A model generated the notes under the pieces. It was not told where the DNA came from, did not search any database, and saw only the letters and a program-made list of their open reading frames with translations. Position numbers and translations under genes: made by a program. Shown piece after piece: positions 1-64,000 of a stretch of DNA of 64,000 bases. Numbering within the stretch: the first letter of the stretch is position 1; the number at the start of each line of letters is the position of its first letter. Source of the DNA: Undaria pinnatifida (lineage: Eukaryota; Sar; Phaeophyceae; Laminariales; Alariaceae); NCBI GenBank assembly GCA_012845835.1, contig JABAKD010000027.1, positions 16,072,573-16,136,572 of the forward strand, in the 5' to 3' direction.

Positions 1-250
1 TCCGCGCACAGACTGACTAAAATCATCCTGTTGACCCTGATAGCTACACTGTAGCTGTAAGGGGAGTCGCCGACCTATATCCTTAATGAGGACACACAAC
101 TCGTAATGCGCGCGATCGGAGTATCACACACAGCTTGCGAAGATGAGTTTCGACGAAATCTTCGATCTCACAGCTGGAGTGTATTTTAATTTTTATAATA
201 TTTAAGAAAATGAAAAATACACTTCAGCTGTGAGATCGACCAAAAACGAT
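1..250. repeat. Long inverted-repeat family, copy a
   Basis: Shares GCGCGCGATCGGAGTATCAC and the following AGCTTGC..GATGAGTTTCGAC with copies at 1148-1362, 7995-8560, 34262-34335, 55090-55165, 58858-58945 (reverse) and 62385-62460. Near 163-235 the end folds back on itself (CTCACAGCTGGAGTGTATTT against AAATACACTTCAGCTGTGAG). Confidence 0.7.
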
Positions 251-600
251 TTTTTGATTAAATCTAATAATATATCTTCAATTGTAAAAGGTGCATGCGT
301 ATGTACATATACCTGGTTCCAGGGCATCGATGCATACATAGAAATCCACATATGATACGGCCCAGTCGGTCGACAAAGCGGCCAATAAATATAATGTTGT
401 CAACCAACCTCGAGGATAACGCATCTACCAGGTAACTATTACCAGGTATATAATACGAACCAAAAGTCAGTTGGTCAACAGGAGAGAGAGCAGAATACAC
501 GCATCACATCATCACATCACACAAGATATACAGTTCTTTTTTTTTTCTCGTCTTTTCCCGCTCCCTCTTGCTCAAACGCCCCATCGAAATCTGTCAGAGT
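251..600. other. AT-rich non-coding stretch
   Basis: No gene seen. Contains two exact TACCAGGTA motifs (426-434, 440-448) and a T-rich tract near 536-548. A 78-codon minus-strand open frame here has no splice or composition support. Confidence 0.5.
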
Positions 601-1362
601 AATTAAAATACTTCCAAGCACTTGATATCACCTCATTATCTTTCTGGAGCCATCCATGCCGCCGCTGCAATTCACCCCCCCCCCCCCCCCCCCCGAACGC
701 CCCCTCCTTCCCCACCACCCGCACCATCGCCTAGACCTAGCACCACGCGTATAGCAAACCCCTACATTTATGCGACCTAAAGCTGTTAAAAACCCTTTCG
801 CCCCCCCCCCCCCCCCCGTCCGCCCCCCCCCCCGCCCCCCCCCACCCCCTCGAACGCTCCGCTCTCTCTGGTTGTACGAGTTACAGGATATACATGATAA
901 AATGGTGCATTCTTTCCACAACCGTCAGATTTATCCCCTTTAAGGATTTATAGTTTCCACGCACAGATTGAGCTGGGCGCCCCCCCCCCCTCCCGTTCCC
1001 TCTTTATCAAACCCAGGCCCCCACGTCCTTAGCAACTCCGCCCTCCCTTCACTGGTTATTTGACTTAGAAGATGCACTTGATAAACTGATGCATTTTCTT
1101 CTGCAGCTGTCAGATCTTGTCCCCCTCCAAAAACAGGGTTTTATAGTTTCCGCGTACATACTGACTAACATCACCCTGTTGACCCTGATACAAGCTACAC
1201 TGTAGTTGCAAGGGGAGTCGCCGACGACCTATATCCTTCATGAGGAGACACAACCCGTAATACGCGCGATCGGAGTATCACACACAGCTTGCAAAAATGA
1301 GTTTCGACAAAATCTTCGATCTCACAGCTGGAGTGTATTTTTATTTTTATAAAATACATATC
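600..1362. repeat. C-rich tandem units leading into long inverted-repeat family, copy b
   Basis: Two to three imperfect repeats: each has a poly-C run, then GATAAA.TGATGCATT, then CTGTCAGAT, TATAGTTTCC.CG and CTGAC. The last unit runs into the 1148-1362 family copy. Several C homopolymers longer than 12. Confidence 0.65.
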
Positions 1363-1439
1363 ACGTCGTCGTCATCTTCATCGTGGTCGTGCCGCCTGCG
1401 TGCCGGAGTGTTCATTCCGTCGTGCTGCCCTCACCCCTC

Positions 1440-1834
1440 ACCCCCGACTTTTTTTTTTCACACACTACATCTACTTTCCAGCTTCTGGGCAAGCCGTGGT
1501 CACAGGTGTCGTCCCTTCTTCCCCCCGGTTCTTCCCTTCAATTTTTATTGCGCACAGGGTTCGGCAATCCCACTACTCGTCGATTTTTCAACGAGTTGAG
1601 TTGCTAGCTCACGCTCTCGAGCTTTCCGCATGTCAATTCGGGCACAAGAAAACGTCCCCACGACGAATTTATACGCGTACGCACCCGGGGGGACTCGAAC
1701 TCACGAAACTGACCTATACCAGGCTCGAGGATAACCTGATACGTCACCGGACGAGTTTACACGAGTATGCACCCGGGGGGACTCGAACTCACGAAACTGA
1801 CCTATACTAGGCTTGAGGATAACCTGATACGTCA
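1440..1834 (-). mobile_element. tRNA-derived SINE with duplicated head
   Basis: Read on the minus strand, a tRNA-like head with pol III box A (TGGCGTATCAGG type; here TGACGTATCAGG) and box B (GTTCGAGTCCC), a body, and an A-rich tail. The head occurs twice in tandem (about 1681-1758 and 1759-1834), suggesting a dimeric head or slippage. Confidence 0.8.
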
Positions 1835-1849
1835 CCGGTACTGCCTATT

Positions 1850-1931
1850 TTTCTTCTTTTTTCACACACATCTACTTTCCAGCTTCTGGACAAGCCGTGG
1901 TCACAGGTTTTTTTTTTTTTTTTTTTTTTTA
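1850..1931 (-). mobile_element. SINE tail fragment ending in T tract
   Basis: Matches the tail end of the SINE (CTTTCCAGCTTCTGGACAAG) and then breaks into a run of more than 20 T. Truncated copy. Confidence 0.65.
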
Positions 1932-2333
1932 TCCTCCGGCGGATGGGGAAAAATAAAGCTTTAGCTCACCACACTTCCGCGTATTTTCATACGCGTCGTG
2001 TGTCGATTCAACTCAGTTGCTTTCGCAGCCCAACGCTAGCTGGCGCACCCTTCGAGTCCCATTGTAGGTATAGCGTAAGCTGTCCCTATCATTGGTCCTC
2101 GTTACAACCCCGGCAGCGCAAGCTGCCGTTGTATACGGGTGCGTGTGTATGTCGACCCGGCCTGTCCCCTGAGGGTCAGGTTCGGTGGAGATAGCCACCC
2201 GGAATGTCATCTTTCCGGGTAGTGTGGGACTTGCGCAAGCTCACCCACTAACAAAACCCCTGGCCATGGGAGATGGCCTTCCGCCGGACTTGGTCCAGTT
2301 ACGGTCCACCCTACCCATTCGGGCGTTGGTCCT
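1932..2333. other. Unassigned non-coding segment between SINE pieces
   Basis: High-complexity sequence with no convincing open frame or splice pattern. It lies between a truncated SINE tail and the next SINE body, so it may be an inserted element of another family. Confidence 0.35.
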
Positions 2334-2578
2334 CGCGTGGTCACAGGTGTCGTCCCTTCTTCCCCCCGGTTCTTGCCTTCAATTTTTATCGCGCATAGGG
2401 TTCAGCAATCCTACTGCTCGTCATTTTTTCATCGAGTGTTGCTAACCCACGCTCTCGCGCTTTCCGCAAGGGAAAAAGACCCCGCGCATTTACACGAGTA
2501 TGCACTCGGGGGGATTCGAACTCGCGAAAGTGACTTATACCAGAGTCGAGATTAACCTCATACGCCACCGGGGCGACC
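2334..2578 (-). mobile_element. tRNA-derived SINE, nearly full copy
   Basis: Head at the right end (minus strand): CGGTCGCCCCGGTGGCGTAT, with box B as GTTCGAATCCC. The body matches the copies at 31.5 and 56.8 kb. Confidence 0.8.
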
Positions 2579-2949
2579 GACTGTATTCATGAACTGCCCA
2601 TACTACGCCATGGCTGTCTTGCGTTCGTTTGAGCAATGCTACATACCAGGTACAGTATACTGCTGTTCAGCGTTGTTTTTTGTAGGCAATTCCCCCCGGA
2701 GTCTCATAGCTAGATAGGGGTTCATAGCAATTTTCGGGTCGGGTCGGCATTGGTTGATCGTTCGTTACCGCAACAACAGGTGGTGCCGGAAGGCGTGTTG
2801 CGCACAGCGCCGTCACATGCCGCTTAGCGTCATCTTTTGTCGACGCTTCACCCCCGGAGTCTGAAAGGGTTCATTAAACTAAAACATTAAAGGGGTTGGT
2901 TGCTTCATTAGTCTAGCAACTTTAGGGTCGGGTCGGTGCTATTATTAGT

Positions 2950-2997
<48 letters not shown>

Positions 2998-3072
2998 GCT
3001 GCTGCTGTTTAGCGCAGCAGGTGCAAGAAGGCGTGCTGCGCACAGCGCCACACACAATACTATTGAGAAACT
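2579..3072. repeat. (GTT)n microsatellite and flanks
   Basis: About 2950-3010 is an uninterrupted GTT/GCT run. The 2.7-2.95 kb flank has two similar 'gggtcgggtcgg' stretches about 190 bp apart and no gene. Confidence 0.7.
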
Positions 3073-3357
3073 CTATGTGCAGGACGGACCTGCAACGAAT
3101 TCTTGCAGGACGTGCCTCTGATTGGCCACCTGCCGCTTTTTATTGCCTGCGTTTTTTTTTGGCGAACGCCTGCCGAACGCGCGGCGAAGCCGCGCGAGGG
3201 CACTTTTAGCCCCACGTACCGGTCAAACGGTCAGGGGTTGGGTTGGGGTTAGGGTTAGGGTTAGGGTTGGGGTTGGGTGGGGTCTGTGCAGGTACCTGGG
3301 ACAAAAGTGTGCCAAAACGTCCTGCAAGAATTCGTTGCAGGCCCGTCCTGCAAATAG
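3073..3357. mobile_element. MITE-like element with about 40-bp inverted ends
   Basis: Left TGCAGGACGGACCTGCAACG (from 3078) is the inverse of the right end CGTTGCAGGCCCGTCCTGCA (to 3351); the repeat continues inward through GAATTC. Inside is a GGGTTAGGGTTAGGG-type tract (about 3236-3275). No coding capacity and no clear target-site duplication. Confidence 0.65.
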
Positions 3358-3834
3358 GGGCTCCCATTAACTAAACACTATTTAATACCTGGTACTATTA
3401 TTATTTTGTTTTTGTTTTTGTTTTTGTTTATTTCGTATTTCTCTCTTCCAATGTATTTCTGTTGCTGACGTATGTATGTTGTGCCTGTCGTACCCAGTAC
3501 TAGGGCATGACATTGCGTTGTCGAATGCATTACGATGCATTATCTCTGTGTCGTGGCTTGTGACCACAGAGCTGATCTTTCTAGGGTGAAGAATCAGTAC
3601 GGACACTGGGTGTGCTGGATGTCGACGAGTAGAAGAACGGTTTAATGTGAAGAACACACACACACACATTCCTCATTAATACCTCATTAATAGTATAATC
3701 TATCTGCTTTGTCGTGGCGTTTTTGCTTCCTAATTATCAAGCTTCGTTTTTGTATTCGGTACGGCGGCCAGCGACGATGACGGTATTGGCACATTGGCAC
3801 CACGGCTACTGCCGTCAGAACAGTGCGCAGGTGA
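3358..3834. other. Non-coding, partial dispersed repeat
   Basis: About 3480-3625 resembles 29555-29620 (GAATCAGTACGGACACTGGG). No gene seen. Confidence 0.4.
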
Positions 3835-3991
3835 TAAGATTCAGCTGTGATATATGCGTGTACCGCCTTTGGTACGTACCACCTTTGGTTTGGTTGTGTT
3901 TTTCCCTTGGGGTATTCCTCAGCTCCAGAGTGACTGGAGCCTATCCTGTGACCACGGACTTGATCATGCGCGTTAATGTGAGAACAACAGC

Positions 3992-4025
<34 letters not shown>

Positions 4026-4040
4026 TCATCAACAACAACA
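3835..4040 (+). repeat. Dispersed repeat with (AAC)n tail, copy 1
   Basis: Shared with about 17740-17895 and 46310-46455: GAGTGACTGGAGCCT..CCTGTGACCAC.GACTTGAT..GCG..TTAATGTGA, then AACAACAGCAACAACAAC. The common end with a microsatellite tail suggests a retroposon 3' end. Confidence 0.6.
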
Positions 4041-4264
4041 GCAGCAGCAACAGACCATGTGGCAATGCTCCTACTCCGACGGTAGGGTCATTTGAAGGCC
4101 AGTATGCTTGCTGCCCCCGATGTTGTTGGATGGCGTCATCTTCTGTGTTGCTCAGTCGTGTTGGTCGTAGTTGCTGGGTAGTCTGTGGTGCTTTGTTTTT
4201 CTTTTTTGTCGTGCCGTCCTGTTTCCCTTTTTTTATTCATCTTCTTCTTTTTTCAACTTGTAGT

Positions 4265-4440
4265 CTGGTGTGCTGGCTTTGAATGTTTTGTTTTTTGCGC
4301 GCGTGCTCATTGCGGTTGGCATTGCATGCAGGGCCAGATCACCTTGCTGTATTTGCAATGTGCGTCTCTGTCTCGTAGTTTGTGACAACAGATCTCGTCT
4401 CTCTTTGAGGCATCAGCGCGAACACTGGTTGTGCTGGATG
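4265..4440 (+). repeat. Dispersed repeat pair member
   Basis: Similar to 9552-9755: TAGTCTGGTGTGCTGGCTT, then TTGCTGTATTTGCAATGTG and CTCTGTCTCGTAGTTTGTGA. Non-coding. Confidence 0.6.
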
Positions 4441-4499
4441 GAGATCGGTGAAAAGCTCAGTGTGATGTGAAGAAAAACACTTTGGCGACTGGCCACAGC

Positions 4500-5600
4500 T
4501 GCAGATGACGGCGTGGATGAATCAATACATGGAAGAAGGGATACATTACGTGATGGATGGATGGGTGCCCACGAGTAGAGCTTACCATTTTTTATACAAC
4601 ATGGTTGACGCAGACTGTGTACGAGACGAAGGGGGGTTTACCGTACATTGGTTTGGTTGATTGGTTGCGTTTCATTTGGGTTAGGGATAGGGTCAAGGTA
4701 TATATAACTTGAAGTGTATGTCAACCATGTTGTCGACAAATCGGGAAGGTACCCTCGATGGATGGGCGCATTGGTCCTCGGGCGGGTGGAAGGATGGATG
4801 GATGCAAGGATGCACAGTTTGATCTACGGGCGTGTGGATTGATGGGTGGATTGACGGATGGATGGACCCCAACTCGCCTCTCTCACCACAACCCTTGTTT
4901 CTTTTTTCTTACCCCCGTTCCTTGGCCGTTTATGCCTTTGGCCCACAGAAGCTGCATCGACCCTGGAACCAGTTCCGCGCGCTCTCTGTCTCCCGTCACA
5001 CTTTTCGCGCCGCGCGTCCCCCCCCCCCCCCCCCCTCCCTCTCAACTCCCTCTTGTAGGTACTTACTTCACTCCTTCCCCCTGCCTAGAAAGCTAACACC
5101 ATCGTCGAGAACCGCACCAACCATACATTGCTGATACGTTGTGAGGCTGGACACCAGCACGACAGCAGTGGTCCCATCAGCTCAACGCTACACATTAAAT
5201 TCATTAAAGTTACTATTAATACTCATTTTGGCGATTTTCGGGTGTTGTACATTATTGTTGGGTTTATCCCCATGGGTAGAACTAACCCTAACCTTAACCT
5301 ATACTATATACTATATATAATGCCATGCCGGTCGGAGTGCCCCCTGATGACGTCACTGGGATTAAATGGTTCAAAATACACAATAATGTGTATCACACCG
5401 ATTTTCAGGGTGACAGCGTTCCTTCACGCGTGCGGTACGCTTTCGACGTTGTTGGCGTGTACACCAGGGAGGGAGGTCTATCGACCTATGTTTAGCCCGC
5501 CAGTGCCTTCGCGCCGCCTTAGGGTTAGCTGCACCTAGTCGCATAGCTCCTGCCCCTCTTTCTTCTTTGGCTCGCCCCCCCCCCCTCTCCCCCCTTCTTC
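4500..5600. other. GGAT-rich and non-coding stretch
   Basis: GGATGGATGG-like degenerate repeats around 4550-4865, then C-rich sequence (C run near 5020-5034). Open frames here read repeats and are not taken as genes. Confidence 0.45.
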
Positions 5601-7990
5601 CCCCCCGTTCCCGCTTCCTTCTACTTGTATGGTCATATGACTACGGCCATGGATGAAATGAGTACGCCCTCATCTGTCCCCCCCCCCCTCCAGACCCCGC
5701 CCCCCTCCCCCCCCCCCCCCCCCCCCCCGCGCGCCATGTTCCCACCGCCCCCCTCACTTCAATTGAAAACGTACGATAACTCCCATTTCCTTTGGCTCCG
5801 TACCCCCCCCCCCCCCCCGTTTTTCTTCCCCCTCCCCCTCTAGCCCCCCCACCCCTGGCGTCCGACCTCCTTCTGTTGTTTGTTGTTGTTGTTTGATGAT
5901 GATGCCGTTGTCCTCACGTGAATTATCATCGCCATAATCTAGTCTGTGGTCACAATGAATGCTCAACTTACTCCGGCATGGAAGAATACCCCAGGAAAAA
6001 TATGAAGCAATCAAAAATAATGCACATGATGGTAAATGAGGATAATGACAATGATGAAGATGATATTCTCATATTATCTCATTTTGCTGGACTAGCCTGT
6101 GATTATAGAAGAGAAGAAGAAACGCGTCCCGATGTGAGAGCATCAATTACAAAATAGTTCGTGCAGCACTGAAGCTGTTCCTTCCTGGGCTGGACGGGCA
6201 TCATACACGCTAGTGTTGCGGTATCATCATACATGCCACACTGCTTCTCTGTCCGCGCTGCCTCGACGGACGACCACCACCACTGGAACTGCTGTCTCGT
6301 GCATGCCTCGTTGCTAAGGGATTGGCGGTGCGCCGGATGGACACGACAACGTACTATACCTGCGTTAGGCTTACAGTAGTAGTGGTCCGCCTACGTCGTA
6401 GAGCTCTGGTATGTGCACTAAAGAGGGAAATACCGTCACTATATCGGCAACCGGCACGACTACTCCAAATACTCTTACTACTGGTTGTTACCACCGTAGC
6501 CAAGCGATTTAGCAAGCACTATAGCGGGCAATCGCCACTACGAGTATAGATGAACCACTACTCTTCACATCGATTATGCTGCCATGGGTGTCAATATTAT
6601 TTATTTCGGCTTGAGGCCACGGAAGATCGCGCAGAAATACTTTGAGTAGGAGCTCGCATGGAGGCATTTCGCGTACATATAAACCGCTTGAAAATAGACT
6701 GACATCTGCCAACAAGATCCTTATTTCGAAATCTCAGAAAAAATACAGCAAATATCCAATATATTACAGAGCTTTTCAGGCGCATTTAGCCCTTTTTCGA
6801 ACTCCATAACAAACCACCCCTATAGTATTATTAGTAGTGTCCCTCTATATTTTCTTCTAAAAAGCCGTTAAACCCCACATATGACAGAGTTATGTCATCC
6901 GCCTGGTGAGCAGCAAGGCTTCAGGTGAAAACCGTTTTGCGATCGGTGATGTACCCATTCGTTGTAGTAGGCTCCTGCGCGTGAATTGAAATATTTCAGC
7001 GATTTCGGTAGCTTTTGGTGTTGCTGCTCGCAAGTTCGAACTCACGAAAACACCTCGTGAGTCGCTTCTGGCTGCCTGCGACTGCTGGCTGGCGCACGCG
7101 ACGTCGTCATACACCCCACCAGGAGCGTCCCTTAATTTTGCGGGCCGTGGTTGCTTGTTGGGGCTGGAGCTGCCCGCTAGTAGTGAAGTGCATACGTTCT
7201 GTTGGGGGTCGTTTTTTGTCTCGTTTGGTGTACTCCAAATTTGGACCACTGCAGTGCCTCAGAGTCAGTCGAGGTGTGGGTCCAGGTCCAACCTCAGCTG
7301 AGAACCGGAGGGACACCGATCTGGAGAGACTCACAGCATCTGTGGATCAAGCCCTTTTTTTCATGGGTTTCCGGGTCTGTGTTCCGCGATCCAGCCGAAG
7401 CTCTAAACGCAGCGTGTTAACCTATCCGTGTGCTTTACTGTTCCGATACAACATCTAGATACTAGAGTTACCGGAAAACCGGGGACCAGGGAACGCTTGG
7501 GTCTCCCCGTGGCCTTGAACAAAAAAAAAAATTGACCGATGAAAATGACGATTGATTATAATGTACCTGGTACATTGCACTGTACTGCTGTACATTGTAC
7601 TGATTGATTGCAGTGATTGTACTCGTAGCAAGAAGCAGTGCGAGCTGCCGGATCTCTGTGTTCGTACTGCAATGGAACGAGCTGCAGAATCACATGCGCG
7701 CAACACGGTGATAGGCTTTCGTGCTGCCACGTGCTCTTCTTTCGTATAATAGCGGCTTGATTGGACCACACCCACTCACAATCGTTTCTTCTGGTCGCTG
7801 AACATCGATCTCAAAAGGGTTCAATATCGTGGACTATACAATACCAGGTAGTTTTTCCGTGTCTTGTGGCATATGCCTGGCATGCGCTTTTTTTCGTGTT
7901 TTGTCGCATTCCAGGATGTTTATTTGAGGCAATGCGACCGCAGGACAACGTTGATACTGCTATTAATAGTACCTGGGTGCATATGATACA
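5600..7990. other. Non-coding stretch with C runs and short repeats
   Basis: Long C homopolymers at about 5700-5728 and 5805-5818. A possible diverged SINE head (minus, about 7015-7135) carries GAGTTCGAAC. I see no exon pattern. Confidence 0.4.
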
Positions 7991-7994
7991 CATA

Positions 7995-8560
7995 CGTACC
8001 TATATCCTTGATGAGTGCTGGTACACAACTCGTAATGCGCGCGATCGGAGTATCACACACAGCTTGCAAGGATGAGTTTCGACGAAATCTTCGATCTCAC
8101 AGCTGGAGTGTATTTTTATTTTTATAATACGTATATATTTTCGACAAAATCTTCGATCTCACAGCTGGAGTGTATTTTTATTTGTATGCAAACTGTAATA
8201 TGTTTGAAGTAGATACGAATCCCACCGAAAACGATGTGGAACAAAATAATCCTTCCTATAGTATGATACAAACCGCAAGAAAATCCCGGCCTATTTCCTC
8301 AAGTGAATGTGCTATGATATGATGATGTGATGATATTATAAAAAATGAAAATACACTCCAGCTGTGAGATCGAAGATTTCGTCGAAACTCATCTTTGCAA
8401 GCTGTGTGTGATACTCCGATCGCGCGCATTACGAGTTGTGTGTCCTCATTAAGGATATAGGTCGGCGACTCCCCTTACAACTACAGTGTAGCTATCAGGG
8501 TCAACAGGGTGATTTTAGTCAGTCTGTGCGCGGAAACTATAAAACCCGTTTCTGAGGGGG
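7995..8560. repeat. Long inverted-repeat family, copies c and c' facing each other
   Basis: 7995-8130 is plus and 8335-8560 is the reverse complement of the same sequence (CATTACGAGTTGTGTGTCCT, then AAGGATATAGGTCGGCGACT). The pair would form a large foldback with a loop of about 200 bp. A G-rich region follows (8630-8830). Confidence 0.75.
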
Positions 8561-8930
8561 ACAAAATCTGACAGCTGTGAAGGGAGATGTATCATTTTAT
8601 CAAGTGAATCTTGTAAGTCGAATAACCGGTGAAGGGGGGGGCGGACTTTTGAAGGACGTGGGGGCCTGGTTTTGATCAAAAGCGAGCGGGTTTGGAGGGG
8701 GGGGGGGGGGGGGAAAGGGGGGGGCAATTTGTGCATGTAAGTTATAATCCTTTTAAGGGGATAAATCTCACGGTTTTGGCACCAGTTTATTATTGGGGGG
8801 GGGGGGGTTGGGGCGGGGGTGGGGCGTGTGGGGCAGCTCAATATGTGCGTGGAAACTATACATTATTATACCAGGTATGTGATATGATAGCTATTTCCTC
8901 AGGTGCATCTGCTATCCCGGGCTATTCCTG

Positions 8931-8980
8931 ATGTACACGATGTACACGATGTACACGATGTACACGATGTACACGATGTA
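8931..8980 (+). repeat. 9-bp tandem repeat (TGTACACGA)n
   Basis: Five successive units of TGTACACGA, the last one changed. Each unit holds the palindrome TGTACA. Confidence 0.85.
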
Positions 8981-8986
8981 GACGAA

Positions 8987-9290
8987 GCAGTCGTCCCCTG
9001 TAGAGTTGTAGGTGAATCTCGTCCCTACTATTATCAAAATCAATACTGCGGGTTCGAATCCAACTGAGTGCAGCCCGGGCTCGCAGGGACTTTTTATACT
9101 CGTGGCGTAAAAAAATGACGAGCGGAAAGCGCGAGGGCGTGAGTTAGCAAAAAATCGATGAAAACCGACGAACATGTCAAGCCGAAAAGTGGAAATGCCG
9201 AAATTTATGCGCGTTAAAAATGAAGGCATGTACAGACCAGGGGGATGAAGGGAAGACACCTTTGACCACGACTTGTTGTCCAGAAGGTCG
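8987..9290 (+). mobile_element. Diverged tRNA-derived SINE, plus orientation
   Basis: Box B-like GGTTCGAATCC at about 9053. The body has GAAAGCGCGAGGGCGTGAGTTAGC, reading as the reverse of the minus-strand copies. The head's box A is poorly kept. Confidence 0.6.
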
Positions 9291-11220
9291 CTGACCGTAA
9301 AAGCTCTTATCTGTTACCAGGTATTAATTAATTATACGACTTGAGCTGGACAGTAAAGTGATGATAAAATAAAAAATAAGAAATGTGGGCTGGGTGGACC
9401 GTATCAACACCCTCCAGCTTTTTTCCATAATCGAAATACCGCTCCTTTTTCGTCTCGAGGTGTGTGTGGAGCGTGGAGCTGTGTTTTCTTGACATTAAAC
9501 TGACCTTTGCGCCCTTTTTTTTCCTGTTCTTCTTTTCTTTTTTCTTAGAAAAATAGTCTGGTGTGCTGGCTTGCATATGTTTTGCCTTCCTCGTGTTAAA
9601 TGAATGCGGTTGGCGTTGCATGGCCAATGACTCACTTGCTGTATTTGCAATGTGTATCTCTGTCTCGTAGTTTGTGACCACATACTCTAGTCTAGGAGCG
9701 GTCCAAGAATTCGTCGCTCTACGAGGCATCAGCACGGCGGTTGTTGTGCCGGATGTACAGCAGATGGGCGCGAACAGAAAAAAATCGAGCTGTTATGATA
9801 CATACCTGATATCGAGTATTCAAGACTTTAAAGCTCCCATGATTTGATACAAGAAGCCCCGGTGTTGTCTGTCTTGCGTACCACTACATACATTGTGCTA
9901 TTATGACGGGGCCAGGCCGACCAGAAAACAACTGGTCCTAGTGTCTACTATTAATGGTATAAAGGTACAACAGTATAATGTTTTGATTATATCTGATTCA
10001 ATGATGTCCATCAGACGACTGCAGGCGTTTCGAGCCACCGAGGCATCCACGGAAAGCTCCCCTTTGTTGTGTGCTGAGTAGAGACGGTGCTGTGGCCCAC
10101 GGCGGCTATGTAAGAAGGGTGGCGAGTAGTATCGGGGATTCATCGAAGCGGCGAGTTGTGTCATGACGAGGTGGGTGGCACAGGGACTATGAGGGCATTT
10201 GGTAGCCATTCCCGGATTTTGGGCCTTGCGCTTGGCATCTTCTCGCCGCATCTGTTGTCCCCAGCACATTAGCTAGCTCCCATAAACCACCTTGCAACGA
10301 CAGCAAAATCCGTGCAGCAGCGTCTCTTAGGTACAATCCGAATCCCTAGGTGTCAATCGCGCCATAGACAGACCCGTTAAATACCGTCGCTGCAGCTCTT
10401 ACAGCCCTCGAGACCGACACCTACATGGCCCTATCCCTAAGCATAACCCCGTCTCGAACCCAAAACGCAAATAGTGCTGAAAACCGGGGGTGGCTTCCAG
10501 AAGTCGCCGACGTCGTGATTTAAATATCGCCTATCATACGTACTGTAGTCTTCACTATTATATCAGATTCTCCCAGAGTCTGTTGCAGCGGTGGGGCCAG
10601 GATGTGCTGCGAAGCGTGGCGATTGTCCTTACCAATGCCGCGTGGAGGATCTATTTCTGTGTATAGGAGCGGGTATCTAGCTGCCGAAGAAGCTGCTACC
10701 TTGAACAGATGGAGGCAAGGAGGAGTGGCCCGGCGAGGAATCTAGTCCGTTGTGTGTTAAAATCCTTTCAGGAAAAATCACGGATACCTAGTGCTTCTGA
10801 GCGCTACCCAAAGAACAAAGATCTAAGTGAAACCATGTGAATGCCTGTGGTGTCTGTCACCTATTGCCTGTGGTTAAGGCAACCTCGTTACCTCGTTACC
10901 TCGTTACAACAACTGCAATCACGGAGACCGGAGCTGGATTGGGGGTTTGCGAGGCCGATTGATTTGTGTGCCTCCTTCTACGGACTACTGTGAAACAAGA
11001 GGTGAGAAATCCCCTCTGGGAGTAGTAGCGGGCTGGTCCCGAGGGCTTCGCCTGCTTGTAACATCAACTGGGGTTCTCGAAATCGAAGAATGATGTATTT
11101 TTTCTGTTCGTATTATGTTAAACTTGATGTACCCATTCCCAGTCCAAACAGCCCACAGGCATGACTCTCGCCTAGAAACTTTATTTTCGTACAAGTACAT
11201 CCCGAATGATTTACCCCCAT
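9291..11220. other. Non-coding stretch with dispersed repeat
   Basis: 9552-9755 is the second copy of the 4.27-kb repeat. A 122-codon minus-strand frame at about 9901-10269 has no recognisable features. No exon chain seen. Confidence 0.4.
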
Positions 11221-11345
11221 GTAGCAAAATACCGATGAAAGTCGCCAACCAGTGAATCTGCTGAATCCTACGCGCCATAAAAATTAAGACAAGTGCCGAG
11301 GGGGAGAAGGGAAGGACGCCTGGGACTGCACCTTGCCCACGGGGC
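11221..11345 (+). mobile_element. SINE body fragment, plus orientation
   Basis: Matches the central SINE body (GAAAGTCGCCAACCAGTGAAT, CATAAAAATTAAGAC, GGGGGAGAAGGGAAGGACG). Head and tail missing. Confidence 0.5.
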
Positions 11346-13800
11346 CGCTGAGGGTAGAACCCCCCACGGGTGGAGCTGGGAAAAGTTTGTAAAAAAATGG
11401 ATAAAACGCTAAAAATAGTTATCGTTAGCCAGCATACGGCGAACTGCACAAACTCTCACCTTCTCGAGGGGGCTGCGGCTTCAGCGACACCATTTCGGTT
11501 AACAACACATTCACGAGGTGAAAAAAATAGAGACCGGGCATCAACTCTCATCAGGGGAGTGCGCGTGGTTCATCGTAGTTGAAGCCGCACGGTCGATAAC
11601 AATGATTTATGATAGCAATGCTCTATAGTAGCAAGGATCTATGATAGCAATGATCTATCATACTAGTCTAATGATGCATCATACTATTAATAGTCTAATA
11701 TTCCAACATTGATGTTATTTTGTTTGACCTCCGACAATGCAGCGTAGATGCCGTCCCGACCATGATTATCCGAGTACAACAACAAAATTAATCGGCGGCA
11801 CAAAGTAAAGTAATTGCCATACATAGTACTCGTATAATCGTATCATCTTTAAATGGGCCTGCAGGAGAATTTTTTAATGCGCTTGAGTGTTGTATATCTT
11901 ATCCATTGGGTTGGGCGGCCTTCGCTTCGTGGGACATGACAGAGGGTATTGTATTAACATTTGCCGGGGTGGCGTTGGCTTCGGGTCTCTTACTGATCAT
12001 TTACTGTTATTTGGCTACTACAGGAGCGTCAAGCGTGGATGGCTTCAAGGAGTTGTAATGATTGGGGGCCGGCTTTTAGGTTTGGATGGGGATATTACAG
12101 GAGTATTTTTAGGTGCGTCAATCGTGGTTGTAGCTCAAGGAGTTATACAGGGCGGCGGCAATCCATAGGGAGTTGATTTGAACGGGAGTGTTTTGTGGTG
12201 CAACCTCGATCTTCATCCGCGTTCACTTCGTGAACTATCGTCTCAACACAAACACTGTGGAAACTCCTCCAGTTTGGGGTGGTGTTTTACGCGGTGCTGG
12301 ACCGTTTTCATCGGCTTAATACCAAACGCTGTCGAAACTTTCATGTACGTGTGGATTGACGTGTTATGCGTCGCCGCTGTCAAGGTCTTAGAATCGCTAC
12401 ATTGAGCGCGCGGCGTCAGCCGCGGAAACCTTGTTACCGTTTGCCTTCCAACAAGGTGCAGGGAGTAATTAATTATACACGCCGTGTGCCGAATGCTGCC
12501 ACTCTCACCCAATCCATTCTCCTTCCCTGCTTGTACTTCCTTGTTTATATATTTTTAAAGAATCGATGACTTGCTGTTGGTTGCAACAAAAAACACACGA
12601 GAAAACTCTCGCAGTCCGTCCAGAAAAAGCGGAAATACGAAGGGTGTCTCGTATAATATGTATATGTGTAGGAATAGCCGAAACGTTGAAATTTGCGCCT
12701 TCCTAATGAGCGGAACAACGGCACCAAAGTGATCCATCGATCGATCGATCGGAGTCCCTTTTACACATTGTCCGGGCGCATCTTCCAAGGTCCGGTCAGC
12801 CTGTTCGCTACTGCACGATTCTGCGGGCTAGGAAATACCTCCTAGCTACGATAGCCTCCCAAGCCAACCCTAAACAAAAGCCATAGCCCTAGCCAACCCA
12901 TATACAGTAAAAACTAGCCGAACCAAGTCAGACAAATGACTGCGTCGCGTTCGTGTCGAGGGGGAAATCCGACCTTGGACCACAATTCGCCTTCCTGGCC
13001 AATAGGAAGGAGTTAAAAAATCCTGTAAAATTCCGTCCGGACAAGTTTTGAAAACTACTGGCTGTTTCGCCACTATTACGGGTGTTTGAAGTATAACGCC
13101 GATTCGACCTTCAACAACTGGAACCTTATTAATAGTGTATTTCAACTAGTTAACTCTGTCGATAAGACCAATAAAACTAGCTGGTGAACCGCTGCCTCGT
13201 CTTGTCCTGGGTGTGCCTGACGTTCAGCCCCACATCGTCCCATCGAATAATAGCATTGCATATGTACCATACAGCACTGTAATGGATTGCAGCAGCATCT
13301 ACGTACTATTAATGCCAGATTACTACCAGGTTAGTACCAGATTAGTACCTTGGCCACAGGAGGAAACTCGGCTTGGCTCGTTGCATGGTTCAAATTGGTA
13401 ACATCGTAGTGACGCGACGACAGCAGCGAGAGCACAAACACCTGGCACACCGTCCCTACCACAACGTGAATATATCCTTTATTAAAATACACGTGCACCC
13501 ACGGTTTCGGTGACAAAAACTACTTGAAATTAGTGTTGGACAAGCTTTGCGATAGTAAAAGAGATAAACGTGAATGCCCTTAATGGCATAGTACTCGTAC
13601 ACACACGCGCACACGCTCCTAAAAACACCAGGTCAAAATGCCAAACGAAATACCGGTAAACGCGAGAATCACCAATGATACTCGTATACGCGTCCTCGAA
13701 CCTTACCCTTTTAGAACGATAAACAAAACCCAGTAATGTCGAGCAGTTCGTGCTAGAAAACGTGGGTGCAGTTCAGAAGGTGTTAATGAAATTACCGGCC
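11346..13800. other. Non-coding stretch downstream of second gene
   Basis: Imperfect internal duplication at about 12025-12150 (GGAGCGTCAAGCGTGGATGG compared with GGTGCGTCAATCGTGGTTGT). No gene supported. Confidence 0.4.
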
Positions 13801-13835
13801 ACAAGGCAAAATCCTCGTCAAAATCGTCAAAATCG

Positions 13836-14012
13836 TCAAAAATCGTCAAAATCGTTCCAAGTCTGCGCGTACGCCAGCTCCGCTAGCACGATTTTTCGGG
13901 GCGACCCTGGGTAGGAATCTCTGTACATGAGGCCAGGGTTGTAAGCGTCTCCCACTGCACCGTCTGAATAAATCCACGCCGACAAGCCGTCCACCTCAAT
14001 CAGCTCGCACAT
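13836..14012 (-). CDS. Second gene, terminal exon
   Basis: 58 codons and a TGA stop. CELIEVDGLSAWIYSDGAVG, then GLMYRDSYPG and KIVLAELAYAQTW. Acceptor GTGTCAG|ATG after (TTGTTCT)-rich sequence. The stop lies inside a short tandem repeat of GATTTTGAC units and is created by one extra T. No domain recognised. Confidence 0.65.
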   Translation of the reverse strand: MCELIEVDGLSAWIYSDGAVGDAYNPGLMYRDSYPGSPRKIVLAELAYAQTWNDFDDF

Positions 14013-14194
14013 CTGACACAACAAGAACAAGAACAGGAATAGGAACACGACAAGAACGTGAAAAATACAGGAGGTGGTGATTGTACATACTTCGCAGTAT
14101 ATAGGGAGGAGGGTGGTGCATTGATCTCTTTTACATGGAGAGGGGTGGGGTGGTTTCGTTCTTCTCTTTGCTCTTGGCTTAACTTAGCGCTCAC

Positions 14195-14380
14195 CTTTTC
14201 TGCGGCGACATTCACGGACATGCCACTCCCCGAGCTATTTATAGACCCGCGGTCGTCCCACTGGTCATCGTCCACGTCCTCTGACAGGTCAGTCAACTGA
14301 GGATCAGGGACAATTTTGTCGCCTGCGCGGTACAGCGGGACACCTAAGGCCTCGCTCACGCTCTGCGCTTCGGCCACCAC
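14195..14380 (-). CDS. Second gene, exon e
   Basis: 62 codons, phase 0: VSEALGVPLYRAGDKIVPDP, then an acidic stretch DLSEDVDDDQWDD and a Ser/Gly-rich tail. Acceptor AATTCAG|GTG is somewhat weak, donor GAAAAG|GTGAGC is good. An ATG upstream (MNADTLIQVV) continues the frame, so this could also be a short separate first exon. Confidence 0.6.
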
Positions 14381-14412
14381 CTGAATTAGCGTATCCGCAT
14401 TCATACCGTAGA

Positions 14413-15119
14413 AAAGGGTACACGGACGCTTTTTTTATGTTGCTATTTCGCGTTACATACCATACCATGGAAAAAAGAGACGACCAGTAGTCTTATTAAT
14501 AGTTGTATACTAGATATACTGCTATTTCGCATGATGTATTCATCCCGTGAAAAAAATGACGCGAGTTATAGTTATGTAATGTCGTATATAGCGTTTCGTG
14601 TTGTGATCGCCGTCCTAAGTAATGACCGCCGTAGTGACTGCCCTAGTGATTGCCCTAGTGACTGCCCTAGTGACCCAGTCAACCTATTAATAGTGACGCA
14701 ATCAACCTAAGGACTGGGCGAGAATGACGGTGTTTATTCTGCATAATATTTGTCAGCTTTTGCTTCTCAAGTTCCTTGGGGAAACGTACTGGAGCATTGA
14801 TTGCCTCTGCGCATCTGCATATTGTTGGAAGGCAAATAAAATATAAAACTACATGCGACGGACAGGACGCCGTGGGGCTCGGCAGAAGGAGAGGGGAGCC
14901 GAAACGGAAAGCCATCAACCCTTTCAGCTCTGTACTACCATTACTACACATGGCGGCAAAAGCAGTCGAATTGACCAGTCGAATTGACCACTGGAATTGC
15001 AATATTTTAGTAACAGGTACCAGGTATAATATTCGGAGTTGAAAAATAGCAGGGTTTTTCAGGGATGACGAAGCGTCCCTTATTAATAGTAGTAAGATAC
15101 TAGTAAGATAGTAGGCTCA
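14413..15119. other. Intron of second gene, first part
   Basis: Contains short tandem GTGACTGCCCTAGTGA units (14630-14680) and ATTAATAGT motifs. No exon pattern seen. Confidence 0.4.
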
Positions 15120-15380
15120 GGAGGTTTCCAAAACCTCGCGGGGCGAACCGGGTCGGATCGGAAGGTGTTCGCAATCTCATTGGTTGGGTCGGGTCGGGTT
15201 GGGTCGGGTCGGGTCGGGTCAGGAGGTTTTCAAACATCGCGGGTCGGGTCAGGAGGTTTTCTTATATCACGGGTCGGGTCGGGGTCGGGTCGGGTGACCC
15301 CGACCCGACCCGACCCGACCCGACCCGACCCGACCCGACCCGCGAGAGTGGCCCAACCAGTAAAAAGCCCGGGGAAATAG
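15120..15380. repeat. GGGTC foldback element, copy 1
   Basis: Runs of GGGTCGGGTC separated by CAGGAGGTTTTC spacers, then a switch at GGTGACCCCGACCC to CGACCCGACCC, ending GAGAGTGGCCCAACCAGTAA. Related to 29300-29515, 42228-42425 and 61985-62185. Hairpin and G-quadruplex potential. Confidence 0.75.
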
Positions 15381-17690
15381 TTAATACCGGTGTATGGTAT
15401 ATGGTAGCTCTCTCGCTACTTGCGCTGATGTGTATAGTTGTGGCTATGTTCAATTTGCGTGTGCTGGTGGAAGGTGGGGAAAGAAATACGAACAAATCTC
15501 CTGGTAGGTTTTATCGGAGAATTTCGGTTGGACGGCGTGGATCTCCGGCTTCAGATTTTGTATTGGCATCACACGCGAGCGCCGTCGCCGCGGCAAAGGG
15601 GCGGAGGGGGAGGGTCGGGGGCATGCTGCTCTCCCTTTCGCCTACATTGACTGTAGTGACTGCATGGTATTATTGAGAGGGAGAAGAGTCACTGCGAGGG
15701 TTGCAAGTTAGCTGGGCTTACTTGATTAGTTATTCCTCGACGCTCGGGGGGCGGAGGGGAGGGTCTGGGCCATGACGCTCTCCCTGTTGCCGGTATTGCC
15801 TGTATTGTGCTATTGAGAGAGAGTCATCGCTAGGTTGTGAGTTGGCTGGAGTTATTTGTTATTTTTTTTTCTTCACGCCTGTTACGATCGAGTTAGCACC
15901 GCGGAAAAAATTCCGTCTGCCTGAATTGCGGGACTTTTACGACTGGAAATTCGTTTTTGGGGACAAATTACTTGGCATTTGTATGGGGAGGTGTTGTGCG
16001 GCTCTAAAGGGGTTGACCCAATATCGTCGAAATTTGATGCGTTTTCTTAAATTAGCACAATGTGTGTTGTGTGTTGTGTTGTGTGTTTGTGTGTTTTTTG
16101 GTTTCTTGCCCAAGGCATGGGGTTGTTGATGGGGTTGTCCTATCAATTTTTCCCACCTTGTACTGCAAGTTTACCTACGGTATAGAACTCCTCACGTGAC
16201 CCACCTTCGACCAAAAAAATAATAGTGCACCCCTACCTACTCTAATACTACTGTAATACTACTGCAATACTACTGTAATACTACTATTATACTCCTGTTT
16301 TAGTAGCATTGCATGCTTCACTTGGGTGGCGAAAAAAGCAAGACCCCGTAAATTTCCGCACCAAACTAACTGTAATACCTACTGCAGCCAAAAATAACTA
16401 GTCGGCGACTCATTGTCAGCGATCTCACAGCCCTAATCATTTTGTAGGATACCACTATGGACGTGAACACAAAGGCCTTTTGGTGTTCATGCTATCTCCG
16501 AACGGTCCCTACTTTTTCTGTCCAGATTGGAATACGCAAACCGTACAGCTGCTGCTGCTGCGCGCTTACTCGCCTGCTGCTCTAAGGAAGTGTCCGGGTT
16601 GGTGCTGTAGTAGATGGTGTCCATGAAGAGAGTGGGGGCCATGCTATCTGATCGTAGGAGCAGTCGAAGAACTGCCCGGGCTTCCATGCGGCCCGACGCG
16701 GATTGCACCCCGACAAGGCGTACATTGCCTTGGAGAAGATATCTGCCGAACAACCAAAACGCATAGCCAGATTGGTATTATAGGTACCATTGCTATTTTT
16801 CCATCTCACCTGCAACTTGCGACACACTTTCTGTTGCTAAAATCGGTATAACCTCTTCACACGGCGGTGCACCCTACATAATTAAGTATTAATAGTAGCA
16901 CTCCCACGAGGCGTACGTTGCCTTGGAGGAGGTATCTGCCGAAATAAAACGCAGCGCAAAACATCCTTGCGGTACTGCTGCTGCTGTTGTTTGCTAGTGA
17001 TTGCACTATGACTAGCGATCACGATCACGAGGGCGCTTTTGAGGAAGCGATCAAAGTGGAACGATGCGTTAACGTGCCATACACAGACGTCAGGTACCAG
17101 TCCGGGTGTAGTCCGGGTCCAAACGTAACCCACGTTTGCACCTGGACTGTCCCAGAGTGGATGGCAGTTGGATCCACGGACTGGTAGAACTTAGCAGTAC
17201 ATACGTAGATCAAACACCAAATACGCCTATGAAAAATTCCACGCTAAGCGGCTACCAAGCAAAAACCGTAAACCAAACAAGCCACAGTCAACCACTAACC
17301 AACTCAGTCAGTTCGTAGTTCGATTACCGCACATACCACAATAGTTACACGGGTACAGTCGTGGCCCCTCACTAGAGTGTGGTGCCTTGTCATTAGTGCG
17401 GTGCCTTGCCATATGACATATCACCGCACTAAAGTGGGACCCCGGGCTATCCCGATATAGTGCTGTAACCGGTACTCTGTAGGACGAGGTCGTGATATCA
17501 AACTTTCACCACACTAACCTGGGGACCCGCACTAACGCGGGGTTACGACTAAACTGCCCCCCACCGCACTAAACGCTACTGCACCAACGCAGGACCACGA
17601 CTGCAAGCTCAGGGTAGGATGCCATACGAAACCCCCTGTATAGCCAATACCAGGTACTTATAGTAGTATGGGACTGGCATGTACGTACGC
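15381..17690. other. Intron of second gene, middle part
   Basis: Apart from the doubtful exon at 16.6 kb, I see two similar blocks at 15590-15670 and 15745-15840 (GCGGAGGGG.AGGGTC...CTCTCCC) and ACT(G/A)TAATACT repeats at 16240-16290. No gene. Confidence 0.4.
16573..16744 (-). CDS. Possible extra exon or decayed exon
   Basis: An acceptor-like TTCGGCAG|ATATC and two competing frames: one reads YLLQGNVRLVGVQ, then MAPTLFMDTIYYST; the other reads IFSKAMYALSGCNPRRAAW. Neither phase links the exons on either side. Its 5' edge is repeated at about 16905-16955, as seen at real exons of the ROCO gene. It could be an alternative or dead exon. Confidence 0.25.
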
Positions 17691-17739
17691 TGACTTCTGA
17701 TTTCATTTATTATTTTTTTTTGGCCGATGTACGACTTGC

Positions 17740-17895
17740 TTCAGCTATGAGATATACGTGTACCATTTTGGGTTCGTTTTACTCTTTTCCAGGGACGTTC
17801 TTCCACTCCACACTGACTGGGGCCTGAACTGTGAGCACGAACTTGATTATGCGAGTTAATGTGAGGGCAACAACAGCAACAACAACAACGACAAC
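17740..17895 (+). repeat. Dispersed repeat with (AAC)n tail, copy 2
   Basis: Matches the 3.8-kb and 46.3-kb copies: CTTCAGCTATGAGATA.ACGTG, then CCAGGGACGTTCTTCCACTC, ending in CAACAACAGCAACAACAAC. Confidence 0.6.
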
Positions 17896-18044
17896 CTTCA
17901 CTCACCCCAATAGAGCGCGGTTCTGCGTCGAGCACGAGCGTCGAATTCCCATGCACGATCTCGTGTCTTCCCCCATGCGGAAGATGACCTCTGGGTCCGT
18001 CGTGCCTCGCAACGTCGACGGCTCGGCCTGATCACCACGGCACC

Positions 18045-19170
18045 ACCATAAGGACACCATGAGGACGACACCAAGACACCATAAGGAAACCGTAAGGACA
18101 CCATAAGGACATCACGAGGACACCATACGGACACCATGAGGACACCACAAGGACACCATACGGACAGCATAAGGACGCTCAACAAGGACACAAGGCCGCC
18201 ACAAGGACCGCATAAGGACACCACAAGCACAACAAAAGGGTATCATAACGGCTACCATAAGGACGCCACCGAGACACCACAAGGATACCATAAAATATAC
18301 AAGGACACTATCAGAGCACCGTAACAGCACCGTAAGGACACCACAAGGACACCATTAGGGCACCATAAGGATACCGTCCTTACGGGCACAGATAATACCA
18401 TTAGGGCACCATACGGGCACAGATAAAGACACCGTAAGGTCAGCATAAAGACAACGCAAGGACACCATAAGGACACCACGAGGACACCGTAAAGACACCA
18501 AACGGGCGCATTTTACCATAGGAGCACAGACAAGGACACCATAAGGGCACAGATAAGAACACCGTGAGGACAACATAAGGATAACAAAATCACACCATAA
18601 GCACACCATAAGGACACCACACGGGCAAAGATAAGGACACGATAAGGGCACAGAGGACATCATCAGGGCACAGATAAGAACACCATGAGGCCAACACAAG
18701 GACAATGTAAACACTCCATAAGGGCACCACAAGGACACCACAAGGACACCATACGGGCAGAGTTAAGGACACCCTAAGGGCACCCTAGGGCAGAGTTAAG
18801 GACACCCTAAGGGCACCCTAAGGGCACCCTAAGGGCACAGATAAGGACACCATAAGGGTACCATACGTGCTCAGATAAGGATACCATGACGACAGCGTAA
18901 GGGCAACATAAAGACAACAACCACCAAAAGCACACCACAACGACACCATAACGACACAGACAAGGACACCACAACGACACCGTAAGGGCACAGTAAGGAC
19001 ACCATGAGGGCAACGTAAGGACACCATAAAAACAACATATTGCCACCGAGGGCGCACCATAACGACTCCATGATGACACAGACAAGGACGCCACAAGGAC
19101 ACCGTGAGGCCAAAATTAAAACACCATTAGAGGAAGCATAAGAACATAAAAACACCACAAGGACACAATA
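18045..19170. repeat. Degenerate minisatellite, ACACCATAAGG type
   Basis: More than 1.1 kb of about 12-bp units (GGACACCATAAGGACACCAC and variants). Open frames across it are artefacts of the repeat. In the long intron between second-gene exons d and e. Confidence 0.85.
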
Positions 19171-19465
19171 AGGACGGGTGCCAAAGGGTAGCGGCGATTT
19201 TGCGGTGTTCAGGTCTCAGATATTGTCGATTGCAAACACACCAATTCCAAGCAATTTTCTCCGCAAGCATGGATACAGCAATAAAGGGGACAACACCTCC
19301 AGAGTCCCAAAACCCCTCCCGATGTTAATTTCAAGTAATTAGTCTCCAACAATGAATTTCCAATAGTCAACTTCCAAAGTAGCTGGTAACATCGACCAAA
19401 GACCCGCTGTCCACAAAAACATTAAAATGGCTAACTTGCGGTTTGAGGTTTATCTCCTCCCTCAC

Positions 19466-19594
19466 CTCCCACAGCTGCCGCACGTTGCTCGGGAAATGTC
19501 GCATGTGTTCTCGGTTGGACGCATCTTTGATGCGAATATCTCGTACCGTCTCGTCCGACACGCCGAGCAACGCGCGCAAGAATCGAAGGTAGAC
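19466..19594 (-). CDS. Second gene, exon d
   Basis: 43 codons, phase 0 at both ends: VYLRFLRALLGVSDETVRDI, then REHMRHFPSNVRQLWE. Acceptor TTTCAAG|GTC (an earlier GGAAG|GTT would add VFK), donor TGGGAG|GTGAGG. Helical and charged, no family recognised. Confidence 0.62.
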
Positions 19595-20051
19595 CTTGAA
19601 AACCTTCCGTCAAAACCACATCAGAGGAGCGTTTCGAGACAAAGATGCCAGCAGACATGTTTATCAAGGGAAAAGTAGTACGTATTGGCGCTGTAGTACA
19701 TTATATACATGTATATAGTTCGAGGAATACCGGTAGGGTGTGACTCACCCCCCTTGGGATTCGCGAATTGTGGACCAAGGGACTCTACCACGGAGAGTAC
19801 CAGCGTGTGTCCGACAAAACAAACGTCAAATCAAATAACTTACGGGAGAAACATTTCACTCAACGATCTCTTGTGAAAACAACATATGTACATCAGTCAA
19901 AAACGATTCAAAATAAATAAATAAATAAAGTGAACACTCTTCAACAAATAAACACTTTCAGTAGATCAGGACACTTACAGTAGTTATCATCACGATATAT
20001 AAATCGCGGTTTTCCAAAAGCTGAGGACGGCTTTTTTTTTATTGACTTTAC

Positions 20052-20210
20052 CTTGGATTTAGTCTGCAGTTGCACACCTCGTTCGAGAACGGTATAGAGC
20101 ACCACAAGAAAAAAGGTCTGCAGTATAGGCTTAACTGTGTCGCCGTCGACTATCGCCGGTCTTGTTGGAACGAACGAGTGGCCATGTCGGCGGCGGTCGA
20201 GGATATCTTC
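20052..20210 (-). CDS. Second gene, exon c
   Basis: 53 codons: RPAIVDGDTVKPIL, then the hydrophobic QTFFLVVLYTVLERG. Acceptor GGCACAG|GAA (phase 0) and donor TCCAAG|GTAAAG. An alternative acceptor CCAAAG|CT, with a better poly-T tract, would add ALHKMERLGRA but breaks the phase. The hydrophobic run is borderline for a membrane helix. Confidence 0.6.
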
Positions 20211-20278
20211 CTGTGCCCGTCCGAGCCTTTCCATTTTATGCAGAGCTTTGGATATGTGTATCAGTAAAAAAAAACACA

Positions 20279-20340
20279 GTTTGTCGGGCTGACAGTTTGT
20301 CGGGCTGACAGTTTGTCGGGCTGACAGTTTGTCGGGCTGC
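20279..20340 (+). repeat. 16-bp tandem repeat, four units
   Basis: TTTGTCGGGCTGACAG repeated with almost no divergence, so recent. Confidence 0.85.
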
Positions 20341-20344
20341 CAAC

Positions 20345-21240
20345 ATTTACGAGTAGAGGTAAATAATTTGCTGATAATCTGGACAACTCGATCTATGATT
20401 GTTCCCGTAAAATTATCATGGTGTTAAATGTATCGTATGACACATGTTCACACATACCGGTATCATAAAGTAGTACTACACGACAGTGCCTGTGGCTGTA
20501 CCACCGGTACACACTGCTGCCGGTGCTGCAGTACAGGAAGCGTTCTGCCATAGCAGCCCTTGCCTTGCTGCTTCACTAGGACGTACCAGATGTATACTAT
20601 AAATATCACCAAAGGACTCAGCGATAATGGCGCTCGCTGTGGCGTGCGTTCTGCCTGTACGAGTACACGTCCTATAGCAGTCAACAGCAACAACAGTGTT
20701 CAGTATTGCTGTACGAGAACTGCTGTACGAGCAGTAACTGTTGTACGAGTACTGCTGTATGAGTAGTCAACTGCTGTACTTGTTCAGGCAGCGTTTCTCA
20801 CCTTGTACGTAACGATGGTTCAACCATTGATACTGCCCGAATAACCGGGGTGTAGACTATAGACCATGATACGATTTTGCTACCTGGTAGCTATGTATTG
20901 CACAGGTGCTCCCAGTAGTGCGGTCGCGCACTACACGTTTGTACTGTCGGGGGGAAAACGGTGGAGGTGATAGCAATTGCCAGTACTAGGGAGGATTATG
21001 TTCATGCTCATGTCTTCAGCCAAAATTTCGGAAACTACGACTTCACGTTAGCAAGTGCGGTTAGCATATAGCGCTATCACCAACTTCCATACTGCTGTGC
21101 TATTCTGCATGATGGCCTAGGTTCTATTATTTTGGCACCGCGTATTTCGTCGAGACGATATGTCAAAATCCAAGTTATGGCCGCTCCGCCATTGGGGTGG
21201 AGCTACCAGTTTTAATCCCTAGCACTTTCTAGAGTTCCTG
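20345..21240. other. Intron of second gene (c to b)
   Basis: Short degenerate repeats of CTGCTGTACGAG (20700-20780). No gene seen. Confidence 0.45.
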
Positions 21241-21262
21241 TTCGTGGTGAAAGTTTACTCAC

Positions 21263-21376
21263 CTCGCGTTCTTTGCGCTGCATGACGTAGTAGTCGGCCA
21301 AGGCGTAGGGGGACTGCCACGTTTTGAGAACGACAGAAAGCGCATTTCGGAAGGCGTCGCTTCGCACCGTCTCCTG
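21263..21376 (-). CDS. Second gene, exon b
   Basis: 38 codons (37 if the acceptor is GAGCAG|GAG). VRSDAFRNALSVVLKTWQ, then YALADYYVMQRKERE. The donor is the consensus CGCGAG|GTGAGT; acceptor GCTGAG|CAG after a pyrimidine-rich stretch. Phase 0. A clean exon with no long open frame around it. Helical; function unknown. Confidence 0.65.
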
Positions 21377-21449
21377 CTCAGCAAAGCATCGTACAGCGGC
21401 ACCGGGACAGCCAGATGTGGTAGATGTGATACACAGGATATGAATAATC

Positions 21450-22018
21450 TAATGTGAGATTATCAACAAAAGCAACACCGAAAACACCAACACCGAAAAC
21501 ACCAACACCGACAACAATACCAACACCAACATCACCAGCACAATCACCAACAACCACACCAGCACCACCACCACCACACTACCAACCCAGCCACCACCAC
21601 TCTCACCTACACCATCAACACCTCCAGCAGCACCACCACCAACAACAGCGCCTCATCATCCTATCACACCCAACACCGCCAATACCACCGCACCACCAAC
21701 ACCAAAGCACCAGCATCATCACCAGAAGCACCACCAGCACTAGCACCACCAGCACTAGCACCAACGCCGACACCAACATCCTCTCCTACCACCACCACCA
21801 ACGCCATCACTACCATCACCGCCACCAACACCATCACCTTCACCACCAGCTTGGCCACCACCACCACCACCACCGCCACCACCACTACTACCACCGCGAC
21901 TTACACCACCAATAACCTGCATCACCGCCATAATAACAACACAACCGACACCAACACCAACACCAACACCAACGCCACCAACACCAACACCGACACCGAC
22001 ACCACCAACACCACCACA
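21450..22018. repeat. ACC/AAC-rich low-complexity tract
   Basis: About 570 bp of ACCAACACC, CACCACCAC and relatives filling most of intron a of the second gene. Open frames on both strands are repeat-derived. Confidence 0.85.
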
Positions 22019-22032
22019 ATGTCCGAGCTCAC

Positions 22033-22249
22033 CTCCGGCACCTTGAGGACCGCCGCGATGCCCGAGTCCAAAGCTTTAGCAGCTTCCTGCCAGTTGTTGA
22101 CACGAGAAGAAACTTGACTGACCGCTACCCCTTTGGTGTCCCCCGGTACACGTCCCCCCGCGACGAGGTGCTCGTACCCTTTTCTCGCGGCAACTCCGTG
22201 GGGCATCGACCTCAAGAAGGTTGTGCCAAACATGGCATGGTTGACCAAG
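22033..22249 (-). CDS. Second gene (or continuation), exon a
   Basis: 72 codons: HAMFGTTFLRSMPHGVAARK, then NNWQEAAKALDSGIAAVLKV. Acceptor CCATCAG|C has a fine pyrimidine tract, donor CCGGAG|GTGAGC. It enters with one base and so cannot follow the ROCO exon at 22508-22657. Alternatively the frame starts upstream at an ATG at 22275 (MFSPLAAISL), making this a first exon. No domain recognised. Confidence 0.6.
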
Positions 22250-22479
22250 CTGATGGCAGCCAAAGGGGAAAACATATGCGAACGTTGCTGGAAGGCGGTC
22301 GATTTATTGTTATGGTGGGGGAATTTTGGCGTATTGCCGATTTTGCTTTTCCTCAAAACCTATCCCGGACCAATTCCAAGTAATACTCCCCACTAACTTG
22401 TAGGTGCAATTCTAAAGAGATTAAATCAGCCATGCGGCGAAAGAAGCGCGATTTTTTCTTTGGTTCAAGTTGAACATTT

Positions 22480-22498
22480 TTATTGGTCTTTTTTATTA
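22480..22498 (-). promoter_or_regulatory. Two AATAAA polyadenylation-type signals
   Basis: On the minus strand AATAAA occurs at 22498-22493 and again at 22485-22480, about 10-28 nt after the TAA of the last ROCO exon. They support transcript termination here. An AT-rich hexamer can arise by chance, so this is supportive only. Confidence 0.4.
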
Positions 22499-22507
22499 CT
22501 ACGGTAT

Positions 22508-22657
22508 TTAGCTCAAATTGAAGTTGAAGTCGACCACTGACCGCGTAACGTCTTCTCCCTCCAGCTGCTCCTCGTCCATGGCTCTCACCAGGAGACGAAG
22601 TACTTGCCCCACCTCCCTGCACGCCTTCATCCAGCGCTGTCGGTTGCTCTTTTGACT
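22508..22657 (-). CDS. ROCO gene exon 27: probable terminal exon
   Basis: 49 codons and a TAA stop. Helix RWMKACREVGQVLRLLVRAM, then an acidic stretch, ending FNFNLS. Acceptor TGTGCAG|AGT follows CATTTTT. No donor here fits the phase needed by the next exon downstream (22033-22249), which argues that this is the end of the gene. An upstream decayed copy of its 5' edge sits at about 22855-22935. Confidence 0.68.
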   Translation of the reverse strand, partial: SQKSNRQRWMKACREVGQVLRLLVRAMDEEQLEGEDVTRSVVDFNFNLS

Positions 22658-25600
22658 CTGCACAAAAATGCCGTGGGTGCAAATGATACCTCTTGCCACC
22701 TGGAGTACGTCGAAAGTATTGAGAGATGGTACAAGTTTACGACATAACACGGTGTTTTTAAGAGAAAGGTACGGCGACCACAGTGACATCCTAGACAAGT
22801 TTACGACATAACAAGGGGTTTGTTGTAGAGAAAGAGAATGGCGTGTATACGACTTGCCCGTTGCTCTTCTGGTGTTCCACAAACAAAAAACGTAGGTGAA
22901 AACGATGCCTCTCGCCAACTGGGGAACGACGAAAACAGTGTAGTCAGTCTTCATCGCGAATGCGGGAAAAAATACCAAATGTTAACACAATGTGAACACA
23001 GTCTCGCTTTCTCCGCGTGGTAGGATTCGAGGTTGGTGTTGGTGGCCTCAAACTCAAACTCGGAAACACCACGAAAGTCGAGTCTGTGGTGAAAGGAAGT
23101 GCCTGCGACGTCATGGTCTGGCCCCGGCTTCGCCCTCCCAATCAACCATGGAAACGCGAAAAAGTTGTGGGTAAATATAAGTTTACGGCATGTTGTGAGG
23201 TTGGTTTCACAGAGGGGAACGCCGGGAATAGAGAGATAGTATATACCATATTTTGCCAATGATATATGCGGTTTATTGAGAGATGCGGCGAAAACAGTTA
23301 GAGGTTATACAGGTTTACACAATACGGCGTTTGCTGTAAAACGAGGGACGGCGAAAAAAAATGGGATATTATAAAAGGTTGCGATGCAGTCGTATAGGGC
23401 TTGTTGTGAAGAGGGTTTAGGCGAAATTCGTGAGAATGTATGCAACTGTACGATACAATGTGGGGCTTTGTTGTAGGGAGAGAATCGCATGCATACAGGC
23501 CTCAAAGCTCAAAAGCGCGACCTAGCCCCTGGCAGGCAGCGCCCAAAGCAAGCAGTGTGTTGGAGGGCGAGTGCACGTTGCAGAAGCGACAACAGACTAC
23601 ACGAGCATAAGGCACTACCGTGGCTGTCAGCCTAGCACTAGCGCTGCTCTTGTTATTATTTCTGGCGGCGCCCTGACGCTGTATCCCGGAATCTCTGATA
23701 ATGTCACCGATGGGTAGCTTGGAGCGTCGACGAAGCCTGGACGAATAAGTGGGTAGCGGGAAGGGCGGCTGCAAAGCGGGACAGGCCAAACGCTGCTATC
23801 TGGGGGGGTGAGTGAACAGATACGTGCGGAGTGATCGCAAGGGGAAGGACTTTGCGCCGTTTGCCCTTGTGCCATTGCCCCTCGTGATGGTTGAGGTTGT
23901 AGTAGTAGTTTTTGTTCTTGTGCTTGTTTTTGTTTTGGTGTTTCTTTTTGTTCTTGCTGTTGTTATTGTTGACGGACTTCGTACAATCAACAACAGCACC
24001 CACCTCGTTCTTGTCGACCAGCTCGTTCGAGGCCGCCTCCGCGATCTGCTCCCCCACAAAGCAGCACCGCACCGCAACACCAGCCACCCAAGGCGAAACA
24101 GGACAGGCAGAACGCGTTTCGATCAAGACGGCGGGGCACGGGCAATTGGCATAAACGTACTAGCCGGTGCTTAACAACTATCTGAACATTCTTGGTGTTA
24201 CCGAAGCACTTGCCCCTTCTACATACCACTAAAAAAATGATTCCACGCCAATTCCAAGCAGGTTTCCCAAAAAAGTGGGTACATTTGTATGTAAAAGGGG
24301 TAACGGTCTTTCTTCATGGGTTAAAGTGTTCCTACGTTCTTTTTGTTGCCGAAATAGATTGACCAAGTACTGGATTTATTTCCAGAAGAAGAAAAAACTG
24401 AAATTATTCGTGTCGTTAGGATCGATCAGTACGAACGCACGAACCGACCCGAGTGCTGCGCGCCATGTGCGCACTCGATTGGCCCCTTAGCCAGCTCGGT
24501 TGACCTCGACGACACCGACACCGACGACTGCCGAACAAAACCCGCGCGGGAAGCAAATGCTGACACTGGGAAAAAAAAAACGGGACCTTTCTCATGCCAC
24601 TGCCGCTGCTGTCTTGGTTGACACCGCCTGCCGTCGCAGAACATGTCAGCTTTCGCAAAATGGCTGATATAAACATCCACACTAGGCCCTCCAATTTTCC
24701 CAGGCGGCATTAGTTGCGGTCAGGGGTGCGGGTTGAACGTATTTTCAGCCTTGTCATCGAAGCTTGCCCTCGAGCATGGAATGGCATCAGTGCGGTGCTC
24801 ATGTGGCCCTTGTGAGGGGTACTGGCTGACGGTGGAAATAAAAGAGACGCGACCCTTACCTCCTCCGGCAAGAGCGCCTCGCACGCCCATCGCTGCATCG
24901 AGCGAATCGCGTCTCCCGACGGGTCGGCTGTAGCTAACGCCACCAACAGCGCCGCCACCCCCGTGTCTTGTCGCCCCCTCGCCCCTCCAACAAAGCCTCC
25001 ACCGGCGGGTTTCAACCCCTCACCCCCGCCCTCGGCGACATTTCTACCAGTACCGCAATCAACAACAGGTGGTGTAGAAGGTTGCGACCCCTCCACCCCC
25101 AGCTCAGCGACCCCTCCAACAGTACCAACAGCAGCAGTAGTGTGTGCAACAGGTAATACCGTTACGTCAGGTTCTTCTTCCCCTTGTTCGAGCTTTGAGC
25201 CTTTTCTGGTCCCCTTTGCGTTTTTTTTTTTGCCGAACTTTTTTTTGCCGAAACTTTTTGTGCTCGACACTTTCTTTGCCACCTCTGGCGTCTCGCACCG
25301 CCAGGCCCACCGAGCAAGGATTTCCAAAAAAGGGAAGGCCTGTCTTGCGGCGCGCAGCCCTCCCGGGTTGTCTTTGACGCCTCGTTGTACCTGCGAAAAG
25401 TTTTTATGGTATGTGTTATTGGGACCCAGGTGCAGCGACAAAACGTACCTGTTAAGTAAGGTGTTATCGTAGCGTGAAGGTGCAGCATACGATAACGACA
25501 GCGCATGCTTCGGCCATGTCGAACAACCTTTAATAGTTGTATTGAAGACTGGCAGCAAGAGCAGCACCTTCTAAACACCGCCTAACCTATCAGCAAAACA

Positions 25601-28600
25601 GCAAAACAGCCAGCATTGCTCGGTATGACAATGACAGACGCCCCGCTCATCATTATTTTTCCCTTCTGACGTCCCAAAAGGCTTAAAGTAACCCTTAACC
25701 CCTTTAGAGCCCCGACATATTTTCCTATAACAATTTCAACTAAATTGTCCCCAAAAACGGGTTTCCAGTTGTAAAACGCGTCAAGGCTTGTATCACTGCA
25801 TTTTCCCCCACTAATTTCAAGTAATTTTTTTCCAAACGAGGGGGTACAGTTCTGAAGGAGATATAATAAGAACAGCGGGGAATGAACGTGACGAGCTGGT
25901 TGCGATAACAGAGTCTGTGTTAGAGTGGTGTATTAATGGCGCATATACATAAAAACGCATGGACTCCAGATCCCATCGCCGATTTGGAGCGGCAAAAATA
26001 ACGTTTTTCAAAATGATGTTTTCAAACAGAATGTTAAGTAAGATTAAATGGTTTCAAATAATTTTTGAAGAAAAGTGATTTTTTTTTTTTCGAAAAACAA
26101 AAAATGTTTTACAAAATAGTCTTCAAAATGGTGAAACAAAATGTTCTCTAAAACATGTTTTCCAACAACTTTTCTATAAAACGTTATCGCAACGTTCATA
26201 TACACAAGCACCAGGTGCCTGGTATGGATACATATATTCGAAGTAATACTTCAATAAAAACGCACAAGTTGATACGAAGGACTTTCGAAGTATTCCACCT
26301 TCTCGAACACCTCGACCAACGACTAACGCCCTCCTCCGGCCGAACGGCTCCCCTGTAACAGTACTATTAAACAGTACTATATTGTACTATATTGTACTAT
26401 AGAATAGAGTGCACGTTATACTCGCCGTATTTTTTTAAACAAATACTTATCGTAAAAATTGGATTTCAAAATAAAAAAAAAAAGTGCAAAACAAAATACA
26501 ATTCACCCCATTTTTTAAACGAATACCAGGTACTTAAAAACAATGTTGTATAAAAAAAAAAAAAACGTGTGAAACGAATACTATTATTAACGACAACACG
26601 CAGGCGAGTAGGTGCCTTCTCGGCACCCCACCTCCTCGAACGACCCGGCCAACGAGTAACCGCCCTCCTCCAGCCGAAGAGCTGCCCCGTGCACGTTGTC
26701 GTACACCCTTGACGCCGCGTCGTTGTGCCCGGGAGTGAACAGCCCCCTGCACAAAATCAGGACAGACTGCTCCACAAGCGAGTTGTGGGCAGCAAAAATC
26801 GAGGCAACAGAGACCCTTGGAAAACACCGAGGTTAGAATGTGAGGCAGCATGATACATTGGTGGGGCCTGTGTCGTAAGCCTTTTAGGACTGCATCCGTG
26901 CTTTTCGGGTAGGTATTGGATATTGTTGGCAGGAGTAGTTGTATTTGTTGATTATGGCATACCAGGTAGCGAACAGTGATAGGGACAAATGAAACAACTA
27001 CGAATGCGATCGTACCGAGCATCTCGGAACAGCGTGCAGCAACACTACTGTCTGCATAGCATTAATGGTACCATGCTGCGCGGGTGTCACATAGCTCCTT
27101 ACGCTGCAGGTTCGACAGGTACCCTATCCCGGTAGTACCTTATCCCTGCAGCTCAGGTTGCTTGGCGTGGGCGATATTTCTCTCGGATTTTTTTTTCGAG
27201 TTCTCAATTGAAACCCAAATTTTGAAGAAAAACGTGCGCGCAATTCGACTACCAATCCCATCGGCTAGGCCTATCGCTCGAAAACAAATGTATGATACCA
27301 TTGGGATTAGGACTGCACGAGAACAAATACCGATACGAACACAGTTATAACACCACACTTCAATTGCAAGATCCAGACAAAAGGGGGGGATATATGTTAT
27401 GGTATCCCCGTTTCCTCATCTATATATTTTTGGAGGCGTTGTTATTATAATCTGCGCTGAGGGGCACCCCTCTGCTGCCAGGGATCCAATTTTCAGGACG
27501 GAAAATAAGTGCGTTCAGTCGCGTCGATAGCAGCAATAACACTAGTAGGGTCCGTCGTATACTGCCCTCTTAGTTATCCAGGCGCTGCGGGAGTAATACC
27601 CAATCATACACTCAAAACAAAACAAAAAACGAACAAAGTTTGTTCATTACCTGGTATATTATTTAGTATATTATTCCAAACTCGTAACGCACCAGTTTTT
27701 TTTCACTCCGTCAGGGTCAGAGTTGCGTCGTTTTCGGTGTTTCTTCGTGTGCCCCTGACGGCACCGCAAAGACCACAGTGGCCAGTTATTTCAGTTCAAG
27801 AACCCAGTAAGCCAGAAAATGTTGGGCCCGTTACCGTACCGTAGCATGACTCGAAAACTTTCGACGCATGAGACCTTCACTTACCTGGTGCCGATCGCGC
27901 GCCGGAGCGTGCTCCAAAAGCGCTTTCAAGTGGAACACGAAGTCCCTCTTAGTCTCGGGGGGAGCACTCGCTTCCAACAGCCTGGCGGCGGACCAGACCA
28001 GACTACACTCCGCAAGGCACCGCTCGACCCCCGTGACCACCAGCTGTTGGCCATGGTTCGTGTCGTACTTAGGGCACACACCGTCGGCCACCTGCCATCA
28101 TTGTATACATCATTGTATGCATCATTGTACGCGGCAGCCACACAACAACAGCTTAATCACATGTAATGGAGGCGGATGGCATAATGTCACTATATGGAGA
28201 AAAGATAATTCCTACTTTACACGGCCGCCTATCTATTGTGTAGGGGGGCCTTTTGAGCTGGGTGAATCCGTAGAGACGCGGAAGCCCACCCGTGACGATT
28301 CTTGCGAGCGACTCCTAGGCGAACATAAGGACCAATGGCCCAGACCAAACCGATGAACCCAACGTATTAATACTGCAAAACGCAGCAGTGCTGTAAACAT
28401 ATAAAAACATCCTTGCGCACTGTAGAATGTAGCACACGCAATCGAACTACCAAGTTACAAAGTTCACCGGAACGAACTGGTCGAACTCAACGCTTGTGTG
28501 TATAAATATATACTTCCAATTAAAAAGTGGAATATGAAAATCAGCCTCAACGGGAGGTATTTGCAAAAAGCGATCGAAAAGCCCTTGATTTAAACACTAA

Positions 28601-31600
28601 CCCTACAGTAGTCCTCAACCCCAACCCCGACCGCCTGGGAAACGTCTCGAGATAAAGGCGTATTGAAGAGATAGTGTCGGCTATCAATTCGATGAAAATC
28701 GACGAGCTTAAAAAAAAGCTGAAAGGTGGAAATGCTGAAACCCATGGCAATGAAGGCTTGTACCGGGGGAGATACACCTTGTTAACACGGCTTGTCCAGA
28801 ACGTCTGAGGTAAAAATTCTTACAAGTTGGGCTGGAAAGTAAAAAGTGATGATTAAACCCGTAAAAAAAAGTCAACCATTTTGAAGAGTGCACTATCAAC
28901 CAATGTGCATAATTAGTGTGGACTAATAACTATTTTGTCGATCGACTCACGTCCGCCGCTGCTCTGGCCACGCCATTCTTCTTGGTAGAGTACTTCAAGC
29001 AGGAGAACAGATCTGTCGGCACGCCCTCCTGCTCCCCCTTGCCCGCTCTTTTGCACCGCTCGCTTAGCCGACCGACGAGCAAAAGAGCGGCTGCATGCTG
29101 CATGGGCAAGTACGGGTGCTCCTCGAAGGGCAGCACGCACTTCGCGAGGCTCACGGCGAGCATCCTGAGAATATCGGACGATTTGCTCCATGTCTCGTCC
29201 GTGAAAGGTTGTCTGCCATCCCCAAAACATCACGAGGTCACAAAACCCCGAAGCACGCGCGATCAAATTTTTAACCAGGGCCTTTGCACGGGTCACGATC
29301 CGGCCCTTGGGTAGGGTCAGGTCGGGTCTGGAGCCTTTCAAAAACTCGCGGGTCGAGTCGAGTCGGTTCAGAAGGTGTTCGAAATATCACGGGCCGGGTC
29401 GGGTCGTGTGGGGAGGTCATTAAACATCACGGGTCGGGTTGGGTGACCCTGACCCGACTCGATCCGACCCGACCCGACCCACGAGAAGTAATCCCACCCG
29501 TGAAAAGCCCTGAAATTAATAAGCGCAGGTTTCAAATATGGTTTCAGACGAAAGTCTCGGTCTCACAGTTTTAGGATGAAGAATCAGCACGGACACTGGG
29601 TATACTGATGGCGTTGGGTATAATATGATGACGAGAAAAATCGGTTTAATGTGAAGACACAGCACACACAGCTGAGGTGTCTTGATGATTTTTTGCGAAA
29701 GCATCCCCACATTGAGCAGCAAGCGCGTCAGTTGAAAGCAAATGAAGAGCGCTCGTGAAATGAGGATATTGGTGAAACACCACGCACGGGTTGGTCAGTT
29801 GAAAGCTGAGATGCTGTAGCAGGAGACCGCAGTTTGACCCTTGACTGACCGCGTCTGGCCGCCCTCTTACTCTAAAACTATACCAGGTACTTCGAAGTAG
29901 TGTATTAACCCCTTGAGAATTGCACCCGGATTCGTGCACATATTACTTGGAATTAGTGTGCGATTTTGTTTCAGCCGTAAATAGTAAAGGTGAACGTTTA
30001 AGGTCAAAAGAGAACTGCGCGCGCCCCAAAAGACCGGTATTGTCTTCTGTTTTCGTATGACCGATCGAGTTGCCATCGTACTGTAGTTCGTACGGTCATT
30101 CTACATTCGCACACCTACAGTAGTACATTGGGTACGCTCGCGGGCTGCCTGACAATGTACAGCACGGGCGAGGGACAAACCTACCAGATGTCCACCAAAC
30201 GTCACACAAGTACAATCCCCCCTCTTCTACACATGCACGAGGTTTGCATGCAGTCATAACGTCTTGGCACACAAGACGTACCGCAGACCTAAGCTACGTA
30301 CGGCTGCTGTCGCAGCTGCATGTGTCTCCACTCATCGAAATCCAGCACACCCTGTGTCCGCACTGATTCTTAACCCTTAAGACATGGCAGCTCTGTGGCC
30401 ACAATCTACGGGACAGACCGAGCAAGAGTAAGTAATCGAAAACAGCGTACTGTATGGGCGTGTGCGTGGCCGCTTCCAGACACCAGCAGCAGCATCGTAC
30501 GTACCTGGTAGTAGTTAGTACCTGGTCAACTCTTCTTCAAGCTGGTCGAACATTCCATGCAGCGGAAGCAGCTCCCAGGAAGGCAATCGAGCCCGCTTCT
30601 CTTCGACCTTTTCCTCGACCGGCGCTAGCGTGGCGTCGAGCTTAGTTGTTGCCGCTCGTCTGCTTTGCACGAGGACGTGGGGTAGGTGGGCGAGCTGGAA
30701 TGCAGCAGCAGCAGCAGCAGCAGCAGCAGCGGCGGCGCCAGTGCTAGCTGTATGTGTATGTCTACCCGACAGCCGTCGCAGCCTGTGGTCTTGGTGACGA
30801 TAGCCAGAGCTCCGGCTAGACACTACGAACAGCAAGGCCCATATGAGACCTACCCCAGCGGTAACCGGGCATCGTCTGCGTCCCGGGTAGACAATCGTCA
30901 GGCGCCCAGACATGCTGTCAACCACAGGTGAAGGCATGAGAGCTCCGGCGGCAAGAGAGGTGAGGGTGGCTAAACCAGGAGTTGCGAATGTAACGGCGTT
31001 TTGAACAGGGGCGAAATGTGACAGTCTCGTGTAAAAAAAATCAGAGATCGCCTACGTAACGATCTGGTCGCGCGAATTTTGAATTTTTGGGGCTTCGAGC
31101 GCGCAACGAACGATCGACGTCCAACCACGGACGAGAAACCCCGCGCCTGCGTGTGTGGCCAGGTTCTAGTTGAGGCCCTCCCCTCTAGAGCGATGTCGGT
31201 GCCCACTCGCGCCACTGAGTGCGCACGTCCAAGCATCGACATGTGATCATGTAGTCTAGTGATGGTGATGCATTTATTTGTTTGATCTCTTTGAACCAAA
31301 TTTACATTCGGCTGAGGTGGTTCTTTCGTCCACGTCGAGCTGTCCTCGTAGTACTAGACTAGACTACAAGTACAAGTACCTGCTCTGAAGTAGCAGTGTG
31401 GGACAATTAATTGTGTCTACCGGTTGTCCGGGGCCACATTCATGCCGGCAGTATAATAATGTGCGTTAGCAGTTTCTTGAACTCTTTTTTTTCTTCTCAA
31501 TTTTTTTCCTGGTACTTTCCAGCTTCTGGACACAAGCTCTAGGTCACAGGTGAGGTGTCGTCCCTTCTTCCTCCCGGCTTATGCCTTCAAATTTTATCGC

Positions 31601-34600
31601 TCGTAGGGTTCAGCAATCCCAAGACTGCTCATCGATTTTTCATCGAGTGTTGCTAACTCACGCTGTCGCGCTTTCCGCGAGTCAATTTGTGCACAAGAAA
31701 AAGTCCCCACGAATTTGTAGGAGTACAGTACTCGTATGCACCCGGGGGGATCCGAACTCACGAAGAAACTGACCTTACCAGGCTTGCGAAGATACCCTGA
31801 TACGCCACCGGGGCGACCGCAAAGGTTAGGGTTTTAGTCTAACCCTAAACCCTAACCTTAACATGCTGGATGCTGGGTTGTTAGCGATGCTTCCGAATCA
31901 TGGACGATGTAGGATGCAGCTGCTGCTTGCTGCTGCTGCGCTGCTGTGTTGCTGCTGCTGCTGTTGACTCAAGAGAACCAACAAGTATGTATGTTTTGTG
32001 CGAGTAGCCCTTTTGTACTTACTATTAATATTAATACTGGTGTCGGTAGAATCTTCATCTTCGCATCACAAGCGTTCAGGATCCAGCCGTTAATATGAAG
32101 GATTACACGGCAAATCTTACGACACATTTGTTGAGCTCATACCTCTATTGGTAGTTTTTAAGTCTAGGATGGCAAGACACACGAAGTCGAAGAGCATGAA
32201 AGAAAGAGCTACTATTATAAAATTATCTGGTACATGCACCTCAGATCTACAGCATGCCACTACTACTGTGCCGGAATAATGCTATTATTAATAGTAATCA
32301 AACGCCCCGAGGCGCTATTTTTCAGCAGTAGCAACGGGCTAAAATCGATGCGTCGACGGCTGAAGAGGTTAAACGTTTTGAAAAAAAAACGGGGTAAACA
32401 TCATTCCTGAAGAAATGGCAACACAAGCCCTGGACACACGGTAAACGTCCCCCTTTTTAGATATATGTTGGGGCGAACACCTCGACGAGGTCGAGCTGGC
32501 AAGTCATTTGAATGTGGGAAACGGAGTGTTTCCGAAGCAGGAAATCAACATATATATGATTATAGTCCGAAGTACGAGTACACACAGTATTTTAATAAGA
32601 ACGTGGACAATCATTCTTGAAAGTTGAAAGCAAAGCTAGATAGAGGCACGTTGTGTTCTGTGGCGGCATCTTGCACCTGAATACAGCAGCAAGCAATAAT
32701 AGTCTAGTCAACCAACTCGGCGAAAAGCTCACTCGGAAGTCGCAGAACGCTTGCACGAGGATGACGTCGTCCCTGGTGGTTTCTTCGTCCGAGCAAGACG
32801 TACACAAGAAAGCAGTATCTAGTATGTCGCAACAATGACCCGTCACTAATAGTTCCAAGCAGTTTGCGCCCGAAAACGTGTGGGCACATTTCACTAAGAG
32901 TAAAATGTGTATCATGGTTAATTATTTGTATGCCGACGTGAGATTTTAGACACGTACAAAAAAATCGTTGTTGATTTTTTCATATGATGGTGAGGCGGAT
33001 TGGAGACAGAACATGTTACGACTACTGCGAGGCAGTACGTGTATGTACCACACCCGTATTGCTGTCCCAGCATGTGTTAGCGCATGGGCCATGACATGAT
33101 GAAACATGTAATGGTGTTGTTATGCTGCCATATACCCCATAGAGATGGATGTTACAACAGGTCATTACAGGAGAACGTCTGCCGCTGTGGGTGGATTGGG
33201 TGATGCCGTCAATTCACTTACCAGCCAAGCTCGACATAAATGCTATCCAATCGAGTAACACTCAACAGTAGTAGTCCGTGGGAGATGCCGTACTGAACGC
33301 GTCTGGCCCTCAATCCCCTGGTCGTGGCGTATTTTTTTGGTCGTACTGAACGATATTTTTCCAAGTGTCGACTACGAACATAGAAATGGGATCGATACAT
33401 GGATTTGCGTTTGTCGCTATCGTTATCGTGTCAAACCGGATTCTTGTCCGATGTTCACCACAAACCACCACCACTGTTGTGGTTTTACTGTTACAGTAGT
33501 GATCATAGCATTACGGCAGTACACACGGCGAAACCGTTTGTGCACACGGCGAAACCGTTTGTGAGGACATCGCAGCAAGCAAAGCAAGGCAAGGCAAAGC
33601 AGAACAGAGCAGAATACCCTAACCCTAAAGCAGGGCAGGGCAAGGCGAGGCAAGGCAAGGCAAGGCAGGGTAAGGCAAGGCAAGGCAGGGTAAGGCAAGG
33701 CAAGGCAAGGCAGGGTAAGGCAAGGCAAGGTAAGGCAAGGCAAGACAAGGCAAGGCAAGGCAAGGCAAGGCAAGGCGAGGCAAGGCGAGGCAATGCAAGG
33801 CAAAGCGAGGCAGAGCAAAGCAAAGCACGAAGACCTGCTTGACTCAAGAGTTCCATCTACTCAAAATCAGAAAATCAAGGGCGACGCCGGGCAGGAAACA
33901 GCATACAAGTAGACTTTCCCGAGAATAATGGTCCGGGCGGTACGCTTGACCATATTTGTTGCGCATCTAAATGAAATTAAAATAGTCAACTCTGCGGTGC
34001 AATCTCCGCCCCTCCAACTCTGCTGTAGCGTTGTGGCACCACCCCCCAGATGATAAAAAACTACAAGAATAATAATCCCTGTCCATTCCTAGCGCGCTTC
34101 TCCGCTGCGGGCGGTGTGCAATCAATGCCGTAAACCCATTCCAACCGTTCGGTACGCCACCAAAAAAACTCGAAACCCCACCCGTACGTACGTATCATAT
34201 GGTGGCCACCGGGGAAACAATCTAGCGCACTGCAACGCCAACGCCCACCCAATCCAAACTTGCGCAATCGAAGTATCACACGCAGCTTGCAAACACATTT
34301 TCTACGAAATCCTCGATTTCACAGCTGAGGTGAATCTGTAATTTCCATAACAAGCAATACACCGTGCACCACAACGGACAACATCATATGACAATGCCAA
34401 GCGGAAATTCTTCGGACTGGAAGGGAAAGGACGAACCACCCACCAAACGTGAAAAGTTACACTTGCAACTACTGACAACTACTGTAAAATTATAGTACAA
34501 GGCGTCACCCACATAATTGATCGTGAAAGTTCACTCTTATTTCTAATCTCTTATAGAGTCTTGACTGGGTATAGTCTCAAGCCCGAATGCCCACCCACCC

Positions 34601-37600
34601 CGCTAAAAAACGCCACAGTACCTACAAGCTACCGTGTAACCAGTGCTTGACCTCGTCCAATTTTAACACTCGATTTTTCTTTGTGTGTTCTACCTTTTAC
34701 ATGAAACCGTTTCTTATGCCACCGACTTCCAAAACACCCAAGGTCCGTACTACTACACATTTCTCAAGAGACGTACTACTCTGGGCGGAAACATAAGAAA
34801 CGAATCACAATCATACTAACACCTCAACGGTTTTGACATTTACGCCCAGAGCGGTACAATTGACCGAGGACCGAGGTGTCTGGTGGAGACGCACCATGGC
34901 CACTAACAGTGCTCGCCGCTAGCTCAGTCGTGGTGTGTCCCTTTAGACGGAAATATAAGCACCGGTTTGTGCGGCATTTTAGTATCCATAAGGTCCATAT
35001 ATTTCTGCCCGGAGTGATATCTCTCAACAGTGTCACCAAGTCTTGAGTTGCCAGCAAGGTAGCCCTTCGCTCGAGACGATCTCTTGGAGTAGACGCTGAT
35101 CCGGAGGCTCGCCCGCCAAGAAGTCCCTTTGATCCAAAAGACACCGCCCGTCTGTTCGCCCATAGTCGTGGTTCATGCTCGACGAGCTGCAAGGGGAACG
35201 GGGGGGTGTTGTAATATGACGAGGTGCCGGAAGGTGTGAGGGAAGGGACGCAGGGGTATCAGCTTCGATTGGAGACAGCACCCGTTATTTTTCTTGGTAG
35301 ATTTCTTATTACCGGCGTTGAACTATGAGAAGCTCGAGGAGACAGGAAAGGGGGAGTGAGACCTTGGGGGGGGGGTGAGGCTCACAGAGTTCCAGCATTG
35401 CTGCTGTGCTCTCTTTTGGACCTTCTTTTATGGAACGTATAAGGAACGTTATCCTAGAGGTTGTACTTTCCTATGGGCGCTTGAGGCGCTTACAGCTATG
35501 TTGTCCAGAGGAGCGTTCTCATGACTCTACCTTTTTGCTGGTGCTTGAGGCGCTTACATCTATCTATCGTATCCAGAGGAAGAACGTTCTATCACCGAGA
35601 ACACTCTTGTGATATCAGCTAGCTAGATTTTGCGGGTTATCTTCTCCACTCAGAATATTCCGTTTAAGAGAATATTATTGTGACCAATAGACCAGAACTC
35701 TGCGGGCTATCTGACCGAACCTGTTGCCAGCTGTACTGACACTCTTATTACATTAACCCACCCTGAATAGTGGTATATGCAGACCTCAAGACGGTCGAAG
35801 GGTGACGACAAAAGTTCATTCTAAAAGACCGGGAAAGGGGGTCGAAGATGCGGCTATTCGAAACAAAGATATGAGGCTATAGATTCCCCCACACCTCGTA
35901 ATGAGGCATAAACGCTACTGATAGGACCATTCACTAGAGCAAATCGCTGAAATAAATACCATAACAAGATAGAGGAAGACAGAACCAGAATGGGGCAGCC
36001 TACGTAGAGCAGCGCATCCAGCTATCTTGCCCTTCGTCATATCCACACCAAGGCCGGCCGCGGCTCCGTGTGGAACCCGACAGAGTACCGTCCCGACGCC
36101 ACTGCACACCCCAACCCCCTCCCACGACGGCCGTGCCCACGGCGGCGACGCCGCCCCATCCCACAGCGGCCTGCTTTTGTTGTGGTGTAAGAAGCTGGCC
36201 AACCCTCTCCTTCCCTTTACCCAACGGCCCTGGCATCACCGTCAGCACTAGTCCACAGCGGCCCTACCGCCGCCAAACGCTGCAAACTCGTGGCGCTGCA
36301 GAAATCGCCGATGAGGCGGGTTAGAGGCGACGCCATGTCTTGTGGGTATCCGAGAGTCTTTCGGAAACACTTGTGAAGGGTGATGAGGGAGATCCTCACT
36401 ATCTGCGACGAATCAGGGAAACAGTCATTTGATACACCCGTGGGTGAAGGGATGGCACATAACCCTTCACAAGTGTTTCCGAAAGGCTCTCGGATACCCA
36501 CACGTCATGGCGGCGCCTCGAACCCGCCTCATCGACGATTTCTGCAGCGCCACGGGTTTGCAGCGTTTGGCGGCGGTAGGGCCGCTGTGGACTAGTACCT
36601 CGGTCGTGAACGACGCGTCGTCAACAGTTGGGATGCCGCTTATAAGGCATGGTCCATGTTCTGGTATCGGCGGCGCGGTGGACGCATCGTGTCCGGCTTC
36701 GACCAGGAGTGTTGGGAGCGACACCGCTACGACATCGTCCTAACTTCTGCAAGTTCAGCCAGAACCCGGACCTACCACGAGCACTCGCGGCAACTGGCGA
36801 GAAGCACATCGCTGAGGCCAGCCCGTACGACCTCATCTGGGGCATCGGCTACAGGGCTGACCCCCCGTTCTCTATAGCCAGCTGTACTGACACTCTATTA
36901 CAGTCTACTCATTTCATACCTAGCCGTAGCGTCAAGAGGGAGGTCATTATACCAGTGCATACGCCATCAAACTATATCGATTATGTTACCAATACCGCAA
37001 ATTAGTCGCGGTTAAAAAAATATTTCAGATGCGTCAGATGTGAACTATATCAATTATGTTACCAATACCGCAAATTAGTCGCGGTTAAAAAAATATTTCA
37101 GATGCGTCAGATGTGAGTTCGACCGATTGAATGGTCGATACTCCGCTTTGTAAGCTGCGTGATTCGTCGTTTATGGTTCATCCTTGACGAGCTGCGGGGG
37201 GGGGGGGGGGGGGGGGGGGTACTAATTTATTGCGTGCCTGTGATTTGATCATTGACTACATACCAGGTCATCGTTTCGCGACATCGTTTCGAGACGGAGC
37301 AACGTTTCTACCCTTAATAAACACCTCCGGCGTTTGGGCGCCCAGGCGAACCGTCAGCAACAACGCAAAAACCGACAGGGAGCTGCGTGGGTCATACTGT
37401 AAGGCTAAGGCCATCGAAGCGTAAGCAACACCACAAAAACTCGTGCTTCATGCTTGACGAGCGGCGGGGGGGTGGGGGGGTGCACTCGTTTGTTGCTTGC
37501 CTTAGCTGACCATTGACCCCGCATACCTTGCGAGAAGGACCATCACTTCTACTCCTGATACAGGCTTCCGACAGTTTGGCGCTCAACCCTAACCGTCAAC

Positions 37601-40600
37601 AACAACGCAAAAAACGGCAGGGGCCCGGGGGGGGTCACTGTTGTACGGAAAACGACACCCAAGCGTTAACAACACCGCAAAACACTCGTTTTTTAAGCTC
37701 GACGAGCTGCAGGGGGCGTACTCATCTGTTTCTTGCCTTGGTCATTTGACCATTCACCACGCATTCCGTTCGAGACGGAGCACCGTGACAACTCCTAATA
37801 AGAGATACCTCCAACGTTCGGGCGCTCATTACGAACGTTTCTGTCATACCAGGTATACCCAACCCACCTGCGCGTTTTCTCGCAAAGCACGGCCTGCACA
37901 AGCGGGTGCGCCAGGATGGCGTCCTGCCCTGGGACGGGCCGCTCAAGGGCACGGCGGGAGCACGAGGCCTGGATGGCGTTGTCTCCTGGGTTGAAGTAGT
38001 GGCACACGCTCACGCCTTCATCGGCGAGCAGCTGTTACAGCGCCATGTCGTTTAACAAGAAGAAACGCATTTGAAGCGTTGGCGTCTTGTCATGCATGAC
38101 CCTTTTGGGGCTTCAGGGGGAAAACTTTGGGGAAATAAAAAAATAACTTGTACGAGGCATCGGCGAGACGCAAAAGCCCGCGCTATTGGGCTTCGTCAAA
38201 CGTCCCAAGAAACAAAAAAAAAAATGTTCGGCATCCGCGCAGCCAGGGTGGTTGTCAGCTTGTATTGCTGCACCACCCACACTATTACGGTGGAACACAC
38301 AGTACACACAGTACACACAGTGAAATACTAATACTAATAGTAATCAGCACCAAATAAGGTAACGCACATACGGGATTTACTGTTTTTAGGCGTCCATCGC
38401 GAACCAGGCGGACACGCCAAAAACACAAACATATACACCAATGAAGAAACAATCCAAACAACTTAACCCTTGGATATTTGGGCAAAATACTCACGTACCC
38501 TGGGTCCAACTTTGAATGTAGGCGCGTGGGTTCGAGTTCTTGGTTCTCAGTTTTCCTTTTGGTTTTGGAATGTTGCGCGTGTGTTTTTCTCAACAGACCA
38601 TCTAGCTCTCGGGCATGATATTTTGTTCCCGTCAGGCAACGATCAAAAATCAACGATCAACGATCAACCCCTCCCTCACGTGCGCCACGATCGAGGTACA
38701 AGGTATTATTAAGGTACACCACTTCTTGGCCAACACAAACATGGGGCTCCTTGAGCCAAATTGTCTGAAAATGGCAATTCCTGTTCTACAGTGTTGATTC
38801 CTTTGCACCACCTAGGCGATAGTTTTGATAATTGGGCTACACTTTAGATATATAGTTTTTTTGCTCAAAATCATTATTTTTTGGGGGGTGTAGGTGCAGC
38901 GCTCCTCAAGTCCAGAACCTTGCACCTTGCAAGGAAAAAAATATACAACGTTACCGTATTAATAGGTCGACGAGTGTCCCCTTTGTTTCGGCGGCCCACT
39001 TTTGCTTTTGCCATCAAGCGAGGCCGGTGGGCACATCGGGCGGGTCTAAGAGAACGATCCCCAAAACTCCTCCATGCCCTCACCAGGTGCTACATTAGCC
39101 CGCAGTAATCTCGTGCTGATTTTTTTTCGACATTTCTCGGAAAAATTATCGGAAAATCTTCGTCGCCCACACGATCAAAGACCGGAAAGACCTAAACGTG
39201 TGCGAGCGCGTGTCCTTGGGCGCACCTTTGCCATCGCCCTGAAGAACCAAGTGGGCACGTCCGGCGCGTCCAGGATGACCGATCCGAAAAGCGCTTTCAT
39301 TTCCTCGCCTTTCCATCTCAGCCTGTCCACCACGTTGAGCAGCAGGTAGCAGCCCATCGAGTGCCCTTTCCAGGAGAGTCGTTTCCCCGCTGTGTCTGCC
39401 GCGGCCTTGACCCTCAATGCCGCCTCAATAAATAAAAAGGGTCAAACAGAACAGGGAACGGGGGTTAGAGGGACGGAGGGATGGAGGGGGGGGGGGGGGG
39501 GGGAGGGGGGGGGGGTAGCGAGGTGGCGGGATGGAGAGGGAGGAGTGGGCGGGGGTATGATAATATAAAAAAAGGACCAGCAAAAGGTACGGGGGGGGTG
39601 TACTCAGTTTGTGCATGGCCATAGTCGTATGACCATAGACGCTCGCATCCCTACTATGCCGCGACGGAGCACGTCGGGTTTTCACCAACCAGGCAGACAT
39701 TGCTTGGACCATGCGCGAAGCGCCGTGAGGCGTTCGGCGAGTCGCATGAAGGGTGAACTGCATCCTTCCAAGAACCGCTCGTAAGACGGACTTCGGCACC
39801 TTGTGCCTACTTTCTTGCTTATGGATGACAGCGCCAACGAGTTACTTTGTTTTTTGGTGTGGCCGCTCCAGGTACGGGGGGTGAATATATGGAGGGATGG
39901 AGAGGGAGGGGACGAGGGACGCATAAATGAGCGTATGGTTAAACGTAGAAAAAGCGGAACAATAAAAGGAATGGGGGGTATAGATATGGAGAGATGGAGA
40001 GAAAGGGGGCGGGGTACGGAAGTGGATAAAAAGTTAGACGAAAAATGGGCTACAGAGCAAAGAGTATCAAGGATAGAGAGGTGGGGGGATTGAGAGAGGG
40101 GGGACGGGGGATGGCATCAATAAGAAAGACCGAACAGCAACGGGAACGGGGGATACGAGCAAAGCAAAAGGCCCACCAGCACAGGGAACGACGTGTGGGA
40201 TAGAGAAATGGAGGGATGGAGAGGAAGGGGACGAGGGATGGGAAAGGGATAAATTGATAGAAGGAGAAAAGGCCAAAGAACATGGGCATGTAATAGAGAG
40301 GTGGAGATATTACGGGGGAGGGGACGGGGGAAGGCGAAGTGGACAAACGTTTGGAACAAAAAAATGACGAACATAAAAGGGAATGAGGGGTAGAGAGGTG
40401 GAGCGACGGACAGAGAGGGGACTAGGGATCAAGAGGTGGATACAAGGCTAGGCGAGGGGTTGGCGAGATGGAAGGATGGAGGGTTGAGGAGATGGCGAGG
40501 GGGGGGGGGGGGACAAGGACGGAGAAGTGGAGAAAAAAAAAGTTAGACAGAAAAAGGCCGCCCAGAGCAGGGAACGGTGGACAAAGAGATAGAGCGGGGG

Positions 40601-43600
40601 AGAGGTGGAAGAGTAATGAGGATGAAGGGACGGAGAAATGACAACATAATGAGATATGAAAGGACAGGAGAAATGACAACATAATGATATATGAAAGGAC
40701 AGAGGGTTGTAGAGATGGAGGGAAATTACATATATAGCTATCGAGGGACCTAGAGGCATAAAACAGCAGGGGGGGGTACCGGGTTTTTCTCAGGTTATTC
40801 AAATGCGGAGTTCTATGCCAAATCCCGCAAAAAGCGATGAGAAACGTTGTTCGCGCGACCCAACGAACAACCCCATCGCCTACACATACCACAAAAAAAA
40901 AGGAATTGCACATAGGGTATTTCCTCGGTTGAAGAGCTCGGTTTGGTTCAGAATTGTTCGGGCCCAATGGGTGCCTCCTTCTCCCGTGTTAACACCGTTA
41001 GAACCGTAAAACCCCTTCCTATGCTAATTGCAAGTAATGTTGTCCCAAAAACGGGTTTCCAGTTATAAAGGCGTTAATCGTGATATGGCACCACACCGTA
41101 GGAGACACCTGCCAAGGTATACAGTTCGACCCGAGTCGACGAGAGACGAAAATGCTGAATTGTTAGCATTGCGATAAAATGAAGGCACGTACCGTAGTGG
41201 GGAGGGGGGAGCTATGTGACCCCGGATCTGAGTCACTACGAACTGGGAGGGAGCGCAAGAGAAGTGCGAGGATAATAAATGAGATGGAACAAAAAAAAAA
41301 AGTGCATCCTTTATTTCTGAGAGTCCTCTCTCGATGAGTTCCATACCTCACTCAAAAAGTTACTTATGAATAATATGAATAGTAATAATACAGTAACCTA
41401 CAAAGTGCAACCATTGTGGTGACCAAAGCCATGGCCTAGGTATGACCAAAATGTTCAAGTTGCAAAACAAGAATGACGTTCCAAGAAAGGCGTTACAAAG
41501 AACGGCGTTAACTCAAACTATTTTCGGTCAAGAAAAAGCCCAGTCATGCAGAAAACAGTTTTGCCAAACAAAGCGTCACCTCTATAGTGAAAGGCGTGTA
41601 ACACCCTAACCCTAACCCTATGTAGGGCTATCCACTGCCAAGAGGGATATCCGTAAAAGGCCACAGCATTAAGTTGACCGATATTGTAACCGATTTCTAT
41701 CACATTGCGCAACCCGATGCGAGTCGACGAGGGAAGGAACAGCTGGACCTGTATTCTCGCGATAAAAATGAAGGATGATACCGTAGTGGGGCGGGGGGAA
41801 AAGAGAAGAGCCTGCTTGGTGACCCCTGGATCCGAGTTACGCGTATAAAGGGAGAAGGAGAAAAAAAAAGTGCCAAGATAATGGAAGAGATGAGCGAAAA
41901 CAAAACTACGACGGGGCAATGTACTCATCTACTAACACACCAGGGGTAAAGAAAGCGACGTGCTTTTGTTTTCAAATGTGTATGAGGCATTTGAACCGCG
42001 TTAAAAACTGCGGGTGGTGTGTCCCAGCCACGAAGAACGCAAGAAGGCAGCGTGCCACCGCCCGTCAACCTGCAAGCACACCGGGCGTTTTACAACAACA
42101 GTGGCCATCATGATTGAGGCATACTATACGGTGCGACAGTGGCGTCACGATGGCCGGCATGCATGTCGCAGTGGCAGCATGATTCAGGCATGCAACAGCA
42201 GTAACACATCTGGCCTTTTCGCGTGTCATGATCCGGCCTTCGGGTCCGGTCAGAAGGGTTTCAAACACTCGCGGGTCGAGTCGGGTCGGGTCAGGTGTTC
42301 GAAACTTCACGGGTCGGGTCGGGTCGGGTCAGGAGGTTTTCAAGTCTCAGCGGCCGGGTCGAGTCACCCTGACTCGATCCGACCCTTGAGAAGGGGTCCA
42401 ACCCGTCAAAAAACGCCCTGGGAAGATCTGATCACGATCGATCGAGGCATTAATACCTCTATCGAGGCATATATGCTATCATAGAGATATTAATGCTATC
42501 ATCGAGGTATTAATGCTACCATAATGCTACCATAATGCTACCATAGAGGTATTAATGACATTTTTTGGGCAAAACATTTTCTGAATAAATCGGCTTCTTA
42601 GCCCGATAACCATCCGAATTTCAACTGTTATTTTTGCAATATGAATTTCAGTATACCTTTGGCCGCAGGATTTTGGTTATCGGACTTCACTTTCGTTTTC
42701 GTCAAAACTAGTTCTTGCCTTCGAGGGGTATTACTTACTATTACAGTATTACAGTATCCAATTATAGTATTATAGGGTATACTATAGGGTACACTATAGG
42801 GTATAGGGCACACTAAAGGGTAAGAAACTCGTCAAGTGAGGAGCCTCAGAAGGAAAAAAAAGCCGGTGCACCTCTACGACTACTACTGCTACTACTGCTA
42901 CTGCTACTACTGCTACTACTGCTACTACTGCTACTACTTCTACTTCTACTATTACTACTGATACTGCTACTGACTACTACTGACTACTAGTACAGTAGCA
43001 TGTACGTAAACGATGCGGCCATGCAGCAGCAGCGGCGTCATCATTCAGGACCCAGGCCTACAACAACAGTACCACGATTGAGGCATGCAATAGCAGTAGC
43101 ATCGTCATGTAGGATTCAGGCACACGAGAACAGCAGGTATATAATGCGTGGCATCCGGATTCAAACATGCACAGCAGCAGTGGCATTGTTATCAAGACTA
43201 CACTAATAATACGCAGATATACATGTTGACTTGACACAAATTACAACACGTTAGACCAAAGCCCCAGCCCCATTATTTTCAAGATACCAGGCATTGTTGG
43301 ACTATTCATAGCATTCATGTGTTGATAGTGTCCTAAACTGAACAGACCAAAACAAATCATTGGGGCACAGCACAGCACAGCACACACAGCATAGAACGGC
43401 ACAGCACAGCACACGAGAGTAGCACTTCTGTTGCATGCAGAAAGCCCGAAACAACACAATGTAATGCCATCATGCGGCCACGCATATGTTTTATCATCTG
43501 CAGCCATGCAGCTGCTGTATGTGGCAATTCAACTATTGTAGGACATGCGGCAACATGTTTTTGTCAAGGATGGCTTACTCCCAAAAGCATGAGCGCCTAT

Positions 43601-46600
43601 TACTAGTACTGTTACTGGTATCAAAGGATTTGCATTGGTGGCCTTTGATCCAAGTAGACTAGTGCTATTCAGTTTTTCGTGTAGAATATGGGAAATGTAA
43701 ATATTAGATTATGCCCACGCGAATTGAAGTAAATTGACATGAAATTTGGGCCCTGTTGGTGTAAGTGATGCGCGTTTGGCATAATTCGCACAAAGCAAGA
43801 GGGAAAAAAAGAGGGAAAAAAGGGATAGCAGGGGAAGCCTCTATCACCTGCAGGAAGAGGAAGATGGTGGCGTGCATGTTGTGCTCGCAATACGTGTACC
43901 GCCTCTCGTACGTCGACATCACCTGCCAACAAACGGCGACAGCACAAGAACAAACAAGAGCCACACCATCGAGATGCGGAATGCATGATCAGTGTGAAGC
44001 ATTAAACTGCAGCACCTTGCCAAGCAGACCAGCTCAGCAACCTTGGTAAGCATTTTCGGCAAGAGGACATACCAAACAGCCTTAATCAGCACCTTTTGGT
44101 AAATGGCCTTGGCAAGCAGCTTTCACGAGTAGCCTTACCAAGCAGCCTCGTTGACCAGACTTTACAGGAGCCTCCCAAGCGGCCTTACCAACTAGCCGTG
44201 CCCAACCACGACACCAGATGTACAGCACGACACAACACCACACCGCACCACACCCCATCTCATCCCAAACCTCACACCTCACCCCCGAGACACGACCCCA
44301 TAGTCTAACTCGGCGCACGATAAGCAAGGGATGTACTAGATGGTCGCCCCGGTGGCGTATCAGGCTCGAGCACCACACCCCATCTCATCCCAAACCTCAC
44401 ACCTCACCCCCGTGACACGACCCCATAGTCTAACTCGGCGCACGATAAGCAAGGGATGTACTAGATGGTCGCCCCGGTGGCGTATCAGGCTATCCTCGAG
44501 CCTGGTATATAGGTCAGTTTCGTGAGTTCGGATCCCCCCCGTGCAAACTCGCAAAAATTCGTGGGGATGCTTTCTTGCGCGCAAATTGACTTGTTGAAAG
44601 CGCGAGAGCGTGAGTTAGCAACACTCAATGAAAAATCGACAAGCAGTGGGATTGCTGGACCCTATGCGCGATAAAAATTGAAGGCAAGAACCGGGGGGGA
44701 GAAGGGACGACACCTGCGAACACGGCTTGGCCACAAGCTGAAAAGCAGATGTGTGTGAAAAAAAAAGCCTGGGTGCTTACCCGCTTGATGAGCCAGCCGG
44801 CACCTTCTCCGGGGGGGTTGGACGGCCAAGCCAGACACACGGTTAGACCCTTCCTCAATGCGCGTCCCTGCGCCGCGGTAGTCCTTACCCCGAATCCGAA
44901 GGGGGTGTTGAAGCCGTGCACGAAGACGAACACGTCTCGACTTGGGTACCCCATCAAGAGGGCCATCGCCTGGTGGGAAAGGTCAGCATCAACATTAGCA
45001 TCGGCATTAGCCAAACGATCAACAGCATAGGTTCGTCATCGTCATCGTCATCATCATCATAATCAACAGCATCATCATCACCGTTATCGACATCACCCAA
45101 CATAACTAATTTTCTCATGATCATGATCATGATCACCATGATCATGCCATCAACGTCATCATCATAATCATCACCATCACCATCACCATCACCATCACCA
45201 TCACCATCAATATCACCATCGTCATCCTTCAAGCAAACCAAACCAATCGGAAAGCAAACCAACTGGAAAGGAAAGGGAAGGAAAGGAAAGCAAAGCTTAC
45301 CTCTTGCTCCGTGAGAGAATACAAGCCGACCACATGATAGTCTGGGATGCTCAGCTCCATCGCTGTGCCTAGTTCTCCGACGTTAAACGGAACCGCCGTC
45401 GTCGCCAGCACCCACCTAGAGCCACCGTCCCCCGCTAGCGTGTTTCCAAACCTGCCCCAGAGGAAGGAAACCCACGGCCGGCATCACAATGAAAGCTTTC
45501 ACACGACACGATAAGTGGTGACCATTCAGAATTGCACCCACATTTTTCGGGACCAACTACTTGGAATTAATGTGGGATAACGTTTGCCGCATAACGGATT
45601 ACCATCGAAATCAAAACCCACGATATGCACGAAACCTACAGCTGTGAGGCGGCAACATTTGACGACTAATAACCAATCGGTAGGTGTCGTTAGCCGACGC
45701 ACTGACTGTAGTCGACAAGTAGGCTGGCGCAGCCAACTGATGGCCAGCCGACTTTGTCGATTCAAGTCAGGTGGGCGAAGCGAGCCAATTAGCTCCCCCT
45801 GGCGTCCAAAGAGAAAAAAAATGCGTCCCACATTAAGCAGTCCTTCCTACATGTACATGAACCGAATAGATCGGATAGTCCGGCATCTTCGGTAAACGCC
45901 TGATTAATAGTCCGACTAATAACTAGTTGGTGACTTGAGTCGTGCCGACTCACAGCTCTATAAAAAACTATATATCCATATCTATATATTCCCCTGCTTT
46001 TCCTAACCATATGACAGTCGGTCATGATTACCATATTCCCCCGTACCGCTACTCGTGTGGACCAAGTATTTATATACCTATGTACTTCAGTGTTATTAGT
46101 ACAGAGGACCATAGTAATTTATTGTCTTTCTTCTTTACTACTAATTCGTTTTTTTTCTCCTCGGATGTGTACATTGGGTGGGTTTCCTGGTTAGCATGCA
46201 GTGTAGTCGGTTTCAGATGCGAGTCTTGAAACGTAAGTACCAGTACGGGCCTGGCACGTACGTAGGCGGACTTTCGATTCCATTTTTTATATATTTTGGG
46301 CGGATGCATGAATTGCTTCAGCTATGATAAAATACGTGTGCCACCTTTGCTTTGTTTTATTTTTTCTGTGGGGCATTCTTCCACCCCAGAGTGACTGGAG
46401 CCTGCCCTGTGACCACCGACTTGATTACGCGAGGTAATGTGATAACAACAGCAACAAGTACGCAAGCTCTGCACACGTAACGAAGCCGCCGCTTCTGATT
46501 GGCCAAAAAGGTATCAACGAATCAACATAATTGGTCGGCATTGTTCCGGGCTCTCTCCTGTAAGAAGCGCCAAAAAAATTAACTCAACTCTGCGTCGACT

Positions 46601-48284
46601 TTTCCCAAGTGTCGGTTCAAGACCAATCATAATAATTGGTCGGTATTGTTCCGGGCTCTCCCCTGTAATAAACGCCAAGAAAAATCACCTAAACTTCCCG
46701 ACGACTTTTTGCAAGTATCTGTTCGTCATGACCAACGTCGACAGAACGTACACACCAAACGGCGAACAAGTCGCCGCCTCTAACAGGCCACAAAGATTAT
46801 ACGTACAGGCCCTTGACTGGTCTGTTTTGTCCACAGCTCCCCCCCCTATAAGAAACGCCGGAAAAATCACCTGAACTCCCCGTCGACTTTTTCCAAGCTT
46901 CTGTTCGTGAAGACCAGCGTCGACAGCAGCTTCACAGAGGGATACACCGGTTCCGGGGCGAATACGAGCGGTGGCCGGCAAAGCTGCACGAACAACGGGT
47001 ACTCCTTGGCTGCCAGCGCCGCCGTTGCTTCCTCGAAGGTCAGCAGCTGGAAAAAGAAAATGAAAACGCGAAAAACGCAGGAACAGGCTCAATCAGCGTC
47101 CATACCTCATAACCGTAAACACCTCCCCACCCCTGCTCATACGCTCGACCCAACTCAACCCCTACCCTCTGCCCTTTCCCTTCTCCTCGCCCTGGGGACA
47201 CCTCAGTGTTCTCGAACTGGTCCCTCGACACCGAAGCAACCACGCCGCGAACCCTCGATTCTAGCTCTCAATTCAATATTTACCCTTTGCCCATACCATC
47301 AACCCTAGCCCCATCCTCCGCCATTTCCCTTAATGCTACCCTCACCTTAACCCTTGATCTTACCCTTACCCATACCAGCCCACTCTCGCTTTTACTCTCA
47401 GCCCAACCCCTACCCGTTACCCTGACGCGTTCTACGACCGAGGTATACCACTTTTTGCCAAATGCTTTCTGAATGACTTGGCTCCATAATCCGAAATCTT
47501 CGGAATGTCATTCTTGTTTAGCAATTTTAATATTTTGTATGCCTAGGCTGTATGGGTTTGCTCGTGGAGTTGCACCTTTAGTTTACTCAAGAAAACTTCA
47601 TGGGTGAGGAATGATAGGCTGTAGAGTAGAGCAGATACGTACAGTTCCTCAAGTGGTCAATAAATCTCATGAAAAATACCGTGCACCTTTATCGTGCCAT
47701 GTGTCCCCCACCCCCACCGCTAAGCCTACCCCTACCCTTTGCCTTTACCCCTACCGATACCCCTACCGCCACCCTCTGGCCTTGCGCTTCTCACCCTGGG
47801 AGACACCTCGGTCGCCTCGAACGGTTCCCTCGATACCGAGGCAACCACACAACCCACCACGGCCAGCGTCTCGCTCGACCCCAGGGAGTTGAAGTCCGCG
47901 ACCACGTCTTCGTCAAAAACCCCCTCCACCACCGCCGGACGCTCGGACGCTAACTTATTTCCACCGCCACCTTGGGCGGGTTTTTTGCCGTCGGTAGTGG
48001 CGATTTCGTTCGTCGGGCTACTCGATAATGCGGCGGAATCTTTGCCCGTTGGTCGTTGGGCGGTGTCGGGAGATTCGCTTGGCCAAAACGCCTCCGTTTG
48101 TGTGTGGTACCCGCTATCTGGGGTATCGCTTCTGCCGCTACCGTCAACACCATCCACCGACCAAAAAACAAAAAACAGCAAAGTAGACAGACAGACAGAC
48201 AGACAGACAGACGGACGGACAGACAGCAAGGCCGACAGACAGACGGACAGACAGACAGACAGACAGGCAAACAGGCAGACAGGC

Positions 48285-48323
<39 letters not shown>

Positions 48324-48334
48324 AAAACAGACAG

Positions 48335-48409
<75 letters not shown>

Positions 48410-51400
48410 GGCAGACAGGCAGACAGGCAGACAGACAGACAGACAGACAGACATACAGACAGACAGACAGACAGACAGACAGTCAATAATGAGACACAGC
48501 TACAGAACAAAGTAATGAACACACACATAATAACTGACAATAATTTGGGACGTGTTGCGGCGTCAAGTTGCGTCGAGAGTCTATGGTGGCAAGCTCGCGA
48601 GTCACCTCGCATCGCACCATCTTAAAATCAAGGAAATACTAATCATACCAACTACCAGGTATTGATAATCAATTAATTAATATAAAAAATGCGTAACTCA
48701 TGACGTCCAACTGAAAAACGTATAAAAAAACTAATTACGAAAATGTACTGTTAATAACGTACTCGTATGCGAATTACAAACGTATTACAAATAACGTAAG
48801 GCGCTGACAAGACTGCAATTAACACCACCTATCCTCAGGCGGCCAAAGAGGAAGAGAGACAAGATGTGCATTTTTTTTGCAATGTTATATACGGAAGAAA
48901 CGTACTGAGCGCCCAAATGTTGGGGGTGTCTCTATTAGGAATAGGAACGGTGCTCCGTCTCGAAAGGAAGCGTGACCAATGGTCAAATGACTACGGCAAG
49001 CAACAAAAGATGATGCTTCCCCCCCCCCCCGCCCCACCTGTCCTCCTCACGCAGCACAGTCTCGGAGGCAGCCGTCCCCCTTTCCTTCAATCGGTCCCTC
49101 TCTTCCCGCTCGTCAAAGGGCGGTCGCCAGATGCCCAGCCTCAACCCTCCCGGCTTGCGCAACGCTACCTCCACCCTCTGCTTGCCGAACGTGTACGTCT
49201 TGCCCCCAACGTGCGCCCCGAACAGCCGTCCCGCGTCCCGAAACACGCTGCCATCGAAGGTAAACGACGGAGCCCTGCTGGTCCCGCCGCCACAATCACC
49301 GCCCCCACCGTTACCATCGCTACCACCGTTACTAGTGCTAGTGCTAGTGCTACCACCGCCTCGTCCAATAGTCGTACCACCCCCGTCATCCCCACGATTA
49401 TCACCGTTCGAGGACGCACCGTCCCCGACAGAGTTGTCTAGGCCCGCCACGGCTAAATCGGTGGCGACAGCAGGAGCCGACGAAGCACCGCTTGCCTCCC
49501 CGCCTTCCGGCACTCCACCACCACTGTCACCATCACCACCACCATAACCACCACCACCACCACCACCACCACCACCTCCACGGCCACCACCTCCAGGAAG
49601 GGCCCGGTTAGTTCCCTCGGGGGAAGCCTCAGCTGAAAGCACCGGAGGCGGCGGCGGCGGCGGCGCAAAAGGGTTCGCCGACAAAACCTTCCCTGCTAGA
49701 GGCGTCACTGCAAATGGGTTCCTCGAAGCAGGGATGGCCCTTGCAGGGGCGGCGGCTAAATCGCCCCCACGGCCACTTCCACCACCACCACCACCACCGC
49801 CATTTGAAAATCCAGGAGCAAAAGGATTCGCCTCCCCAGCTGCAGTACACGCGGTTTTCGACGATTTTCTGGCGACGGTGGTGGAGGTGGGGATGGGGGT
49901 GGATAGGTTCGACTGGGATAGGGATGGGGTGGATGGGCTGAATATGGAGAGGATGCGACCGGCGTCGTCCAGGTCAAACTCCTCGGGCCCGTCCCATAGA
50001 AGGTCTGATGTTGACTCGGGGGGCGAATTGCGGCCGAAGTTGCAGTCAGTTTTGCCCTGGTAAGTTAGAGTGTTGGTTTTTCGGATGGTTGTAGGTACGT
50101 GTCAGATTGGGAAGTATGGGGTAGTGCGATGAATGGAGGGAGGGAAGGAAGGAGGGAGGGGCGGAGGCAGGCAGGCCTAACCTCAAACAACACCACACGG
50201 CAGTGCAGCACACAAGAGCACATAGCCCTCAACAGTACCAAACAGTAGCGAAACCACACAGCATCACACAGCACCAGCGCACCACAAAATCACCACACAG
50301 CACCACACAGCAAATCGAAAGTCGAACGGCTCACATCTACCGTCTTCTGGATGATGGTTGCCAGCGGCAGCGCTAGCCTTTCCGTTGGACGTCGTCCATC
50401 CTTCAGCGACGCCGCCGCGATGACCATGTCTTCCACAGATACGCTAGAGGCCTGACATCCAACGAACCGCAACATCAGCAGTCAGCAGGCATAAATAGGC
50501 GCCTACGACCAAACGATTACAACATCACAGTATCCCGCCGCAGTCAGCATGCAGCATGAAAACACGGCAGCAAGATCGAGAAGAACAGTCTTCAGCAGCA
50601 AGGAGCGCCCCGGGCGGATAAAGACTGACACCTTGTACACTATTGCAAAACATAATTGTAATTCATCAAACTCCATTTCATTGTCTAGACAGCATCTGGG
50701 CAAGGTCGGGGCAAGGTCTAGGAAAAGCCTAGACGAGGTCTACACAAGGTCTCGACAAGGTCTAGACGAGAACCGTCCGGACAAGGTCTAGACGAGCACG
50801 GTCCGGACAAGGTCTAGACGAGCAAGTGTTAGACGAGAAAGTTCTAGACAAGGTCTAGACAAGGTCTAAACGAGCAACGTCTGGACGAGCAAGGTCTACA
50901 CAAGCAACTGCTAGTAGACAAGGACTAGACAAGATTCAAGGTTTTAATTTTAACACAACAACGTCTACACCAGGTCCAGACAAGGTCTACACACAGGGTC
51001 TAGACAAGGCCTATACATGCGACCCAGGCAAGGTCTATAGACACGGCCCAGGCAAGGTCTTTAGACACGGCCCAGAAAAAGTCCAGACAAGGTCCAAGCA
51101 AGGCGCAGACAAGGTCCAGAAAAGGCCCAAACAAGGTCTGGGCAAGGTCTAGACAAGGTCTAGACAAGGTCTAGACAAGGTCTAGACAAGGTCTAGACAA
51201 GGTCTAGACAAGGTCTAGACAAGGTCTAGACGAGGTCTAGACAGAGTCAAAGTGTAAACAAAGTCCAGATAGGGTTTACTTTGCAGGAGGGTCGAAAATT
51301 CGCCCCGTCCCCCCCTCCCTCCGTCCCTCCCACACTTGTCGACAAAGCGCGTTTAAACCGCCCCAGCCTGTCCAAATGGGAAGCGACCGATCCAGCACCG

Positions 51401-54400
51401 GAAACATCCTCACCTGGCTGAGGACTTGTTCCACGTTAAGTCGGAGGCCGAGCAAGGCTAGGAAACCCGCCTGTTAGCGCGATGACGTTGCACCGTGGTA
51501 AGCAGAGGGTGGGCGGGCATTATCATGTAATCGAATCCTCGCTACGTCGTCATGGAATACTCTGTAAATCGTCGGAGAATCGTGGTTATGCTGTCAATGT
51601 CATCGTTGAATCATAATCATCTTAATATCGTCGTTGAATCATAGCGTTGATGTTGAATCATCGCATTGGCGTCATCGAATGGTCATAGTGACGTCATTGA
51701 ATCGTCATTAACTCGTCATCGGGTCGCCATCATGTGGTCTTTACTGGTTCCCACCGGCTCAGACAAGCGGTTCGAGTAGCATGCAGCGCACCCTTGACGC
51801 GACTCGCCCACCTCACGGCGCTTCGCGCTTGGTGCAAGCAATGTCTTCCTGGTTGGTGAAAGCTCGACATGCTGCGTCCAGGCATTGTAGAGATGCGAGG
51901 GTCTATGATCAATGACCATTGACCATATGACCATACGACTACGGCCATGCATTAATATCGAGTACACCCCCCACGGCTCAGATATCGCCCCCTCTACCGC
52001 CAGAGGGAAGCAAGCGCGACAAATGAGCGCTAAACTACAAGCAAACAACAACCACAGTATTTCTTGATGCCGATAGTACATAAGCAGTAGAGACACACAG
52101 TCAATGTAGCCACCTAACTTCATATTTTGCTATGTCATTATCATAGCAATAGCACCATGGCCGTTCCTGTTGCAAAAAAAAATGCCCGTACATATACCTG
52201 GTATACCAGCATATTATACCCGGTAGAGGCTGTACCATGTCAATAGCATCGACTTTGTTATCGGTTCAAGTTTATTATCGTGTTACCGTTACCGTTGTAG
52301 ACTATATAGAATATAATAATACCTTCCGATCATCGGACGCGACAGCTATGTCGATCGTATCCCCTCCTGGCAGGTCGCTCTCCACAAACTCCACAGCCAC
52401 TTCGATCGCAGAGGAAGCCCCGACCCACCCAGCGGTGGCAGTGTTGTCGTGACCGGCCGCAACCACCCCCCCTGTCCTAGAGTCCCATCCGTTGAGCGAG
52501 ATCCCAATGAAGTTGTCATGCAAACGCACACCCCCTTGGTACCTGCGTCGAATCAATCATCGATCAAGCAACCAGTCAATCAGTCAAGCCGTCCAACCAA
52601 TAGTTAGCTAATCAAACAACAAAATTCAGCATCTCACCTTTCAGGCATCAGTCAATCAATCAATCGATCGATCGATCGATCAATCAACCCATTAATAACT
52701 CAACCACCAACTCAGTCAACCAATCAATCCAATTGATCCACAAATTAATCCTTCAACCAACCAACCGATTCAATTAATCAACAACAACCAATTGTTCATT
52801 GAACCACCAACTTCTCACTTGTTCGCCAAACGCGCCTGCACCATATGGAACAGCCCCGGCAGCAACATGGGCGACCTGCACGCCACCCTTCTCCCGAACA
52901 AGAACCTCTCATCGTCGTCCTCGAGCCCCTTCCATCCGCTGATCCCGCCCCCCCCATGACCCTGATTCCCAGCTCCCTCCCTGGACGACGCCTTCAGCTT
53001 CTGCAGCAACGCCGGAAAAACAAGCTTCCTCCGGTCCAGCTTAGCCAAAGATCCCTTCTTGTGCAACTCCCGGCGTGCACTCGCCGGTCTGGACGAGCTC
53101 GAAACCGACGAAGAAAAGGAAGACGGTCGTTCCGCCTCGACTGCGCTACCCCTGACAGCCACCATCGCCACCGCTGCTGGGTCTGCCGTTCCCTCCTCCT
53201 CCTCCTCCTCTCCTTCAACCGCCTGGCCTGAGTCGAACCCCCCACGGCTACTATCACCGTCTGTCCCAAGAGGATTTGAGTAGGCGTGCATAGCGCCAAC
53301 ACCACCAACAACACCAGCACCATCACCACCACCGCCAGCACCACCAGCTCCAACACCACTACCACCACTACCGCCAGCACCAGCAGCGGTCGGCGCCATA
53401 CCCACAAATGCAGGGTCGCTTTCTTCTCCCACGCTGCTAGCCCGAGAAACATTTTTTTTCTCCACGTCGCCTCGGCGGATGGCCAGAGACCCACCGCTGT
53501 CGGGCCAGTGGTCGTTGTTCACGCTCGCAGCTTGCAACGCCTGTGGCGCCTGCGGAAACTTAGATGAAAATTCTGAGATTTTCCCCGAGATTTTTCCTGC
53601 AGGGGGCAGCTCGGCGCAGATGTTGGCGTCGAGCAGGGCTTGCACCAGAGTTTCGGGATCTAAAGTAGCCAAGCCTCTGCGGAGGGATCGACAGAAAATG
53701 AAACGGGAAGGTAAGCCAATCAGAACAACGCATCACATGGGAGGGAGTCAAGTCAAGCCCAGCTCCACAGCCACAGCCACACCGACTCAGGGTGATGCGA
53801 TAAACCATACAAACCATACACCCTCTCTCACGAAAAAATTATAATCTTGTATGTACAAATACCTAAAAATTACATGTGTGTTATTTTTCGCAATAATTTA
53901 CTATGTCTGCTTACGACGCACACTCAGTACACTGCGGGGCTTGTACGAGTACTGTACTGATTGTTTTTTATAAACAAATACTCCGGAGTATACAATTTCA
54001 GTGGCGACGTGGTCACAAAGTACCAGAGACAATTTGAGCATTACAAAACAACAGGACGTTTACTCGTAGCGCATGTTTGAATACGACCCCTCTCAGCCTC
54101 CCGCGAAAAAGGAAAATACAATACCTCCATCTCTACTCGCCCAATCAATCACTCATATCCATCCCCACTCACCCGATCACAGCACATCTCCATCCCCACT
54201 CACCCAATCACAGCACATCATCCATCCCCACTCACCCAATCACCGACGAGGAAACATTTCCCGCAGAGACGACGCTTCCTCCGCCCTTCACGTTGTCCCC
54301 TGTCCCCTCCCCACCCTCCGGCCTACCGCTACCTTCCAGCCCCAGCTCCGCTCGCAAAATGCCTCCCATAACGTTGTGCCGGAATAGTTCGGGGTTGACC

Positions 54401-57400
54401 AAAACCCACCCCTTCCCCCGCTCGATCTCCCCTCCCTTAGAGAGACCCTTCACCACGACCCGGCCCTCCCGGGCGAGAGACCGGGCTAGGTCGGCGCAGG
54501 TTGCTTCTGACGCTCGGGGGCACAACTGTAATAAAAACGGTTAAACAAAAACAAGTCAAAATAGCTTTTATTTTTAAACAATAAACCATTACGACCAAAA
54601 ACAATTTATAAAAAAACGGACATAAAAAACAAGCGTCTGCTCACAACAATAAGCAAACGCGCACAGCCATTGCACACCTCGGACATATCGTATAAATCAT
54701 GTAGATCATATAGATCATACATATCATAAAGATCATACAGGTCGTACAGATCACATAGATTGTCCACATCGAATCTTTGTATCAGCCGTTATGATACGCT
54801 GTGCAGGATATGTACATAAGAGAGCGCAGATCCAACCCAATAAATATTTTCTAGATGATGCAGATCGTACGGCTCCCACCCGGTAATATGATCTAGACCA
54901 TGCAGATCTTCCCTAAAAAGGTGGGATAGGTATTCTATCCCACATGTGAACCGTTCACAATATGAGATTAACAACCACAGAGGAAGACCCGACGTAGATC
55001 GGATAGGTCGGTGCAGGTTGCTCCTGCCGCTCGGGGGCATAACTGCAAATAAAAACAAAGGAAAACACAAAATAACAAAAAAAAAACGATCCGTGTATTA
55101 CGCAGCTTGCAAACATGAGTATCGTTCCTGAATTTGTCGAACTCACAGCTGACGCTGTTAGAATATTTTTAATAATAAAACAGTACAACAACAAGAAGCA
55201 AAATAAATTAAAAAACCACGTCCACCGATAAATATAAAAAAAAAAGAAAAGAAAATACACTACCTGGTATTCGTGTGTAAACTACTGGTTGTCATATTTG
55301 TAAAAAAAATTTAAGATGGCGGCGTTCGTTCTTACCTGCTGTTGCACCGCCGTGACGAAGTTGGCCCATCGCACCAGGGCCGTCCCCTCCTTGACCCACC
55401 GTTCTATTCTCAAGGCGGCCGATATGTGAAGCGGTGGCACTCGCCATCCATTGCCTTCCTCGGAAAAGAGGGTGTCTGCATGAGCGATGGCCTGAACACG
55501 CCCAAGCCGAAACAGCCGCACGAAGAGAAGAAGGAAGAGAGGTTGCGGCGGTGGTGATGCAGGAAGAAGAGACACAAAAATCAGTCTGAAAAGTGCCCGA
55601 CAAACTTCCTGTGGAAAATTTCCACGGAAATTCCAAGAATTTTCCTGGAACGCAACTGCAGCTTCCATTACGAGGTGTGGTGCTGTAAATTTCGTACCTC
55701 CTTGAGGCGACCGACATTGGTGTCGTTGGCCTTCCTGCAGTCCATAGCCAGGCACCCCGCGAACGTCGGTAGAGAGGCATCAAGGCCGGCTCGAAGTTCC
55801 TCACGGGTCAGGTCCTGCAGTGGTCAGCGGTGGAGAATAACAGCAGTAACGCGTTACAGTAACCCCGTCAGATCTGCACCCACCATTTTCGGGAAAAAAA
55901 AGGGTGTTTGCGATATATTTCCAACCTCTGTTGGCTTGAAAAAAATGAAAAACATATGGTACAGTACTGAAGTCGACTAATGTCGTAACTCAAGGCCAAC
56001 CAACCCACGAAAATTAGGTTCGAAAATACAAAAAAAGTAGGAAAACGTAACTCTCAAACATTTCTTTCGAATTTTTCGTGGTTTGAGTTGGCTTTGGATT
56101 GTGACCTTCGACGGGTTCATAGTAGCTATTATAGTATCAATAGTATTGTATGCTTTTCTACCCAACTCCTGTCGCAAATGCCCTATTACTACCAGGTACT
56201 CAATAATTAGTGTGTGACAATTCTTGTTGTAGGGAAGAACAGCATACCTTGGTACGACTTGTCCTCTACTAACATCGATAAGATGCTTGACAGCGGTGCA
56301 CCCAAACTCCATATCACAGGTCCATACGTCTTGACCTCTGCTAACACTTCTCGACCTCTCTCGATACCCTTTGACCTCTAGTACCACCTCTGGACATTTC
56401 TTGTCCTTTCACTACCATTGTGTGTGTTCGTGTGGGCAGAACAAGTACTTAGGGGCCATTTCTAACGAACACGAAAAAAAAAAGTCGGGAATCGTCACCA
56501 AAAAAATGTGGAATTTTCGCGAATCGTGATGCTTGTCGCGAATTCTGATTTTGAAATGCTTTGAAATTTTCCAAAAACAAAATGATGTCACGATTCTTGA
56601 CACAAAAAAAAAAAAGTTTCCTTTTTCGAGAACATGACATTTCAGCATTTCAAAATGTAAGGAATCGTGTTTTTTTCGCGTTCGTTAGGAACGACCCTGT
56701 GTCTGATTCCAAGTACCATGTCCCCCAAACGGCGGTGCAGTCGGTCTAAAGGGGCCAATACCCCTTGGTCCGCATAAATACGAATCCTCTTGACCTTGAG
56801 TTTTTTTTTTTTTTTTTTCTGCACACTTTCACTTTCCAGCTTCTGGAAAAGCCGTGGTCACAGGTGTCATCCCTTCTCCTCCCCGGTTCTTGCCTTCAAT
56901 TTTTACCGCGCATAGGGTTCAGCAATCCCACTGCTCGTCGATTGTTCATCGAGTGTTGCTAACTCACGCTCTCGCGCTTTCCGCAAGCCAATTTGTGCAC
57001 AAGAAAAAGTCCCAACGAATTTATACGAGTATGCACTCGGCGGGGCTCGAACTCACGAAACTGACCTATACCAGGCTCGAGGATAACCTGATACGCCACC
57101 GGGGCGACCGGTTATATTATCTCACCCCCAGGTCTCCACCCTCACATTCCACCGTACGCACCTCGCGGGCTCGCTCCCAGAGCTTCTGCAGGTAATCCTG
57201 TCCAACAGATCCGAGGTAGTCTGCTCTTGACCCTACCAGTAGCAGCACGGACCCCAAAGAGGGGTCATTCGCTTGGATAAGCCTCAGCCTGCGATTTTAC
57301 GGCAAGTAAATGTTGACCGATGAAGTTGCGCAGCAGTGTCACTATTCATGGTCCCCCAAAAGGAGATGCCATTGGTTTCCAAAAGCCTCAGCCTTTACTG

Positions 57401-60400
57401 CCGTAGAGAAATGGGATACTGATGTAACGAAGCCCCCCCCCCAAAGGGGGTGCCAATGGTTTGAAGAAGCCTCAGCCTTTATTGAGGTAGAGAAACGGGA
57501 TATTGATGTAGCGAAATTACACAGCAGCAGGGGTCATTCGTTTTGAACAACTCTCAACCTGTGTTGGTTACGCTAACGAAGTCTTCACCAACTCCACTAC
57601 AAACACAGCAACAATTTCACTGTACACGGACCCCAAACGGGGTTCATTCGTTTGAGTAAGCCTTAGCCTCTCCTGCAGCGAAACGTTAAACCAACGAAAT
57701 TACACAGCGGCAGTGCCAACTACATACTGCCCCGTACCGTGGGGTAGAGTCTGGCCCGTTTCATGTTTTCGTACCAGGCGACAAAAGGAGCGTATTCTAC
57801 CACGTGTTATAACAAAAAACTACATTCCTTACCAGTACTTGGCCCCATACTTAGCAGTATGTGATCAGCTCCGTATTCATTAGGTATTGCATTAGGTATT
57901 ACATTATTAGGTATTGCGTTAGGTATTGCATTAGGTGTTGCTAGCTTTCCCGTCAAATCCGGGGGGTGCCGCAAGGTCAAGAGCGCGGAAAAACCCTTGA
58001 AAGCCAAGAAACAAAACTAGCCACCGCGCCGGGACCACGCAAGCAAGTTACCCGGCAATTAGCACCGACCAGCCCTGACGAGGTAAAGGCTGTATTTGAC
58101 TTGTTGTCACAACCCGCCGCTGCTGCCGCTGCTGCTGCTGCCGCTGCTGCTGCTGCCGCTGAATTGTATGCGGAGTGTGTGGTGTGTCGCAAGGGAGTTG
58201 AAAATCTCGTCGCATTACTCAACCAATGAGCCGTCTGCTTTTTTTACTTGAAAGATACGACACATAACAGTAGTCAGCCGCATTCTATTCGTTTCCAGTA
58301 CTTGACCCATTTTTTACCAGTTAGCCTTTTACCGGTATTTGAACCCTTTCTTACCAGTACTTAATCTGCTTCTTCTGCTCCCGCTTGTCCTCCGTCATGC
58401 TGACGACAACCACGTACACCGACGTGGGGCACGCCAAGCCACCATCCAGCGCCCCCAGCCCCCTAAATCGCGACAAGCCTCCATAATCTTGGACCAAGAC
58501 CGGCGCCGATCCGGCACCCAGCGGCAGAACCGACGTGACGACCCCCAGTGTCCGCGCGGAAGGGTCGTCCGCGCCCTTGTCTTGAGCGTTTTCTATGCTT
58601 GTCTGCGAGTGAAAGACATACAACCAGCGGTGATCATCGGACATGCAGTAGGCGACACGACCCAATTGGGCCCGGTTCAAGTTCTTGTGGGAAGCAGGGT
58701 GTGTCTGACACTATTTGCAGTATACCAAAAACGATCTTCTTATGTTTCGTGCAAACTCGAGACAGGTTGTCGAGACAGGTTGTTTAACTCAAAAATTCTC
58801 AAGTGACGTCACGTACTGTACGTATGGAAGGTGCGGACACGTATGCCAAAGAGTACAAGGGCACCTTAGGTGCGAGATCGAGGATTTTCGTCGAACCTCG
58901 TTTTTGCAAGCTGCGTGTGACAAAATACGCCGATCGCGCGTGCTTCGGGGCTTGCGTCTCGGACTCGGGGAACTTCCAGCACACAAGCAACAGCTTAAAT
59001 ATGATCAAATCACCAAAGCACTCCATCATTCGCTCTCGCCGCGAAGCCGCTGACACGCATGATGACATGATAGCCAACAAGACGGACCTGGCCGCCGAAG
59101 AATTGTCGGAGTCGGCGCATCAAACGACAGCTCTGACCAACGGAATTGCCACCAGCACCAGACGTAATGTCACCACACAGCAAGCACATTAGGGATGAAA
59201 TAGCAACCACGGTAGGCACACCAGCAAGCAGAGCAAGCATAACAGCAAGCAAGACAAAGCAAAACAAGCAGAGCAAAGGACGGCAAAGGACAGCAACGCA
59301 CAGCGCAGCGCAGCAAGCAGCGCAAAGGACGGCAAAGGACAGCAAAGCACAGCAAAGAACAGGGAGCAAAAGACGTTGAGCGGTCGTCAGGATACCGGAC
59401 GCCTGTCAGTCCTCTTCGTCCCGCTAAAACCACCGCCCACGGTGTGGTGCCGCTTTCGCACAACAGCACGCCTGCGCTACGCTACCGTGCCGCCTGTCCC
59501 CCCTCCCCAACCGGCTCGCCAACACGCGATGCCATAGACGACGCTTGTTACCAACATCGGCACAAAAAAAAAGTTGCCGATAACATCGGTGACGTTGAAG
59601 AAAAGCCACCCATGGTATAGATGGCATCGGTTTGACAACGATGATTTTAATAACCAACGATCAGAGAATCAAAAACGAAGACAACGATTACTACAGTACC
59701 ACCAGTATCTTATTACCATCGACAACGCTCAGAGTGCAACACTGTAATACTGTCGTTACTAATACCAAGGACAGATCATGATCTAGATTATCTACCATAA
59801 CCTAGATAATCTACAGTAGATCAATTGTCGCTGCCGTTCAAAGATGTTATCAAGCATCTGTATGTAGAGTACAGATTCACCCCTGGAAACTTTTTGCTAG
59901 ATCACACAGATCGCGCGACTCCCACCCGGTATCGTGAGCCAGACAATACAGATCCCCCCTGAAGTATCTAGATCACCAGCGGGGATCGGTCATGTGTCCG
60001 AAGCGGTGTAACCGTCAGCAAACCTACCAATGAGGCGTACCCACGTTGAACAATGCGGAGGAATACTCCCCCTCTCCCAAGCCCCAATGCCAATGGTATT
60101 GTTTCGAATTCCGAAGCGATCTGTAACCATCATTCCACCCGCCAATCAGCCAACTAGGCTAAGTATATATGCATACGAAGTATGTATATTACTATTATCC
60201 CAAAGCGACGTGTAACCGCCATCCCGCCGCCAATCAGCCAATCAGGCTCGCTTGCGTCGAAAAACCGGGAGAAGCCACCCCTCCCCACGGTTTCCTCGAG
60301 CATTCTTCTCTACTGTTCCGAAACGATCCGTAACTGTGATCCCGGCCGGCACTCAGGCTCCTTCGCGTTGAGTAATGTGGAGAGTTCCCCCCTCCCCAAA

Positions 60401-63400
60401 TCCCCAATGCTAACAATACTATTCCGAGTTCTGAATCGATCTGTACCCATCATCCCACCCGCCATTCAGCCAAAAAATGCTCGCTAAAGAACGCTAGCAA
60501 GCAGCGAACACTACCATATACATATTTATATTACTATTCCAAAGCCAAGTGTAACCGTCATCCCGCCGCCAATCACCCTGTCAGGTCCGTTCGCGTTGAA
60601 TAATGCGGAGAAACAACCCCATCGTATGGTTTCCTTGAAAGTGCTACTTTACGGCTCCAAAGCGATTCGAAACTCTCATCCCACCGGCCAATCAGGCTCA
60701 CTCAGGTCGAAAACGCCGACAAAATAAGCCCCCCCTCTCCCGTACGAATAATGTTCCGGATTATGAAGCGATCTGTAACCGTCACCCCACGGGCCAATCA
60801 GACCCACTCACGTTGAACAACGCGGAGAAATACCTCCTTTTCCCGTACGAATAATGGCTTTCCGAATTCTGAAGCGATCTGTAACCGTCACCCCACCCGC
60901 CCAATCAGCCAACCAGCCTCACTCACGTTGAATAACGCGGAGAAATAACCCCTCCCCATGGTTTCCTTCAGAGTGCTCTTCCCCACACCGGCGTCTCCGA
61001 GTAGGTGCACCGTAGTGCGACGAGTCTCTACGGGCAAGGACATAATCCCGCGAGCCAACTCCGAGGCAAGTGAGAGCTGAACGGAAACAGCGTCATAGTG
61101 TCATATCGCGGGTTTGACAGGGAGGGAGGGAGGAGGAGCGGGGGGGGTCGGAGTAGAGAAGGAGGGGGAAAGGGACAACACCCGATCGTTGGGTATGAAC
61201 GTGATGTTGTGGAATTTTTACGGAGGGAGGGGTGGGGGGCAGTAGAGACAGAGGTGGAGATAGAGATGGATACAAAGAACAAGATGTCGAGAGAGGAGAA
61301 GAGAGAAAAACGGAGAGAACGGGAGTGAGCAGAGGGAGGGAGGGAGGGAGGGAGGGAGTGAGGGAGGGAGGGAGGGAGGGAGGAAGGGAGGGAGGGAGCG
61401 AAGAGCTGGCGAATACTGAACGACTGAGTGCGGTCGAGGTCGAGGTGGTGCATACTATCGAAGCGAGATAATGTGCGTGAGCGAATGTTTATAGAAAGAA
61501 GTATTCGCTAGACGAACACTAACCGCGTATCGCGAGGTAGTACAGGGCAGCGGCTTCGGTACTCTAGCCCCAACCCCAGATATCATAACAACAATAACAG
61601 CAGCGGCAGCAGCACCAACGACAACGACAACGACGACGACAATAACAAAAACAACAACAACAGCAGCAGCAGCAGCAGCAGCATATTGTTGCATGTGACG
61701 CCGTCCAGTGCAACTGCAGCGAGCCTTCAGCTCATTTTACTTAACAGGTTACACAAACCGCAACTGCCCATTTGCGAAACCGCAACGATAGCCTATTCCC
61801 CTTTGCCCCAGACGTGACGAGAAACACAGCCAGCAAGTACTCTCAACTCGGCCCTATCACACTGCCCTTGAGCGCGGCTCCACAAAACAGAGCACTCCTA
61901 TACCTGGTACACCAAATAGATGTGTCTACGCAAAAACTGTACCAGGTATTTTGTAGCGCTTTTCGCCGCTCGTGACCCTACCCTTGTTACAGTACCTCGC
62001 GGGTCGAGTCGGGTCGTGTCTGGAGGTATTGAAAATCTCACGGGTTGAGTCGGGTTGGGTCAGAGGATTTTCAAATATCACCGGTCGGGCCGGGTCGGAT
62101 CTGATCTGATCTGATCTGATCGGATCGGATCGGGTCATCCTGCGCGAGAATACCACAAGTCGGGAATACCACCGGTCAGACACTATTACACCGGTGTGAC
62201 TATTTCTGCAGTTTGGGTTTTAAGGTTTAGGGCTTTCGATGTTATATTGGCATGGGGTTTCAACGTTAGTGTCAGCGTTTTTATGTACCCGCCCCGACCC
62301 GCAAACCAACACACCGCGGGAAAAAAATAAAACCAACTTGCGAAGTAGAGCGCCTGGCCTGTTATTGTCTCCTACATACTCGTGTGTCTACAAAACGTAG
62401 CTTGCGAAGGGAAGCATCATACCACTTAATCGATCGGATTCACGGCTGACGTGCTTCTAATAACATTACAAAATAACTGCTCTCGCATCTGTGAGAGGCT
62501 TGTCTTTTTCAAGATAGCCTCTCCTATCTGTTTACAAAAAAAGCTATGCTCGTACCATCCATGCGAGAGGCTTGCCATTTTCAATTTATCATCCGCCTAT
62601 CATATTACACAACAGTTACGCTCGTATCACAAGAGAGGCTTGCCTTCTTCAAGGTCTCTTCCCCAAGCGCGTTGCCCTCGCTAGCATCCACCTCTAACCC
62701 CGGCTTCTCTCCCAGCATGCGCAGCAGCAGCAACCCGGCGCGCTCCCCCAGACCGCACCGATTCAGGGAAATACTCTGAACGGTCCTGCTCCTGAGCACC
62801 GCCTGGCACAGGTACGCCAGACCTTCCTCATCAATAGGGTTGCCATCCAAGATCACCCGCAGCAGCCAGTCGTGGGAGGAGATGATACCGGCCACGAGAC
62901 AAACGTCTGCTGTTGACGGTAGCTGCGCCACGCAACGGAGGAGGAAGGGGGGGTGCTATCATCAGGCATATGATGGAGGAGGAGGGGGGGGGGCAGGTGC
63001 GGGGCATCACCAGACCCATAGTGGAGGTGGGAGGGGAAGAGGGATGGTGAATCGCCGGGATTTTAGTGGAGGGGGGCAAACGAGCAACGCACGGGGGGGG
63101 GGGGGGGGGGCAAACATTTACGTGGACGGTAGCTGCGCGACGAAATAGAGGGGGAGGGGGAGGAGGAGGGGGGGGGGGGTCAGAGAAAGAGAGGGGGTGG
63201 GGCGGGGCATCACCATGTGTATGATGGCGTATGAAGGCGATGGCCAAACGCTAGGGCTGGGAGTTGGCTGACAAATAGTCGCCGACTAGGTTTTACAGTT
63301 AGCTGCGCAACGCAACAGAGGACGAACAGGAGAGGGAGGAGGAGGGCCCGGGGTATCCAGGAGTACGACGCCGAGGGCCAGACGAACAGCGAGGGGTGGG

Positions 63401-63841
63401 GGCGGTGCTCGTGCGAAGTTCGAATAACGCCTTTCAACGTATAGCGTCACAACTCCCTCACGTTTTGAGGGAAAACGCTTGGAAAGACGAAGCGTTGATT
63501 TTATCTTGGGAAAACGCTTAGGAATGCGTAAACCCTGACCCTAACCCTAACCCTAACCCTACCCCTAACCCCAAGTTGAGGGAAGTTTGAATAGGACAAT
63601 TCTTGCAGCACATAACTATTTGGGGGGGGAAACATGGCACCATGTCTCTTTGATCTCCTTACTCAGCAAAACACGTAACACATAAACCGGGAAGAAAAAC
63701 ACAATACACATAAGCCTACCTGGCAGGGCACCGTGCCCTTCGGTCTGACCAGCTTGAGCTCCTTTTGACCCTTCGAAATTGTCCACAGGTCTATCGACAG
63801 TCCCTGTATCCGCGACCCCTCCCCGGCCATCAGAGCCTTGC
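22508..63841 (-). CDS. LRR-ROC-COR (ROCO) GTPase fused to DUF900-like alpha/beta hydrolase and ARM-like tail; gene-level join of 27 exons, 5' partial
   Basis: Gene-level entry; the exons are listed separately. The join codes for about 2,173 residues in the window. In order: LRR about 41-133, ROC about 134-374 (P-loop GDAGVGKS at 160-167, DYGG at 249-252, G4-like GSRAD at 312-316), COR about 375-882, disordered linker 883-1373, alpha/beta hydrolase about 1374-1691 (HGFN at 1500-1503, GHSMG with nucleophile Ser at 1592), helical ARM-like region 1692-2173. ROCO proteins are large GTPases in which ROC binds GTP and COR mediates dimerisation; that part is family knowledge. Hydrolase regulation by the GTPase is inference. 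All 26 exon junctions agree in phase, which is strong internal support for one transcript. The first visible exon starts inside a codon, so more exons lie past 64000. Intron sizes run from a few hundred bases to about 5 kb. A split into two genes cannot be excluded without RNA. Confidence 0.8.
22680..23490. repeat. Decayed tandem array behind last ROCO exon
   Basis: Imperfect units share AAGTTTACGACATAACA.GG.GTTTGTTGTAGAGA and drifted forms (TTTACGGCATGTTGTGAGG; TTTACACAATACGGCGTTTGC). One unit (22855-22935) also copies the acceptor edge of the terminal exon. Confidence 0.6.
23500..24000. other. ROCO intron 26
   Basis: About 23895-23965 is T/G-rich (TTTTTGTTCTTG types). No exon beyond the 24004-24048 one seen. 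Confidence 0.4.
24004..24048 (-). CDS. ROCO gene exon 26: 45-nt exon
   Basis: Fifteen codons (QIAEAASNELVDKNE) in phase 0. Acceptor GGGGAG|CAG at the first AG after a long pyrimidine-rich tract, donor AACGAG|GTGGGT. It continues the helical character of the neighbours. Small, so support is mainly from splice sites and phase. Confidence 0.55.
24860..25390 (-). CDS. ROCO gene exon 25: ARM-like segment with low-complexity insertion
   Basis: 177 codons, phase 0 at both ends. Starts RGVKDNPGGLRAARQAFPFL, then a Lys-rich tract (repeated FGKKK), then Val/Gly-rich low complexity, and ends VAALLVALATADPSGDA, MQRWACEALLPEE. The last part looks like an ARM repeat (..L...rWAceAL). Acceptor TTCGCAG|GTA, donor GAGGAG|GTAAGG, both strong. 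The basic tract could act as a nuclear signal; this is speculative. Confidence 0.82.
25400..26600. other. ROCO intron 24
   Basis: Holds one short 'CTAATT.CAAGTAAT' dispersed element (25808-25857), AT-rich sequence, and the decayed copy of exon 24's 3' half at 26297-26357. No further exon seen. Confidence 0.5.
26632..26769 (-). CDS. ROCO gene exon 24: ARM/HEAT-like helices
   Basis: Codes for 46 residues (SVLILCRGLFTPG, then RVYDNVHGAALRLEEGGYSL). The 5' end is uncertain: acceptor GTGGAG|CAG keeps phase 0, and GCAG|TCT three bases later also works. The open frame extends further upstream. The chosen donor is GAGGAG|GTGGGG. A decayed direct copy of the 3' half, donor included, lies at 26297-26357. 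Confidence 0.7.
26825..27880. other. ROCO intron 23
   Basis: AT-rich with TACCAGGTA at 26960 and TACCTGGTA at 27648. No exon or gene seen. Confidence 0.4.
27885..28043 (-). CDS. ROCO gene exon 23: ARM/HEAT-like helices
   Basis: Codes for 53 residues, phase 0 at both ends. Helix pairs VERCLAECSLVWSAARLLEA and DFVFHLKALLEHAP resemble armadillo/HEAT repeats. Acceptor CCAACAG|CTG (CCTAAG|TAC, 24 nt earlier, is an in-frame alternative). Donor CACCAG|GTAAGT is near perfect. Confidence 0.8.
28050..28945. other. ROCO intron 22
   Basis: Three CATTGTATG-like units at 28098-28130, and about 28715-28860 resembles the end of the 9.2-kb SINE copy. No gene. Confidence 0.4.
28951..29164 (-). CDS. ROCO gene exon 22: ARM/HEAT-like helices
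   Basis: Codes for 71 residues after one base completing Arg. Paired helices VSLAKCVLPFEEH and MQHAAALLLVGRLSERCK look like a helical solenoid repeat. A second part (DLFSCLKYSTKKNGVARAAA) could be another repeat. Acceptor TTCTCAG|G, donor GCGGAC|GTGAGT. Confidence 0.8.
29300..29515. repeat. GGGTC foldback element, copy 2
   Basis: Same layout as at 15.1 kb: GGTCGGGTCTGGAGCC, CTCGCGGGTCGAGTCG, then GACCCTGACCCGACTCGAT and a CCCGTGAAAAGCCCTG end. Confidence 0.75.
29520..30515. other. ROCO intron 21
   Basis: Contains a dispersed repeat fragment (29555-29620) and a short dispersed element on the minus strand (29915-29960). No gene seen. Confidence 0.4.
30522..30694 (-). CDS. ROCO gene exon 21: charged helical segment
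   Basis: Codes for 57 residues plus two bases. Strongly helical and charged: TKLDATLAPVEEKVEEKRAR, then MFDQLEEELT. Acceptor ATTCCAG|CTC, donor GACCAG|GTACTA. A (CTG)n repeat on the coding strand lies inside the acceptor's upstream tract. Confidence 0.75.
30703..30740. repeat. (GCA)n at exon 21 acceptor
   Basis: About ten GCA/GCG triplets directly upstream (transcript sense) of the acceptor, reading CTGCTGCTG on the coding strand. Confidence 0.8.
31500..31826 (-). mobile_element. tRNA-derived SINE, full copy
   Basis: Head at the right (GGTCGCCCCGGTGGCGTATC on minus), box B GTTCGGATCCC slightly changed, tail toward 31500. Telomere-like CCTAACC units adjoin at 31830-31862. In ROCO intron 20. 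Confidence 0.8.
31830..32720. other. ROCO intron 20, remainder
   Basis: CTG-rich stretch at 31915-31970, otherwise nothing recognised. Confidence 0.4.
32733..32772 (-). CDS. ROCO gene exon 20: 40-nt micro-exon
   Basis: Thirteen codons (DDVILVQAFCDFR) after one base completing Arg. Acceptor CACCAG|G after the tract GCTTTCTTGTG, donor CCGA|GTGAGC. Found because the neighbours require an exon that enters with one base and leaves in phase 0. Small but phase-perfect; wants transcript support. Confidence 0.55.
33585..33830. repeat. (GGCAA)n pentanucleotide array
   Basis: About 240 bp of AAGGC/AGGCA units with GGGTA and GCGAG variants. Long open frames in all frames are repeat artefacts. In ROCO intron 19. 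Confidence 0.9.
33850..35720. other. ROCO intron 19, middle
   Basis: Contains inverted-repeat family copy d (34262-34335). A minus-strand open stretch at 34924-35163 (SRLGDTVERYHSGQKYMDLM) looks protein-like but has no partner and is left unassigned. Confidence 0.4.
36247..36596. repeat. Inverted repeat, two 135-bp arms with 80-bp loop
   Basis: The left arm (36247-36381) begins ACTAGTCCACAGCGGCC and the right arm (36462-36596) is its near-perfect reverse complement ending GGCCGCTGTGGACTAGT. A few mismatches occur. It would form a long hairpin and abuts the NADAR fragment. Confidence 0.85.
36597..36866 (+). pseudogene. NADAR (YbiA-like) domain fragment, frameshifted
   Basis: Plus-strand reading gives SGFDQECWERHRYDIVL in one frame, and from about 36742 in a second frame NFCKFSQNPDLPRAL, ATGEKHIAEASPYDLIWGIG. 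The KFSQN..L, ATG..h..EASPyD.IWGIGyR pattern is diagnostic of NADAR domains, which act on ADP-ribose-related or riboflavin-pathway N-glycosides. The frame break by a small indel and the missing N-terminal half indicate a dead copy. It lies within intron 19 of the ROCO gene, on the opposite strand, directly after the right arm of an inverted repeat. Confidence 0.75.
36971..37116. repeat. 73-bp tandem duplication
   Basis: Two copies (36971-37043 and 37044-37116) differing by a single G/A. Contains ACCGCAAATTAGTCGCGGTT, itself a small palindrome. Confidence 0.9.
37160..37850. repeat. Three imperfect tandem units of about 270 bp next to exon 19
   Basis: Each unit has TTGACGAGC.GC, a G run, GTTTCTTGCCTT or similar, GACCATT, CGAGACGGAGCA, CTCCTAATA, GGCG(C/T)T. 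The first includes a run of about 24 G (37196-37219). The array stops just short of the exon 19 donor. Confidence 0.65.
37868..38031 (-). CDS. ROCO gene exon 19: hydrolase acid strand
   Basis: Codes for 54 residues plus two bases. VSVCHYFNPGDNAIQAS matches the 'vt.Y....D.al..s' segment whose Asp is the likely catalytic acid (gene-level residue 1653). The usual late GHS(Y/F) histidine motif is not seen; AHP at about 1677-1679 is the only nearby candidate, so catalytic competence is uncertain. Acceptor AACAG|CTG, donor CGCAG|GTGGGT. Confidence 0.83.
38040..39220. other. ROCO intron 18
   Basis: CACAGTACACACAGTACA tandem at 38296-38322. No exon seen. Confidence 0.4.
39226..39423 (-). CDS. ROCO gene exon 18: hydrolase nucleophile elbow
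   Basis: Codes for 66 residues, phase 0 at both ends. GHSMG is the nucleophile elbow (catalytic Ser, gene-level residue 1592), followed by the helix CYLLLNVVDRL and the strand SVILDAPDVPTWFF, typical of DUF900 hydrolases (v.l.aPDv). Acceptor TATTGAG|GCG, donor GCAAAG|GTGCGC. A 1.3-kb purine-rich tandem region begins at the acceptor and supplies its pyrimidine tract on the coding strand. Confidence 0.9.
39424..40760. repeat. Purine-rich tandem region starting at exon 18 acceptor
   Basis: Repeated blocks of about 120 bp: GGGAACGGGG, AGAGA.GTGGAGGGATGGAGA, GGGACGAGGGATG, AAGTGGATAAAAAG. On the coding strand it is polypyrimidine and feeds the acceptor. Includes a G run at 39487-39503 and a 180-bp dispersed repeat (39600-39790) related in inverse to 51750-51965. 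Confidence 0.65.
41023..41905. repeat. Two related blocks (41050-41290, 41690-41900)
   Basis: Both share GAGTCGACGAG, GCGATAAAAATGAAGG (one short of an A in the first), ATACCGTAGTGGGG and a GAGTTACG/GAGTCACTACG end. In ROCO intron 17. A telomere-like CCCTAACCCTAACCCTA is at 41603-41620. Confidence 0.55.
42228..42425. repeat. GGGTC foldback element, copy 3
   Basis: GTCCGGTCAGAAGGGTTTC, three GGGTCGGGTC blocks, then CACCCTGACTCGATCCGACC and CCCGTCAAAAAACGCCCTG. Confidence 0.75.
42426..43840. other. ROCO intron 17, right part
   Basis: (CTACTACTG)n tract at 42875-42985, ATACTATAGGGT repeats at 42770-42820, CACAGCACAG repeats at 43370-43410. No exon other than 43848-43922. Confidence 0.5.
43848..43922 (-). 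CDS. ROCO gene exon 17: hydrolase helix (75 nt)
   Basis: Small exon of 25 codons in phase 0, too short to stand out as an open frame. Acceptor TTGGCAG|GTG, donor CTGCAG|GTGATA. STYERRYTYCEHNMHATIF fits the helix between the WPS strand and the nucleophile elbow of DUF900 hydrolases, where a D/Y.E.a..S...l.. pattern is usual. Its addition gives the expected spacing to GHSMG. Confidence 0.82.
44246..44495. repeat. 125-bp tandem duplication
   Basis: Copies 44246-44370 and 44371-44495 are almost identical (one A/T change and a small gap). Each ends in the first part of the SINE head, so the duplication happened after SINE insertion. Confidence 0.85.
44336..44769 (+). mobile_element. tRNA-derived SINE inserted beside exon 16 donor
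   Basis: Head GGTCGCCCCGGTGGCGTATC at 44342 and again (after duplication) at 44467, box B GTTCGGATCCC. The A tail ends at 44768, about 11 bp from the exon 16 edge. Orientation opposite to the gene. Confidence 0.8.
44781..44969 (-). CDS. ROCO gene exon 16: hydrolase oxyanion-hole strand
   Basis: Codes for 63 residues, phase 0 at both ends. RDVFVFVHGFNTPFGFGV is the DUF900 hydrolase strand with the HG(F/Y)N oxyanion motif, and LTVCLAWPSNPPGEGAGWL matches its next strand (v.fsWPS.g...gyl). Acceptor CACCAG|GCG, donor AAGCGG|GTAAGC. A SINE poly(A) tail ends about 11 bp past the donor. Confidence 0.88.
45020..45230. repeat. (ATC/ATCACC)n microsatellite
   Basis: CATCATCATC, ATGATCATGATC and ATCACCATCACC tracts fill ROCO intron 15. 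Confidence 0.85.
45301..45451 (-). CDS. ROCO gene exon 15: hydrolase N-terminal strands
   Basis: Codes for 50 residues after one base completing Arg. The stretch NVGELGTAMELSIPDYHVVG matches the 'G.a.VsIP..h..G' strand that opens DUF900-type alpha/beta hydrolases. Acceptor GGGCAG|G, donor CAAGAG|GTAAGC, phase 0 out. Confidence 0.82.
45460..46560. other. ROCO intron 14
   Basis: Short dispersed element on the minus strand (45525-45576) and (AAC)n-tailed dispersed repeat copy 3 (46310-46455). No gene. Confidence 0.5.
46572..46870 (-). repeat. Tandem copies of exon 14 donor edge
   Basis: Three successive versions of CGCC.AAAAATCACCT.AAC, then CGTCGACTTTTTCCAAG, CTGTTCGT.A.GACCA; the last runs into the real exon at 46871. 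Confidence 0.8.
46871..47046 (-). CDS. ROCO gene exon 14: lead-in to hydrolase domain
   Basis: Codes for 58 residues plus two bases. It has a helix LLTFEEATAALAAKEYPLF, then strands around PLVFAPEPVYP and LLSTLVFTNRSL. Acceptor TTCCAG|CTG after a strong pyrimidine tract, donor TTCAG|GTGATT. The donor edge is present in two further degenerate copies downstream. Probably the first strands of the alpha/beta fold. Confidence 0.8.
47100..47790. repeat. ROCO intron 13 with CCCTACC repeats and exon-edge copy
   Basis: A copy of the exon 13 donor edge (CCCTGGGGACACCTC, GGTCCCTCGACACCGA.GCAACCAC) at about 47180-47255, then (CCCTNACC)n sequence to 47440. No gene. Confidence 0.65.
47795..48137 (-). CDS. 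ROCO gene exon 13: acidic/Ser-rich linker
   Basis: Codes for 114 residues. Low-complexity Ser/Thr/Pro start, then a more ordered piece (VVEGVFDEDVVADFNSLGSS, then AVVGCVVASVSREPFEATEV). Acceptor GGTAG|CGG (GGCAG six bases on is an equal alternative), donor CCCAGG|GTGAGA. The exon's 3' edge and donor have a decayed copy at about 47180-47255. A CAGA tetranucleotide array begins just behind the acceptor. Confidence 0.75.
48186..48481. repeat. (CAGA)n tetranucleotide array
   Basis: Almost 300 bp of GACA units with CGGA and GGCA variants, in ROCO intron 12. It yields very long open frames (CLSV repeats) which are not genes. Confidence 0.95.
48490..49030. other. ROCO intron 12, remainder
   Basis: AT-rich with a TACCAGGTA at 48653 and a C run at 49020. 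Nothing else. Confidence 0.45.
49038..50056 (-). CDS. ROCO gene exon 12: disordered linker with NPF motifs and poly-Gly
   Basis: A single open exon of 339 codons plus two bases. It opens with an acidic/Ser-rich stretch (SDLLWDGPEEFDLDDAGR). Three NPF motifs follow (NPFAPGF, NPFAV, NPFAP; gene-level residues about 996, 1030, 1045), with poly-Pro after the third and then long Gly/Ser tracts. NPF is the known ligand of EH domains in endocytic adaptors; use here is inference. The C-terminal part (FTFDGSVFRDAGRLFGAHV ... YTFGKQRVEVAL) looks folded but unrecognised. Acceptor TTACCAG|G, donor GACAG|GTGGGG. Trinucleotide repeats in the exon predict length polymorphism. Confidence 0.78.
50341..50451 (-). 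CDS. ROCO gene exon 11: post-COR helical segment
   Basis: Codes for 37 residues, phase 0 at both ends. Acceptor TGTCAG|GCC, donor AAGACG|GTAGAT. The segment is amphipathic (SVEDMVIAAASLKDG, then LALPLATIIQKT) and probably helical, with no domain recognised. Assignment rests on phase and splice sites between COR and the linker exon. Confidence 0.7.
50690..51260. repeat. (CAAGGTCTAGA)n minisatellite
   Basis: Units of CAAGGTCTAGA, perfect near 51130-51245 and degenerate before, each carrying the palindrome TCTAGA. In ROCO intron 10. Confidence 0.9.
51265..52320. other. ROCO intron 10, right part
   Basis: TCATCGAATCGTCAT-type repeats (51530-51720) and a 180-bp dispersed repeat (51750-51965, minus) shared with 39.6 kb. 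No exon. Confidence 0.45.
52323..52542 (-). CDS. ROCO gene exon 10: COR domain end
   Basis: Codes for 73 residues after one base completing Lys. The pattern YQGGVRLHDNFIGISL, then GWVGASSAIEVAVEFVE fits the COR C-terminal sheet (w..G..l ... i.v.v.g). Acceptor ACGCAG|G, donor CGGAAG|GTATTA, phase 0 out. Confidence 0.8.
52560..52810. repeat. Degenerate (AATC)n tract
   Basis: AATCAATCAATCGATCGATCGATCG and relatives fill ROCO intron 9. Confidence 0.75.
52819..53676 (-). CDS. ROCO gene exon 9: COR domain with long low-complexity insertion
   Basis: Codes for 285 residues plus split codons at both ends. The first part (LDPETLVQALLDANICAELPP) and the last part (KLVFPALLQKL ... GRRVACRSPMLLPGLFHMVQ) match the COR pieces 'l..ll...dicfel' and 'fPalL ... 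f.flPpglf.rl'. Between them are roughly 170 residues of Gly/Ala, acidic and Ser-rich sequence absent from typical COR domains. Acceptor CCGCAG|A, donor AACAA|GTGAGA. The insertion is encoded by (CAC)n, (CCA)n and (CTC)n type repeats and probably forms a disordered loop. Confidence 0.85.
53690..54235. repeat. ROCO intron 8; donor-containing tandem repeat at its 5' end
   Basis: From 54160 to 54245 four units of about 35 bp (CATCCCCACTCACCCAATCA on plus) each repeat the exon 8 donor. The rest is AT-rich. Confidence 0.75.
54236..54525 (-). CDS. ROCO gene exon 8: COR domain, first half
   Basis: Codes for 96 residues plus two bases. After an N-terminal helix, VVVKGL..GWVLVNPELFRHNVMGGIL matches the COR segment that usually reads vi.dPqwl...v..il. 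The tail after GLEGS is Gly/Glu/Ser-rich and likely a loop. Acceptor TTACAG|TTG, donor ATTGG|GTGAGTG. The donor sits in the first unit of a short tandem repeat, so several near-identical donors follow. A decayed copy of the exon's 5' edge is at about 54998-55045. Confidence 0.85.
54530..55330. other. ROCO intron 7
   Basis: Holds an (ATCATACAG)-like tract (54695-54760), a 60-bp block shared with 59.9 kb (54855-54915), a decayed copy of the exon 8 acceptor edge (54998-55045) and inverted-repeat family copy e (55090-55165). Confidence 0.55.
55336..55491 (-). CDS. ROCO gene exon 7: ROC-COR linker and COR start
   Basis: Codes for 52 residues, phase 0 at both ends. Acceptor TTCAG|GCC, donor CAGCAG|GTAAGA. 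The pattern WRVPPLHISAALRIERWV followed by W(A)NF fits the first helices of COR, where a W.vP..w..ll.rle segment is followed by a short hydrophobic stretch. It follows the ROC domain directly, as the family requires. Confidence 0.85.
55698..55814 (-). CDS. ROCO gene exon 6: end of ROC domain
   Basis: Codes for 39 residues, phase 0 at both ends. Acceptor CTGCAG|GAC, donor AAGGAG|GTACGA. The pattern GCLAMDCRKANDTNVGRLKE looks like the last ROC strand, the G5-like stretch and the following helix, where other ROCO proteins have a hydrophobic strand, a basic or polar loop and a helix leading into COR. Confidence 0.87.
55815..56800. other. ROCO intron 5, left part
   Basis: AT-rich. Around 56450-56700 is a palindromic block (GGAATCGT, TTTTCGCG and inverted GCGAAAAATTCC forms). 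No gene. Confidence 0.4.
56805..57113 (-). mobile_element. tRNA-derived SINE, best full copy
   Basis: Minus strand: head CGGTCGCCCCGGTGGCGTAT, box B GTTCGAGCCCC, body, and an A tail (T run 56801-56818). About 300 bp with no coding capacity; a non-autonomous pol III retroposon. It sits about 50 bp inside ROCO intron 5. Confidence 0.85.
57162..57288 (-). CDS. ROCO gene exon 5: ROC GTPase, G4-like motif
   Basis: Begins with one base completing Trp, giving KYW-LRLIQANDPS across the junction. The strand VLLLVGSRADYLGS has the G4 position (usually TKxD, NKxD or THxD) as GSRAD; the aspartate is kept. Acceptor TCGCAG|G, donor GCGAG|GTGCGT, phase 0 out. The acceptor and about the first 50 bases are tandemly repeated upstream at 57.3-57.7 kb. 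A tRNA-derived SINE lies about 50 bp past the donor. Confidence 0.88.
57300..57690 (-). repeat. Tandem copies of exon 5 acceptor edge
   Basis: Four degenerate units of about 90-100 bp share GACCCC.AA..GGGGT(T)CATTCG.TT, then AAGCCTCAGCCT and GTAGAGAAA.GGGATA.TGATGTA. The first part equals the beginning of exon 5. Confidence 0.8.
57700..58350. other. ROCO intron 4
   Basis: ATTAGGTATTGC units (57880-57935), (GCT)n at 58115-58160, and copies of the exon 4 donor edge (TTACCAGTACTT) at 57832 and 58296. No exon. Confidence 0.5.
58355..58683 (-). CDS. ROCO gene exon 4: ROC GTPase core
   Basis: Codes for 109 residues plus two bases. The segment VLVQDYGGLSRFRGL carries the G3/Walker B motif (DxGG), followed by the strand VYVVVVSM and the helix EDKREQKKQIKYW. 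The order strand, charged helix, YW matches ROC domains. Acceptor ACAAG|AACTTG, donor ACTG|GTAAGA. The tryptophan codon is split across the intron and restored by the first base of exon 5. Copies of the donor sequence lie in the next intron. Confidence 0.9.
58700..60015. other. ROCO intron 3, left part
   Basis: Inverted-repeat family copy f (58858-58945), GCAAAGGACAGC repeats (59270-59365) and a block shared with 54.9 kb (59900-59965). A plus-strand 129-codon frame here is judged non-coding. Confidence 0.45.
60020..60926 (-). repeat. Tandem array of exon 3 donor edge, about 115-bp unit
   Basis: At least six units each carry ACGTTGAA(C/T)AA(C/T)GCGGAGAA, CCCCTCCCC, TCCGAA..(C/T)TGAAGCGATCTGTAACCGTCA and CCGCC.AATCAGCCA. 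The exon 3 end is the last unit. Confidence 0.85.
60927..61076 (-). CDS. ROCO gene exon 3: ROC GTPase P-loop
   Basis: Codes for 50 residues with the Walker A/P-loop GDAGVGKS preceded by a hydrophobic beta strand (TVHLL) and followed by STLKETM, as in Ras-of-complex (ROC) domains. The acceptor is TTCAG|CTC and the donor is the consensus AAC|GTGAGT; phase is 0 at both ends. The GKS lysine and serine needed for nucleotide phosphate and magnesium binding are intact. The exon's 3' edge and donor are repeated many times downstream, at 60.0-60.9 kb. Confidence 0.9.
61080..62470. other. ROCO intron 2
   Basis: (GGGA)n at 61335-61400, (CAA/GCA)n at 61580-61690, foldback copy 4 (61985-62185, diverged) and inverted-repeat family copy g (62385-62460). 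No exon. Confidence 0.5.
62478..62660 (-). repeat. Three copies of exon 2 donor edge
   Basis: GTGAGAGGCTTGTCTTTTTC, GCGAGAGGCTTGCCATTTTC and AAGAGAGGCTTGCCTTCTTC at about 62490, 62563 and 62631. The last is the true exon edge with its GC donor. Confidence 0.75.
62644..62922 (-). CDS. ROCO gene exon 2: leucine-rich repeats (RI type)
   Basis: Codes for 93 residues with about three leucine-rich repeats of the ribonuclease-inhibitor/NLR kind: LLRVILDGNPIDEEG, then VQSISLNRCGLGERAG, then LEVDASEGNALGEE. The asparagine/cysteine ladder and the G..G spacing are clear. The acceptor is GCGCAG|CTACC. The best donor in frame is a GC donor, AAG|GCAAGC, which keeps phase 0 into the P-loop exon. Reading past it meets a stop after 15 codons. 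LRRs in this family sense ligands or partners. Both edges of this exon are partly repeated in the flanking introns. Confidence 0.85.
62923..63320. repeat. G-rich repeats with exon 2 acceptor edge
   Basis: (G/T)TAGCTGCGC(C/G/A)ACG.AA..GAGG recurs at about 62919, 63128 and 63299, separated by GGGCATCACCA, TATGATGG and long G runs. The first is the real acceptor. Confidence 0.7.
63536..63575. repeat. Interstitial telomere-like repeat
   Basis: CCCTAACCCTAACCCTAACC with variant units. Similar short tracts occur at 3236-3275, 31830-31862 and 41603-41620. Internal, not a chromosome end. Confidence 0.8.
63720..63841 (-). CDS. ROCO gene exon 1 in window (N-terminal region)
   Basis: Acceptor CTGCAG|GC, donor CCAG|GTAGGC. 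It takes two bases from an upstream exon outside the window and leaves in phase 0. It codes for 40 residues including GLSIDLWTISKGQKELKL, with no clear domain of its own. It precedes the LRR exon, so it is probably a cap or leader of the leucine-rich region. An intronic (GCT/GCA)-rich stretch follows its acceptor. Confidence 0.65.
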
Positions 63842-64000
63842 CTGCAGCAGTAGTAACAGCAGCAGCAGAAGCAGCAGTAACATTCAGAAAACCAAGAAGC
63901 GATACGACATGCAGAGAAGAAATGAGGTCAGCTGCGAGCGAATACACAAGAGTGTGACTCTCATACCCCCGTTGCACGCTGCAGAAAGTGAATACTCGTG

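Follow-up and report, generated by a model that had tools for sequence, protein, structure and literature searches.

The window analysed here is a stretch of 64,000 nucleotides (G000:C34:16072573-16136572) from an assembly of 511 Mb in 68 contigs; positions are given in window coordinates, and those above 64000 fall in the flanking sequence (locus L010). Two genes probably lie on its minus strand, namely gene A (at least 67.7 kb to approximately 37.8 kb), a likely group 4 ROCO gene with a putative LRR-Roc-COR-DUF900 architecture, and a separate gene B. The curated model of gene A comprises 22 minus-strand exons (6023 nt, 2007 codons), is stop-free, has GT...AG borders at every intron, and encodes, in this order, ribonuclease-inhibitor (RI)-type LRRs, a GTPase of the Ras-like type, COR-like sequence, and an alpha/beta hydrolase of the DUF900 family. 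A first-pass annotation of this DNA had placed a single gene at 22508-63841, in which an ARM-like tail followed the hydrolase. The P-loop, DxGG, HGFN, and GHSMG motifs that it named are indeed located in minus-strand open exons with GT/AG borders within the stop-free chain, and our data support its joining of LRRs, Ras-like GTPase, COR-like region, and DUF900 in a single reading chain; the published group 4 has LRRs, ROC, and a C-terminal DUF900 within one gene. The extent that it gave has to be revised, as gene A starts outside the window and its hydrolase part stops near 37.87 kb with exon 22, the last exon found. In all likelihood gene A is real, and its LRR-GTPase-DUF900 core is well supported.

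Exons 1, 2, and 3 (67176-67661, 66385-66711, and 64323-64626), which encode RI-type LRRs, lie beyond the window and were recovered by extending it, whereas exons 4-22 run from 63841 to 37868. The gene finder also reported a further LRR-like exon at 73125-73183, suggesting that gene A starts still further upstream. Exon 4 (63720-63841) is a linker in the LRR region, and exon 5 (62620-62922) encodes another RI-type LRR (LDGNPIDEEGLAYL), with 62909 as the singly picked 5' border and a GC donor near 62644 as an alternative 3' border; both exons come from the gene finder and were kept in the curated model, as were exons 7, 8, 9, 11, 13, and 14. LRR sequence is contained in single exons of 304-486 nt, and the joined LRR exons matched PF13516 (LRR_6) in Pfam at 69.1 bits. 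We take repeats such as LEKNRIGSAGAHLLADALRGN to be of the RI type, and PF13516 and SM00368 presumably describe the same type of LRR.

The Ras-like G domain is spread over exons 6-9. Exon 6 (60927-61076, from the curated model, with an uncertain 5' border for which 61027 is the alternative) carries the P-loop GDAGVGKST (G1), exon 7 (58355-58602) the switch region with DYGG (G3), which could be aligned with Rab5, exon 8 (57126-57288) the G4-like motif VGSRAD, which aligns with the VGNKKD region of Rab5, and exon 9 (55698-55814) the G5-like end. An array of approximately 110-nt repeat units (60007-60977, minus strand) extends from the 3' half of exon 6 into the intron, so that partial copies of the exon 6 end and its donor occur downstream. 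When the joined G-motif exons were compared with PDB, the Rab5 match had an E value of 1.2e-4 for the whole sequence and 0.0092 for the best stretch; with E values of up to 10 allowed, the G-domain piece matched eight chains from Rab, REM2, and Ypt7 proteins, seven of them more weakly than Rab5, and no Roco protein was among them. The Pfam Roc model (PF08477) scored 14.5-17.2 bits, below its cut-off of 27. The G4 motif of Roc domains often departs from NKxD, and that of gene A is VGSRAD, not NKxD. A Roc-type domain, rather than one of the Rab or another type, is tentatively favoured only by the LRRs in front of it and the DUF900 domain behind it.

The COR-like stretch begins in exon 10 (55336-55458, alternative 5' border 55491; VPPLHISAALRIERWVKEG..VRWANF) and continues through exon 11 (54236-54525; LAREGRVVVKG..GWVLVNPELF), exon 12 (52819-53676), which contains a low-complexity insert (RRKLVFPALLQKL) and is open throughout but was split by the gene finder, and the COR-B-like exon 13 (52323-52542). 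No Pfam COR family matched this stretch, no Roco structure in PDB matched the COR piece, and a whole-genome search with PF16095 (COR-A) gave no match at E up to 0.01; the putative COR label for exons 10-13 was assigned by position and by eye. A COR profile match was reported for just 18 of 111 brown algal ROCO proteins (PMC11378527). Of the Pfam domains expected by the first-pass annotation, LRR and DUF900 were recovered, whereas Roc stayed below the cut-off and neither COR nor ARM was matched. A Roc-COR query against the same genome gave 10 matches, all inside the window, and no second Roc-COR copy was found in this exon-wise search, from which divergent copies could escape; no match was found among plasmid records. 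Raw reading frames from 49-64 kb had also been tried as queries and were set aside, two of them giving sub-threshold RsgA only in Pfam and a third nothing useful in PDB.

Between the COR-like stretch and the hydrolase, the model contains the linker exons 14 (50335-50451), 15 (49038-50056), and 16 (47795-48017), which were placed by gene-finder signal. Exon 15 is long and of low complexity, and its acceptor was read by eye and fitted to phase (the gene finder and the single-border picks gave 49452); the borders of exon 16 were likewise fitted to phase (47736-48131 was otherwise picked). A long simple-repeat tract at 48147-48482 reads as LSVCLSVC in all three minus frames of this linker region. 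In addition, the 3' end of exon 16 is partly echoed at the protein level (VVASVSRDQFENTEVSPG versus VVASVSREPFEATEVSPR) at 47166-47253 on the minus strand, and this echo was not detected as a DNA repeat of at least 30 nt.

The DUF900-type hydrolase occupies exons 17-22. Exon 17 (46871-47046; STLVFTNRSLEK) contains its start, where the best 25 plasmid matches begin from residue 1 or 3 of the query; exon 18 (45301-45451; ELSIPDYHVVG) belongs to its N-terminal part and is covered by plasmid matches and the alignment; exon 19 (44781-44969) carries VFVHGFN and AWPS and is covered by the PF05990 match and the alignment; exon 20 (43848-43922; YERRYTYCEHN) comes from the gene finder and falls in a weakly aligned, gapped stretch; exon 21 (39226-39423) holds the nucleophile elbow GHSMG together with DAPDV and reached 26.9 bits for DUF900 alone; and exon 22 (37868-38031), placed by plasmid matches and the alignment, bears the putative acid (NPGDNAIQAS). 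PF05990 (DUF900) matched at 56-57 bits against a Pfam cut-off of 20.5. A 275-residue join of exons 17-22, with its start set at STLVFTNR, was used as a tblastn query of plasmid records, of which 314 out of 72,556 matched at E up to 1, mostly from Rhizobium (154) and Sinorhizobium (74), with 183 covering at least 80% of the query. Among the best 25 of these 314 matches, 22 had 25-27% identity over 99-100% of the query, with E values from 2e-7 to 5e-4; the other three covered 89%, including the one with the lowest E value (4e-10). Since these rhizobial hydrolases are collinear with the join, exons 17-22 are supported as one domain. In a four-sequence alignment with the rhizobial proteins WP_246718379.1, WP_275027978.1, and WP_051336655.1, which are collinear with exons 17-22, the GHSMG serine and the NPGDNA aspartate are invariant, and these residues are the candidate catalytic nucleophile and acid. 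An exon-wise search of the same genome for DUF900 gave one match, the exon 21 site, although divergent copies could escape such a search. No hydrolase relatives were confirmed in viral and prokaryote contig collections with single-sequence queries, which find close relatives only, and the NCBIfam search gave nothing above cut-off. The single match of the hydrolase in PDB, an antibody, was judged to be due to chance and discarded.

The codon model of the gene finder was seeded on the visible motif exons of the window and retrained on eleven other loci of the same genome (L013-L023) plus the ROCO region; the splice matrices were retrained in one run and generic in the remaining runs. Considering that these eleven loci were picked by Roc-model matches and that Rab-like readings occur among those printed (two of the four Roc-model loci with printed frames, L002, L004, L006, and L007, are clearly Rab-like), they should be regarded as general training genes and not as ROCO paralogs. 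The gene finder traced one minus-strand exon chain across the ROCO region. The borders of exons 5, 6, 15, and 16 in the curated model were picked to fit phase, same-phase alternatives exist for the 5' border of exon 10 and the donor of exon 5, and small or low-complexity gene-finder exons (e.g., 51812-51871, 51414-51470, 49482-49632, and 47166-47253) were omitted. Across 37.5-64.0 kb the chain scored 219, whereas none of 20 random sequences with the same first-order composition exceeded 3.3. Taken by itself this score lacks specificity, as these exons formed part of the training data of the codon model and the plus strand of the ROCO part reaches 157 as well. When the acceptor and donor of each exon were picked singly, 24 of 29 successive junctions agreed in phase, against a mean of 13.9 in shuffled orders, and 24 agreements were reached in 1 of 100,000 exon-order shuffles. 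The junctions that failed were those between exons 4 and 5, 5 and 6, 14 and 15, and 16 and 17, plus one within the tail; taken alone, the ROCO part had 14 of 18 junctions in phase (p 0.0004) and the tail 9 of 10 (p 0.026). These statistics lean towards the model, as the exon cores were selected after a phase-constrained run. Thus, the earlier statement that every splice phase matches holds for the 24 junctions with singly picked borders, whereas full matching is partly a matter of choice at exons 5, 6, 15, and 16.

The exons that had been read as an ARM-like tail form a unit that runs past 22508 down to 13836 on the minus strand. The first exon of gene B reaches from 30522 to a candidate ATG (30913 or 30937), which came out of a search for start exons, and is followed on the same strand by exons with approximate borders at 28951-29214, 27885-28091, 26627-26766, 25295-25393, 24860-25043, 22542-22771, 22033-22249, 21263-21373, 19466-19603, 17906-18027, 16571-16747, and 14195-14380, and by the last exon with the stop at 13836-14012. 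The chain score of 13.5-31.0 kb was 121, compared with 0 in random sequences. Used as a query of the genome, the tail produced 21 matches with E values no higher than 1, of which 11 were the window itself, nine formed a collinear series on another contig (G000:C27:15015050-15027295) with 45-71% identity, including one at E 0.12 and one with an internal stop, and one was a fragment on C29. Protein-level comparison with this C27 copy backs up the individual tail exons and contributes two more, at 17905-18078 and 16571-16747. The best-kept part of gene B (FRMGEDTRSCMGI...GNVRLVG...RMEARAVLRLLLRSD) is 62-75% identical between copies, and searches of Pfam, PDB, and plasmid records with it returned nothing significant. 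The C-terminal domain of the tail likewise had no match in PDB or among plasmids. The joined tail matched no Pfam family at E up to 1, including no ARM or HEAT profile, and in PDB it matched just two HU-beta chains (E 0.72-0.97), which is not convincing. A fragment similar to the first exon of gene B, with one internal stop, is present at G000:C29:553634-553798 and is possibly a relic. Upstream of the C27 copy, one exon matched DUF952 below threshold (19.0 bits against a cut-off of 23.7).

One may ask whether a single gene instead runs throughout, with the exons at 30.9-13.8 kb encoding a C-terminal helical tail of the ROCO protein. Gene A and the tail exons do share a strand, exon 22 joins the first tail exon in phase (2 to 2) at acceptor 30782 with borders picked singly, a terminal exon for gene A could not be located in the gap, and the gene finder with retrained matrices crossed it without an intergenic state by way of six weak exons (37325-37382, 36524-36739, 36240-36402, 36110-36229, 32733-32782, and 31380-31384). 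However, the exons at 36524-36739 and 36240-36402 sit in or across inverted and dispersed repeats, the chain score of the gap (31.1-37.8 kb) with generic splice matrices was 0.0 on the minus strand and 17.0 on the plus strand, and the dispersed repeat that the gap carries has at least 112 genome matches with 40 of 1235 candidates scored, representing dozens of copies. Furthermore, acceptor 30694 (TTCCAG), which scores 3.7 versus 3.9 for 30782, is out of phase, a direct fusion would truncate DUF900 ahead of its histidine-bearing end, and DUF900 is C-terminal in the published group 4 (PMC11378527). When start exons were sought within 38.0-30.7 kb, the first exon of gene B itself came out best. 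The tail copy on C27 is collinear, and exon-wise searches of the genome detected neither another DUF900 nor another Roc-COR; within 30 kb around this copy and within 20 kb of C29 sequence, 18 of the 22 ROCO exons had no overlapping match at E<0.05, and the matches of the other four were weak, namely exon 13 (E 0.009, on the opposite strand, and 0.028), exon 15 (0.033), exon 21 (0.011), and exon 16 (0.0006 and 0.025, both of simple-repeat reading). Considering the collinear C27 copy and the near-empty gap, it is unlikely that the tail is part of gene A; no ARM profile was matched, and the ARM-like tail of the first-pass annotation is not supported as part of this gene. We therefore prefer the two-gene reading: gene B, at approximately 30.9-13.84 kb, most likely stands next to gene A as an independent gene, and a copy of it exists at another place in the genome. 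As to the gap itself, an inverted repeat with 139-nt arms was observed beside the dispersed repeat at 36247-36596 and 36544-36870, and another gene-finder exon, 36221-36402, was rejected because it overlaps an arm of this repeat amid dispersed repeat DNA.

Within gene A, the LRR-GTPase part and the hydrolase could conceivably be two genes in tandem that were joined merely by eye, considering that the 5.3 kb between exons 13 and 17 hold just exons 14-16, which have no homology support and one of which is the long low-complexity exon 15, and that with singly picked borders only 4 of 6 junctions from exon 13 to exon 19 fit, no better than in shuffled orders (p 0.23). Such a split appears highly unlikely, since ROC and DUF900 occur within one gene in the published group 4 ROCO proteins (PMC11378527), no DUF900 was found elsewhere in the genome by the exon-wise search, and a phase-fitting path from exon 13 to exon 19 exists in the curated model. 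A different question is posed by the end of the hydrolase. The bacterial relatives continue past the position of exon 22 with a strand and then a GHDRY or HHGKF stretch, which presumably carries the catalytic histidine. A profile of three bacterial C-terminal sequences gave a best E value of 4.3 on the minus strand of 30-39 kb, and no convincing in-phase terminal exon was found after exon 22, so the domain might be catalytically dead, lacking the histidine, and serve as a binding or scaffold module. We consider this rather unlikely, as the serine and acid motifs have been retained and the missing histidine exon may be short or divergent.

The architecture, which the first-pass annotation had believed to be undescribed, was already published in 2024. 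Teng et al. identified 111 ROCO genes in four brown algae, in which ROCO group 4 consists of three members with SM00368 LRRs and a C-terminal DUF900 that cluster with a diatom sequence likewise bearing DUF900 (PMC11378527). In a full-text search of one literature library, DUF900 occurred together with ROCO in this paper only. Compared by the published description, gene A shares RI-type LRRs, a Ras-like G domain, and a C-terminal DUF900 with group 4, and it is likely to be a member of this group. The account of group 4 in the ROCO-identification section of that paper mentions the architecture briefly, twice, and contains no analysis of catalytic residues or mechanism; the present locus adds the exon layout (PMC11378527). 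Brown algal LRR-ROCO groups 1 and 2 resemble gene A in having LRRs before ROC-COR and many exons. In Ectocarpus ROCO genes, the LRRs are, with a single exception, encoded one by one in separate exons of 72 nt (Zambounis et al. 2012, as cited in PMC4104024), whereas RI-type LRRs of gene A are held in exons of several hundred nucleotides, far longer than such shuffled exons. The function of the DUF900 family is unknown (PMC11878206), and Plasmodium is among the eukaryotes for which DUF900 hydrolases have been listed (PMC9464883); at this locus lies the one DUF900 site found in the 511-Mb genome. Rhizobial DUF900 genes have 361-421 codons, whereas the hydrolase of gene A follows a GTPase in the same chain, and its C-terminal end could not be located.

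ROCO proteins are related to the Parkinson's kinase LRRK2, and in LRRK2 and other Roco kinases the LRR-Roc-COR core is located ahead of an enzyme domain, which is a kinase in these proteins but a hydrolase in gene A. The domain order, the GHSMG serine motif, the aligned acid PGDNA, and the Ras-like G motifs are directly visible in the exons. For Roc and COR identity, switching, catalysis, and substrate, we infer the following scheme. The N-terminal RI-type LRRs of the gene A product would sense a ligand or partner, and Roc and COR might work together as a dimer switch driven by nucleotides, like those of other ROCO proteins, for which a cycle between monomer and dimer has been proposed (PMC6337361). 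Engagement of the LRRs could then shift the Roc-COR cycle and in this way control access to the hydrolase, with the switch exposing or blocking the C-terminal alpha/beta hydrolase domain, whose substrate may be an ester or lipid-like compound. It is a tentative suggestion that the LRR sensor drives a Roc-COR switch turning the DUF900 serine hydrolase on and off, giving an ester or lipid output and not phosphorylation. In brown algae, ROCO proteins are regarded as candidates for immune receptors (PMC11378527), and a ROCO protein with a non-kinase output enzyme would allow one to ask if the Roc-COR switch controls any fused enzyme. The locus also corrects a tempting but probably wrong extension of a ROCO gene into its neighbour, gene B. 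Beyond the two genes, copies of a dispersed repeat were observed at about 1-180, 1130-1360, and 7.9-8.4 kb of the window, reading as DRRFRRNSSLQAVCDTPIARIT in one frame, and also in the C27 and C29 stretches.
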